Origin: a virus
DNA length: 41,095 bases
IMG/VR virus record: IMGVR_UViG_3300021602_000012
Span: 1 to 41,095 of that record
Reading direction: 5' to 3' (one strand)
Positions within the stretch are counted from its first letter, which is position 1. Each line of letters begins with the position of its first letter. The translations under genes were made by a program, and so were the position numbers. A model generated the notes under the pieces. It searched no databases and was not told where the DNA came from. It saw only the letters and a list, made by a program, of their open reading frames with translations. This document shows positions 1 through 41,095 of this stretch, in pieces.

Positions 1-452
1 GTACTAATACATTCCCTTCCCTTCCCTTCCCTTCCTCCCTGCCGGTGGGGCACGCGTGTTTGCACTGTGCTTTCACCACTGCCTGCCGGTGGGGGACGGG
101 TGCTGACGGGTGCGGCACGCGTGGGCGACGCGTCAAATGACGGGTCGGGCAATACGCTTTCGGACTCCCTTGGGTTCAAGTGCTGATGCCTGGAAAACTG
201 CGGAATGTAGGCCAGGCCGTCGCCGTACAGGCGCACCAGATCGGCGGCAACAAGCTCGTTGCACAGGTCGGTAATGTTCAGTGTGTCGTCGGGGAAGTAG
301 CGCCGTTTGAGCATTTGCGGCTTCCACAGAAGCCGGCCACACCTGTCGGCCTCGCACCAAAGCGCGATGTAAAGCAATCTTCCCCATGGGGATAGATTCA
401 CAATATCGTCGGACGTGAAAAATTCCGGCTTGATTGTCCTGATTCTGGCCAC
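1..452 (-). CDS. Replisome-organizer-like wHTH protein, 3' end cut by window
   Basis: It starts at GTG (450-452) behind a GGGAG ribosome-binding site and stays open to the window edge, so the C-terminus is missing. The protein opens VARIRTIKPEFFTSDD and continues with an LSPWGRLLYIALWCEADRCG segment, a KPQMLKRRYFPDD stretch and an IPQFSRHQHLNPRE motif. This layout is typical of a widespread phage protein whose N-terminal winged helix resembles DnaD/O-type replication organizers. The visible C-terminal part is Pro/Gly-rich low complexity, ending in a (GREGK)n stretch encoded by a CCCTT-type repeat at about 14-36. The likely role is recruiting replication proteins at the phage origin. Family recognition is fairly firm; function is inferred from family. 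Confidence 0.7.
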   Translation of the reverse strand, partial: MARIRTIKPEFFTSDDIVNLSPWGRLLYIALWCEADRCGRLLWKPQMLKRRYFPDDTLNITDLCNELVAADLVRLYGDGLAYIPQFSRHQHLNPRESESVLPDPSFDASPTRAAPVSTRPPPAGSGESTVQTRVPHRQGGREGKGRECIS

Positions 453-470
453 GTGTGCTCCCGTGGAAAA

Positions 471-818
471 TTAAGCGTGTGCAGCGGTAGCGCGGGGCTT
501 GGTGGGGTTGCGGGCTGCGGCTGAGCGTCGAGCCTTGGTGAGCGTTGCCTTGGCTTCTTTGGCGGCGACTGTTGCAGCCTTGAGTCTCAACAGCCGCAGT
601 TCGTTGCGCTTGATGGCCATGGCCTGGCTCGAAACCATAATGGCCTCAATCGTGAGAACGTTGCCGCTGGCAACAATGAGCCGGTGCGCCAGGTCGGCGC
701 CTGGGCGCTTGCGGTACAGGATGATGTGCGACAGGTAGTTCACGTTTGTGAGGGCCTTCTTGGCCAGGCGCTCAATTGCCCCTGAGCCAAACTTTTCGTT
801 GTAGATGAACAAGTCCAT
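471..818 (-). CDS. Small phage protein of unknown function
   Basis: A 115-residue protein beginning MDLFIYNEKFGSGAIERLAKK, behind AAGGA about 6 bases before the ATG. No domain is recognised. The middle contains LIVASGNVLTIEAIMVSSQAMAIKRNEL. The C-terminal third is very basic and Ala-rich (repeated AAKEAKATL and RRSAAARNPTKPRA runs), which suggests nucleic-acid contact but proves nothing. It is the first gene behind the leftward promoter at 870-889 and lies 18 bases upstream of the replication-organizer-like gene, so the two are probably co-transcribed. Confidence 0.75.
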   Translation of the reverse strand: MDLFIYNEKFGSGAIERLAKKALTNVNYLSHIILYRKRPGADLAHRLIVASGNVLTIEAIMVSSQAMAIKRNELRLLRLKAATVAAKEAKATLTKARRSAAARNPTKPRATAAHA

Positions 819-1198
819 AGAATCCTTTTCGTCCTCAGAAAGTTACCATAAAAGTATTGCACCCGGCCTAATATAACATTTCGGTAGTGAAGATGGGACG
901 AAGTTGTGTTTTTATTTTTCGGCACTTCTTCGCAAAGAATTACAGTTCGTTGATGGCGCTCTTTGTTGACCAAGTGCTTCCAAGTCACCCAAGTCACATT
1001 AAAGACAACATTAAAGACAACATTGGCCTTAAGAAGGTATACCAAAATAGTTGAAACAAACAAAAAAGAAAAAAGTAGTGTACTATTTCGGTCGTGACAA
1101 ATCTTTCCTCAACGACAACAAGCAAAAGCAGAGCGTTTATGGTCCATTCGATTTCACTGGCCCAGGGGGCCACAAACTCCCGGTCAGACACTAGGCAA
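819..1198. other. Intergenic control region with short direct repeats
   Basis: About 380 bases separate the leftward 471-818 gene from the rightward repressor gene. The region contains the leftward promoter, tandem 9-mers CCAAGTCAC (980-988, 989-997) and tandem 12-mers ACATTAAAGACA (996-1007, 1008-1019). An A-rich tract lies at about 1055-1075. Two imperfect copies of the regulatory element, AGTAGTG (1074-1080) and CGGTCGTG (1089-1096), flank a TACTAT box (1081-1086). These could be the repressor's own promoter and operators. No gene is supported here. Confidence 0.5.
870..889 (-). promoter_or_regulatory. Leftward promoter with CACTACCG element
   Basis: On the minus strand a TATATT -10 (870-875) is preceded, six bases upstream, by CACTACCG (882-889). 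The two stronger leftward promoters at 7.23 and 11.81 kb have the same order: CTACC(G), a short A/C/G-rich gap, then a TATAAT-like box. No good -35 is visible, so the promoter may need an activator or be weak. It would serve the 471-818 gene and the gene downstream of it. Confidence 0.5.
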
Positions 1199-1642
1199 AT
1201 GAACATGCTGAAAACGACTTCGCAAATTCGGTACGAGAATTTTGATCGCCAATACGAGGCGTTCAAAGTAGAGGTGTGGCGCAGCTTTCCTGACGAACCT
1301 GAAAAGGGAATGCTCAGGAAATTCGCGGTGAAGGCGGGGCTCACAGACGCCTATTGCAGCCACATTAAATGCCGGCGTAAGCCAATGGGTGCGCGCACTG
1401 CCAGGAAGGTTGAAGGAGCTCTCGGGCTGCCTGCGAACTTCATGGACCATGACCATGCCGGCCTTTCGGCCTCTGCGGTTGGCGCCCTCACAAACCCGGT
1501 AACAACTGCCGCCGGCGTGCTGGTGCCGCCAGGGTCGCAAGACTTGGTTGACATGATGTTGGCCATGTTTGAAATCAGCCCCGAACAAACGCGCGCTGAA
1601 ATCACGCGCCTGGTGCTGGCGGCGTTGAAAAAACCCAAGTAG
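1199..1642 (+). CDS. HTH phage repressor / Cro-CI-type regulator
   Basis: From ATG 1199 the protein is 147 residues (MNMLKTTSQIRYENFDRQYE). An in-frame ATG at 1094 would add 35 unconvincing residues; AGG a few bases before 1199 supports the shorter start. The N-terminal half, with EKGMLRKFAVKAGL followed by TDAYCSHIKCRRKPMGARTA, matches a helix-turn-helix seen in small phage and plasmid regulators. The C-terminal half (LVDMMLAMFEISPEQTRAEITRLVLAAL) looks like a helical oligomerisation module. No LexA/CI-type Ser-Lys protease is seen. It is a lone gene against the leftward early genes, ended by a terminator at 1666. It is the best candidate to bind the CACTACC elements (inference). Confidence 0.75.
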   Translation: MNMLKTTSQIRYENFDRQYEAFKVEVWRSFPDEPEKGMLRKFAVKAGLTDAYCSHIKCRRKPMGARTARKVEGALGLPANFMDHDHAGLSASAVGALTNPVTTAAGVLVPPGSQDLVDMMLAMFEISPEQTRAEITRLVLAALKKPK

Positions 1643-1665
1643 CGCGGGCGAACCGATGACTACCA

Positions 1666-1691
1666 AAAGGGGGCTTAGGCTCCCTTTTTTT
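1666..1691 (+). terminator. Rho-independent terminator after the repressor gene
   Basis: A 9-bp stem (AAAGGGGGC / GCTCCCTTT, one G-T pair), TTAG loop and a T run, 23 bases after the repressor stop codon. Confidence 0.9.
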
Positions 1692-1722
1692 GATCTAGAT
1701 TAGGGTAACCCCCTAGGTGTTT

Positions 1723-1751
1723 TTATTACAAATCGGTAGGTAACGTACAGT
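1723..1751 (+). promoter_or_regulatory. Possible rightward promoter with CGGTAGG element
   Basis: TTATTA (1723-1728) and TACAGT (1746-1751) are 17 bases apart, and TCGGTAGG lies in the spacer (about 1733-1740). This is similar to the 12.1-kb promoter, where TCGGTAGTG sits between the boxes. The hexamers are weak. It would serve the small ORF at 1811. Confidence 0.35.
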
Positions 1752-1810
1752 AAAAGTCGTAAACTTTCGTCCCCGGCAATTAATACTGTTTCTGTTTCCC
1801 AGGAGGCTGT

Positions 1811-2014
1811 ATGTCTGTTTCCCAGGAGGGAGGGTCTATGACCCCCGAAAAAACTGCCTTGATCGGCTTGTTGAATAAAGTGCCGGCAGAAGCCCGGCTA
1901 AAGTTACTTGAAGCAACGGCGAAGATCGCGGGGAAAAAAAATTGCCGAAGCAACGGCAAGGACCATGGGGCGTCAAACGTCCCGCCAAACGGCAAGACGT
2001 TTCCACCAACCTGA
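1811..2014 (+). CDS. Small rightward ORF of unknown function
   Basis: There are two in-frame starts, ATG 1811 (67 residues) and ATG 1838 (58 residues), each behind its own AGGAGG. The 16-base segment TCTGTTTCCCAGGAGG is duplicated (1791-1806, 1814-1829), so the second ribosome-binding site is a copy of the first. From M10 the protein runs MTPEKTALIGLLNKVPAEAR with a helical LKLLEATAKIAGKK, then a polar Asn/Pro tail. It could be a small regulator next to the repressor, but no family is recognised. Its 3' end overlaps the convergent gene at 1973-2335 by 42 bases. Confidence 0.5.
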   Translation: MSVSQEGGSMTPEKTALIGLLNKVPAEARLKLLEATAKIAGKKNCRSNGKDHGASNVPPNGKTFPPT

Positions 2015-2335
2015 CGCGCCGGTAGCTGCCAAGTGCTGAGCCTCATGCAGCACGCTCCACACCCTCATGTAAACCACATGCCGCCATTCGGGGCATGAGT
2101 TTTTGAAGTTGCCGTAGTCAATACCCCGTGCGGCGCGCACCACAGCCTTGTCCACGGCCTCACGATCCGCTTCCATGCGGTAGCGATAGTCCCGGTCTTT
2201 GGTTACTGTTTCGCGTTTTTTCGTTTGCAAGAAACGGCCCACGTCACCAGAGAAGCGCCCGCGCACAATGAGCGTGCCAGGCTTCTCCCAATGCTCCACA
2301 ATGGACACGAAGCTGCTGTTGGTCATGATCCACAT
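1973..2335 (-). CDS. Unknown protein, last gene of the leftward array
   Basis: A 120-residue protein from ATG 2335 (or ATG 2326, giving MTNSSFVSIVEHWEKPGTL). ATG 2335 directly follows the TAA of the gene before (TAAATG), which suggests translational coupling. It contains VRGRFSGDVGRFLQT, a charged KDRDYRYRMEADREAVDKAVVRAARGI-type helix and SCPEWRHVVYMRVWSV. The segment TLIVRGRFSGDVGRF recalls small phage proteins that co-occur with early operons. No function can be assigned. The tail overlaps the convergent small ORF. Confidence 0.7.
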   Translation of the reverse strand: MWIMTNSSFVSIVEHWEKPGTLIVRGRFSGDVGRFLQTKKRETVTKDRDYRYRMEADREAVDKAVVRAARGIDYGNFKNSCPEWRHVVYMRVWSVLHEAQHLAATGASGWWKRLAVWRDV

Positions 2336-2611
2336 TTACGCAGCCTCCAAATCCAAAATCTGTTCTTCCCAGGCGTTCAGGTGCTTTTGGCTTCCCCAAC
2401 AGGCGCTCGGACATTCGTTGTAAATGTAGGCGACAGTGGCCGACAGTGCAGTCAGGTTTTCGTCGTCGGCGCGCGCGCAGGCTTCAAACAGGTCGTTGGC
2501 CAGCACGGCGGTAACGAAATGCCCGCACGGCTGCGCGTATTTCACCCATGCGTCGATGGCGGCCTTGGTGCGCTCGGGCACCGTAATGCCGCGGAATGTA
2601 AAAGTGGTCAT
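2336..2611 (-). CDS. Unknown 91-aa phage protein
   Basis: It starts MTTFTFRGITVPERTKAAID at ATG 2611, overlapping the stop of the previous gene as ATGA. The body has AWVKYAQPCGHFVTAVLANDLFEACARADDENLTALSATVAYIYNECPS, a pattern of conserved aromatics and cysteines seen in a small early phage protein family often found near replication genes. That family has no known function. The tight coupling on both sides supports it as a real gene of the 7.2 to 2.0 kb operon. Confidence 0.8.
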   Translation of the reverse strand: MTTFTFRGITVPERTKAAIDAWVKYAQPCGHFVTAVLANDLFEACARADDENLTALSATVAYIYNECPSACWGSQKHLNAWEEQILDLEAA

Positions 2612-2886
2612 GCTGGCTGTCCTTGGGGTTGTTTTGGTTGTTCGGCTTTGGTGGCTTCGGTGGCTTCGGTGGCTTCGGTGGCTTCGGTAGCGTCTGGCGT
2701 GAGCGGGTCCCATGGCGCCACGGCGGCCACGTGGCGGCGAATCAGGCCGTCAGGCTTGGCCGGCAGGGCCAGTAATTTGGCGCACTCAGGGCAATAAAAG
2801 TGTGTGCAGGTAGGGTCGGCTTCAAAATCGCTTTTTGCGTCGTCTGGCAGGGTTTGCCCGGTGCCTGGGCATAGTTTGGCGCTCAT
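2608..2886 (-). CDS. Small Cys-rich, probably zinc-binding protein
   Basis: A 92-residue protein with an early Cys (C6) and a CTHFYCPEC knuckle around residues 27-35, likely a structural zinc site. The C-terminal part is an ATE-repeat tract encoded by tandem 9-mers at about 2650-2690, then a Gln/Pro tail. ATGA overlaps join it to both neighbours. The repeat is low complexity and may vary in length between relatives. The function is unknown. Confidence 0.75.
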   Translation of the reverse strand: MSAKLCPGTGQTLPDDAKSDFEADPTCTHFYCPECAKLLALPAKPDGLIRRHVAAVAPWDPLTPDATEATEATEATEATKAEQPKQPQGQPA

Positions 2887-3365
2887 GCTTGCACCCGCAT
2901 GGCGTAGGCAGCCAGCACGTCGGCAGCGTCGGGGTAGTTGGCCGGGTTATTTGCCCCTTGGGCGTCCCAAATAGCCCCTTGCAGGGCCTTTAGTGCTTGG
3001 GCGGCCCCTGGTATACCCCCTTCGGCGCAAAACTCCACAAAATGAACGGCAGCTTGGGCGCCGGCCAGCAATTGGCGGGCGCCAGCGTAGAGCTCGGCGT
3101 CGGCTACGCTTTCGGGGTCGGTTACGTCACCAACAAGCGCCAGAACGGCGCCGGTGTTGCGGCACAAAACCGCAGCGTGTACCGTGCGCGGCGGCATTGT
3201 TGAAACGGTTTCGCCGCGGTCGCCGCTAATGATGCGGATTTGCGGCCCGTGCGGCAGCGTTGCCTTGGCCTCAAGTGTGGCTGTTCCCGCATACGGCATG
3301 CGCAGGCGTGACCCGCAAAAGTAGCCGTAAGACTTGGCGAGCAGGTTGTTTATGTTTGTGTTCAT
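2883..3365 (-). CDS. Unknown 160-aa phage protein
   Basis: It starts MNTNINNLLAKSYGYFCGSR at ATG 3365, with a GGA-type ribosome-binding site. The first half is beta-rich (LPHGPQIRIISGDRG, HAAVLCRNTGAVLALVGDV). The second half is helical and Ala-rich (AELYAGARQLLAGAQAAVHFV). No family is recognised. It lies in the 7.2-kb promoter's operon and is coupled by ATGA to the next gene. Confidence 0.75.
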   Translation of the reverse strand: MNTNINNLLAKSYGYFCGSRLRMPYAGTATLEAKATLPHGPQIRIISGDRGETVSTMPPRTVHAAVLCRNTGAVLALVGDVTDPESVADAELYAGARQLLAGAQAAVHFVEFCAEGGIPGAAQALKALQGAIWDAQGANNPANYPDAADVLAAYAMRVQA

Positions 3366-3380
3366 GGTGATGTTTCCAAT

Positions 3381-3521
3381 TCAAAAGGGTAGTGGTTGCT
3401 TGTCAATCCATTTGTTGTAGTTGTTGCGCCAGCGCCGGGCCCGCCACTCTTTGCGCCCGGCCAGGGCGGCGGCCCGCACGGCAGCGCCCAGGGCAGAGAA
3501 AAACTCGCGTGTAGCTTTCAT
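3381..3521 (-). CDS. Short basic protein, 46 aa
   Basis: A short gene between the 3518 and 2883 genes, starting at ATG 3521 in an ATGA overlap with the stop of the upstream gene. The product begins MKATREFFSALGAAVRAAAL and continues AGRKEWRARRWRNNYNKWID, ending QPLPF. It is strongly basic and probably helical. Coupling, the absence of any other gene in this interval and codon use like its neighbours support it. The function is unknown. A CACTACC element (3388-3394) lies at its 3' end, upstream of the next gene. Confidence 0.65.
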   Translation of the reverse strand: MKATREFFSALGAAVRAAALAGRKEWRARRWRNNYNKWIDKQPLPF

Positions 3522-4057
3522 GCCGTCACCCCGCTAATTTCCTTTTTGTGTTCGCTGTAGCTGGCAACAGTGATTTGCTTGTTGTGAAACTCGATCAGCG
3601 CGTCTTCCATGGTGATCGGCGTCCAGCCGTCGTCGGTCAAACCCTCAAGGCTCAACAGTTCGAGCGGACAGGCCAGCACGGAGCCCCACCACTGCGACGG
3701 CTCGGCGCCCATGCCCATGCCGGCAACAGCCAGCGTTACGCGCTGCGGCTCACGTATGCGGGCCACGGCTGCGATTTGCGGCCACTTGCGCACGTCGTAT
3801 TCAACGTCAAACCCCAACGCAAAGCGGTACAGCCCAATGCGGTCCCGCAACAGGTCCACGTTGAAGATTTTTTCGCCGGTGGCCGGGTTCATCATGGGCT
3901 TGCACGCGCTGGCCTCGTAGATCGGGTTTTCAGAAAACCAGAGAATGCCCTGCTCATGCGTAGCCCACGGCGGAACAGCCGACGGCGCCAAATGTTCAGC
4001 CTTGGCAATGCCTTGCAGCTTGTGGCCGCACGTGTAGTGGTAAAGGGTAACGGTCAT
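3518..4057 (-). CDS. YHYTC-type protein, possibly ADP-ribosyltransferase-like
   Basis: It starts MTVTLYHYTCGHKLQGIAKA at ATG 4057, behind AGGAGC (4061-4067); this site decides the start over an ATG 27 bases upstream. 179 residues. The opening YHYTC...L.GI...LxPS, followed by GILWFSENPIYEAS, is the layout of small ART-like phage proteins (compare tRNA 2'-phosphotransferase and DarT-type folds). The central part has DVEYDVRKWPQIA. Catalytic residues cannot be assigned with confidence, so the fold is a suggestion only. It sits between the AAA+ pair and small unknown genes. Confidence 0.75.
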   Translation of the reverse strand: MTVTLYHYTCGHKLQGIAKAEHLAPSAVPPWATHEQGILWFSENPIYEASACKPMMNPATGEKIFNVDLLRDRIGLYRFALGFDVEYDVRKWPQIAAVARIREPQRVTLAVAGMGMGAEPSQWWGSVLACPLELLSLEGLTDDGWTPITMEDALIEFHNKQITVASYSEHKKEISGVTA

Positions 4058-4072
4058 GTGAGCTCCTAAAAT

Positions 4073-4079
4073 GGTAGTG
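4073..4079 (-). promoter_or_regulatory. CACTACC element in leader of 3518-4057 gene
   Basis: CACTACC on the minus strand, a few bases upstream of the AGGAGC ribosome-binding site. The leader CACTACCATTTTAGGAGC nearly repeats at 5469-5486. Confidence 0.45.
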
Positions 4080-4086
4080 GACAAAG

Positions 4087-4479
4087 TTAAAGCGATTTGA
4101 CGCGGGCCATGAGGTCGGCAGCGGCTTTGGTCGCCTTAATGTCGGCGCCGGGGTCGAGCGGTTTTTGTGGTGCGGCCTTGCATGCCCGTGCATAGGCAAT
4201 GGCGCGCAGGCTGGCGCGGCTTGCCCGGTCCAACTTTGCGGGGTCGCCCTGGCTGGAAACAATTTCGTTCAGGTTTTCGAGGACGCTCATAATCACGTCG
4301 GCTGGCGTGAAGTCTTTGGGCGGCGCCTTCGTAAAGCCGGAATTGATTTCGCAAATAACCTCGGCCAAATTGAGCGCCAGCGCAACAACGTGCGTAGGGT
4401 CCGCGTCGTTCGTGAGGCTGTTGGCCAGCACAGCCATTCTTGGGTCGTAGTTCACGACGCGTGTGGTTTTGTTGTTCAT
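4087..4479 (-). CDS. Unknown 130-aa phage protein
   Basis: It starts MNNKTTRVVNYDPRMAVLAN at ATG 4479. The ribosome-binding site is weak (GAAAG), downstream of the heptamer repeats. The protein is largely helical: a central VVALALNLAEVICEINSGFTK segment, then FTPADVIMSVLENLNEIV, and a C-terminal KATKAAADLMARVKSL. No known family is recognised. It lies between the DUF7192-like gene and the YHYTC gene. The ATG at 4662 upstream would run through the repeats and into the previous gene, so it was not chosen. Confidence 0.7.
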   Translation of the reverse strand: MNNKTTRVVNYDPRMAVLANSLTNDADPTHVVALALNLAEVICEINSGFTKAPPKDFTPADVIMSVLENLNEIVSSQGDPAKLDRASRASLRAIAYARACKAAPQKPLDPGADIKATKAAADLMARVKSL

Positions 4480-4495
4480 GATTTGCTTTCGGTTT

Positions 4496-4530
4496 GGTGA
4501 AGGGTGAAAGGTGAAAGGTGAAAGGTGAAA
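4496..4530. repeat. Five tandem heptamers GGTGAAA/G
   Basis: One GGTGAAG (4496-4502) followed by four perfect GGTGAAA units (4503-4530). They lie in the short gap between the stop of the 4539-5462 gene and the start of the 4087-4479 gene. Copy-number change here would alter the leader length of the downstream gene. Confidence 0.9.
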
Positions 4531-4538
4531 GGGTCGGG

Positions 4539-5462
4539 TTATTTGCTGGCTTCGATTTCGGCCAGCTTTGCGTTTACGAATGTTGCGGCTGTTGCGGCGT
4601 CGGTGCAGGTTTGAAAACCCATCACATCGCCGTCCTGTTTGTACGGCGTCGTTTCCGGCCATACTGCGGCGCCGAAAGCCGAATGAATTTTCGCGTCAAT
4701 GTGAGCCTTAACTGCAAAGCCGACGTGACGCGGAAAACCCATGATCGTCATGCTGCTGGCCAGCGTTGAAAGGTCGAGCGGTGAGCGCGCCTGTTTCAAC
4801 GTGGTCGTCATCATGAAGTTTGGCGTTTTGTATTTCGGGTTCAGGCCAACACTGGCATACGCTGCAATAATTTCTACGGCATAACCGGCGTCGGTCAGGA
4901 GCTTGGTAAGCGCCAGGGCGGCAACCCCGCGCCATGCCTGCTCTGTTGCCAGAACTTTGTGATTCCCGTTTATTGCGACAACCAACCGGATGATTTTTGG
5001 AGCGCGGCCAGCTTGGCGCGTGGTGCGGCTAAATGCCCGGTCAATCGTGCCGGCATAAACGCGCTGCATGTCCACACTGTCGCCAGCGTCGCCCCAGGCG
5101 CGCCGGCGCAGGCGCGAAACCGGCGGCTTAACGCTGGCGGGCAGCTTGGCCAACAGGGCTTCAATCATGTCAATGCCGGGCGCGTAGCCGTGGCTTAGGG
5201 CGCTCATTACGGCAGCCGTGCCCCCTTCAATGCCGTGCCAGGCCAGGGCGCCTTTTTTCTTAATCGCAAAGTCGCCGTTGATTGATTCCAGGGTGTCGGC
5301 GTTTTCGTTCACTTTGGGCAGCCGGCCAACAGCCGCGGCCAGCATGTCTTCCAGGCTGTCGAAATGCGCAGAGTGCCATTTAGCGGCGCCGGGTGTTGTG
5401 TCGGGTGTTGTGGCCAGCGGTGCCGCGCGTCCGGTTGTTGCAATTTGAAGGGCTGTTGTCAT
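4539..5462 (-). CDS. DUF7192-like (VWA-like) partner of the AAA+ ATPase
   Basis: 307 residues from ATG 5462 behind AGGAGC. After a Thr/Pro-rich leader, HFDSLEDMLAAAVG starts the conserved part. Then come AWHGIEGGTAAVMSALSHGY, a RLRRRAWGDAGDSVDMQRVY block and WRGVAALALTKLLTDAGYAV. These match a family found beside phage MoxR-type ATPases (DUF7192, probably a degenerate von Willebrand A fold). MoxR-VWA pairs work as chaperone and adaptor to remodel a target complex. The immediate downstream position and shared leader element imply joint action with the 5506-7182 ATPase. The target is unknown. The family call is from memory of motifs, not a search. Confidence 0.7.
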   Translation of the reverse strand: MTTALQIATTGRAAPLATTPDTTPGAAKWHSAHFDSLEDMLAAAVGRLPKVNENADTLESINGDFAIKKKGALAWHGIEGGTAAVMSALSHGYAPGIDMIEALLAKLPASVKPPVSRLRRRAWGDAGDSVDMQRVYAGTIDRAFSRTTRQAGRAPKIIRLVVAINGNHKVLATEQAWRGVAALALTKLLTDAGYAVEIIAAYASVGLNPKYKTPNFMMTTTLKQARSPLDLSTLASSMTIMGFPRHVGFAVKAHIDAKIHSAFGAAVWPETTPYKQDGDVMGFQTCTDAATAATFVNAKLAEIEASK

Positions 5463-5479
5463 GGTAATGCTCCTGAAAT

Positions 5480-5486
5480 GGTAGTG
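5480..5486 (-). promoter_or_regulatory. CACTACC element between the ATPase and partner genes
   Basis: CACTACC on the minus strand in the 43-base gap between the AAA+ gene and its partner, five bases before AGGAGC (5469-5474). Same leader layout as at 4073. Confidence 0.45.
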
Positions 5487-5505
5487 GTGACAGGCAAATC
5501 AATAA

Positions 5506-7182
5506 TCAATAAATTCCGGCTTTGCTGCGCTCGTCACGGGTCCAACCGCTCAGCAGGTCGTTTTTAATTTCGGCAATCGGAATGCCAGCCTTTCGGGCGG
5601 CAATGCCTTTTTGCAGGGCGCGCGTTGAAACAATCCGGTTCAGCTTAGCGGTCGCCACTTTGGCGCGCAGGCTTTTCACCCAGGCGTGAAACTCCTTGCA
5701 ATCGTCGCCAGCGTCGCCCAGGTCCGCGGTCCACTTCGTTACGTGCGCACTCTTGCCAACCATGCGCGCTTCAAAGGCTTCGTCATAGCCCATTTCGACA
5801 ACGTAGAAGCGGTCCAGTGTGGCGCCGTCGAGCACGTTGGCACTGGCGTAAACGTAGTCCATACCGGTGCCAAAAGTATTGCAGGCGGCCAGCACGGCGG
5901 CGTCCTTGCCGCGGCGCACTGTGGGCGCTTTGCGGCGCTGTGGCACGTTCAGGTAATCGTTGGCCAGGGCGCTATTGCCAATCATAAGCATATTGGCGTC
6001 GCCGCGGTCCATTTCGTCAAACAGGAAAACCGAATTGCCGCCTTCGTACAGGTCCACAAATTGGCTCGAAACGTACTCGAATTTTCCAGCGTCCCCGACA
6101 GGCATCAACCAGCCGATCAATTGCGCTTCGCTGGCGCCAGCGGTAAAGCTGAGAGAACCAAAATCGCGGCCCAGGGCGCGCGCCACTTGTTCGGCCAGGT
6201 AGGTTTTGCCAGAGCCCGCAGGGCCAACCAACATCACATTCAGACCCGCACTGGTTAGGCGCAGCACTTTTTCAAACATGGGGTGGAAAAATTCGCCGTC
6301 AAGTTTCGCCACAATTTCGCCGGCTGTTTTCACGGTCAGCGTTACGGCTTGGCTTTTGTCGGCGGCCAGGGCGGAAACTTGCGCAGCCAGGGAAACAAAA
6401 TTCAGGGCGGCTTTTGCTTGCGTTTCTATGGTGTCATTGCGCAGGGTTTGCAGGTCTTCCACAACTGGTGCAACGTGCTCAGCTACCAGGGCGCCAACAG
6501 CGGCCAGGTCAAGCGGCGCGGCGGCGGTAGCGACGCCCATGGCGGCCATAATGGCAGCGGCCAGGGCGGCGGCCTTGTCGGTCGCTGCGGTCGCTGGTGC
6601 GGTCGGTGCGGCCACGGGCACGGGCACGGGCACAACAGCCGGCGCCGGCTTCGGCACTGGTGCCGGCTTGGCCACGGGTGCCGGGTCGGCCACGGGTGCC
6701 GGGTCGGCGTACGCTTCCATAACTTTGGCGGCGGGCTCGGTAAACCATGGGTCAGCTTCCACAACAGCCACAACAGCCACAACAGCCGCAGGCGCCACGT
6801 CGGCAAGCTTTGCCACGGCAGCGTCAACCAGGGCGTCAACCGTGCACGTGCGGCCCTCTGCGGCGCGCTTGGCCCGTATTGCGGGCACGTCGGCAACAGC
6901 CGCGGCAACGTCGAACGGCTTAATTTTTCCGCCGGCAATGTATATCAGGTCCCCCAGGGCGCCGTCAAAATCAGGGTGTGCCAGCATGGCGTCAAACAGT
7001 TCAGCATGCGGGCGGGCGGCCAGCATAATGCGCATTTCGGGCAGCGTTACGCGGTCCCAATCGGCCTTAACTCCGAAACCGCGCAGCAACTCAGCGCAGC
7101 CGGCTTTGTTCACTTCGCGCAGGTTGAAAATGGCGCCAGCCGGAACTGCTGTTTTTTCTGTTGCTTTCACTTCCATGTCCAT
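5506..7182 (-). CDS. MoxR/CobS-type AAA+ ATPase
   Basis: 558 residues from ATG 7182, ribosome-binding site AAGGA. The N-terminal third is phage-specific, followed by a Pro-Ala-Val linker (about residues 158-200). The AAA+ module is at about 300-560: Walker A GPAGSGKT (320-327), Walker B VFLFDEMD (385-392), sensor-1 region AACNT (about 432-436) and an ATLDRF arginine-finger region (about 454-459). The order fits the MoxR/CbbQ/CobS branch. Such ATPases remodel protein complexes with a VWA-type partner, here probably the next gene. It is the first gene after the 7.23-kb promoter. The linker is encoded by short GC-rich repeats that give long artefactual ORFs on the other strand. Confidence 0.9.
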   Translation of the reverse strand: MDMEVKATEKTAVPAGAIFNLREVNKAGCAELLRGFGVKADWDRVTLPEMRIMLAARPHAELFDAMLAHPDFDGALGDLIYIAGGKIKPFDVAAAVADVPAIRAKRAAEGRTCTVDALVDAAVAKLADVAPAAVVAVVAVVEADPWFTEPAAKVMEAYADPAPVADPAPVAKPAPVPKPAPAVVPVPVPVAAPTAPATAATDKAAALAAAIMAAMGVATAAAPLDLAAVGALVAEHVAPVVEDLQTLRNDTIETQAKAALNFVSLAAQVSALAADKSQAVTLTVKTAGEIVAKLDGEFFHPMFEKVLRLTSAGLNVMLVGPAGSGKTYLAEQVARALGRDFGSLSFTAGASEAQLIGWLMPVGDAGKFEYVSSQFVDLYEGGNSVFLFDEMDRGDANMLMIGNSALANDYLNVPQRRKAPTVRRGKDAAVLAACNTFGTGMDYVYASANVLDGATLDRFYVVEMGYDEAFEARMVGKSAHVTKWTADLGDAGDDCKEFHAWVKSLRAKVATAKLNRIVSTRALQKGIAARKAGIPIAEIKNDLLSGWTRDERSKAGIY

Positions 7183-7192
7183 GGTAATCCTT

Positions 7193-7199
7193 GGTAGTT
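7193..7199 (-). promoter_or_regulatory. AACTACC element in leader of the AAA+ gene
   Basis: A one-mismatch copy of CACTACC on the minus strand, directly before AAGGATTACCATG. Confidence 0.35.
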
Positions 7200-7214
7200 T
7201 ACGGAAGCAAAATC

Positions 7215-7257
7215 GCTACCGTGTCGCTATTATATACCGTTTCGGTAGCGGTCATAA
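7215..7257 (-). promoter_or_regulatory. Leftward promoter P2 inside an inverted-repeat operator
   Basis: The minus strand reads TTATGA (7252-7257), a 17-base spacer and TATAAT (7229-7234). GCTACCG (7215-7221) and CGGTAGC (7243-7249) form an inverted repeat around the -10 box, so a bound protein would block it. The core AAACGGTATATAATA is identical to that of P1 at 11.81 kb. The promoter lies in the 3' end of the 7230-7442 gene, whose TAA stop is part of the -10 box. It drives the AAA+ operon. Confidence 0.75.
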
Positions 7258-7442
7258 AGCCAGGGGAAACCCTCGGTTTGGTACTGTATGAAACAACAGT
7301 TTTCCTTGTTTTCCCTGTCTTTGTCGGCGCCAGCCGCGGCAGACCCGCGGCGCAGCGTGGCCTGGTCGCGTTCGATCTGCTCGTTGGCCACGGCCTCGGC
7401 TTGTGATTCGGCGGCGTCGTAGCGGTAGGTGTCGATGTTCAT
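7230..7442 (-). CDS. Small charged protein, 70 aa
   Basis: It starts MNIDTYRYDAAESQAEAVAN at ATG 7442, overlapping the previous stop as ATGA. Highly charged and helical at the start, then KDRENKENCCFIQYQTEGFP and WLYDRYRNGI. It is the last gene of the upstream leftward operon. Its 3' end carries the P2 promoter, which may constrain its C-terminus. No family is recognised. Confidence 0.6.
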   Translation of the reverse strand: MNIDTYRYDAAESQAEAVANEQIERDQATLRRGSAAAGADKDRENKENCCFIQYQTEGFPWLYDRYRNGI

Positions 7443-7711
7443 AGGGTCCGCCCAACGGCCTCGCTAACCAAAGTCATAACCAATTCCACGGCCTGCGCTC
7501 GTTGCCCGCAAAGCGCCAGGGTGTCGATCTGGTTCAATTCGGCTGGCGACACATACAGCCCCTCGCCGGCGGCTTGCTCAATGTCCTGTGGCTTCTGGTG
7601 GCGCAGGTACTCGTAAATGTCCGCAATGTTGAATTCGTCCAGGGACACTTCGACTTCGGCAAAGTGAGTGGGCGCGCGATACCGTCGTGCGGCAAGTATC
7701 TCTTTGGTCAT
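7439..7711 (-). CDS. Unknown 90-aa protein
   Basis: ATG 7711 with AGGAGAACAGCC in front and an ATGA overlap. It starts MTKEILAARRYRAPTHFAEV. The central acidic segment VEVSLDEFNIADIYEYLRHQ and the helical C-terminus (LALCGQRAQAVELVMTLVSE) resemble small phage proteins of unknown role. Coupling to both neighbours supports the gene. Confidence 0.75.
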   Translation of the reverse strand: MTKEILAARRYRAPTHFAEVEVSLDEFNIADIYEYLRHQKPQDIEQAAGEGLYVSPAELNQIDTLALCGQRAQAVELVMTLVSEAVGRTL

Positions 7712-8124
7712 GGCTGTTCTCCTGTTGTTTCGTTGTCGGGGCTTTTCCACCAGCCAGGGAACCGCTCGGTGTATTCGCCCTCAATGGGGGTGATGCGTTT
7801 GGACAGCCGCTCGAAGCCGGCTATACCCTTACTGGTGTGCTTGTTCATGGTGAAGTAGGCCAACACATAGTCATGCGTGCTGAGCTCGGCACCGTTCTTT
7901 GGATATTGTCTGCTTCCCCTGGTGACTGTTGGCCTGCGCGTTTTGGTTTTTGCTTGTGCAGCCAACAGTCCGTTGACCTCGGCCACACGCATGGCCTCAC
8001 GGTAGGCGTCAGGGTCGGCAATCGGTACGGCGTGGTATTGCTCGGCATGCTTCAACATGTCGCGCCAATCAATGCCGGCACCGCTCACGGTGAACCGCGC
8101 GCGGCCTTGGGTAATAACTTTCAT
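7708..8124 (-). CDS. Unknown 138-aa protein
   Basis: It starts MKVITQGRARFTVSGAGIDW at ATG 8124, ATGA overlap with the membrane-wHTH gene. A basic middle (KTKTRRPTVTRGSRQYPKNG) is followed by STHDYVLAYFTMNKHTSKGI and a Pro/acidic end. The basic stretch suggests nucleic-acid or protein contact. The operon partner upstream is the membrane regulator-like protein, so a joint role is possible but unproven. Confidence 0.7.
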   Translation of the reverse strand: MKVITQGRARFTVSGAGIDWRDMLKHAEQYHAVPIADPDAYREAMRVAEVNGLLAAQAKTKTRRPTVTRGSRQYPKNGAELSTHDYVLAYFTMNKHTSKGIAGFERLSKRITPIEGEYTERFPGWWKSPDNETTGEQP

Positions 8125-9002
8125 GGTCGCAGCGCCCAGGTTTTGCCAACTCTTGCTATCACCCCGTCCGACTCAAGACGGGTCAACATGGTGCGCGCTG
8201 CCAGGGTGCCAATTGGCGCGGCAAGCTGTAGGCCACGCACCGACGGTTTCACCACGCCGGCCTGAACACCGTTCCTGATGCTCAAATACCGGTCGTCCGT
8301 GCTTATGTAGAGCGGCGCGCTTATTACTGTGCTTTCAGGTGTGCTTTCACTCGCAGCACGGGCAAGCACACCCGAAGCGCCAAACATCACTATGCCCATA
8401 ATTGAGATCAGCATGGCGCGCGATACGCTGTAAATGACAACACCCTGTTTCCCGAGCACGTCGGCCAGCGAAGGCTTGGCGTTGAGCGCTCCAATGTTCG
8501 CCAGGGTCGGCGCAAGCTCACGTTCGATGGTGGCCGCCTGGGCGAGTGAGGCCGCGCCTAGCTGACGGGTCCACGCGCTGGTGCTCTCGCTTTGGGCCAT
8601 GCCGTTTTTGCGTAGGGCGTTGGCTGTGGCGCGTTGGTTGTCGATGGAAAGCCGCAGGTCTATGCTCTGCGACTTTTCGGCTGTTACGGCGTCGAACACC
8701 GCAACCTGGGTCGCATAGATCGTGACCGACTCAAAAGCCAACAGCACCAGGCCGCTGGCAATCAGCTTGAACCGCAGGGCCCGCAGTTGGTGCCTGGGCA
8801 ACAGTGCGGCAACAAAGAAGGCGGCGAGCTCGGTAACAGTCATGAGCACGCCGGCGGATATTAGGGACTCGCGCAGCAGGTCGTCAGTTTCGAGCCGGTT
8901 GAGCCCGAATATGAAAAACCGTGCCGTCACGTAGCTTGACGCGATCCCGATAATGCCGGTGGCCAGGGCCAGCATGGCGTAAGCCCAACGGGGCAGGCTC
9001 AT
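8121..9002 (-). CDS. Four-helix membrane protein with C-terminal winged helix
   Basis: 293 residues from ATG 9002 (ATGA overlap). Predicted membrane segments are at about 7-33, 45-68, 78-103 and 187-213. A soluble helical region at about 105-180 contains LRLSIDNQRATANALRKNG. The C-terminal 58 residues (about 235-293) end in SVRGLQLAAPIGTLAARTML, TRLESDGVIARVGKTWALRP, which is a typical recognition-helix-plus-wing pattern of a winged HTH. This suggests a membrane-anchored DNA-binding protein, perhaps for sensing or for tethering phage DNA to the membrane. No named family is recognised. The upstream in-frame ATG at 9086 lies inside the previous gene and was not chosen. Confidence 0.75.
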   Translation of the reverse strand: MSLPRWAYAMLALATGIIGIASSYVTARFFIFGLNRLETDDLLRESLISAGVLMTVTELAAFFVAALLPRHQLRALRFKLIASGLVLLAFESVTIYATQVAVFDAVTAEKSQSIDLRLSIDNQRATANALRKNGMAQSESTSAWTRQLGAASLAQAATIERELAPTLANIGALNAKPSLADVLGKQGVVIYSVSRAMLISIMGIVMFGASGVLARAASESTPESTVISAPLYISTDDRYLSIRNGVQAGVVKPSVRGLQLAAPIGTLAARTMLTRLESDGVIARVGKTWALRP

Positions 9003-9301
9003 GCTGCGCACCCTCCTGTTGCTTTGGCGATGGCGGCACGGGCCGATGCCAGCATGACGGCTTGCATGTCGGCGTCCGGTGCCCATCCATGGGAAAGCTG
9101 CACTTCCAACAGTTGCAGCGTTTCGAGCATGAAGGGCGATGCTGCGATCAGTTGGGCGTTGGCTGAAACGTCACCCGATCCACAATCGCGTACTTCTGCA
9201 AGGTAGCCGGGTTTGCCTCCTGCGATCATGTGCATGCCCGTGGTTGGTGATCCGTTTGTCTTGTGGTATTTCCACGGGCCCGGTGTATGTGCTGTTTTCA
9301 T
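8999..9301 (-). CDS. HTPGPW-type conserved phage protein
   Basis: 100 residues, MKTAHTPGPWKYHKTNGSPT to the C-terminal AVMLASARAAIAKATGG. The N-terminal HTPGPW and the central ANAQLIAASPFMLETLQLLE are the signature of a very common small phage family of unknown function. Coupled by ATGA on both sides. Recognition of the family is firm; no activity is known. Confidence 0.85.
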   Translation of the reverse strand: MKTAHTPGPWKYHKTNGSPTTGMHMIAGGKPGYLAEVRDCGSGDVSANAQLIAASPFMLETLQLLEVQLSHGWAPDADMQAVMLASARAAIAKATGGCAA

Positions 9302-9591
9302 TTCGTTTGTTCCTGAAAAATATATTCAATGGCTGAGTGCTTCATGACGTAGCACGGGCGGCTGTTCCATTTGCTGCGATACCAGCGCACGTGCCAATCA
9401 CTGGCCATGCGCAGGCCACCGTCACGGCGGGCGCCTACGCTGTAGCCCAGGGCGCGGGCAACGTCGTGCCAGTGGCAGCGGCGGGCGAATGTGGCAAATC
9501 CAATCTCGCGCGCCGTGTCCATCATTTCGTGAAGGGCCGGCACGTCGGCTAGGGATAGTCCGACGCACGTGGTTATGAGAGCGGCCTTCAT
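9298..9591 (-). CDS. Unknown 97-aa protein
   Basis: It starts MKAALITTCVGLSLADVPAL, with EMMDTAREIGFATFARRCHW, then HDVARALGYSVGARRDGGLR. The C-terminus is rich in Trp, Arg and Tyr (DWHVRWYRSKWNSRPCYVMK). The ATG overlaps the stop of the preceding gene (9588-9591). The segment WHDVARALGYSVGARRDGGL could form an HTH, but this is weak. The function is unknown. Confidence 0.7.
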   Translation of the reverse strand: MKAALITTCVGLSLADVPALHEMMDTAREIGFATFARRCHWHDVARALGYSVGARRDGGLRMASDWHVRWYRSKWNSRPCYVMKHSAIEYIFQEQTK

Positions 9592-9941
9592 TCCGGCTTT
9601 TCCAATGCGGCACGGGCGCGCTCAATGCGGCGCTCAAATGATTTGTTTTGCAGCAGTGTTATGGCGGCATCGCGCATGGCGGCTTCTTTGATGTTGGTCG
9701 CTGATTCGGGGCCGCCTGACCATGTGGCGCGGTTGCTGTACGCGATGTTGATAAGCTCACTTTTGGCGTCTTCCACAGTGCCGAAAGTCGAAAGGCGCGC
9801 CAGCAGGTAACGCTCGGTCGCTCGGTGAAGCGCATCGACTGCCTCGTTAATCGCGCGCTCCGCAGCACGCAAGGCTTCGGCAGCTTCGGTTTCGATGGCA
9901 AGCAGGTCTTCCCAGGCTTTTTGATTTATGGTTTTTGTCAT
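9588..9941 (-). CDS. Unknown 117-aa helical protein
   Basis: It starts MTKTINQKAWEDLLAIETEA at ATG 9941 with AAGGA. Almost entirely helical and Ala/Glu-rich (AAEALRAAERAINEAVDALH), with probable coiled coil in residues 10-50, then SNRATWSGGPESATNIKEAA and a basic last helix (FERRIERARAALEKPE). Possibly a small oligomeric protein. No family is recognised. Confidence 0.7.
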   Translation of the reverse strand: MTKTINQKAWEDLLAIETEAAEALRAAERAINEAVDALHRATERYLLARLSTFGTVEDAKSELINIAYSNRATWSGGPESATNIKEAAMRDAAITLLQNKSFERRIERARAALEKPE

Positions 9942-9946
9942 GATGT

Positions 9947-10216
9947 TTATTCCTTTCCAAGTGAATCAAGGTTGAACCAGTGGCCACGATCTGGCAGGGT
10001 GTGGTATCCCATGGGGCCAGTGCTCAGGCAATACATGCAGTCGTTTTCATGCCACCAGAATTCAAATTGACCGCTCGGCACAAGGCGCTTGAGCATGTTG
10101 TTTGCCAGCGTGCATTGCAGTTCGGCGTCGGCGTTATTGGCCGGCACGTCTAGCTCAATCCAAATGCGGTTATGGCGCTTGGGCTCGGCTGTTTTGGCCG
10201 CGGGTTTCTTGCTCAT
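9947..10216 (-). CDS. Unknown 89-aa protein
   Basis: The start at ATG 10216 is set by AGGAGC eight bases before it. Basic N-terminus MSKKPAAKTAEPKRHNRIWI, then ELDVPANNADAELQCTLANN, and an aromatic Cys-containing part FEFWWHENDCMYCLSTGPMG. C-terminus LPDRGHWFNLDSLGKE. It looks like a small alpha/beta domain. The function is unknown. Confidence 0.7.
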   Translation of the reverse strand: MSKKPAAKTAEPKRHNRIWIELDVPANNADAELQCTLANNMLKRLVPSGQFEFWWHENDCMYCLSTGPMGYHTLPDRGHWFNLDSLGKE

Positions 10217-10569
10217 GATGTAGCTCCTATGTGTTGATATTTGATTTGCAGGGCAAAGGCGGCAGCGTCGTGCCGCTCTACCTTGTTTCGGCTGTTGGCC
10301 AGGTCGGCAGCGATCCAATCGGCTTCGGTTGGCTCGGGTGTGAGTACGCGCAGCGTCACCACGTCGCGCTCACTGCGCAGGTAATGCGCGGCGGCTTCAA
10401 TGTCGGCGCCGGTGTGGCGCGGCTCACGGTAGAGGGCAAAGCCAGCGCCCGCAGAGCTTGCAAGCCACCAATCAAAGGCTATGCCGTTGCGGGTCACGTC
10501 GCCGTGCCCGCGGGCTTTGGCCAGGTCGTTTGGCGTGTACGTGCCTTGGGTTGTGTTGTTTTGCAGCAT
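10213..10569 (-). CDS. Unknown 118-aa protein
   Basis: The start MLQNNTTQGTYTPNDLAKAR at ATG 10569 is chosen because AGGAGC lies eleven bases upstream; an upstream ATG at 10596 lacks a site and overlaps the previous gene. RNGIAFDWWLASSAGAGFALY and IEAAAHYLRSERDVVTLRVL suggest an alpha/beta fold. It ends with KVERHDAAAFALQIKYQHIG. No family is recognised. ATGA overlap with the next gene. Confidence 0.75.
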   Translation of the reverse strand: MLQNNTTQGTYTPNDLAKARGHGDVTRNGIAFDWWLASSAGAGFALYREPRHTGADIEAAAHYLRSERDVVTLRVLTPEPTEADWIAADLANSRNKVERHDAAAFALQIKYQHIGATS

Positions 10570-10592
10570 GATGTTTGCTCCTATGGTTGGTT

Positions 10593-11000
10593 TCAAAATG
10601 AAGGGTCGCGGTAGTGGTCGCGCTCACCAATGCGCAGGCCGGCGCCGTTGTATTTGCAAAGCCTGCCGGTGTTTCTGTTGATAAACACGGCCACCCAGGC
10701 GCCGGCTTTCTTGTTGAAGCGGAAAAGGCTCGGGCTGCCGGTGCCAGGCGCGTAGGCGTATTCGGCGCTGCCGTCATGGGAACTACCCGCCACAACAGTC
10801 GTTTTGTCGGCTGTTGCTTCAATCTCCCACTGCCACACCTTTGACCCGGTGAGCTCAGTCACCTTGGTGATGGTGCAGGCGGTGCGGTCAGTCCAGCCCA
10901 GGAATGTGGCGCCCATGCCAACAGTCGGCGCCGGTTGGCCAACAGTCGCCCGGCTGTAAATGTGGTTTACCAGGCTGTTGGTTTGTATTCCGAGTTTCAT
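10593..11000 (-). CDS. Conserved phage protein, 135 aa, unknown function
   Basis: It starts MKLGIQTNSLVNHIYSRATV at ATG 11000 with GGAG in the end of the upstream gene. The pattern SLVNHxYSRAT...PTVGMGAT...W.DR.A.TI...SHDGSAEYxYxP...CKYNGAGLRIGERDHYRDPSF belongs to a conserved small family found in many phages and prophages of proteobacteria. Its conserved end, LRIGER..Y.DP.F, is clearly visible. No activity is known. The HYR codons at the end create a CACTACC element (10610-10616) just upstream of the next gene. Confidence 0.85.
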   Translation of the reverse strand: MKLGIQTNSLVNHIYSRATVGQPAPTVGMGATFLGWTDRTACTITKVTELTGSKVWQWEIEATADKTTVVAGSSHDGSAEYAYAPGTGSPSLFRFNKKAGAWVAVFINRNTGRLCKYNGAGLRIGERDHYRDPSF

Positions 11001-11003
11001 GGT

Positions 11004-11276
11004 TCAGGCTCCGGTTTTGGTTTGGTTGCGGTTTGCGCGCATGGCGGCGGCCACGGTCGCGCGGAACTGGTGAACGGCGGGCGTCCGGTAGGCAGGCAAC
11101 AGACGCAGGCTGTAGCAGGGTTGCAGGTCGTTAACGCGGCCATGCGTTACCAGGCCGGCTTCGCCGCACATTGCGCGCGCCAGTTTGAATGTGGCGCAGT
11201 GGGCCCGGTAGGTTGGGCTTTGCATGCCAGGCGCAGGGCGCCCGGTGCGGTAGCGCTTTATGTCAGTCGGGCTCAC
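11004..11276 (-). CDS. Unknown 90-aa protein, GTG start
   Basis: The GTG at 11276 overlaps the TGA of the upstream gene (GTGA) and gives VSPTDIKRYRTGRPAPGMQS. An upstream ATG (11327) lies well inside the previous gene. The rest is TYRAHCATFKLARAMCGEAG followed by a basic end (HQFRATVAAAMRANRNQTKT). Two cysteines; no domain recognised. Three bases separate it from the next gene. Confidence 0.65.
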   Translation of the reverse strand: MSPTDIKRYRTGRPAPGMQSPTYRAHCATFKLARAMCGEAGLVTHGRVNDLQPCYSLRLLPAYRTPAVHQFRATVAAAMRANRNQTKTGA

Positions 11277-11503
11277 AGTGCCACCCCGCGGCGGTTGCAG
11301 CGGTTCAGGGCCAGGGCCGAAAACCACTTAATTTTTGCTTTGGCCACCATGGCCAGGGCGCGGTCGTCCAGACCGTCAAGGTAGGCGCACAGCTTCGGGT
11401 ATGTGGGGCCGCATGGGTCAATCGTTTTTATGCCGGCGGCGCTGGTGCGCAGGGCTTCCAATTGGGCGGCAGAGAATGCCAGGGCAGGGCGGGCGGCGCT
11501 CAT
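11273..11503 (-). CDS. KTIDPCGPTYP-type conserved phage protein
   Basis: 76 residues, MSAARPALAFSAAQLEALRT. The central IKTIDPCGPTYPKLCAYLDG followed by ALAMVAKAKIKWFSALALNR is a recurrent signature of small early proteins in Burkholderia-type phages. The two cysteines are part of it. Function unknown. ATGA overlap with the gene before. Confidence 0.8.
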   Translation of the reverse strand: MSAARPALAFSAAQLEALRTSAAGIKTIDPCGPTYPKLCAYLDGLDDRALAMVAKAKIKWFSALALNRCNRRGVAL

Positions 11504-11766
11504 GCTGTCAGCCCGGCTTTGTGGGCTTGGGTGCGTGTGGCGCCTTTGGCCAGGGCGTCTTGCACGGCTTTAACGTAGCGCTGCGGCTGCGCCTTTTCCC
11601 ATTCCATCATTGTTATGGCGTCGCGGCATTCGGCCAGGGCTTGGCTTGGCTTGTCGGCTTCACTGGTGCCCAGGAATAGCCAGCCAGGGAAACAAAAGGT
11701 CGGCGCGTCGCCGTCGAATATGCGCGGCTCGCCTTGCGGGTCTTGCAGCATGGTGTAGGTTTTCAT
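11500..11766 (-). CDS. First gene of the leftward early operon, 89 aa, unknown
   Basis: It starts MKTYTMLQDPQGEPRIFDGD at ATG 11766, ribosome-binding site AAAGGA. The upstream in-frame ATG (11796) lies only 18 bases from the promoter -10 box, too close for a leader, and has no site. Middle: FCFPGWLFLGTSEADKPSQA; C-terminus helical (VQDALAKGATRTQAHKAGLT). Position next to promoter P1 makes it an immediate-early gene candidate. No family is recognised. Confidence 0.75.
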   Translation of the reverse strand: MKTYTMLQDPQGEPRIFDGDAPTFCFPGWLFLGTSEADKPSQALAECRDAITMMEWEKAQPQRYVKAVQDALAKGATRTQAHKAGLTA

Positions 11767-11799
11767 GGTGTTTTGTCCTTTGTGTACGGCGGCCAAATC

Positions 11800-11841
11800 G
11801 CTACCGTGTAAGTATTATATACCGTTTAGGTAGCGCTGCAA
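11800..11841 (-). promoter_or_regulatory. Leftward promoter P1 inside an inverted-repeat operator
   Basis: On the minus strand TTGCAG (11836-11841), a 16-base spacer and a perfect TATAAT (11814-11819). GCTACC (in 11800-11806) and GGTAGC (11829-11834) flank the -10 box as an inverted repeat. The core matches P2 at 7.23 kb. It drives the 11766 to 7230 early operon and is probably the main early promoter. Confidence 0.8.
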
Positions 11842-11867
11842 TAGGGCTCAAAAAGGGTGTTTATATA

Positions 11868-11910
11868 GGGTTTTCCCGGGGTTTTTCGGGGTTTTGCAGG
11901 GTTTTGCCGG
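11868..11910. repeat. G-rich array, GGG(G)TTTT-type, quadruplex potential
   Basis: Four runs of three or four G with loops of 7, 6 and 7 bases (runs start at 11868, 11878, 11888 and 11899), then GG at 11909. The spacing is 10-11 bases. This fits the G3N1-7 quadruplex pattern or a small iteron set. The array lies between the divergent promoters. Confidence 0.7.
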
Positions 11911-12072
11911 TAGTTTTGGCGCCAGGCGGGCAGACGCGCCGGCTTCACCGGTAGTATTTCGAGCTTAAATGTCGGCGGGGCTTTGGTGCTTGTTTGCGGG
12001 CGCTATCGCTGGAAAACCCGTAGGGCTTGGCTAGATGCGTTGAGGCTGTAGAAAATAAAGACGCGTTACGTG
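11911..12072. other. Rest of divergent control region
   Basis: No gene is supported. Partial copies of the regulatory element, GGTAGT, occur at about 11909-11914 and 11950-11955 in the same orientation as those at 12082 and 12101. The region otherwise lacks clear promoter boxes. Confidence 0.45.
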
Positions 12073-12109
12073 TTGCATGTTTCGGTAGTGAACTATAAAA
12101 TCGGTAGTG
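12073..12109 (+). promoter_or_regulatory. Rightward promoter with two direct operator copies
   Basis: TTGCAT (12073-12078), a 17-base spacer and TAAAAT (12096-12101). TCGGTAGTG occurs twice in direct orientation, at 12082-12090 (spacer) and 12101-12109 (start-site region), exactly 19 bases apart. Binding would sterically block RNA polymerase. It drives the PAPS-reductase-like gene 34 bases downstream. Confidence 0.75.
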
Positions 12110-12142
12110 GGTCGCCTTTGGCCTGAGCAACACGGGAGCACC

Positions 12143-12892
12143 ATGGTTGCAGCAAACAACACAGAGTTAATCGCGGAAATCCGCGAACGAACGCCGAACA
12201 TTCTTGTCAGTTTCAGCCGCGGCAAGGACGGCATCGCCTCATACCTTCGGGTACGGGACGAATTTGAGCGGGTGATACCGTATTACTACGACTTCATTCC
12301 TGGCCTTGAATTCGTTGAGGACTCGCTGGCCTATTACGAAAGGCTCATGGGCCAGCGCATTGCGCGCTTCCCGAGCTACGGCATGAGCGTAATGATTCGG
12401 GGCCTGGTGTACCAACCGCCAGACAGAGTTGACACCCTGGATTGGATGCAGTTCCCCGAATGGGACAACAACCACATTCAGGAATCAGTTTGCACCGACG
12501 CCGGGCTGGACTACAAAACAACGTACAACGCGGTCGGCGTGAGGGCCAAGGACTCAGCCATGCGGGCCATGGTCATTAAAAAGTACGGCGCCGTGAACCA
12601 CAAGCGCCGGGTGTTCTATCCCATCTTCGATTTTTCCAAGGACGAACTGATTGACCTGATTGCACGTTCAGGCTGGAAGCTGCCGATTGACTACCGGTAT
12701 TTCAGCGCCAGCTTCGACGGTTTGTACATTCGCTACCTGTACCCCATCAAGCTCTATTTTCCGAGAGACTACCAGCGCATTCTCGAATGGTTCCCGCTGG
12801 CCGAGCTCGAATGCTACCGCTACGAGGCCGCCATTAAACGAGGCCACCAGCCCGCTTATGTGCGCCCACCTGGCCCGCACCCATACCTATAA
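12143..12892 (+). CDS. PAPS-reductase-family PP-loop protein
   Basis: 249 residues from ATG 12143, behind GGGAGCACC. The PP-loop motif at about residues 22-30 reads VSFSRGKDG, in place of the usual SGGKDS. The rest (RVIPYYYDFIPGLEFVEDSL, QESVCTDAGL, VGVRAKDSAMR, RRVFYPIFDFSKDELIDLI, FSASFDGLYIRYLYPI) matches a phage subfamily of the phosphoadenosine-phosphosulfate reductase superfamily. These use ATP or adenylylated substrates. Phage roles (DNA or nucleoside sulfur modification, defence evasion) are speculative. The variant loop may alter nucleotide use. It is first in a five-gene cassette with its own promoter. Confidence 0.85.
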   Translation: MVAANNTELIAEIRERTPNILVSFSRGKDGIASYLRVRDEFERVIPYYYDFIPGLEFVEDSLAYYERLMGQRIARFPSYGMSVMIRGLVYQPPDRVDTLDWMQFPEWDNNHIQESVCTDAGLDYKTTYNAVGVRAKDSAMRAMVIKKYGAVNHKRRVFYPIFDFSKDELIDLIARSGWKLPIDYRYFSASFDGLYIRYLYPIKLYFPRDYQRILEWFPLAELECYRYEAAIKRGHQPAYVRPPGPHPYL

Positions 12893-12909
12893 ACGAGAGA
12901 ACCGCATTC

Positions 12910-13398
12910 ATGCTCACAAACAAAAAACCCCTGGGCCTGCTGGCCACCGGCCCGTCATTGCTTGGAAAACAGCCGAGCCTGGCCGGCAAACAAGGCTCAT
13001 TGCTTGGCGCCGCGGCCCTGGCCAGCATTGCAGAGGAACAGGAGGACGAGCCCACACCGCTCGACCTTGACTACATTGAAGGCGAAACCGACGAGGAACG
13101 CTCCGCACGCCTGGTGAACCTGGCCAAAGCCATTCTGCACAACAAAACCCAACGCCAAGGCCAACAGGATGCAGTCGCCCTGGCCAACGACGCTGAGTTT
13201 TGGTTTGCCGTGTACTTCCAAACCCGTGAGCAAAAAGAGGCATTCTTGCAAGCCATGTCGCCCACCTGGGGCCCGCCGGTAGGGGACAAGTACATTGAAG
13301 GCGGTCGCCTGGCCGAGCACATGGGGGTGCAATTGCCCGCCCGCCCGGCGCTGTACAAAACCGGCAAGGTGGACAAGAAGCTGCTGGACCTGACATGA
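12910..13398 (+). CDS. Unknown 162-aa protein paired with the PAPS-reductase-like gene
   Basis: It starts MLTNKKPLGLLATGPSLLGK 17 bases after the previous stop, ribosome-binding site GAGAG. The N-terminus is a Leu/Gly-rich imperfect repeat (SLLGKQPSLAGKQGSLLG). Then an acidic stretch (EEQEDEPTPLDLDYIEGETD) is followed by a folded part EFWFAVYFQTREQKEAFLQA and VGDKYIEGGRLAEHMGVQLP. No domain is recognised. Its position suggests it works with the PP-loop protein. ATGA overlap with the next gene. Confidence 0.75.
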   Translation: MLTNKKPLGLLATGPSLLGKQPSLAGKQGSLLGAAALASIAEEQEDEPTPLDLDYIEGETDEERSARLVNLAKAILHNKTQRQGQQDAVALANDAEFWFAVYFQTREQKEAFLQAMSPTWGPPVGDKYIEGGRLAEHMGVQLPARPALYKTGKVDKKLLDLT

Positions 13399-13595
13399 CA
13401 ACCAAACACGCCGACGACCTCGACCTCGACCTCGACCTGTTCGGCCCGGCCTGGATCGGCTCAGCTATTAAAAGCCTGCTGGCCGCCATTGGCGTCATTG
13501 CCGCCGGCATTGTGTGGCTGTTGCACTCCATTGGCTTTTTCGCCTGGCTGGCCGAACAAAGCCCCGGCAACCCGCTGTTGCGACTGTTAAGCTGA
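13395..13595 (+). CDS. Small membrane protein
   Basis: 66 residues. N-terminal acidic DLDLDLDL tract encoded by tandem GACCTC hexamers, then SAIKSLLAAIGVIAAGIVWL and LHSIGFFAWLAEQ, one long or two short membrane segments. ATGA overlaps at both ends. Size and topology would fit a holin or a membrane anchor for the cassette. There is no endolysin nearby, so holin is only a guess. Confidence 0.7.
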   Translation: MTTKHADDLDLDLDLFGPAWIGSAIKSLLAAIGVIAAGIVWLLHSIGFFAWLAEQSPGNPLLRLLS

Positions 13596-14017
13596 TGTGC
13601 ACCCATGATTGCGACCAAGGGCGCCGCTGCACGTGCTACATGTCCTCTGCACAGGCAGCATGGGGCGCCAGGCCATTGGCCTTCATTGCCCCAAACGGTA
13701 GCCTCAGAGCCAACCGCAAACCACAAACCGCAAGCGAGTTGGGTGCCACATTCGCCCCGATCACGCCTGACGACGTTTGCAACCTGCTCGACTTCGTGCA
13801 AAACGTGCTCATAGATCACCCTGACCTGGGAATGGACGGCTTCGACATTCACGACCTGGCCGTGAAAACCGGCATGCTCATGCCACACAAAGTCACAAAG
13901 GCGTGCTGCGAGGAATGCAACTGTCTGGAATATGCAGACTTGGACGCAAATGGGAACTTTGCGACCGAAATGATTTGCTACCGCAAAGCCGAGTTTTTAG
14001 CGGGAACGACAAAATGA
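13595..14017 (+). CDS. Cys-rich protein, probably metal-binding
   Basis: 140 residues from ATG 13595, which overlaps the previous TGA. The N-terminus MCTHDCDQGRRCTCYMS has four cysteines; a CCEECNC cluster is at about residues 103-109 and another Cys near the end. Between them ITPDDVCNLLDFVQNVLIDH and MDGFDIHDLAVKTGML look helical. Two clusters could bind zinc or an iron-sulfur centre. Next to a PAPS-reductase-like gene, an Fe-S role is attractive but unproven. Confidence 0.7.
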   Translation: MCTHDCDQGRRCTCYMSSAQAAWGARPLAFIAPNGSLRANRKPQTASELGATFAPITPDDVCNLLDFVQNVLIDHPDLGMDGFDIHDLAVKTGMLMPHKVTKACCEECNCLEYADLDANGNFATEMICYRKAEFLAGTTK

Positions 14018-14241
14018 AACGATTTTTTGCACAATTCTGCCGAAAACAGACCCCAATTGAGGCCGCCATTGGCGAATTGGTCGAAGCCGAGCACGCTTTA
14101 CTCAAAGCTCAGACCGGGGGGGAATGGGCCGGCGCGCATATTGAATACAACCAATTGCGTGTTGCGCGGCTGCGTCAGTACGTTATCGATGTGTCCAAGG
14201 GCAACGAAGCCAGAGCAAAACAATCCATAAATGGTAGTTGA
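14014..14241 (+). CDS. Small helical protein, last gene of the PAPS cassette
   Basis: 75 residues from ATG 14014 (ATGA overlap): MKRFFAQFCRKQTPIEAAIG, then ELVEAEHALLKAQTGGEWAG and HIEYNQLRVARLRQYVIDVS. This EAERALL...Y....RLRYL-like pattern occurs in short phage proteins of unknown function. The 3' end overlaps the start of a strong promoter at 14238. Confidence 0.7.
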   Translation: MKRFFAQFCRKQTPIEAAIGELVEAEHALLKAQTGGEWAGAHIEYNQLRVARLRQYVIDVSKGNEARAKQSINGS

Positions 14242-14266
14242 CACGGCGCACCACTACCTTTACATT
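14238..14266 (+). promoter_or_regulatory. Strong rightward promoter with CACTACC in spacer
   Basis: Perfect TTGACA (14238-14243), 17-base spacer and TACATT (14261-14266). CACTACC (14252-14258) is inside the spacer next to the -10 box, as at the leftward promoters. It is the best -35 in the window. Confidence 0.8.
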
Positions 14267-14271
14267 AGTGA

Positions 14272-14411
14272 CAGGCTGCGGTTTTTGGCGCTCGTTGGCT
14301 CTGGATGCTCCCCCAGGTTCAATGCGTTGCAAGGTCCGTGGTCTTTTCGTGTTTCTCCTTTGAAGAAGTTTGAGTTAAAGCCCATCGGTGAAAGCTGGTG
14401 GGCTTTTTTTT
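14272..14411 (+). ncRNA. Candidate small RNA or regulatory leader
   Basis: A strong promoter (14238-14266) and a rho-independent terminator (14377-14411) define a transcript of about 140 nt with no credible ORF. It lies 70 bases upstream of the 14482 gene, so it is either a free small RNA or an attenuated leader. Internal pairing is possible, for example CTGG...CCAG at about 14303-14319. No known RNA family is recognised. Confidence 0.45.
14377..14411 (+). terminator. Rho-independent terminator
   Basis: Stem AAAGCCCA / TGGGCTTT (14377-14384, 14399-14406) with a 14-base loop that can pair further, followed by eight T (14404-14411). Confidence 0.85.
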
Positions 14412-14481
14412 GGGCGATGCAAAAGGGGAATAGTCACGATCACAGTCACAGTCACAGTCAGTTTTCAACAAGGAACCTATC

Positions 14482-14751
14482 ATGGCAAAGAATCCATTTG
14501 CAAAACCCGGCGCTACCAAGGGCACGCCCGTCAAGATCGCCGGTGGCAAAGTCGCCAATCGTCAGATGACAGCCAAGGACGTGGGCAAGAAAAACATGGG
14601 CGCGCTCAAAGCGAACATTAGCGCCTACGGCAAGGCCAACAACCTGGGCAGCGGATACGCCAAGGGCGCCAACAAAGCCATGGCAGCCGGTGGCACCAAG
14701 GCCGAGGCTCACGCAGCAGGTTTGGCCAGCGCAAGCAACAGCCCGACCTAG
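14482..14751 (+). CDS. Small basic Gly/Ala-rich protein
   Basis: 89 residues, MAKNPFAKPGATKGTPVKIA, ribosome-binding site AAGGA. Very rich in Lys, Ala and Gly with little hydrophobic core (NISAYGKANNLGSGYAKGAN). It is probably an extended nucleic-acid- or capsid-associated protein. It lies just ahead of the terminase genes; tandem CACAGT hexamers precede it (about 14436-14459). The function is unknown. Confidence 0.7.
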   Translation: MAKNPFAKPGATKGTPVKIAGGKVANRQMTAKDVGKKNMGALKANISAYGKANNLGSGYAKGANKAMAAGGTKAEAHAAGLASASNSPT

Positions 14752-14793
14752 TAGTTAGCAACAGCCGCTCGACGGCATCCCCAGGCTCGCGTA

Positions 14794-14810
14794 CACTACC
14801 GAAACGATAG
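14794..14810 (+). promoter_or_regulatory. CACTACCGAAACGATAG element upstream of terminase
   Basis: The 17-mer is identical to the one at 30148-30164 and one mismatch from 21340-21356. It lies in the 102-base gap before the small terminase gene. Confidence 0.6.
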
Positions 14811-14853
14811 TTGCGCGGGCTTTTTCCCGTCTTATGCGGGGTTGGGAACATAG

Positions 14854-15363
14854 ATGACCGAGAAAATGGCTGTCAAATCGGCTAAAACAGTCAAGAAAAA
14901 GCGCAAGCGCAGATCGCGTGCCGGCATCAAGCGCGTGGTCATAGCCGGGCGCGCGCCGCACAGGCCGCCGTTTGTGCCAAATGACGACCAGCGCAAGTAC
15001 GTGCAGCGTCAACGCCTGGCTGGCGACACCGAGGAACGCATTGCACAGTCGCTCCCGATCCAGATGGACGGCGAAGGCGGTGTGCTCGCCCGTGGCATTG
15101 ACGCCAAAACCCTGCGCAAGTATTTTGCCGACGACTTGGACCACAGCACCAAGGACCTCATGGGGAACCTGGCGGCCACCGGCTACCAGAAGGCGCTCAA
15201 TGGCGACAACCAACTGTTGATGTTCCTGCTGCGCACGCGCGGCGGTGACGCATTCATTGAACGCAAGGAGCTCACAGGAAAAGACGGCACGCCGCTGTCT
15301 GGCCCGCCAATCTTGCTTGTTGAGTACGTTGATGGCGACCCCGGCGAAACCAGCGCGGCATAA
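14854..15363 (+). CDS. terS: Terminase small subunit
   Basis: 169 residues. A Lys/Arg-rich start (KTVKKKRKRRSRAGIKRVVI) is followed by DQRKYVQRQRLAGDTEERIA and GIDAKTLRKYFADDLDHSTK, an HTH plus hydrophobic-helix layout typical of DNA-recognising small terminases. The C-terminal tail (PPILLVEYVDGDPGETSAA) may contact the large subunit. Its 3' end overlaps the large-subunit start. Role: binds the packaging site and recruits TerL. The call rests on pattern and position. Confidence 0.8.
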   Translation: MTEKMAVKSAKTVKKKRKRRSRAGIKRVVIAGRAPHRPPFVPNDDQRKYVQRQRLAGDTEERIAQSLPIQMDGEGGVLARGIDAKTLRKYFADDLDHSTKDLMGNLAATGYQKALNGDNQLLMFLLRTRGGDAFIERKELTGKDGTPLSGPPILLVEYVDGDPGETSAA

Positions 15364-16855
15364 GGGTAAGGGCTCGCATGCCAAGGCACGGTCGAGGCCG
15401 GCTGTGCATGCGACCAGGCACGCTTTGGTTGCTTTGGTTGCGCCGGCTGCCGTGTCCGACGGGCGCGTACGCATTCCAACCCAATACCCGAGCAAGTTGA
15501 GATTCCTTGACTACGCGGCCCGATATAAAGTGGCCAAGGGTGGACGTGGGGGTGCAAAAAGCTGGAACTTTGCCCGAAAACTCATTGAGCGCGCCTATGG
15601 CGGAACGGTCCGAATTCTGTGCGCCCGCGAGTATCAGAACTCAATTCAAGACTCGGTGCACAAACTGTTGTGCGACCAGATCGACAAGATGGGGCTGTCG
15701 CAGTGGTTCGACACCACAAAGAACAGTATCAAATGCAAGATCGCCGGGCCTGACGGCGCGTTCAGTGAATTCATTTTCGTTGGCATCAAAACCAATGTCA
15801 CGAAGGTGAAAAGTATGGAGGGCATTGACATTTGTTGGGTGGAGGAAGCCGAAAAGGTTAGCGCCGACTCCTGGGAAGTGTTGATACCCACCATTCGCAA
15901 GCCTGGCAGTGAAATCTGGATCAGCTTCAACCCGAATCTGGAAACAGACCCAACGTACAAGCGCTTCGTTACCAACACGCCTGACGACGCGGTGGTGGTG
16001 GACATTAACTGGCGCGACAACCCCTGGTTTCCCGAAACACTGCGCAAGGAAATGGAGTACCTGCGCCGCGTTGACATTGACGCCTACATGCACGTGTGGG
16101 AGGGCAAAACCCGCAACAACAGTGACGCTCAGATTTTCAAGAACAAGGTGCACATTGAATCGTTCGAGCCGCACGCAGAGGGCACGGGCGAATGGCATGG
16201 CCCGTACTTTGGCGCCGATTGGGGCTTTGCGCAAGACCCCACAACCATGGTGAAGTGCTGGATTAACCGCGGGCGACTGTTGATCGAATACGAGGCGTAT
16301 GGCGTGGGCGTTGACATTGACCACACCGCTGCCATGTTTGACAAAATCCCTGGCGCGCGTGAGCACATTTGCCTGGCCGACAGTGCGCGCCCTGAAACAA
16401 TCTCCTACATGCAGCGCCATGGCTACGGCTCCATGCGCGGCGTGGTGAAGTGGGCGGGCAGCGTGGAAGACGGCATTGCCCACCTACGCGGCTACGAGCG
16501 CATTGTGTTTCACCCGCGCTGCGACCACGGCATTATGGAAGCCCGGCTCTACTCCTACAAGGTGGACAAGCTCACCAGCATGGTGCTGCCGGTGGTGCTC
16601 GACTCCCATAACCATATTTGGGACGCCATACGCTACGCAATTCAGCCGCTCATTAAGGCTCGCAGCAACCAAGGGCTCATGGAATTCATGAGGGCGGAAG
16701 TGACCAAGATTAAGGATAAGGCGCCCGAGCAAGAGCCAACAGTCGGCGGCGCAATCACAACAGTCGGCGTAGAGCAAACGAACGCAACCAAACCAAGTCT
16801 GCCTTGGACGCGTGCGGCGCTCGACTCATTGAACCGGCGCCAAGGCGCTCATTAA
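15332..16855 (+). CDS. terL: Terminase large subunit (Terminase_3/PBSX type)
   Basis: 507 residues from ATG 15332, overlapping terS by 32 bases; starts further upstream run deep inside terS. The ATPase domain has Walker A GGRGGAKS (70-77), then LCAREYQNSIQDSV and Walker B IDICWVEE (165-172). FNPN (about 199-202) is the coupling region. The C-terminal RNase H-like nuclease has Asp in GADWGFAQD (296), LADSARPE (350) and HIWDAIRYAI (431). It packages DNA into the prohead by ATP hydrolysis and cuts it. The basic N-terminal extension (1-45) is unusual and the true start may be later. Confidence 0.95.
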   Translation: MATPAKPARHKGKGSHAKARSRPAVHATRHALVALVAPAAVSDGRVRIPTQYPSKLRFLDYAARYKVAKGGRGGAKSWNFARKLIERAYGGTVRILCAREYQNSIQDSVHKLLCDQIDKMGLSQWFDTTKNSIKCKIAGPDGAFSEFIFVGIKTNVTKVKSMEGIDICWVEEAEKVSADSWEVLIPTIRKPGSEIWISFNPNLETDPTYKRFVTNTPDDAVVVDINWRDNPWFPETLRKEMEYLRRVDIDAYMHVWEGKTRNNSDAQIFKNKVHIESFEPHAEGTGEWHGPYFGADWGFAQDPTTMVKCWINRGRLLIEYEAYGVGVDIDHTAAMFDKIPGAREHICLADSARPETISYMQRHGYGSMRGVVKWAGSVEDGIAHLRGYERIVFHPRCDHGIMEARLYSYKVDKLTSMVLPVVLDSHNHIWDAIRYAIQPLIKARSNQGLMEFMRAEVTKIKDKAPEQEPTVGGAITTVGVEQTNATKPSLPWTRAALDSLNRRQGAH

Positions 16856-16864
16856 AGGTAAATC

Positions 16865-19800
16865 ATGTCAGATCAAAACCCGGTCCCGACCAAAACGCAA
16901 TTTAGCGAAGGTACGAGAAAACCGCTCGACACGAATTTGATTCAGCGCGCCATGGCCGGGCTGAAATACGCATTTACCGGCAAGCCACCGGAAACAGCCT
17001 GGTTCGGCCCGCTTGAGCCCATGGCGCCACTGGTTGCAGACGCCCAACAGGACAGCGTACGCGCTCGCATGTTGGACTACCCCACTGGCTACAACTTGCG
17101 CGTGCCCCCGCGCTCTGGTGAGGCGGTAACGTTCTCGCAAATGCGCGCCCTGGCCGATTCGTGCGACGTGCTGCGCCTGGTGATTGAAACCCGCAAAGAC
17201 CAAATGGCGCTGCAAACATTCAGCGTCGTGAACCAGGACGAAGACGTGCAGCCTGACGACCGCTGCAAAGAGGTCGAGGATTTTTTCAAACTGCCCGACG
17301 GCGAAAACGACTTTGTGGCATGGCAGCGCATGATTCTTGAGGACATGTTTGTGCTGGACGCTGTGGCCATTTATCCGTGGAAGTACAACGACGGCACGCT
17401 GTACCGGTTGGACATCATGGACGGGGCGACTATTAAGCGCGTAATCAACGACCAGGGGCGCACACCCATGCCGCCCGATCCCGCGTATCAGCAGATTTTG
17501 AAGGGCATCCCTACCAGCGACTACACCAGTGACGAATTGATTTACAACGTGCGCAACAAGCGCAGCAACCGGATTTATGGCTACTCGCCTGTCGAGCAAA
17601 TCATTGTCACGGTCAACACGGCGCTGCGTCGCACTATGCACCAGTTGCAGTTTTACACCGAGGGCAGCACGCCTGACATGCTCATGTCGTGCCCGCCTGA
17701 TTGGAATATGGATCAGGTGCGAGACTTCAATGAATGGTGGAATTCCATGCTGGCCGGCAACACTGCCGCTCGCCGCAAGGGGTTATTTATTCCGCATGGC
17801 GTGGCGCCCATCAACACCAAAGAAGGCGCGCTAAAGGATCAGTATGACGAATGGCTGGCGCGCATTGTCTGCTACGCATTCAGCGTGAGCCCGACGCCGT
17901 TTGTGGCTCAAGTGAACAGGGCAACAGCCGAGTCAGCACAGGAAGCCGCACTCATGGAAGGCCTGCACCCGATCATGTTGTGGATGCGCGGCTTACTCGA
18001 TTCAACTATCTGGAAGCACTTTGGCTACACCGACCTGTGCATCAAGTGGAACGAGCAAAAAACACAAGACCCGCAAGTCCAAGCAGCGATTGACGATCAG
18101 TGCGTGCGCAACGGGACGGCGACCATTAACGAAGTGCGTCAGCGCAGGGGCGAGGAACCAGTGCCAGGAGGCGACAAGGCCATTGTCATCATCGGCACCG
18201 GTCCTGTTGACTTTCAGCGCGCTCTGGAAGCCAACACGACCACACTGGAAAACTCCGCGAAACCACCAGAGCCGCCGCCTGCCCCTGGGTTGGGTGGCTC
18301 ACCGGGTGAGCCTGGGCAACCTGGGCAACAGCCCGGGCGAGTAACGGCAACAGCCGCAACAGCCGCAACAGCCAAAATGGAAAAAGGCGGTAGCGCAGCA
18401 AAAAAAGCGCTCGGCGCAGCTTCGCGTATTGATCGGGATCGCCCGGCAGTCGCGCAGTTGCGCCGCGTGTTGAAGCGCAAGGTGGCCAAGGGGCTTGCCA
18501 AGGCTTCGGCCAAAGCAATCGCCAGCATCGTTGCGGCCTATGCCGCCGCACCAAAGCCGGTGCGCCCGGTTGACACTTCGGTTGACAAATTCGAGAAGTA
18601 CGACGACAACCAGGAGCGCGGCAAAGACGGGAAATGGACAAAATCCGGCGGCCAGCTTGGCAGCAATGAGGGCGGTGTTTTTCATTCACCCGGGGGTGAC
18701 AAGCATTACGTGAAATTCCCGGCCAAGGCTGGCCAGATCAAGGCCGAGGAAGCTGCCGATCAGATTTACGCACTCATGGGTGTTGGCACCATGGAGCACA
18801 AAGAGACTGACGTGAACGGCAAGCCTGCCAGCGCCAGCCAGTGGAAGGAAGTCACCCCGTTGGGCGGCAAGGGCTGGCAGAAGCTCACCGACGCACAAGT
18901 GCAACAGGCGGCCAATTCCTACGTGGCCAGCGCGCTCACAAAAAATTGGGACGTGGTTGGCCTTGTGTACGACAACATGGGCAAGGACAAGGCCGGCAAC
19001 CTGCACATCATGGACACGGGTGGCAGTTTCCAATATCGCGCGCAGGGTGGGCCTAAAGATTTTGGAAAGGACGCCACTGCCGACCTGCACGCCATGCTTG
19101 ACAAACAGTATCCGGCAGGCAAAGTGTTTGGGCCGCTGTTGGCCAGCCATCCCGAGGCATTCAAGGCTGCGGTGAAGGAAATGAACTCCATTCCTGAATC
19201 CAAACTCAAAGCGGCCACTAAGGGAATGGAAGCATCGCACCCTGGCACCACGGCTGCGCTGTTGGCACGTCGCGACAGCATCACCGAGTTTTTTGCATCG
19301 CAAACAGCCAAATTGGGCAAGGCGCTCATGCCTGACTATGTGACCGACAACACCAGGATCAGAAAGGGTGGGACCGAGTACGACAAAGAGCTTGCCGACG
19401 CCATCCTGAAACAGTTGGACCTGTCTGGTTTCGAGGAAATGACACCCGAAATTCAAGCCATCATTGAAAAGGTGTTGCAGGACTCAGGTGTCGAGGCGCT
19501 GTCGCAGGTAGGCATTGACGGCGCCGACATGCTTTCACTGGTGAACGAAAACGCCGTTGAGTACGCCAAAGAGCGGGCCGCCGAGCTTGTCACCAACATC
19601 AGCGAGAGCACGCGCGAAATGCTGCGCTCAGACATTGAGGATGCCATGCAAGAGGGCATGAGCAACGGCGATCTGGCTGACCTGCTTGCCGACAACTACG
19701 GTTTCAGCGACGACCGGGCGGAAATGATTGCCCGCACCGAAACAGCCTACGCCGACGTGCAGGGCAACCTGAAAGCGTACGAGGCCAGCGGCGTGGTGGC

Positions 19801-21292
19801 GCAAAAGCGCTGGATCACGGGCGAGGGGTGCTGCCCCAAGTGCGACGAGCTCGACGGCAAGGTGATTGACCTGGACGAATCGTTTGACGCCGACGGCGAG
19901 GAAATCGACGGGCCGCCATTCCATCCGAATTGCCGCTGCGACATCGTGCCGATTGTGGACAACAACGACAACACGGACAGCGGCGATAACGGCGATAACG
20001 GCGAGGCCTCAGATCAGGCTGACATGATTGAAATGGCTGCGCGCTCGCGCGCTATTGCCGCGTCCTGGCGCCGGGCTGACACGTACAACCTGCTCGACAA
20101 AAGGTATGCCGACGATCCCGCCATGCTTGCCATCATTCAGAAGGCGTACGACCCTGACCAGCCGCGCGACGAACATGGGCGCTGGTTGGGAGCCAGCACG
20201 TACGATCACAAACAGCAAGTTACTGAGGGTAAGTTGTGGCCAAACCACAATGTCGGCAAAGCAACGTCATGGAAATCGCCTGGAACCAAAGAGGCCAAGG
20301 CCATGCTCAAGCAAATGAAGGAAGCCGAGATTCTGCACGACGAAAACATTGCAGAGGCCGCGCAATATCAAACATACGAGCAAACCAAATCCGCACTTGA
20401 GGATGCCAATGTAGAGGCGCACACGGGGTTCACCGCAAAAGAGGCAATGGACAAGGTGAAAGGGGCGTTCTATGCCCACCAGGGAAGCACAAGTGCAGTG
20501 CAATCCAGTGCTTTCAAGACTCTGGACTTTGCGCTTGACGCGGCTGCACTGCCGATCACCCAGGACATTGTTTTGTTTCGAGGCCTCGGACTGTCGTCGT
20601 CCAAAGTTGACCAAATGATTGCCGATATTGGCGCCGGAAAGTGCCCGGTATTCGAGGGCCACGACAACAAATACACATGCACGTCGTCGGCTCGATACAT
20701 TGGGGAAAAATTCGCTCAGAACAATTCCAATGGCCACAGCAGTATTGCATGCCTGTTTCATGTGCTGTTGCCGGAAGGGTCAACAGCCATGTTTTTGCAG
20801 GGGTTCACAAAGGCGTTCACCTATGAGCGCGAATTTGCCCTGGGGCGTGGATCAAGGATGCAGATTTTTGGTCATAAGGAGTACACCACACCGGACGGTC
20901 GGCGGACCATTGAGTTTTTGTCAAAATACGTCGGATCAGTTTCAGACGATAAGGCAAGTGAAATGCGAGAAGCCGCAAGAAAAGACGACCAAACAGGCGA
21001 CATTGCCAAGGTGCATGGTGACGCTCACAAACTCATGCCGGTGCATCCCGACGGCAGGCCGGCTGGCGATCCGCACGCGGAAATGCCGGGCGACAGGCCA
21101 GAGGCGTTTGACCCAAAACTGACGGCAGACGAATTCCACAAGCGCTTCGGTGGCGAGTTTGAAGACGACATTGCAGCCGTTTATTACGACGACGGCACGC
21201 AGAGTTACGGGAAACTCAAAGACGGCTACAAGCCAGCCGAGGGCTACGTCGTCAATACTGACGGTATGGTAGTCAAGGCCGATAAACAGTAG
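16865..21292 (+). CDS. Portal - kinase-like - MuF - ADP-ribosyltransferase polyprotein
   Basis: 1475 residues in one frame. About 1-460: portal (VIETRKDQMALQTF, YGYSPVEQIIVTVNTALRR, NRATAESAQEAALMEG). About 461-505: Pro/Gly/Ala linker; 505-565 basic. About 579-800: HipA/PI-kinase-like domain with K617 (HYVKFP), NWDVVGLVYDN (694-704) and D717 in MDTGGS. About 820-1030: MuF/SPP1 gp7 head-morphogenesis domain ending with Cys/His ligands (GEGCCPKC 986-993; HPNCRC 1020-1025). About 1095-1360: ADP-ribosyltransferase with R1239 (LFRGLG), TCTSSA (1271-1276) and EREF (1321-1324), the R-S-E triad. The portal forms the DNA gateway. The added domains may be injected and modify host proteins (inference from MuF and polyvalent-protein families). 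Confidence 0.9.
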   Translation: MSDQNPVPTKTQFSEGTRKPLDTNLIQRAMAGLKYAFTGKPPETAWFGPLEPMAPLVADAQQDSVRARMLDYPTGYNLRVPPRSGEAVTFSQMRALADSCDVLRLVIETRKDQMALQTFSVVNQDEDVQPDDRCKEVEDFFKLPDGENDFVAWQRMILEDMFVLDAVAIYPWKYNDGTLYRLDIMDGATIKRVINDQGRTPMPPDPAYQQILKGIPTSDYTSDELIYNVRNKRSNRIYGYSPVEQIIVTVNTALRRTMHQLQFYTEGSTPDMLMSCPPDWNMDQVRDFNEWWNSMLAGNTAARRKGLFIPHGVAPINTKEGALKDQYDEWLARIVCYAFSVSPTPFVAQVNRATAESAQEAALMEGLHPIMLWMRGLLDSTIWKHFGYTDLCIKWNEQKTQDPQVQAAIDDQCVRNGTATINEVRQRRGEEPVPGGDKAIVIIGTGPVDFQRALEANTTTLENSAKPPEPPPAPGLGGSPGEPGQPGQQPGRVTATAATAATAKMEKGGSAAKKALGAASRIDRDRPAVAQLRRVLKRKVAKGLAKASAKAIASIVAAYAAAPKPVRPVDTSVDKFEKYDDNQERGKDGKWTKSGGQLGSNEGGVFHSPGGDKHYVKFPAKAGQIKAEEAADQIYALMGVGTMEHKETDVNGKPASASQWKEVTPLGGKGWQKLTDAQVQQAANSYVASALTKNWDVVGLVYDNMGKDKAGNLHIMDTGGSFQYRAQGGPKDFGKDATADLHAMLDKQYPAGKVFGPLLASHPEAFKAAVKEMNSIPESKLKAATKGMEASHPGTTAALLARRDSITEFFASQTAKLGKALMPDYVTDNTRIRKGGTEYDKELADAILKQLDLSGFEEMTPEIQAIIEKVLQDSGVEALSQVGIDGADMLSLVNENAVEYAKERAAELVTNISESTREMLRSDIEDAMQEGMSNGDLADLLADNYGFSDDRAEMIARTETAYADVQGNLKAYEASGVVAQKRWITGEGCCPKCDELDGKVIDLDESFDADGEEIDGPPFHPNCRCDIVPIVDNNDNTDSGDNGDNGEASDQADMIEMAARSRAIAASWRRADTYNLLDKRYADDPAMLAIIQKAYDPDQPRDEHGRWLGASTYDHKQQVTEGKLWPNHNVGKATSWKSPGTKEAKAMLKQMKEAEILHDENIAEAAQYQTYEQTKSALEDANVEAHTGFTAKEAMDKVKGAFYAHQGSTSAVQSSAFKTLDFALDAAALPITQDIVLFRGLGLSSSKVDQMIADIGAGKCPVFEGHDNKYTCTSSARYIGEKFAQNNSNGHSSIACLFHVLLPEGSTAMFLQGFTKAFTYEREFALGRGSRMQIFGHKEYTTPDGRRTIEFLSKYVGSVSDDKASEMREAARKDDQTGDIAKVHGDAHKLMPVHPDGRPAGDPHAEMPGDRPEAFDPKLTADEFHKRFGGEFEDDIAAVYYDDGTQSYGKLKDGYKPAEGYVVNTDGMVVKADKQ

Positions 21293-21305
21293 CATAATCC
21301 AAGGC

Positions 21306-21330
21306 GCAACAGTCGCGGCTGTTGTGTTTT
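21306..21330 (+). terminator. Possible terminator after the portal gene
   Basis: Stem GCAACAG / CTGTTGT (21306-21312, 21319-21325) followed by GTTTT. Short T run, so termination is probably partial. Confidence 0.5.
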
Positions 21331-21339
21331 GCGCTCAAA

Positions 21340-21357
21340 CACTACCAAAACGATAGG
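21340..21357 (+). promoter_or_regulatory. CACTACCAAAACGATAGG element before fibre gene
   Basis: One mismatch from the 14794 and 30148 copies. It ends nine bases before the fibre-gene ATG at 21367, and its GATAGG may double as the ribosome-binding site. Confidence 0.6.
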
Positions 21358-21366
21358 ATTCAAATC

Positions 21367-23526
21367 ATGGGAACAGTAACCCTAAAACACGCATTCCAGA
21401 GCTCAAAAACAGACGGGTCAGATTCGACGTTGGTGCAGCCGTCCAACTGGAATGCTGCCCACGTTTTGCAAATGGTGGGTCCAGCTTTGCTCGGTAACGC
21501 TGGAACTGGCTCTGGTGAAGTTGTTGAAATTTCGCTTGGTACTGGATTTTCATTTTCCAATGGCTTTTTGAATTGCACCGTTACGGGTACAACAAATTTA
21601 TCCGAAACCACAACCGCTACCGGAGTGACAATCGCGTCAAGCACGGGTACGTCGGCAACAATTGCGGCCGCATCTAGCACTTCTGCCGGCGTAATGGTTG
21701 CTGCTGACAAGTCAAAACTTGACGGCGTTTCGCCTGGGGCAACAACCAACGCAACTGATGCGCAATTGCGTGACAGGTCAACACACACAGGCACACAAGC
21801 AATTAGCACAGTTGTAAACCTGCAATCAACCTTGGACGCAAAGGCTTCGCCTTCTGACATTACGACAGCCATCAACAGTCTGGTCGGTGCAGCGCCGGCT
21901 ACTTTGAACACCTTAGTCGAGATTGCCGCCGCCATTAACAATGATCCAAATGTTTGGTCAACCGTTGCCGCCAATCTTGCTGCTGTTGTTGGAGGGGCCC
22001 CCACCGCGCTAAACACTCTCAACAAAATTTCCGCAGCAATTAACAACGACGCATCATTTTCGTCAACAATCACAACAGCGCTGGCAACAAAGCAAGCGAT
22101 TATCAGCCCTGATATTTCGTTTTCGACAACAATTCCATTGAACAATGTTGGCACGTTCTACATGCCTCAACAGACAGTTTCGTCAGTCTTGACGTTTACA
22201 GTCGGATCAAATCCTGCAAAAAATTCCACTGTTTACGTTCGGCTGTTGGCCGACGGAGTCAACGCACCGGTGTTCACCGGATGGAAAGAGTGGGGCGGGT
22301 CGCTTGGATACGACAACAGGCTGAACATCGCCAATGAAATACAGTTCTTTTTTGATGGGTACGAATACTGGTACGCCATAAGTCAAGCTGTTAATGCCAC
22401 TGCATACGTGGCCACGGTTCCTGTGGTATCTGCCGCAATTGTCGCCAACGGGGCCGCCACTTTGTTGGTACTCACAACTTCCGCAACTCTCGATACGGCC
22501 TACACTCCTGCAACCAGCGCATTTGCCGTCACCAACAAGACGGTCACGGCTGTCGCGGTTGGAGCCAATACAGTCACCCTTACCGTGACGCCGGCATTCA
22601 CGGTAAGCGAAGTCGAAACGGCAAGCTACACGCAACCCGCCTCAAATGGTGTGCGTAGCGTAACCGGCGATCTGATGGCGTCGTTTTCTGCGCGGGCAAT
22701 TACAAATAGCGTTGTGGGTGCTGCCACTGCGCTCACAATGACCGGGCCGGTATCTGGCACAACTGGATCAGCATCTTCAAATTTCACTGTTGGCGTTACG
22801 CCGGTTGGAGGCACAATTACCGGAACGGTGGTGGTGACGCCGAGCGACGGAGGCGTTGGCGGCACATTTACTCCGACAACCGCATCCATTACGAGTGCAT
22901 CGCCCACAGCAACATTTACATACACGCGCGCCACTGATGGCGCAAGCACAATTAGCCTGGCCAACAATGGCGGATTGACGGCGCCATCAACGATCACCTA
23001 CACGTCGTCAACAGCAGTTACTTCTCAGGTGGTGCGGTTTGGTTCGCTGGTTTCGCTCACTGAGTCTGGCGCATCGCCGGGTTGGACCTACACGTCAACT
23101 GCTACCTCTTTCGGAGCCAATGGCGGCGTAAGTACCGTAGGTTTGCAGAACGGTGTTGACGGTCAGTTGTCCGTTGTGATGGGCAGTGTTGAGTTTATTT
23201 TTGGCTTGACTACAAGCTCGACGCCGGTTGCGTTCTCCAACATGCCTTACGGAATCTGGACTCGCAACGGGTTGGGCATGGGGTACGGTGTAATAACGGC
23301 TGGTGCGATTGATACCACTGGGACGGTTTCAAATGCGACTAACGATATTCTTCGCCTCCGTCGTGTCGGAACAACGCTGTATGCCGAGGTCGCCCGAGCA
23401 GCCACGCCTACTGTATTTACCACCATTAAGACTTGGACGGGCGTCCCTACCACGGCGTACAAATTTGACATCTGCCCGTCTACTGGGGGCTCCCTTAATA
23501 CGCCGACAGGCATGGGGTTGGCATAA
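21367..23526 (+). CDS. Fibre/decoration protein with Ig-like domains
   Basis: 719 residues from ATG 21367, behind the regulatory element and AGGA. The N-terminus (VTLKHAFQSSKTDGSDSTLV, QPSNWNAAHV) is a common phage-fibre opening. Two tail-fibre repeats follow (APATLNTLVEIAAAINNDPN and APTALNTLNKISAAINND). Residues about 361-418 are SwmB-like and about 457-548 bacterial Ig-like. The last about 160 residues look like a beta-sandwich with possible carbohydrate binding (PYGIWTRNGLGMGYGVITAG). Its place between portal and protease is unusual. It may be a head fibre or a displaced receptor-binding protein. Overlaps the next gene as TAATG. Confidence 0.75.
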   Translation: MGTVTLKHAFQSSKTDGSDSTLVQPSNWNAAHVLQMVGPALLGNAGTGSGEVVEISLGTGFSFSNGFLNCTVTGTTNLSETTTATGVTIASSTGTSATIAAASSTSAGVMVAADKSKLDGVSPGATTNATDAQLRDRSTHTGTQAISTVVNLQSTLDAKASPSDITTAINSLVGAAPATLNTLVEIAAAINNDPNVWSTVAANLAAVVGGAPTALNTLNKISAAINNDASFSSTITTALATKQAIISPDISFSTTIPLNNVGTFYMPQQTVSSVLTFTVGSNPAKNSTVYVRLLADGVNAPVFTGWKEWGGSLGYDNRLNIANEIQFFFDGYEYWYAISQAVNATAYVATVPVVSAAIVANGAATLLVLTTSATLDTAYTPATSAFAVTNKTVTAVAVGANTVTLTVTPAFTVSEVETASYTQPASNGVRSVTGDLMASFSARAITNSVVGAATALTMTGPVSGTTGSASSNFTVGVTPVGGTITGTVVVTPSDGGVGGTFTPTTASITSASPTATFTYTRATDGASTISLANNGGLTAPSTITYTSSTAVTSQVVRFGSLVSLTESGASPGWTYTSTATSFGANGGVSTVGLQNGVDGQLSVVMGSVEFIFGLTTSSTPVAFSNMPYGIWTRNGLGMGYGVITAGAIDTTGTVSNATNDILRLRRVGTTLYAEVARAATPTVFTTIKTWTGVPTTAYKFDICPSTGGSLNTPTGMGLA

Positions 23527-24200
23527 TGCACGCCGGACTACTCAGAGGCTTTTCCGGCGTGCCTACTTGGGCCACCTCCAAGGTCAGCGTGACCTTGGAG
23601 GGGAATAGCTTAGTCGATGCAAGCACTTCGGCGTTAAAAACGGAGTTGCAGAAGGTATCTCCGTTCCGAAGCAAATTCACATTCAATGACTACGGAGTGA
23701 GCGGCAGCACCATTTCCATGATGGCGAGCCGAAGCGCAACCACTGACGCCTCGTTTGTTACTGGAAAAACCAACTTCCTAATCCTTTGGGAGTACACCAA
23801 TAACGTCCACAATGCGGGGCGCACTGGGGTGCAAACCATTGCCGACATGACTGCGTATATCGCAGCAAGAAAAGCGGCAAAAGCGTGGAAAGTGGTTCTG
23901 CTGACTGCACTTCCACGCGGGGACTTTCTCGGGTCGTTCTATACCGCCGCGCAAGGTGAGGTCGAACTTTCCTACTGCAACACTTACACGAAAGCCAATT
24001 ACCTGAGCATGGGTGCGGATTACTGCGTTGATGTTCGCAAAGCTGGCGGACCATTTGACTTCACTGACGTTACCAACGCTAACAACTTCTTGAGCGGCTA
24101 CTACATGAGCAACCCCAACCAGCAGACGCACCTGAATACCGCTGGGCAGGCCCTGATCTCTAGTTATATTTCCGCTGTGCTGCGAAAAATCAGGCTGTAA
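23526..24200 (+). CDS. SGNH/GDSL-type hydrolase, degenerate motifs
   Basis: 224 residues, start overlapping the fibre stop. SGNH blocks: EGNSLVD (S28, GNS instead of GDS), YGVSGST (G60), WEYTNNV (N92/N93) and NQQTHLN (H202, without the usual Asp three residues before His). SGNH hydrolases remove acyl groups from polysaccharides. Beside a fibre protein it could deacetylate a host surface glycan. The altered GDS and DxxH motifs leave activity uncertain. The N-terminal HAGLLRGFSGVPTWATSKVS may join it to a structural partner. C-terminus helical. Confidence 0.75.
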   Translation: MHAGLLRGFSGVPTWATSKVSVTLEGNSLVDASTSALKTELQKVSPFRSKFTFNDYGVSGSTISMMASRSATTDASFVTGKTNFLILWEYTNNVHNAGRTGVQTIADMTAYIAARKAAKAWKVVLLTALPRGDFLGSFYTAAQGEVELSYCNTYTKANYLSMGADYCVDVRKAGGPFDFTDVTNANNFLSGYYMSNPNQQTHLNTAGQALISSYISAVLRKIRL

Positions 24201-24212
24201 TAGGGGTGCTGC

Positions 24213-24416
24213 ATGATTGCTTTTCAACCCACGGCATTCGATAGAAACTTGATTGGCGACGGGTCGGTTGTTCCGGTGACTCCTGGCGCATTCAGCAACG
24301 CCTTTGAGCCGACGGCTTTTAACCAGTTGACCATCACAAGTTTCAATTACGGTGCCAATTTCATTCGTCACTACACGATAACGGCCAAGCCGCGAAATTA
24401 CACGGTAACGCCTTAG
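24213..24416 (+). CDS. Small structural-type protein, 67 aa
   Basis: MIAFQPTAFDRNLIGDGSVV and FEPTAFNQLTITSFNYGANF: two FxPTAF repeats, then a beta-like basic end. Small proteins with (A)F(E/Q)xxAFQ repeats are common beside phage fibre or decoration genes. Ribosome-binding site GGGGTG. Co-transcribed between the hydrolase and the 24433 gene. The role is unknown. Confidence 0.65.
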   Translation: MIAFQPTAFDRNLIGDGSVVPVTPGAFSNAFEPTAFNQLTITSFNYGANFIRHYTITAKPRNYTVTP

Positions 24417-24432
24417 CCAAACAGGTATCACC

Positions 24433-24723
24433 ATGCTCAGCATAAAAGCGCCAGATGAAACAGTGCTTGTCACTTTTGACTTCGCAAACCTTACGGCGTC
24501 TGTTTCCAATCCTTCTGTGACAGCAACCAATGTAATGGGCGCAACCGATTTGACTCCAAGTTCAATCTTGCTAGGGTCCACTCAGGCGGCCGGATCAAAG
24601 GTGACTCAAATTGTTGCTGGTGGCGTTGATGGCGCTTACTACGAATTGCGCTGTCGGGCTCTTGGCGCTGATGGCGTCAGCGTTTTTGTTTTGAGCGACG
24701 TACTGCCAATCCTGACTGTATAG
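24433..24723 (+). CDS. Small Ig-like decoration/fibre protein
   Basis: 96 residues, MLSIKAPDETVLVTFDFANL to VFVLSDVLPILTV. A beta-sandwich pattern (SSILLGSTQAAGSKVTQIVA, GVDGAYYELRCRALGADG) matches short phage Ig-like or fibre-associated proteins with alternating strands and a conserved Gly-x-Tyr turn. It could be a head decoration protein, given the protease and capsid genes follow. No closer call is possible. Confidence 0.65.
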   Translation: MLSIKAPDETVLVTFDFANLTASVSNPSVTATNVMGATDLTPSSILLGSTQAAGSKVTQIVAGGVDGAYYELRCRALGADGVSVFVLSDVLPILTV

Positions 24724-24843
24724 ATGTGAAATCAAGCACGCCACTGTTGAAGCAATGATAAAAATATGCTGATACACTACTGTAACAGTCGTGAATGTTG
24801 TACTATTCGCCCAATTTAACAGTCGATTGACCATTGAACAGCC
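24724..24843 (+). promoter_or_regulatory. Intergenic leader before the protease, with CACTACT element
   Basis: Contains CACTACTGTAACAGTCG at 24775-24791, a one-mismatch CACTACC copy. A TTGAAG (24747-24752) and TGATAC (24770-24775) pair with 17-base spacing could be a promoter. Two further TACTAT/AACAGTCG words follow. No gene is seen. Confidence 0.4.
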
Positions 24844-26520
24844 ATGAACGCAACAGCCGCATCAAGTCGTAGTCAGGAAGTCAGGCGGTTCGCCGTCATT
24901 TCCAAAGTCAACGACGAGGAACGCATTGTTGAAGGCTACGCTTCAACGACCGACCTGGACAACCAGGGCGAGCGCATCACGAAGCAGGCCATGGCGAACG
25001 CTCTGCCGGATTACATGAAATTCGCGAATGTTCGCGAAATGCACCAGCCCTCTGCTGTTGGCGTCTGCAAAAGCGCCACTGTTGACGACACTGGCATGTA
25101 CATATCGGCCCACGTTGTTGACGACGACGCTTGGAAAAAGGTTAAAGCCGGCGTGTACAAGGGTTTTTCTATTGGCGGTCGGTCCACGCAAAAAATCGAC
25201 AAGGTAATCAGTGGCATGCGGCTCACTGAAATCTCTCTGGTTGACCGACCGGCCAATCCCGAATGTGTAATTGAACTCTGGAAAGGTGATGGCATGTCCC
25301 CCACAATCAACAAAGAAACGCAGCGTGCAGCCGTGCTCGAACTGGCTGACATGCTTGACAAAGGCAATGTTGACGCTGTGAGCCTGTTGGCTTTGGCCAA
25401 AGGTGACGCGCTTGTTGTCGAAAATCCGACATCGGCTCCCGCTGCCGAAGTTTTGCCTGTAACCACTACCGCAACGGTAGTCAACGCAGAAGGAACCAAA
25501 GATGCTGCTGCAAATGCTGAGCCTGCTGTTCTCGCTGTGTCTGCTGTCGATCCTGTCGCTTCTGGCGCTGATGTTGCTGTCGGCGCTGTGGATGCTGTTT
25601 CGAGCGAGCCCGCCCCTGTTGCCAAGGCCGAAGTCATCGACCCGGCCCCCGTGGCTGTAGTGGCTGTAGCGGCTGCGGCGGCTACGGCGGCTACGGTGGT
25701 TCCGGTGGCTCCGGTGGCTCCGGTGATTAAAAAGGGCATGAACACAGCCGCGCAGCTTGGGCTGTTGATTAAACAGTTGGCCTACCTCACCCAAAACCAG
25801 AACGACGAAACCGCGCGCGAGAAGGACAACTCGCCCGTGGCGGCCATGATGCACGATCTGGTGGTGCAGGCCGGCAAGGTGCTGGTAGCCATGGTTACAG
25901 AGGAAACGGCAGAGCTCGCTTCCAACGTGGACCCTGATGCCGATCCCGAGGACAAGGAATACGTGAGCTCTGCGCCCACGGTGTCGTCCATGAGCTATGC
26001 CGACCAGGGTGGGGACATTGCCAAGGGCGGCGCCAAGTTTTCAGCCGACACCCAGGCTGCGCTGTCTGACATTCACAAATGCTTCAAGAGTGGCAGCGAG
26101 CTTATGGACAAACTCGGATATGCCGCAGCGGCACCGAACCCTGACGCCGCAGAAGCCGGCGGAATGCGTGCAGCCAAGGCTGCCGACGCTGGCGACATTG
26201 CCAAGTCCGAGCTCAATGCGGCTGTTGCCGACCGCGACGCCGCGCTGGCCAAAGTTGCAGGCCTCGAAACGGCCGCAGCCGATTTGACCAAACGCCTGGA
26301 CGAAATGGAAAAGCGGCTGGCCAAGGTGCCGACCGCCCCGCGCGGCAGGCTCATGGTTGTCCAGAAGTCCGACGACGTGGGAGGCACTGACGACGCACCC
26401 GCAACAGCAACAACCGGCCCGATCATGAAAAGTGACGGCACGGTCGATCAAGTAGCAACAGCCGAAAACGAAATGCGCAAGGTGTTTGCCTCGCGTCAGG
26501 TCGTGGCAATCCGGCGCTAA
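24844..26520 (+). CDS. XkdF-type prohead protease with scaffold-like tail
   Basis: 558 residues. The first about 150 match the XkdF/S78-2 serine protease family: RIVEGYASTTDLDNQGERIT, VREMHQPSAVG (H67), YKGFSIGGR (S109) and ISLVDRPANPECVIELWK. The His-Ser pair is the probable catalytic core. Then a long low-complexity Ala/Val stretch (about 195-300) and helical segments (AVADRDAALAKVAGLETAAA, LTKRLDEMEKRLAKV) typical of a capsid scaffold. It processes the prohead and may act as internal scaffold. The Ala-rich region holds a palindromic operator-like site and a nested ORF. Confidence 0.85.
   Translation: MNATAASSRSQEVRRFAVISKVNDEERIVEGYASTTDLDNQGERITKQAMANALPDYMKFANVREMHQPSAVGVCKSATVDDTGMYISAHVVDDDAWKKVKAGVYKGFSIGGRSTQKIDKVISGMRLTEISLVDRPANPECVIELWKGDGMSPTINKETQRAAVLELADMLDKGNVDAVSLLALAKGDALVVENPTSAPAAEVLPVTTTATVVNAEGTKDAAANAEPAVLAVSAVDPVASGADVAVGAVDAVSSEPAPVAKAEVIDPAPVAVVAVAAAAATAATVVPVAPVAPVIKKGMNTAAQLGLLIKQLAYLTQNQNDETAREKDNSPVAAMMHDLVVQAGKVLVAMVTEETAELASNVDPDADPEDKEYVSSAPTVSSMSYADQGGDIAKGGAKFSADTQAALSDIHKCFKSGSELMDKLGYAAAAPNPDAAEAGGMRAAKAADAGDIAKSELNAAVADRDAALAKVAGLETAAADLTKRLDEMEKRLAKVPTAPRGRLMVVQKSDDVGGTDDAPATATTGPIMKSDGTVDQVATAENEMRKVFASRQVVAIRR
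25465..25481. promoter_or_regulatory. Perfect palindrome of the regulatory element inside the protease gene
   Basis: ACTACCG, three bases, CGGTAGT: a perfect 7+3+7 inverted repeat of the CACTACC core, within coding sequence. It fits a dimeric protein site. Confidence 0.55.
25502..25660 (+). CDS. Possible nested membrane-protein ORF (+1 frame in protease)
   Basis: ATG 25502 with AAGGA eight bases upstream opens a 52-residue +1-frame ORF: MLLQMLSLLFSLCLLSILSL continuing to a long Leu-rich hydrophobic helix (about 1-35), then a basic Pro-rich tail (RASPPLLPRPKSSTRPPWL). Topology suits an embedded small membrane protein. Caution: a run of GCT/GTT codons in the host frame automatically yields CTG/TTG (Leu) in this frame, so it may be an artefact of low complexity. 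No homologue is recognised. Confidence 0.25.
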   Translation: MLLQMLSLLFSLCLLSILSLLALMLLSALWMLFRASPPLLPRPKSSTRPPWL

Positions 26521-26601
26521 ACAACGCGGCCCGCGCGCAAGCCGGGCCATTCCATCAACCCACCATTAACCCAAACCAGCCGGCCTAGCCGTTCCTTCAA
26601 C

Positions 26602-26608
26602 CACTACC
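26602..26608 (+). promoter_or_regulatory. CACTACC element upstream of the capsid gene
   Basis: CACTACCTTTTGAACC lies 36 bases before the capsid ATG, in a 124-base gap, sense orientation. No clear promoter boxes are seen. Confidence 0.45.
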
Positions 26609-26644
26609 TTTTGAACCTGAACCATTTTCTTTTGGGACCGAATC

Positions 26645-28270
26645 ATGAAAAACCTTTTTAGCCTGAAAAACATCGGCGCCTTTGTTGGCCTGATGGCTCT
26701 CGCCGCCTTGTCTCAAGCCGGCTTGATTTCGCAAGACGCGCTCCTGGGTCTGGCGTTTGTTGGCTCCATCGCTGGCGCCACTACGCAAGAAACCCTTGAC
26801 CTCATGAAAGGCGCATTGAACACGCCCAACGACGACATCAGCAAGTCAATCACGACCGGCACTGGCCTTGTTGCGTATGACCTACAAGCGCCTGCGAAAA
26901 ACCTGTACCCCGTACAGACTCCGTTGCGCAACCGCATTCCGCGCGTTGGCCCCGGCACCGGTGTGGCCACCAACTGGCGCGTCGTTCGCAACATCATCGG
27001 CTCTGGCTTCGATAACACCGGTTGGGTGCCCGAAGGTCAACGCTCTGGCCGCATGTCGTACAGCACGTACAACAAGGCCGCCAATTACGTGACCCTGGGT
27101 GAAGAAGACTCGGTGACGTTCGAGGCAGTCAACGCCGGCAAGACCTTTGAAGACCTGCGCGCCAGCATGTCGGTTCGCCTGTTGCAGAAGATGATGCTCA
27201 AGGAAGAAATCGCGATCCTGGGCGGCAACACTTCCCTGTCGCTCGGCACTGCCAGCACGCCCACGGCTTCTGCCGCCGGCTCTGGTGCAACCCTGCCCGC
27301 AGCAACCTACTCGGTGATCGTTGTGGCTCTGACGCTGGAAGGCTACCTGAATTCCAGCCTGTCTAGCGGCGTGGCAACCACCATGACCGTGGCCGGCGCG
27401 GACGGCGGCTCCTACACCATCAAGGGCGGTAGCTCCAACAAGAGCGCAGCGGCCTCGCAAGCCATTACCCTGGGCCAAACCCTGTCGGCCGTCACTGCTG
27501 TTGTGAATGGCGCCGTCGGTTACGCATGGTTTGTCGGCACTGCTGGCGCTGAAAAGCTGGAAAAGATCACCACGATCAATTCCGCCACTTTCTCTGCCCC
27601 GCTGGCTGGCACCGGCCAAGCTGCAACGGCGATCACCGCTGACAATTCCGCCAATACCGGCACGCCCGGCTTTGACGGCCTGTTGACCACGGCATTCTTG
27701 CCCGGTTCAAGCGCTGTTGTCACCTCGCTGGCAACCGGCACTGCTGGCACCGGTACACCGCTCACCGGCTCTGGCCGTGGTTCTGTGGTCGAAATCGACG
27801 CCATGCTGCAAGCCATGTGGGACCAGTACCAACTTGGCGCGACGGTCATTTACGTCAACAGCCAGGAGTTGAAAAACATCACCACCAAAGTGATCGGCAC
27901 CGGCAACGCCGCACTGGTTCGCTGGCAAGGTGGCGCTGGCGCTGGTAGCGATCCGTTCCAACTGACGGCTGGCGGCACCATCAGCTTCTACTTCAACCCG
28001 TTCACACCGGACGGCGGCAAGATGATCCCGGTGCGCATTCACCCGAAGGTCCCGCCGGGAACGATCCTCGCCTACTGCGAAGACCTGCCGATCACGTATC
28101 AGAACAACCAAGTTCAAAACGTGGCCGAAATCAAGACCCGCATGGACTACTACCAAATCGACTGGCCGGTGCGCAGCCGCCAATACGAAACCGGTGTGTA
28201 TTCCGAGCAAGTCCTGGCTGTGTACGCGCCGTTCGCCATGGCCGTGCTGACCAACATTGCCAACGGATAA
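26645..28270 (+). CDS. Major capsid protein (HK97 fold) with inserted beta domain
   Basis: 541 residues. The capsid core is seen in TPLRNRIPRVGPGTGVATNW, SVTFEAVNAGKTFEDLRASM, LLQKMMLKEEIAILGGN and the C-terminal IHPKVPPGTILAYCEDLPIT, with WPVRSRQYETGVYSEQVLAV. Between about 197 and 335 lies a Thr/Ser/Ala/Gly-rich beta-strand insertion (TYSVIVVALTLEGYLNSSLS, GAVGYAWFVGTAGAEKLEKI), which looks like an Ig/FN3-type surface domain. A hydrophobic N-terminus (residues 9-42) may act as delta domain or be removed by the protease. It forms the icosahedral shell. Confidence 0.9.
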   Translation: MKNLFSLKNIGAFVGLMALAALSQAGLISQDALLGLAFVGSIAGATTQETLDLMKGALNTPNDDISKSITTGTGLVAYDLQAPAKNLYPVQTPLRNRIPRVGPGTGVATNWRVVRNIIGSGFDNTGWVPEGQRSGRMSYSTYNKAANYVTLGEEDSVTFEAVNAGKTFEDLRASMSVRLLQKMMLKEEIAILGGNTSLSLGTASTPTASAAGSGATLPAATYSVIVVALTLEGYLNSSLSSGVATTMTVAGADGGSYTIKGGSSNKSAAASQAITLGQTLSAVTAVVNGAVGYAWFVGTAGAEKLEKITTINSATFSAPLAGTGQAATAITADNSANTGTPGFDGLLTTAFLPGSSAVVTSLATGTAGTGTPLTGSGRGSVVEIDAMLQAMWDQYQLGATVIYVNSQELKNITTKVIGTGNAALVRWQGGAGAGSDPFQLTAGGTISFYFNPFTPDGGKMIPVRIHPKVPPGTILAYCEDLPITYQNNQVQNVAEIKTRMDYYQIDWPVRSRQYETGVYSEQVLAVYAPFAMAVLTNIANG

Positions 28271-28294
28271 AACACCGCAAAGCGATGTAGCAAG

Positions 28295-28316
28295 GGGGCG
28301 GGCTTCGGCCCGTCCC
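28295..28316 (+). terminator. Strong TTCG hairpin after the capsid gene
   Basis: Nine-bp GC stem GGGGCGGGC / GCCCGTCCC with a TTCG tetraloop and no T run. It probably stabilises or attenuates the capsid mRNA rather than ending it completely. Confidence 0.7.
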
Positions 28317-28348
28317 TATTCCCACCAAATTTCAGACAAAGGCCAATC

Positions 28349-28654
28349 ATGAAAATGCAAGCACCAGAAGGCGCGACCGGGGTGAGTCACGACGGCGTGA
28401 ATTACGAGGTTGTGAACGGCGTCATTACGGTCCCGCATGACGCGCAAAGCTCCCTTGAGTCCTTTGGCTATACCCCGATCCTCGAAGGGTCGGAAGACGC
28501 GGCTGACGTTGCCGTAGAGGCCGCTGTTGTAGAAAAGCGCCGTGGCCGCCCAAGCAAGGCTGAGCTCGCAGCGCGACTTGTAGCGGATCAACAAATTGAA
28601 GCCGCCGCAGCAGATCAAGTGGCAGCAGATCAAGCCGCACTGGCCAGCGAGTAA
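28349..28654 (+). CDS. Small head protein with AT-hook-like motif
   Basis: 101 residues. N-terminus MKMQAPEGATGVSHDGVNYE, NGVITVPHDAQSSLESFGYT is a beta-hairpin pattern common to small proteins between capsid and connector genes. Residues about 62-70 read EKRRGRPSK, an AT-hook-like RGRP core, followed by a helical Ala/Gln tail. It may contact packaged DNA or act as a cement or connector accessory. The motif could also be chance in a basic linker. Confidence 0.75.
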   Translation: MKMQAPEGATGVSHDGVNYEVVNGVITVPHDAQSSLESFGYTPILEGSEDAADVAVEAAVVEKRRGRPSKAELAARLVADQQIEAAAADQVAADQAALASE

Positions 28655-28663
28655 CCAAGTGTC

Positions 28664-29221
28664 ATGGCGGCAGGCGACCTCACCACATTGGCAGCAGTCA
28701 AGGATTGGCTGCAAATAAGCGGCTACACCGATGACGCGCTGTTGACGCGCCTGATCGCCAATTGCAGCGCCGGAATTCAAAACTATTTGAACCGGAATTT
28801 CGCTCTGACCAATTACGACGAAGTGCGCAGCGGCACGGGCACGCGGCGCATGCTGTTCGCAAATTACCCGGCCACTTCAATTTCAGCCGTGACTGTTGAC
28901 GGCGCCGACGTTCAAAAGTCCCCCGACGGAATTCATTTGCCAGGGTGGGTAAACGACTCTCGCGGAATCATCATGATTGGCGGCGTGTGGACCGCAGGCG
29001 TCAACAACGTGACGTTTTCGTACACCGCAGGCTTTGCCGAGCCGCCTGCGGACATTACCCAGGCGTGCATTGATTGGGTCAGCTTCATTTACCGTCGCCG
29101 CGACCGCATTGGCCACGCCAGCAAGAGCGTGCAGGGTGAAACTGTGAGCTACATCACAAGCGCCATGCCGTCCGAAGTCGGGTTTGCACTGTCTCCACAC
29201 AAAAAGGTGGTGCCACTGTGA
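28664..29221 (+). CDS. Head-tail connector, HK97 gp6-like
   Basis: 185 residues. LTTLAAVKDWLQISGYTDDA, LLTRLIANCSAGIQNYLNRN, then a beta part (NYPATSISAVTVDGADVQKS, VTFSYTAGFAEPPADITQAC) and a helical end IDWVSFIYRRRDRIGHASKS. This is the gp6/gp15-type connector that rings the portal. Its stop overlaps the GTG of the next gene. Confidence 0.85.
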   Translation: MAAGDLTTLAAVKDWLQISGYTDDALLTRLIANCSAGIQNYLNRNFALTNYDEVRSGTGTRRMLFANYPATSISAVTVDGADVQKSPDGIHLPGWVNDSRGIIMIGGVWTAGVNNVTFSYTAGFAEPPADITQACIDWVSFIYRRRDRIGHASKSVQGETVSYITSAMPSEVGFALSPHKKVVPL

Positions 29222-29685
29222 AGATTACCGGCAAGGTCGAGGGCGGCAACGCCCTGATCCAGAGCACCAACCTGCTGAGCTCGCAAATGATTGAGCGGCT
29301 GCGCAAAGTCGTGGCCAAGCTGGCCGTCGAGTTGGTGGCCAAGGTCAAGTCCGAAAAACTCAGCGACCAAGTGCTGCACGTTCGCACGGGCCGCCTGCGC
29401 CGGTCGATCACGTTTCGGTTGAACAACAGCATGCCCAACACGGCCACGGCCACGGTGGGCACCAACGTGAGCTATGCACGCATTCACGAATACGGCTTCA
29501 AAGGGCCGGTGAACGTGCGCACGTACATGCGCAAAGCGGCCAATGGCGGCGAAGTTGTGGTGAAGGCTCACGTGCGCAATGTGAACATGCCAGAGCGGAG
29601 TTTTTTGCGCTCGGCGCTCGGTGAAATGAAGGGCGAAATCATGCAGCGCATGAACGACGCCATCGTCGGGAGGGTGACGGCATGA
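29218..29685 (+). CDS. HK97 gp10-like head-tail joining protein
   Basis: 155 residues from GTG 29218, overlapping the previous TGA. HVRTGRLRRSITFRLNNSMP and ATVGTNVSYARIHEYGFKGP are the hallmark of gp10-like proteins; PERSFLRSALGEMKGEIMQR ends it. It forms part of the neck between connector and tail. ATGA overlap with the next gene. Confidence 0.9.
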   Translation: MKITGKVEGGNALIQSTNLLSSQMIERLRKVVAKLAVELVAKVKSEKLSDQVLHVRTGRLRRSITFRLNNSMPNTATATVGTNVSYARIHEYGFKGPVNVRTYMRKAANGGEVVVKAHVRNVNMPERSFLRSALGEMKGEIMQRMNDAIVGRVTA

Positions 29686-30125
29686 ACCGCGAAGCAATTG
29701 CCGGCGCGCTTTTTGGCAGGCTGTCGGCCGCGACCGGATTTTCTGGCACGGCGTCATTCAAGACCGCCAGCCGTAGATTCAAGCTGTTTTCTGACGTGTC
29801 GCCAGCGGACCAGCCCGCGCTGTTCCTAATCCAGCGCGGCGAAAACGTGAGCACCGTTCCAGGCCAACCGAGCGTGTACGTGCTTTCGTTTGACGTTGCC
29901 ATTTATGCGCACACCGGTGGCGATGTGAATGTGCCACCGGCATCCATCATCAATCCGCTCCTTGACGCCGTAACCACAGCCCTGGCGCCCGAGGCCGTTT
30001 CCAACAAACAAACCCTTGGCGGGCTTGTGCAGCACGCATGGGTCGAGGGCGAGATTCAAACCGACGAGGGCCTGCTTCAACAGCAGGGCTACGCCCTGGT
30101 CCCCATCAAAGTCAAGGCCGTGTAG
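29682..30125 (+). CDS. Tail terminator-like protein
   Basis: 147 residues, MNREAIAGALFGRLSAATGF. The middle RFKLFSDVSPADQPALFLIQ and VYVLSFDVAIYAHTGGDVNV, NPLLDAVTTALAPEA and the end QHAWVEGEIQTDEGLLQQQG match minor tail or terminator proteins that cap the tail tube. It precedes the major tail protein, as in other siphophages. Confidence 0.8.
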   Translation: MNREAIAGALFGRLSAATGFSGTASFKTASRRFKLFSDVSPADQPALFLIQRGENVSTVPGQPSVYVLSFDVAIYAHTGGDVNVPPASIINPLLDAVTTALAPEAVSNKQTLGGLVQHAWVEGEIQTDEGLLQQQGYALVPIKVKAV

Positions 30126-30147
30126 CCGGTCATTTTTTAACCTTCAC

Positions 30148-30164
30148 CACTACCGAAACGATAG
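30148..30164 (+). promoter_or_regulatory. CACTACCGAAACGATAG element before the major tail gene
   Basis: Identical to the 14794 copy. It lies in the 48-base gap and runs into the AGGAGAG ribosome-binding site of the tail gene. Confidence 0.6.
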
Positions 30165-30173
30165 GAGAGAATC

Positions 30174-30944
30174 ATGTCCCAATTTGCATTTGGCGCCGGG
30201 AATATGTATGTCACACCGCTGCAAGACGCACGCGGTAACAACATTTCCAACCCCACACCCTACCCGTTGATGGTGCTGCAAGACGGCAGCGTTGACTTCT
30301 CTGGCGACATCAAGGAACTGTATGGCCAGAACCAATTTGCCGTGGCTGTTGGCCGTGGCAAGGTGAAGCTGCAAATCAAGGTGAAGCCCGCCCGTATTTT
30401 TGCTGGCGTGTGGAATACCTTGTTTTTTGGCCAGACCGTCAACCCAGGCTTGTTCGCCGTGTTTACCGATACCACTGGCGCCACGGTGCCGGCCACACCA
30501 TTTCAGATCACCGCAACGCCGCCCAACAGCGGCACGTTCGTGGCCGAAAAGGGTGTCATTGATGCCAATGGCAACCCCATGACGCGCGTGGCTAGTGCGC
30601 CGGCAACCGGCCAGTATTCGGTCAACGCTTCGACTGGTGCCTACACCTTTGCGGCCGCCGACACGGGTAAGGTTGTGTACATCAATTTCCAGTACAGCAC
30701 CAGCACTATTGCCACTGGACAGAAGCAAACAGTGCAAAACCTGCCCATGGGTTATGCGCCGACGTTTGCCGCGTCACTCTCTGTGAGCTACCTGGGGAAA
30801 CTCACCAGCTTCGACTTCCCCATGTGCATTGGCAACAAGATGACTGTCGGCTTCAAAAACGAAGACTTTGCGGTGCCAGAGTTCGACTTCCAGGCGTTTG
30901 ACAACGGCACCGGCAACCCGATGTCCTGGTCAACTTCGGAGTAA
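30174..30944 (+). CDS. Major tail tube protein
   Basis: 256 residues, MSQFAFGAGNMYVTPLQDAR. FGAGxxYVTP, QDGSVDFSGDIKELYGQNQF, GRGKVKLQIKVKPARI and FDFPMCIGNKMTVGFKNEDF, then VPEFDFQAFDNGTGNPMSWS, are typical of phage major tail proteins of this layout. The middle (about 95-190) carries a beta-rich segment like an inserted domain. It polymerises as the tail tube. Followed by the tail chaperones. Confidence 0.85.
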   Translation: MSQFAFGAGNMYVTPLQDARGNNISNPTPYPLMVLQDGSVDFSGDIKELYGQNQFAVAVGRGKVKLQIKVKPARIFAGVWNTLFFGQTVNPGLFAVFTDTTGATVPATPFQITATPPNSGTFVAEKGVIDANGNPMTRVASAPATGQYSVNASTGAYTFAAADTGKVVYINFQYSTSTIATGQKQTVQNLPMGYAPTFAASLSVSYLGKLTSFDFPMCIGNKMTVGFKNEDFAVPEFDFQAFDNGTGNPMSWSTSE

Positions 30945-30948
30945 TCGC

Positions 30949-31284
30949 ATGGAGTTGAAACCAAACCCCACGCTGATTGATGGCACGGTTGTCAACATGG
31001 GCGGCGTGCGCATGCTGCTGCCCTCGTTGAACTTCCGGCAAATGAAGGCGCTCAAGGCAAACCTGGACGGCTTGGCCGCAGGGACCCAAGACCAAGATCA
31101 ATTCATGACCCTGGCCGCGCCTGTCATTTTTGCTTCGATCACCAGAAACTACTCTGGTGTTTCCCTTGACGATATGGAAGACCTGCTGGACTTGAACAAC
31201 GTGGCCGACGCCGTGAAGGCGGTCATGGGTCAGTCAGGGCTTGTTGTATCGGGGGAAGCCGTGGGGATGGCGACGGTCCAATAG
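30949..31284 (+). CDS. Tail assembly chaperone (G-like)
   Basis: 111 residues from ATG 30949. Helical, with LLPSLNFRQMKALKANLDGL and LDDMEDLLDLNNVADAVKAV. Position between the tube and tape-measure genes and a -1 overlapping reading frame are the G/GT hallmark. It binds the tape measure during assembly. The reading frame ends SGEAVGMATVQ at TAG 31282. Confidence 0.8.
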   Translation: MELKPNPTLIDGTVVNMGGVRMLLPSLNFRQMKALKANLDGLAAGTQDQDQFMTLAAPVIFASITRNYSGVSLDDMEDLLDLNNVADAVKAVMGQSGLVVSGEAVGMATVQ

Positions 31285-31547
31285 ATTGGGACGACATCTA
31301 TGTCCACTTGCTTAATTGCTTTCCAGGGTGGACATGGGAGTACATAGACGATCACATGACCATCCCCAGGCTGTTGGCCATCAACAAGTACCACAAACGG
31401 AACCCGCCAATTCACATCATGGTCGCAGCCTATCTCGAAGCCGGAACAAAGGACGACGCACCAGTATCACTGCCGGTGTCGTCGGGTCTTAACGACAAAG
31501 GGGAAAGCCTGTTTGACCTGTTCCCTGGCCGGGTAGGGAAGGCATAA
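31254..31547 (+). CDS. -1 frame T extension of the tail chaperone (GT-like)
   Basis: The -1 frame is open before the G stop and reads PIDWDDIYVHLLNCFPGWTW, EYIDDHMTIPRLLAINKYHK, RNPPIHIMVAAYLEAG, a typical GT C-terminal domain. No good independent start exists (only TTG 31308). A run GGGGGAAG (31251-31258) is the best slip site; GGGGATG (31263-31269) is a second option. The domain therefore is probably made as a G-T fusion by ribosomal frameshifting. Confidence 0.75.
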   Translation, partial: GSRGDGDGPIDWDDIYVHLLNCFPGWTWEYIDDHMTIPRLLAINKYHKRNPPIHIMVAAYLEAGTKDDAPVSLPVSSGLNDKGESLFDLFPGRVGKA

Positions 31548-31549
31548 AC

Positions 31550-34303
31550 ATGGCACAGACACCAGAAGGCGTCAATGTAGTTTTTGGCGGCGACGCGACA
31601 GGCGCAGCCGCAGCCGCACAAAAGGCCGCCGAGGCGGTCAAAACTGCTGTTGAGGGCATGCGCCTGTCAATGGAAAAACTCAACAGTCAGTTTGAGCATG
31701 TCAGCAAAGGTTTCGCTGCAATCTCTGCGGCCGTTGCCGGCGGGTCGGCGCTCCAAGAGTTTGTTTCCAAGGCCGACGAGGTAACAAAAAGTGCTGTTGG
31801 CATGGGCAAAAGCCTGGGTATCAGTTCCACGGACGCAAGCGTTTTCAAATCGTCGCTGACAGAAGTTGGCGTGAGCACTGACGCGGTTGCATTGGCCGGC
31901 AAGCGCATCACTATGGCGTTGGCGCAGGGTGGCGAGAAGTTCAAAGCCTTGGGTGTTGAAACCAAAGATGCAAACGGCCAGTTCCGCAACAGTCGGGACA
32001 TCATGCTCGACGTGAACGAGAAGCTGCGCGGCTTTCGAGAAGGCACAGACCGCAACATTGAGTCCATGAAAATTTATGGCCGGTCGTACCAAGACCTTGC
32101 GCCGTTTATCAACAAGTACAAGGTGGAGCTTGAGGAAGAAGATATGGCTCGCGCTGGCGTCACGGCCGGTCAGGTGGAAGGGATGTCGGCGTCGCAACGG
32201 TATGCGCTGATTCAAGACCGGTTGCGCGAGCGCGCCGAGGCGCTTAATTTGGTTGTTGGCCAAGAAAGTGTGGACGCATCCAAGAAATACAACGACGCAA
32301 AACGGGCCATGGGCGAAGTCATGGAAGGTGTGCAGCGCACCATTGGGCAAGCGCTGCTACCAAGACTCACGGAAATGGCTCAGTGGTTCAACAGTGTTGG
32401 ACCCGAGGCTGTGTCGATCATGCGCGGTGTCATGAGCACCTACCTTGTGATCCAGGACGCGATTGCCGACAGCGCGAAGACTGTTTGGGAGGTGTTGTCT
32501 GGCGCATTCAAACAAATTGGCGCGGCCATTCAAAGTGTTTTCGGCGTCGGCTCAGAGCCTATGACGGGAATGCAGTTTTTCTCCAACGTGCTCACCGTCA
32601 TAAAAATCATGGTGATTGGCGTCAGTCAGGCCTTTCAACTGAGTATGTCGGCCATTGGAAACGCCATTGAGCAAACGGTCGATTGGTTCCGCACGTTTGG
32701 CGAGATTTACAAAGCTGTGTTCATGGATCACAGCAAGGATGCCGCAAGCGCCGCCTGGGAGGCCGGGTTTAACCGCCGAAAGAAGATTGTTGCTGACGGC
32801 ATGGCTGCACTGTCCAACATCGCACTCAAGGGTGCGGACGACATAAACAAGGCGCTCGAAACCAATCCAATGACCGGGCGCAAGGAAACCGACACGAAAG
32901 ACCCAAAGGACGAAAAAGGAAAAACGTCAACCGGGAAAATGGGCGGGAAAGCCAACACGCTGGCAGTGTTGAAAGCTGAGCTTGATGCAGCCATCGCGCT
33001 CCAAAAGGAAATGGACGCCGAGGCAATGCGCGAGTTGGAAGACCGGCACAAGAAGGAACTGGTGTCGGACCAACAGTTTTATGAGGAAAAAATCAAGCGC
33101 GAGCAAGCCATGTTTGACATGGAGATTGACGCCAAGAAAAAGGAACAGGCCGAACTCCAAAAGCAAAAGAGCGAAGCCGCAGGCGACCCGGCAAAGTTGA
33201 GCCAGATCGCCGCCAAAGAAATTGCCCTGAAAGGCCAGTTGCAGGTCCTCGACTTGAAGCGCGCGGCAGTTGCGGTTGACGCTAATCGCGAAATGGCCAA
33301 CGCTGAAACAGCGCGGCTCAGAAAAATCGAGGAAGCAACAGCCGCGTCAAAGAAAAAGCTGTTCGACATCGCCATGGCTGGCGAGTACGAAATGCTGTCC
33401 TTCAAAAAGGAAATGGGGCAGATCACAGCCGCCGAGGAAATCGACGCACAGCGGGAACTGCTGACGAGGAAGTACATAGCTGAAAAAGACGCCATGGTCC
33501 TGCTGCTGGCTAACGACAAATTGCTGGCCGCCGAGCGCACAAAGATTTACGACGACTTGGCCGCTCTGTACGCGCAGCACAACCAGGACATGGTGGCCAA
33601 TTCACACAAGGCTTCGGTTGAAGCCAATGCCCCGTGGAAGGCGTTTGAGAGCTCGCTGTCGAGCACCTTTGCATCAGGCCTGAATTCAATGCTGGCGGGC
33701 ACGCTCAGCTTTGGCCAAGCCCTGCGCGGCCTGTGGAAAACCATTTTGCAGGCGTTCATTCAAGAGTTTGTTGTCAAGAAAACAGCGGCGTGGATGGCCG
33801 GCGAAACAGCCAAAACCGGGGCCACGATTGTGGGTAACGAGGCGCGCACGGCATCGGATTGGTTTGCAGCCGGGCAGAGCGTTCTGGCCACGTCCTGGGC
33901 CGCTGTCAAAAACATCGCTGCAAAGGCCTGGGAAGCCGCTGCAAGCGTTTATGAATCGGTCGCAGCCATTCCTGTAGTCGGGCCGTTTATGGCGCCCGTA
34001 ATGGCTGCTGCCGCTGTCGGCACAGTCATTGGTTTTGCGTCGCACATTGCCAGCGCTTCTGGCGGGTACGACATTCCGGCTGGCGTGAACCCGGTCACGC
34101 AATTGCACCAGCGCGAAATGGTGTTGCCGGCCAAACATGCCGACGTAATCCGTAGCATGGCTGACGGCGGCGGCAGTGTTGGCGCTGGTAGCGGTGGCGG
34201 CGCCCCGATCCACATTCACGGCTCGCCCGACGACAGCATCAAGCTCAAGGATTTGGGCACTGTGCTCAGGAAGATGAACCGCAACTTCGAGTTTGTGAAA
34301 TGA
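31550..34303 (+). CDS. Tape measure protein
   Basis: 917 residues. N-terminus with FGGDATGAAAAAQKAAEAVK and LGISSTDASVFKSSLTEVGV; hydrophobic segments at about 345-370 (VIKIMVIGVSQAFQLSMSAI) and near the C-terminus (IPVVGPFMAPVMAAAAVGTV). A long charged coiled coil lies at about 475-620 (DRHKKELVSDQQFYEEKIKR, LQKQKSEAAG). It sets tail length and may enter the membrane during injection. Its ATG follows the T-frame stop by two bases, and it overlaps the next gene as ATGA. Confidence 0.95.
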   Translation: MAQTPEGVNVVFGGDATGAAAAAQKAAEAVKTAVEGMRLSMEKLNSQFEHVSKGFAAISAAVAGGSALQEFVSKADEVTKSAVGMGKSLGISSTDASVFKSSLTEVGVSTDAVALAGKRITMALAQGGEKFKALGVETKDANGQFRNSRDIMLDVNEKLRGFREGTDRNIESMKIYGRSYQDLAPFINKYKVELEEEDMARAGVTAGQVEGMSASQRYALIQDRLRERAEALNLVVGQESVDASKKYNDAKRAMGEVMEGVQRTIGQALLPRLTEMAQWFNSVGPEAVSIMRGVMSTYLVIQDAIADSAKTVWEVLSGAFKQIGAAIQSVFGVGSEPMTGMQFFSNVLTVIKIMVIGVSQAFQLSMSAIGNAIEQTVDWFRTFGEIYKAVFMDHSKDAASAAWEAGFNRRKKIVADGMAALSNIALKGADDINKALETNPMTGRKETDTKDPKDEKGKTSTGKMGGKANTLAVLKAELDAAIALQKEMDAEAMRELEDRHKKELVSDQQFYEEKIKREQAMFDMEIDAKKKEQAELQKQKSEAAGDPAKLSQIAAKEIALKGQLQVLDLKRAAVAVDANREMANAETARLRKIEEATAASKKKLFDIAMAGEYEMLSFKKEMGQITAAEEIDAQRELLTRKYIAEKDAMVLLLANDKLLAAERTKIYDDLAALYAQHNQDMVANSHKASVEANAPWKAFESSLSSTFASGLNSMLAGTLSFGQALRGLWKTILQAFIQEFVVKKTAAWMAGETAKTGATIVGNEARTASDWFAAGQSVLATSWAAVKNIAAKAWEAAASVYESVAAIPVVGPFMAPVMAAAAVGTVIGFASHIASASGGYDIPAGVNPVTQLHQREMVLPAKHADVIRSMADGGGSVGAGSGGGAPIHIHGSPDDSIKLKDLGTVLRKMNRNFEFVK

Positions 34304-34890
34304 GCAACGCCGTTTATCCCGCGCTCCCTGGCCTCACATTCAACGTCACGCGCGTGCCGATTTGGAGCACGACGACCAAAACAGCGGTGAGCCAGCGCGA
34401 GTACCGCACGGCCAACGTGAGCTATCCGCGTTACAGCTACAAGCTGAGCTATGAATTCTTGCGCGAAGGCGGCGCCTTCACTGAGCTCTCAGCACTGGCC
34501 GGGTTTTTCAACGCACGCAACGGCAGCTTTGATTCGTTCCTGTTCACCGATCCAGACGACAACGCTGTGACTGCGCAAAGCATTGGCGCGGGCAATGGAT
34601 CAACCAGGACATTTCAGTTGACGCGCTCTTTTGGCGGGTACGCTGAGCCCGTGTTTGATCCGAACGGGTCGCAGTCGATTTATCTCAATGGCACACTGAC
34701 AACAGCCTATTCCATTGGATCAACCGGCGTGGTCACATTCAACTCGGCGCCAGGGGCAGGTGTAGCCATCACGTGGACCGGCACCTTTTACCGACGGGTG
34801 AGATTTGTGCAGGACTCGACCGAGTTCAACAAGTTCATGCAAAACCTGTGGGACCTGAAAACAGTTGAGCTCATTTCGGTAAAGCCGTAA
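34300..34890 (+). CDS. DUF2460 tail tip protein
   Basis: 196 residues. PGLTFNVTRVPIWSTTTKTA, SYKLSYEFLREGGAFTELSA, LAGFFNARNGSFDSFLFTDP and VRFVQDSTEFNKFMQNLWDL are the DUF2460 signature. DUF2460 proteins are distal-tail components in siphophages and gene transfer agents (GTA gp12-like). The next three genes complete the same tail-tip set. Confidence 0.9.
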   Translation: MSNAVYPALPGLTFNVTRVPIWSTTTKTAVSQREYRTANVSYPRYSYKLSYEFLREGGAFTELSALAGFFNARNGSFDSFLFTDPDDNAVTAQSIGAGNGSTRTFQLTRSFGGYAEPVFDPNGSQSIYLNGTLTTAYSIGSTGVVTFNSAPGAGVAITWTGTFYRRVRFVQDSTEFNKFMQNLWDLKTVELISVKP

Positions 34891-34892
34891 CC

Positions 34893-35768
34893 ATGAAAAC
34901 ACCAGTTTGGGAAACGTCCAGCGGGGCGCTTGCTGCGTTCCTGAATAGTGCAACGCAGGCATACGTTGCCGATATTTTTACCATCACACTGTCTGGCGGT
35001 AGCGTGATCCGGTACACGTCGGCCGACTTGCCTGTAACAGTCAACGGCAACACGTACAGCATTGGCCCGACCATCACGCGCGGGCAAGTGAAAACGACTG
35101 TTGGCATCAATGTTGACACGCTGCAAGTCGGGTTCTCATGCGGGTCCGATGTGACATACAACGGCTCACCACTCATGGCCTTTATTGCCAACGGTGGCAT
35201 GGACAACGCTCGGTTTGTAGTAGAGCGGGCATACGCAACAGGCCCAGGCGGAACATGGGTCGGCGTGCTCGGCGTGTTTGCCGGTCGCATGGCTGACGTG
35301 CAAGCATCGCGCTACGAGGCTGGCTTCACAATCAACAGCGACACCGACCTGCTCACCGTGCAAATACCGCGCAACACGTATTCGCCGGGGTGCTTGAACA
35401 CGTTGTTTGACGCGGCATGCACACTGTCAAAGGCGTCCTATGCGGCAACGGCAACGGCAACGGGCGGCCTGTCTGTCGGCAACACGGTTTTCAGTACCGG
35501 CGCCATTTCTGCCGGGGCGAATTATTACGCCATGGGGTGGGCAGTGTGCAACACCGGGGCAAACGCCGGCATTGGTCGCACGCTCAGGGCAAATAGCTCG
35601 AATTCACTGACCACGCTGCAACCTTGGCCAAATGCCGTCGCTGCCGGCGACACGTTCACCATTTACCCAGGCTGCGACAAGACGCAAGGCACATGCGCCA
35701 CAAAATTCTCGAACGTGATTCATTTTCGCGGCCAGCCGTATGTACCAGCGCCCGAAACGGTAGTCTAA
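34893..35768 (+). CDS. DUF2163/BR0599-type tail hub protein
   Basis: 291 residues. LPVTVNGNTYSIGPTITRGQ, KTTVGINVDTLQVGFSCGSD and GVFAGRMADVQASRYEAGFT match the DUF2163 part. The C-terminal PGCDKTQGTCATKFSNVIHF, RGQPYVPAPETVV is the BR0599 zinc-like Cys motif. GTA gp13 belongs here. It forms part of the tail hub beneath the distal tail protein. The stop overlaps an inverted pair of regulatory-element halves (CGGTAG / CTACCG at 35757-35784). Confidence 0.9.
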   Translation: MKTPVWETSSGALAAFLNSATQAYVADIFTITLSGGSVIRYTSADLPVTVNGNTYSIGPTITRGQVKTTVGINVDTLQVGFSCGSDVTYNGSPLMAFIANGGMDNARFVVERAYATGPGGTWVGVLGVFAGRMADVQASRYEAGFTINSDTDLLTVQIPRNTYSPGCLNTLFDAACTLSKASYAATATATGGLSVGNTVFSTGAISAGANYYAMGWAVCNTGANAGIGRTLRANSSNSLTTLQPWPNAVAAGDTFTIYPGCDKTQGTCATKFSNVIHFRGQPYVPAPETVV

Positions 35769-35776
35769 TATCGGGT

Positions 35777-36229
35777 ATGGCTACCGAAACACGCAGCGAC
35801 GGCGACATTTCAGCTATCCGAGACAGGGTGGCCAAAGAGGCGCTGTCGTGGATTGAGACACCTTACCACCACCACGCGCAAATCAAGGGCGTAGGCGTCG
35901 ATTGCGCCCAATTGCTGTGCGCTGTTTACGAGACTGTCGGCTTGATCCCGCATGTAGAAACCGGTCATTACCCGGTCGATTGGCACATGCACCGCAGCGA
36001 GGAAATGTTTAGCGGCTGGCTGGAAAAATTCGCCAAGCCAGGAAGCGGGAAATACGAAATTGGTGACGTGGTTTTGTGGCGCTTTGGTCGCACGTTTAGT
36101 CACGGCTCGATCTACGTTGGCGACGGGTACTTTGTTCACTCCTATATCGGCATGGGCGTCATTCGTTCGCGAGCCGAAGAATCGCCATTGAACCACCGTG
36201 AGCAGCAGCATTGGAGGCTTGTGATATGA
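35777..36229 (+). CDS. NlpC/P60-type tail peptidase
   Basis: 150 residues from ATG 35777. Catalytic Cys in GVDCAQLL (C43) and His in FSHGSIYVGDG (H109); a third polar residue is likely H121. The layout ETPYHH...VDCAQLLCAVYE fits phage peptidases of the NlpC/P60 type (GTA gp14). They cut peptidoglycan peptides at the tail tip during DNA entry. TGA overlaps the next ATG. Confidence 0.9.
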   Translation: MATETRSDGDISAIRDRVAKEALSWIETPYHHHAQIKGVGVDCAQLLCAVYETVGLIPHVETGHYPVDWHMHRSEEMFSGWLEKFAKPGSGKYEIGDVVLWRFGRTFSHGSIYVGDGYFVHSYIGMGVIRSRAEESPLNHREQQHWRLVI

Positions 36230-39200
36230 GTGGATTATTCGGCAGCCCAAGCCTGCAAAACAGCCCGACCAAACTTGAGGCGCTGACCATTCAGTCAAGC
36301 GCCTACGGCGTCACAATCCCTGTGGGTTATGGCGTGTTTCGCTTGCCGATCAACGTACTTTGGTACGGCGATTTCAAGGCTGTCGAAGTCAAGTCCGGTG
36401 GCGGCGGCAAGGGCGGCGGTGGCGGCACCACGTCGTATGACTACAGCGCCAGTTTGGTGATGGCCTTGTGCGAGGGAACGGTTGTTGACGTTACCCGAGC
36501 CTGGGCTGGAAAAAAGGTGTATTCAGGCGGCATCACCGGCACCACGGCTGTTGACGCCGGCGAAACATTCACAGTCCCCACTGGCGGCGGAAGCTACTCG
36601 GTGGCCTACGCAAGCCAGTTTGCGTCGGTCATTCAGGTATGGCGCAATGAAACAGATATTTGGGGCCAAAACAATACCGTGTACATGACCGCTGGCGCAG
36701 ACTATGCGCGATCAGGCGGCACCTTCATATTCGGCCCAAACCTCGCGGGCATGGTGATTTACATTGATTACCAATACACATCGGGCGGGTCGCAGCAATC
36801 CGCTCTGGCGCAATTGGGCATGTCTCTTAAATCCGGCGCCGTTGGTCAAAGCCCGTGGGCCCGGCTTGCCACGTACACGCCGCCAACACCACCAGGCGGG
36901 GTAACAGGCAGCCAATCCATTGGGTACAGCGGGCTCGCCATTGTCTATGCTCAGGACTACGCCCTATCGTCAGACGGGTCGCTGTTGAATCACACGTTTG
37001 AAGTAGTCGGCCAACAGTCGTACAGCGTGAACAGCAGCATTCCTGATGCGAACCCGAGTGCGATCTTGTCGGACATACTGACCAACACCCGTTATGGCGC
37101 GTCGTTCCCGTCGTCACACCTGAGCTCGTTGACAGATTTTTCCACGTATTGCCGAGCGGCCGGCATTTTGTTGTCGCCCGCGCTCACTACGCAAACAGCG
37201 TCGGCAGAGTTTGTGGCAACACTCGGAAAGATTACCAACAGTGCTCCCGTGTGGTCTGACGGACAGTTGAAAATGATCCCGTACGGCGATACATCCATCA
37301 CCGGCAACGGCGTCACATTCACCCCAAATGTCACGCCGATATACGACCTGACCGACGACGATTTCATTTCCCAATCCGACCCGATCAAAGTGTCTCGGCT
37401 TCCGCAGGTTGACGCCTTCAATCACGTGCGTGTCGAGTTCTTGAACCGGGACAATTACTACAACGTCGAAATTGCCGAGGCCAAGGATTCGGCCAACATT
37501 GACGCATTCGGTTTGCGGTCGGCTCAAATTTTTCAGGCGCACTGGATTTGCGACGCCGACGTGGCCAGAAATGTGGCTCAGCTTATGTTGCAGCGGTCGC
37601 TGTACGTGCGCAACACGTACGCATTCACATTGCCGTGGACAAAGGCCTTGCTTGAGCCCATGGACCTTGTGACGCTTACCGATTCGGCTCTTGGGTACAG
37701 CCGGCTTCCGGTGCGCATTGTGAGCATTGAGGAATCGAGCGACAACGAGCTCCAAATTGAGGCAGAGGATTTTCAGGCTGGCGTTGCAACAGCGGCGCAG
37801 TACGCATCGCAGGTCAGCACTGGCTATCAGCACAACTACGGTATTGCTCCTGGCCACGTGAGCACTCCTGTCATATTCGAGGCTCCTGGCGCGCTCACGC
37901 AAAATGGACTTGAGCTCTACGTTGCTGCCGCTGGCGTTGACGAAAATTGGGGCGGTTGCTACGTTTGGATGTCGCTTGACGGCACCAATTACAAGCAGAT
38001 AGGCAACATTGATGGCGGCAGTCGATACGGAAAATTGACAGCCAACGCAACCGAAACCAGCGCTATTTCCGTGCTGTTGGTGCAAGGCGTTCTCACCAGC
38101 GCCAGCAGTTCAACTGACGCACAAGCGCTCAATACGTTGTGCTACATCGGCGGCGCCATCCCTGAGTTTTTTGCGTACCAAACAGCGAACCTCACAGGCG
38201 CGCTGGCCTACACGCTTTCGGGCAATGTGCGCGGCGCGTACCTCACGTCGGCGGTAGGCGTCACGCACTATGCAAACGAGCCCTTTGTGCGCGTTGACAA
38301 CCGGCTGGCAAAAACAGGCCCGATTGATCTTGGATACGTCGGGAAGACCGTGTATGTGAAATGCACCAGCTATAACATTTACGGATCGGCAAACGAATCT
38401 CTGGCTGACGTTCCTGCCTACACGTACTCCATTACAGGGTCGCAAGTGTTAGGAAACGCCGGCGCAGCGGCCATGCTCGCCATTGCAAACATGTCTTCGG
38501 ACAACATGCTTACAAAGGGCGAGAAGCCCGCCGTGATCCTCGACGCTACCAATATTTACAACGAAAAGCCAGGACTCGACGCACAAGCAACGCTTGCACT
38601 GGTGTTAACCGAAAAAACGGCGTTCGATACGGCATACGACAACCTCGCAAATTACCTTATCAACACAATCCCGACGTGGAGCGACCTGACTGTTGATACC
38701 GTGATTGTGGGGGTGGATTTCAGAGGGTTTTTCGCCGCCTATTACGCCGCGCGCCAAGCGCTTGTGGTAGCCATCACAAATTCGGCCATGACAGGCATAA
38801 ACGCCGCGTCGTCAGACAACGTGCTGAGCTCTGGCGAAAAATCAACGGTCATTCGCGATTACGCGGTAATCACCGGCGAACAAAGCGGAATTGATACTCA
38901 GGCGACAGCGTACGCCATAACCACTGAGAAAACGGCATACGACGCAGCGATCACTGCGCTCACAACGTACTTGGCAACACTCACCACGCCAACATTGTGG
39001 AACGACGTAACAGGCAGCACCACCATTGACGGCCCGACATTTCGTACAAAGTTTGCCAATGTGTACACCGCAAAACAAACATTGGTTGACGCTATTTTTG
39101 CGAAGTCCAACAACAGCGCAATTACGGTCAATCCCAATGGGTCGCTTAGCAATGCCGGCACCGGCGCTCCGGTGTTGTCGCAAATTGCGGGCACATTGGT

Positions 39201-39432
39201 TGCCGGCCAAATCAGCGACGACTACTTAATCATCAACCTGAATGGACACGACATTGATGTTGAGCTCCGCTTTAACCGCACCACAGGCGGCCCGGCCAGC
39301 ATCACATGGAACGGTTCAATTCTGCAAACCAGCAGGCCATTCTTGCCTGTTGAATTGGGTATCAACAACGTGTCAGCCACAGAGCCAACAGCGCCTTTTG
39401 CGCATCAGGTTTGGGTTGACGTTAACGGTTAA
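36226..39432 (+). CDS. Large tail hub/tip protein (GTA gp15-like)
   Basis: 1068 residues from ATG 36226 (GGAGG eleven bases upstream). N-terminus MSGLFGSPSLQNSPTKLEAL, IQSSAYGVTIPVGYGVFRLP, NVLWYGDF, then a Gly-rich loop (about 62-76) and YDYSASLVMALCEG are typical. The central part (RNTYAFTLPWTKALLEPMDL, VTLTDSALGYSRLPVRIVSI) matches phage tail tip proteins. From about 745 to 960 there are two tandem repeats of about 110 residues (SSDNMLTKGEKPAVILDATN and SSDNVLSSGEKSTVIRDYAV). The protein probably holds the fibre and contacts the host. Confidence 0.9.
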   Translation: MSGLFGSPSLQNSPTKLEALTIQSSAYGVTIPVGYGVFRLPINVLWYGDFKAVEVKSGGGGKGGGGGTTSYDYSASLVMALCEGTVVDVTRAWAGKKVYSGGITGTTAVDAGETFTVPTGGGSYSVAYASQFASVIQVWRNETDIWGQNNTVYMTAGADYARSGGTFIFGPNLAGMVIYIDYQYTSGGSQQSALAQLGMSLKSGAVGQSPWARLATYTPPTPPGGVTGSQSIGYSGLAIVYAQDYALSSDGSLLNHTFEVVGQQSYSVNSSIPDANPSAILSDILTNTRYGASFPSSHLSSLTDFSTYCRAAGILLSPALTTQTASAEFVATLGKITNSAPVWSDGQLKMIPYGDTSITGNGVTFTPNVTPIYDLTDDDFISQSDPIKVSRLPQVDAFNHVRVEFLNRDNYYNVEIAEAKDSANIDAFGLRSAQIFQAHWICDADVARNVAQLMLQRSLYVRNTYAFTLPWTKALLEPMDLVTLTDSALGYSRLPVRIVSIEESSDNELQIEAEDFQAGVATAAQYASQVSTGYQHNYGIAPGHVSTPVIFEAPGALTQNGLELYVAAAGVDENWGGCYVWMSLDGTNYKQIGNIDGGSRYGKLTANATETSAISVLLVQGVLTSASSSTDAQALNTLCYIGGAIPEFFAYQTANLTGALAYTLSGNVRGAYLTSAVGVTHYANEPFVRVDNRLAKTGPIDLGYVGKTVYVKCTSYNIYGSANESLADVPAYTYSITGSQVLGNAGAAAMLAIANMSSDNMLTKGEKPAVILDATNIYNEKPGLDAQATLALVLTEKTAFDTAYDNLANYLINTIPTWSDLTVDTVIVGVDFRGFFAAYYAARQALVVAITNSAMTGINAASSDNVLSSGEKSTVIRDYAVITGEQSGIDTQATAYAITTEKTAYDAAITALTTYLATLTTPTLWNDVTGSTTIDGPTFRTKFANVYTAKQTLVDAIFAKSNNSAITVNPNGSLSNAGTGAPVLSQIAGTLVAGQISDDYLIINLNGHDIDVELRFNRTTGGPASITWNGSILQTSRPFLPVELGINNVSATEPTAPFAHQVWVDVNG

Positions 39433-39447
39433 CAACAAAAGGAAGTC

Positions 39448-40719
39448 ATGCTCTCAATCATCACCCCCGTCCACTCCAAGGCCGCACCATTCCTGCGTGA
39501 CACATACGAGTCATTGAAAGCTCAAACCGTGTCCGATTGGGAGTGGGTGACTGTTTTGAATTCGGGCGGCGCAATCCCTGACGACATCGCCAGTGACGCG
39601 CGGGTGAAGGTGTTTGCGCTTGACGACGACGACCCAACAGGCGAGCACAACCGCATTGGCCGGCTCAAGGGTTTTGCGTGCTCAAAAGCGGAAGGCGAAA
39701 TTCTGGTTGAGCTCGATGCTGACGACCTGCTGGTGCCAACAGCGCTTGAGGAAATTGCGCTTGCGTTTTCCGATCCGACTGTTGCCATGGTGTACAGCAA
39801 CAGCGCAGACTTCAAAGACGGAACATGGGAAGCCAGCACGTATTCTGAGTATTACGGCTGGCGGTCGCGCCCGTTTTTTCATGGGCAGCATGAGTTGAAG
39901 GAAACAATTGCATGGCCAGCGAGCCCGCAAATGATGCGCTACGTGTTTTGGGCGCCAAACCATGTGCGCGCGTGGCGTGCTGGCGCGTATCGAACGGTCG
40001 GTGGCCACGACGAATCAATCAAGACGGGCGACGATCACGACCTGTGCTGCCGCTTTTACATCGCCTACGGCGCGCAGGGCGTGAAGCACATTGACAAATG
40101 CCTGTATCTATACCGGTTGCACGACTCCAATTCCTGCGTGGTCAACAACGCCGACGTGCAGGAGCAAACGAAGCAGAATTATTTGAAGCACAGCCGGGCC
40201 ATGATTGTTCGATGGGCAAAAGACCAGGGGACAGCCATGCTTGACCTGGGTGGGCGACTGAATGCCTGGGAAGGCTTCACGACTGTTGACCTGATGGATG
40301 CCGACGTGGTGACTGATCTGAATGACCGGTGGCCGTTTGAAGACAACAGCGTAGGCGTCATTCGGGCGTCGCACATTATGGAGCACCTGAAAGACCCGGT
40401 GCATGCCATGAACGAGGCATTCAGGGTGTTGGCACCGGGCGGCTGGCTGTTGATCGAGGTCCCGAGCACCGACGGTCGCGGCGCCTTTCAGGACCCGACG
40501 CACGTTTCATTCTGGAACGAAAACTCGATCTGGTACTACACGAAAAAAGAATTCGCCAGATTTATTCCGAAATTCGAGGGGCGCTTTCAAAACAGTCGCA
40601 CCGTCACTTATTTCCCGTCAGACTTTGAGCGCGAGCACAACATACCAGTGGTGCAGGCCGATCTGATCGCGGTGAAGGGTGACTACAGCTTGCGGCCAGT
40701 AGGAGAGGTATTGATGTAA
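39448..40719 (+). CDS. Glycosyltransferase-methyltransferase fusion
   Basis: 423 residues. About 1-235: GT2 (GT-A) glycosyltransferase, MLSIITPVHSKAAPFLRDTY, DxD-type LDADD (89-93), TVGGHDESIKTGDDHDLCCR acceptor-site block. About 255-345: class I methyltransferase, MLDLGGRLNAWEGFTTVDLM, DLNDRWPFEDNSVGVIRASH, IMEHLKDPVHAMNEAFRVLA, PGGWLLIEVP. Ribosome-binding site AAGGA; stop overlaps the next start. Next to the collagen-like fibre, it probably glycosylates the fibre and may methylate the glycan (inference). Sugar donor and acceptor are unknown. Confidence 0.85.
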   Translation: MLSIITPVHSKAAPFLRDTYESLKAQTVSDWEWVTVLNSGGAIPDDIASDARVKVFALDDDDPTGEHNRIGRLKGFACSKAEGEILVELDADDLLVPTALEEIALAFSDPTVAMVYSNSADFKDGTWEASTYSEYYGWRSRPFFHGQHELKETIAWPASPQMMRYVFWAPNHVRAWRAGAYRTVGGHDESIKTGDDHDLCCRFYIAYGAQGVKHIDKCLYLYRLHDSNSCVVNNADVQEQTKQNYLKHSRAMIVRWAKDQGTAMLDLGGRLNAWEGFTTVDLMDADVVTDLNDRWPFEDNSVGVIRASHIMEHLKDPVHAMNEAFRVLAPGGWLLIEVPSTDGRGAFQDPTHVSFWNENSIWYYTKKEFARFIPKFEGRFQNSRTVTYFPSDFEREHNIPVVQADLIAVKGDYSLRPVGEVLM

Positions 40720-41095
40720 TGGCCACCCTCAAGATTCGCAACGCAGCAAATACCGCTTGGTACTCGGTAGGCGGCGCCCAAGGCCCGCAAGGCTCCCAAG
40801 GTCCGCAGGGCTTCCAGGGTATGGTCGGCGCCCAAGGGCCCGCAGGAACCCAAGGGAACCAGGGCGCACAAGGCCAGCAGGGCGTGCAGGGCTTGCTAGG
40901 CTCGCAGGGTGTGGCCGGGAATCAGGGTTTTCAGGGCTCTACAGGCTCCGTAGGGGCGCAGGGCTTCCAAGGTCAGGGCGGCGCGCAGGGCGTGGCCGGG
41001 CAACAGGGTTCAGCGGGCCCGCAGGGCTTCCAAGGGGCAAGCGGCTCAGCGGGCTCCCAAGGGGCGCAGGGGCAGGCCGGGGCGCAGGGGCAGGC
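40719..41095 (+). CDS. Collagen-like fibre protein, 3' end cut by window
   Basis: From ATG 40719 (TAATG overlap, AGGAG) the visible part is 125 residues. A short head MATLKIRNAANTAWYSVGG is followed by about 35 Gly-X-Y triplets with Gln common at Y (GAQGPQGSQGPQGFQG). Collagen-like stretches trimerise in phage fibres and form rod segments. The head WYSVGG is a typical anchor to the tail. The repeat DNA is itself repetitive (CAGGG/CAAGG words). The C-terminal tip is outside the window. Confidence 0.85.
   Translation, partial: MATLKIRNAANTAWYSVGGAQGPQGSQGPQGFQGMVGAQGPAGTQGNQGAQGQQGVQGLLGSQGVAGNQGFQGSTGSVGAQGFQGQGGAQGVAGQQGSAGPQGFQGASGSAGSQGAQGQAGAQGQ

Follow-up and report, generated by a model that had tools for sequence, protein, structure and literature searches.

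The 7-mer CACTACC recurs along both arms of the genome of an uncultured phage (IMG/VR virus record IMGVR_UViG_3300021602_000012, positions 1 to 41,095; this whole stretch of 41,095 nucleotides is referred to as the window), which raises the question of what the element does. The initial annotation had likened it to L5-type stoperators and proposed a count against shuffled controls. Exact CACTACC was present 13 times, compared with a mean of 2.22 in shuffled sequences (maximum 6 among 100 shuffles), so the element is enriched. The exact copies and further one-mismatch copies span both arms from 883 to 30148, and approximately 19 copies of the short site, exact and degenerate, were counted in total. 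All sites listed initially were present, the one given as 882 beginning at 883. However, the site at 24775 read CACTACT, those at 7243 and 11828 read CGCTACC, and 7193 was a weak site, AACTACC. Exact copies at 12084 (minus strand), 12103 (minus) and 25464 (plus) and one-mismatch sites at 1089, 7214, 11799, 11908 and 11949 had been overlooked. The extended 17-mer CACTACCGAAACGATAG was found six times with up to three mismatches (0.02 expected). Its exact form occurred only at 14794 and 30148, and the description of CACTACC as often lying within it was overstated. A widened PWM was trained on its own matches and drew in coding matches; its counts were excluded from the evidence.

Placement was counted on a corrected gene model, in which non-coding DNA makes up 6.5% of the window. 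Ten of the 13 exact copies were non-coding (P 3e-10) and two more overlapped gene ends; the reported overlap of sites 3388 and 10610 with gene 3' ends was confirmed. Eight exact copies lay within 60 nt upstream of a start on the same strand (0.5 expected, P 6e-9), with two in the antisense equivalent of this zone. This start-codon-upstream bias was the highest among all 7-mers, and CACTACC again ranked first among start-associated 7-mers when automatic gene calls were used. Gaps of at least 25 nt contained CACTACCG with at most one mismatch in 11 of 15 cases. Relative to the nearest gene, 11 of 13 exact copies were in sense orientation. Outside promoters all nine were (left arm, four minus; right arm, five plus; sign test approximately 0.002), which bears out the intergenic enrichment and sense bias initially described for both arms. 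The site-to-start distance ranged from 15 to 64 nt, and sites were frequently just ahead of a Shine–Dalgarno sequence. The sites at gene junctions and within genes were:

3376–3394, minus strand: junction site overlapping the upstream gene at its 3' end, next start 22 nt away
4061–4079, minus strand: junction site, start 15 nt away
5468–5486, minus strand: junction site between the AAA ATPase and DUF7192 genes, start 17 nt away
10598–10616, minus strand: junction site over a gene 3' end, next start 40 nt away
14794–14812, plus strand: junction site before the gene in small-terminase position; dyad with two mismatches
21340–21358, plus strand: junction site ahead of a tail-fibre-like gene
24775–24793, plus strand: variant dyad CACTACTGTAACAGTCGTG ahead of the head-protease gene
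25464–25482, plus strand: best dyad (one mismatch), within the head-protease gene
26602–26620, plus strand: junction site ahead of a major-capsid-like gene
30148–30166, plus strand: junction site before the gene in major-tail-protein position

Scans for promoter-type and terminator-type signals at the junction copies gave nothing convincing; these copies are therefore unlikely to be ordinary sigma-70 promoters or intrinsic terminators. Past 30.2 kb there was no exact copy, though the DNA runs to 41 kb. This argues against the sites being a directional signal for replication or packaging that is read away from the divergent region near 12 kb. Such a signal would fit the switch in orientation where the arms switch, but neither the gene-start placement nor the dyad symmetry described below would be expected of it, and we regard it as highly improbable.

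The element proved to be half of a 19-bp pseudo-palindrome, CACTACCG-N3-CGGTAGTG, which contradicts the asymmetric L5-type site implied by the initial comparison. The symmetry went unnoticed in the first reading. A second half-site, GGTAGTG, followed at 5 bp spacing with 40 matches compared with 21 expected (z 4.7). None of 2000 shuffles attained this score at any offset among the 30 examined, and no other spacing was enriched. The symmetry makes a dimeric CI-like protein a better fit than an L5-type monomer. The right arm was poor in seven of the 13 copies (three or fewer of seven matches). The alteration of both halves in the variant at 24775 favours the dyad reading. Just 13 exact copies of a 7-mer could be taken for chance or functionless repeats. 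With 2.2 expected, and with dyad, placement and orientation each improbable, that explanation is contradicted already and its likelihood is almost negligible.

Similarity among the junction sites extended to the preceding 14 nt (5.6 compared with 3.5 ± 0.2 matches per pair), a feature left unexplained by a bare operator. This conservation, the sense orientation and the copies ahead of the genes in small-terminase and major-tail position and of the fibre, protease and capsid genes would suit a phage-specific promoter, a block of pyrimidine-rich stretch, CACTACC and GAAACGATAG that an activator of the phage, or a modified polymerase, would recognise to start early and late units. Yet the element is present on early-arm and late-arm genes alike, its distance to the start is not constant, no activator or polymerase gene was recognised, and in the clear promoters it is located between or beyond good −10 boxes. 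We consider such a promoter quite unlikely.

The initial claim that copies overlap recognisable promoters was upheld by the sequence at 7.23, 11.81 and 14.24 kb. The promoters and the sites in or near them were:

871–889, minus strand: site over TATATT, a −10-like box ahead of the gene at 471–818
1078–1096, minus strand: degenerate site CACGACCG, one mismatch, approximately 100 bp before the HTH gene
7214–7232, plus strand: dyad CGCTACCG, on the downstream flank of the leftward promoter that precedes the AAA ATPase gene
7229–7234, minus strand: TATAAT of this leftward promoter, recognised from sequence, with a dyad on either side
7232–7250, minus strand: dyad CGCTACCGAAACGGTAT occupying the spacer upstream of TATAAT
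11799–11817, plus strand: dyad downstream of TATAAT, leftward promoter at 11.81 kb
11814–11819, minus strand: TATAAT of the 11.81-kb leftward promoter, likewise recognised
11817–11835, minus strand: dyad CGCTACCTAAACGGTAT within the spacer of the 11.81-kb promoter
12072–12090, minus strand: site in a possible rightward promoter region (TTGCAT...TATAAA), identified by eye
12091–12109, minus strand: second site in the same region at approximately 12.09 kb, 19 bp from the first
14238–14266, plus strand: rightward promoter TTGACA-17-TACATT, 10 of 12 consensus matches
14252–14270, plus strand: site CACTACCTTTACATTAGTG across the spacer and −10 of the 14.24-kb promoter

The 11.81-kb promoter cassette is a near-copy of the 7.23-kb cassette. 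The copies embedded in these putative promoters, which are predicted from sequence, probably act as true operators, and the site at 1078–1096 may be an autoregulatory operator of the HTH gene.

Copies upstream of or within −10/−35 boxes cannot act in the resulting mRNA, and neither can those at 12084 and 12103, which are antisense to the gene. Both points count against an RNA element in the leader that would serve translation or mRNA processing. Cluster K mycobacteriophages offer a comparable element in their Start-Associated Sequences, oriented repeats that immediately precede start codons (PMC3203893). Eight of the 13 copies do lie in sense 15–53 nt ahead of a start codon, often with the Shine–Dalgarno directly after the site. 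However, the motif itself lacks a Shine–Dalgarno and its spacing is loose, whereas a Start-Associated Sequence includes AGGAG and lies 3–7 nt from the start, and no hairpin is kept where the right arm is poor. A leader element is thus very unlikely; this and the late-promoter alternative were judged less likely than repressor binding.

A regulator that could bind the sites is encoded nearby, beside a second small gene:

1199–1642, plus strand: 147-aa HTH protein, candidate repressor by phrog profile matches
471–818, minus strand: gene for a small protein, transcribed divergently to the HTH gene

The 147-aa protein matched phrog_5736 (E 1.2e-6) and phrog_12107 ('transcriptional repressor', E 7.8e-5), annotated as transcriptional regulator and repressor, respectively, which supports the initial mention of an HTH regulator near the sites. 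Its best PDB matches were to 'Phage repressor protein CI' but weak (E 0.13); it was weakly similar to CI of PDB 7nkv and CI of Psychrobacter phage pOW20-A. In a phmmer search of all PDB chains up to E 5, CI proteins and no stoperator-type repressor were matched by sequence, and Pfam gave no match. The single-sequence structure model (pLDDT 47) was too poor for a meaningful fold search. By eye, the N-terminal half of the 471–818 protein appears to resemble a Cro/CI-type HTH; BLASTP and HMM searches of families, PDB and phages gave no supporting match, and its structure model was too poor to use. The window proteins that were scanned included no recognisable integrase, ParABS or lysis protein, although the record, in which end repeats are lacking, may not be complete. 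Lambda CI/Cro operators are pseudo-palindromic 17–19-bp sites with one better half, at paired promoters beside a CI-like gene. The sites described here are alike in symmetry, better half, promoters and nearby CI-like gene, but lambda has its operators in clusters at two promoters, and the present sites are spread over structural genes.

The best explanation of the observed count, gene-start placement, orientation, 19-bp dyad, promoter-box overlap and nearby HTH gene, to which we assign a probability of approximately 0.5, is that a single CI-like repressor encoded by the phage, probably a dimer and most likely the 1199–1642 protein, uses the sites as operators and stoperators. This protein would occupy the 19-bp sites, and those at promoters (0.88, 7.23, 11.81, approximately 12.09 and 14.25 kb) would serve as operators at which initiation is blocked. 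The junction sites in the long leftward and rightward operons would be stoperator-like, with bound repressor halting RNA polymerase that has leaked past the promoter. Capsid, tail, terminase and early-arm genes would thereby stay silent in the repressed state; on this reading the phage would be temperate.

The sites might instead be operators only, the junction copies sitting on cryptic or weak promoters so that control is always at initiation, possibly as with the dispersed C1 operators of phage P1. That several copies overlap promoters agrees with this, as does TTGACA just upstream of the 3388 and 14252 copies, and P1, which has a Gram-negative host, has 22 C1 operators dispersed genome-wide (PMC8546580). 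The P1 site is 17 bp, asymmetric, AT-rich and unlike the present element in sequence. No convincing promoter-like pair was found at the junction copies, and an operator does not require strict sense orientation there; we consider control by operators only unlikely.

Related loci, approximately 110 in number, lacked the motif, and it was absent in terminase relatives (≤61% identity) and capsid relatives (≤72% identity). Since no relative of the HTH protein was found in viral and genome contigs, this absence is uninformative rather than refuting. In viral contigs the 17-mer matched in six and the full dyad in eight, the latter with a single dyad apiece; neither search gave a dispersed set, oriented in the case of the dyad. 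A junction-window k-mer test of terminase, capsid and ATPase relatives was too weak, missing CACTACC even in the window, and start-associated 7-mers in relatives were nearly all Shine–Dalgarno-bearing or low-complexity words. Two candidate analogues were rejected: an operator-like cluster of ATCTATTG around TATAAT (loci L010/L011), which does not form a dispersed, oriented set, and clustered, iteron-like CTACC..GGTAG dyads at spacing 8 (L173).

L5-type stoperators (cluster A: L5, Bxb1, D29) comprise two to three dozen repressor sites genome-wide, in intergenic gaps and gene ends, in one orientation to transcription and some in promoters (PMC3029335, PMC6550527, PMC9283540). D29, our yardstick in the same kind of test, had 24 of 25 stoperators in one orientation and 16 of 25 in non-coding DNA, some beside capsid and tail genes. 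The layout of the present sites resembled that of D29, with many copies over both arms, in short gaps and gene ends and in one orientation; some copies also lie over putative promoter boxes. The likeness to L5-type systems did not extend to the site or the repressor. L5-type sites are 13 bp, asymmetric and bound by a monomer with HTH and Stoperator domains, whereas the present sites are 19-bp dyads and fewer, and the 1199–1642 protein has no detectable sequence similarity to the L5/TipsytheTRex repressor family. The phage is thus not classed as a member of the L5 type. The R4-type stoperators of Streptomyces phages are intergenic repressor sites thought to block elongation (PMC10276819); their host is actinobacterial, and the likeness is drawn from their published description. 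T1-like phages (T1, TLS, Stevie) have 21–22-bp oriented intergenic repeats upstream of starts that were likened to stoperators (PMC11447400, PMC4319613). Their consensus, ATAGCAC...TTGnTAAAA (ATAGCACNNNTTGNTAAAA), is unrelated to the present element, and TLS repeats lack a comparable dyad and lie at a nearly fixed distance of approximately 56 nt from the start. TLS is virulent (PMC11447400), and the pattern alone is therefore insufficient proof of lysogenic silencing.

Phages in which silencing by stoperators has so far been established belong mainly to a few groups that infect actinobacteria; for T1-like phages, the oriented repeats between genes were named an open question (PMC11447400). We tentatively suggest, while thinking it somewhat doubtful, that whole-genome silencing by repressor and stoperators arose independently outside actinobacterial phages, with a pseudo-palindromic operator, its better half always the same way at junctions, and a CI-like dimer forming an orientation-dependent elongation block. 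The test would be compact, with a single small protein and a site of 19 bp. If the reading is true, this phage, whose genes are unrelated, would combine the same oriented layout with a dyad operator and a neighbouring CI-like gene, and the two-domain L5 repressor would not be required for the strategy.

CACTACC occurred in the window more often than expected by chance, with 13 copies versus 2.2 expected. In the checked gene model, according to which 93.5% of the window is coding, 10 of the 13 copies were non-coding (P = 3e-10), bearing out the intergenic placement noted in the initial annotation. Eight copies were located ≤60 nt upstream of a same-strand start (P = 6e-9), compared to two for opposite-strand starts. 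This start association was the strongest among all 7-mers and also held with automatic gene calls. Gaps of at least 25 nt contained CACTACCG at ≤1 mismatch in 11 of 15 cases. In the right arm past 14.7 kb, a sense copy was present in five of the six gaps of at least 40 nt, preceding the TerS-position, fibre, protease (variant), capsid and major-tail-position genes. The sole such gap without a copy directly followed the capsid gene. A GC-rich hairpin (GGGGCGGGCTTCGGCCCGTCCC), observed by eye in this gap (28271–28348), is a possible terminator or processing site.

The inverted half GGTAGTG was slid along the 13 copies (30 offsets, 2000 shuffles), with spacing 5 as the only clear peak (z 4.7), a value reached by 0 of 2000 shuffles at any offset. 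Therefore, the full element is CACTACCG-N3-CGGTAGTG; one of its halves is conserved and the other degenerate, a frequent feature of phage-repressor operators. The apparent asymmetry of the element is a preference over which half stays conserved. The full dyad at ≤3 mismatches occurred seven times, versus 0.09 expected. The variant at 24775, CACTACTGTAACAGTCGTG, was changed on both sides with its symmetry retained. An RNA hairpin was not preserved in most CACTACC copies. The window's best dyad (25464–25482, one mismatch) fell in a part of the head-protease gene that encodes a stretch rich in Val, Thr and Ala.

The sites were found in two settings, the first of which was overlap with predicted promoters:

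7.23 kb (7214–7250) and 11.81 kb (11799–11835), leftward: nearly identical cassettes, CGCTACC[G/T]AAACGGTA-TATAAT-...-ACACGGTAGCG
14.24 kb, rightward: promoter sequence with CACTACC within the 17-bp spacer of TTGACA-TACATT
12.08–12.11 kb: two copies, 19 bp apart, flanking TATAAA ahead of the first rightward gene
0.88 kb: copy abutting TATATT, within the divergent gap (380 bp) next to the gene of the helix-turn-helix (HTH) protein
1089: degenerate copy in the same divergent gap

The leftward cassettes used CGCTACC instead of CACTACC, with one dyad in the −35/−10 spacer, before TATAAT, and a second past the −10. The first rightward gene (12143–12892) was PAPS-reductase-like. The good rightward promoter at 14.24 kb (TTGACA-17-TACATT) was followed approximately 110 bp on by a terminator (14377–14406; 13-bp stem and T run) and then by late genes. 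This arrangement (14238–14406) resembles lambda PR'-tR' and suggests that the late genes are controlled by antitermination.

The second setting comprised copies at gene junctions within long operons, where scans at the copies detected no convincing promoter or terminator. Exact copies outside promoters numbered nine (3388, 4073, 5480, 10610, 14794, 21340, 25464, 26602 and 30148), and all were in the sense direction, confirming the proposed orientation bias; eight were at junctions and one (25464) was intragenic. The 14 nt upstream of the non-promoter copies and the 24775 variant were more alike than their own shuffles. A bare operator does not account for this likeness, which possibly reflects a leader rich in pyrimidines or else an extended site. 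A leader at 4480–4538 (minus strand), with tandem CCTTTCA repeats and the end CCTTCACCAAACCGAAAGC, resembled the other leaders and lacked CACTACC.

The viral record (41,095 bases, no end repeats) represents a siphovirus-type phage. Small genes made up its leftward arm (11.8 to about 2 kb, plus 818 to 133); its rightward arm encoded terminase, portal-morphogenesis fusion, protease, capsid and tail. The predicted fusion was a single 1475-aa frame (16865–21292), with the portal family at residues 59–553 and head-morphogenesis families at about 800–1190. No integrase or partition genes were seen in the window, and the genome is possibly incomplete. No phage record matched the first 12 kb (megablast); the nearest terminases and capsid proteins shared up to 61% and 72% identity, respectively. 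Since capsid relatives were present in records of bacterial genomes (Alkanindiges, Herbaspirillum, Methylobacterium and several alphaproteobacterial MAGs), the lineage, as distinct from this phage's own host, is probably proteobacterial. At 4539–7182, a CobS/MoxR-like AAA ATPase gene (phrog_249) adjoined a DUF7192 gene, and these genes are likewise close together in Acinetobacter phages (e.g. Mithridates, AM24). A single frame at 39448–40719 fused glycosyltransferase family 2 with methyltransferase domains.

The 147-aa product of the gene at 1199–1642 contained an HTH stretch that matched both phrog_5736 (transcriptional regulator) and phrog_12107 (transcriptional repressor). Its best matches, all weak, were phage CI proteins among solved structures and the CI-like repressor of Psychrobacter phage pOW20-A among phages; the structure model was unusable. 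No further repressor candidates were recognised, but most small left-arm genes had no known family, so we infer from location and type that this protein is the candidate ligand of the sites.

In the conservation check proposed by the initial annotation, the motif was absent in the related phages compared, which were distant relatives, none near enough for site-by-site conservation; such absence would be expected if these are immunity sites of the quickly diverging sort. Other phage contigs with an ATPase relative contained heavily repeated 8-mers (CTTTAAAG in L183, L191 and L196; GTTTAAAC in L181 and L182; TCTAGGAG in L171). In L196, CTTTAAAG was present in 18 of 24 gene-junction windows, versus 7–8 in shuffles. 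In two contigs with terminase relatives, iterations of ATCTATTG surrounded a divergent promoter region (L010, 5184–5240, with TATAAT; L011, 4273–4322) and are likely an operator cluster.

In the genome of D29, scored with the published L5 consensus, 24 of 25 sites had one orientation and 16 of 25 were non-coding, some beside capsid and tail genes. The repeats of phage TLS were sense in 20 of 23 cases, and their distance to the start was almost constant, at about 56 nt. The window shared its layout with both but differed in its dyad, as neither had a clear one. The proposed L5-type likeness thus held for the layout but not for the asymmetric site or the repressor family, and because of these two differences we describe the set as working like stoperators and do not assign it to the L5 type. 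The element also differed from Start-Associated Sequences and T1-type repeats in content and spacing. The nearest alternative mechanism is that of P1-type dispersed operators (PMC8546580). Most likely, all sites are operators of one repressor. The operator half of this mechanism is well supported by the sequence, and the elongation half draws on orientation, on the lack of clear promoters and on the resemblance to genuine stoperators: the repressor would act against initiation at the promoter sites and against elongation at the junction sites.
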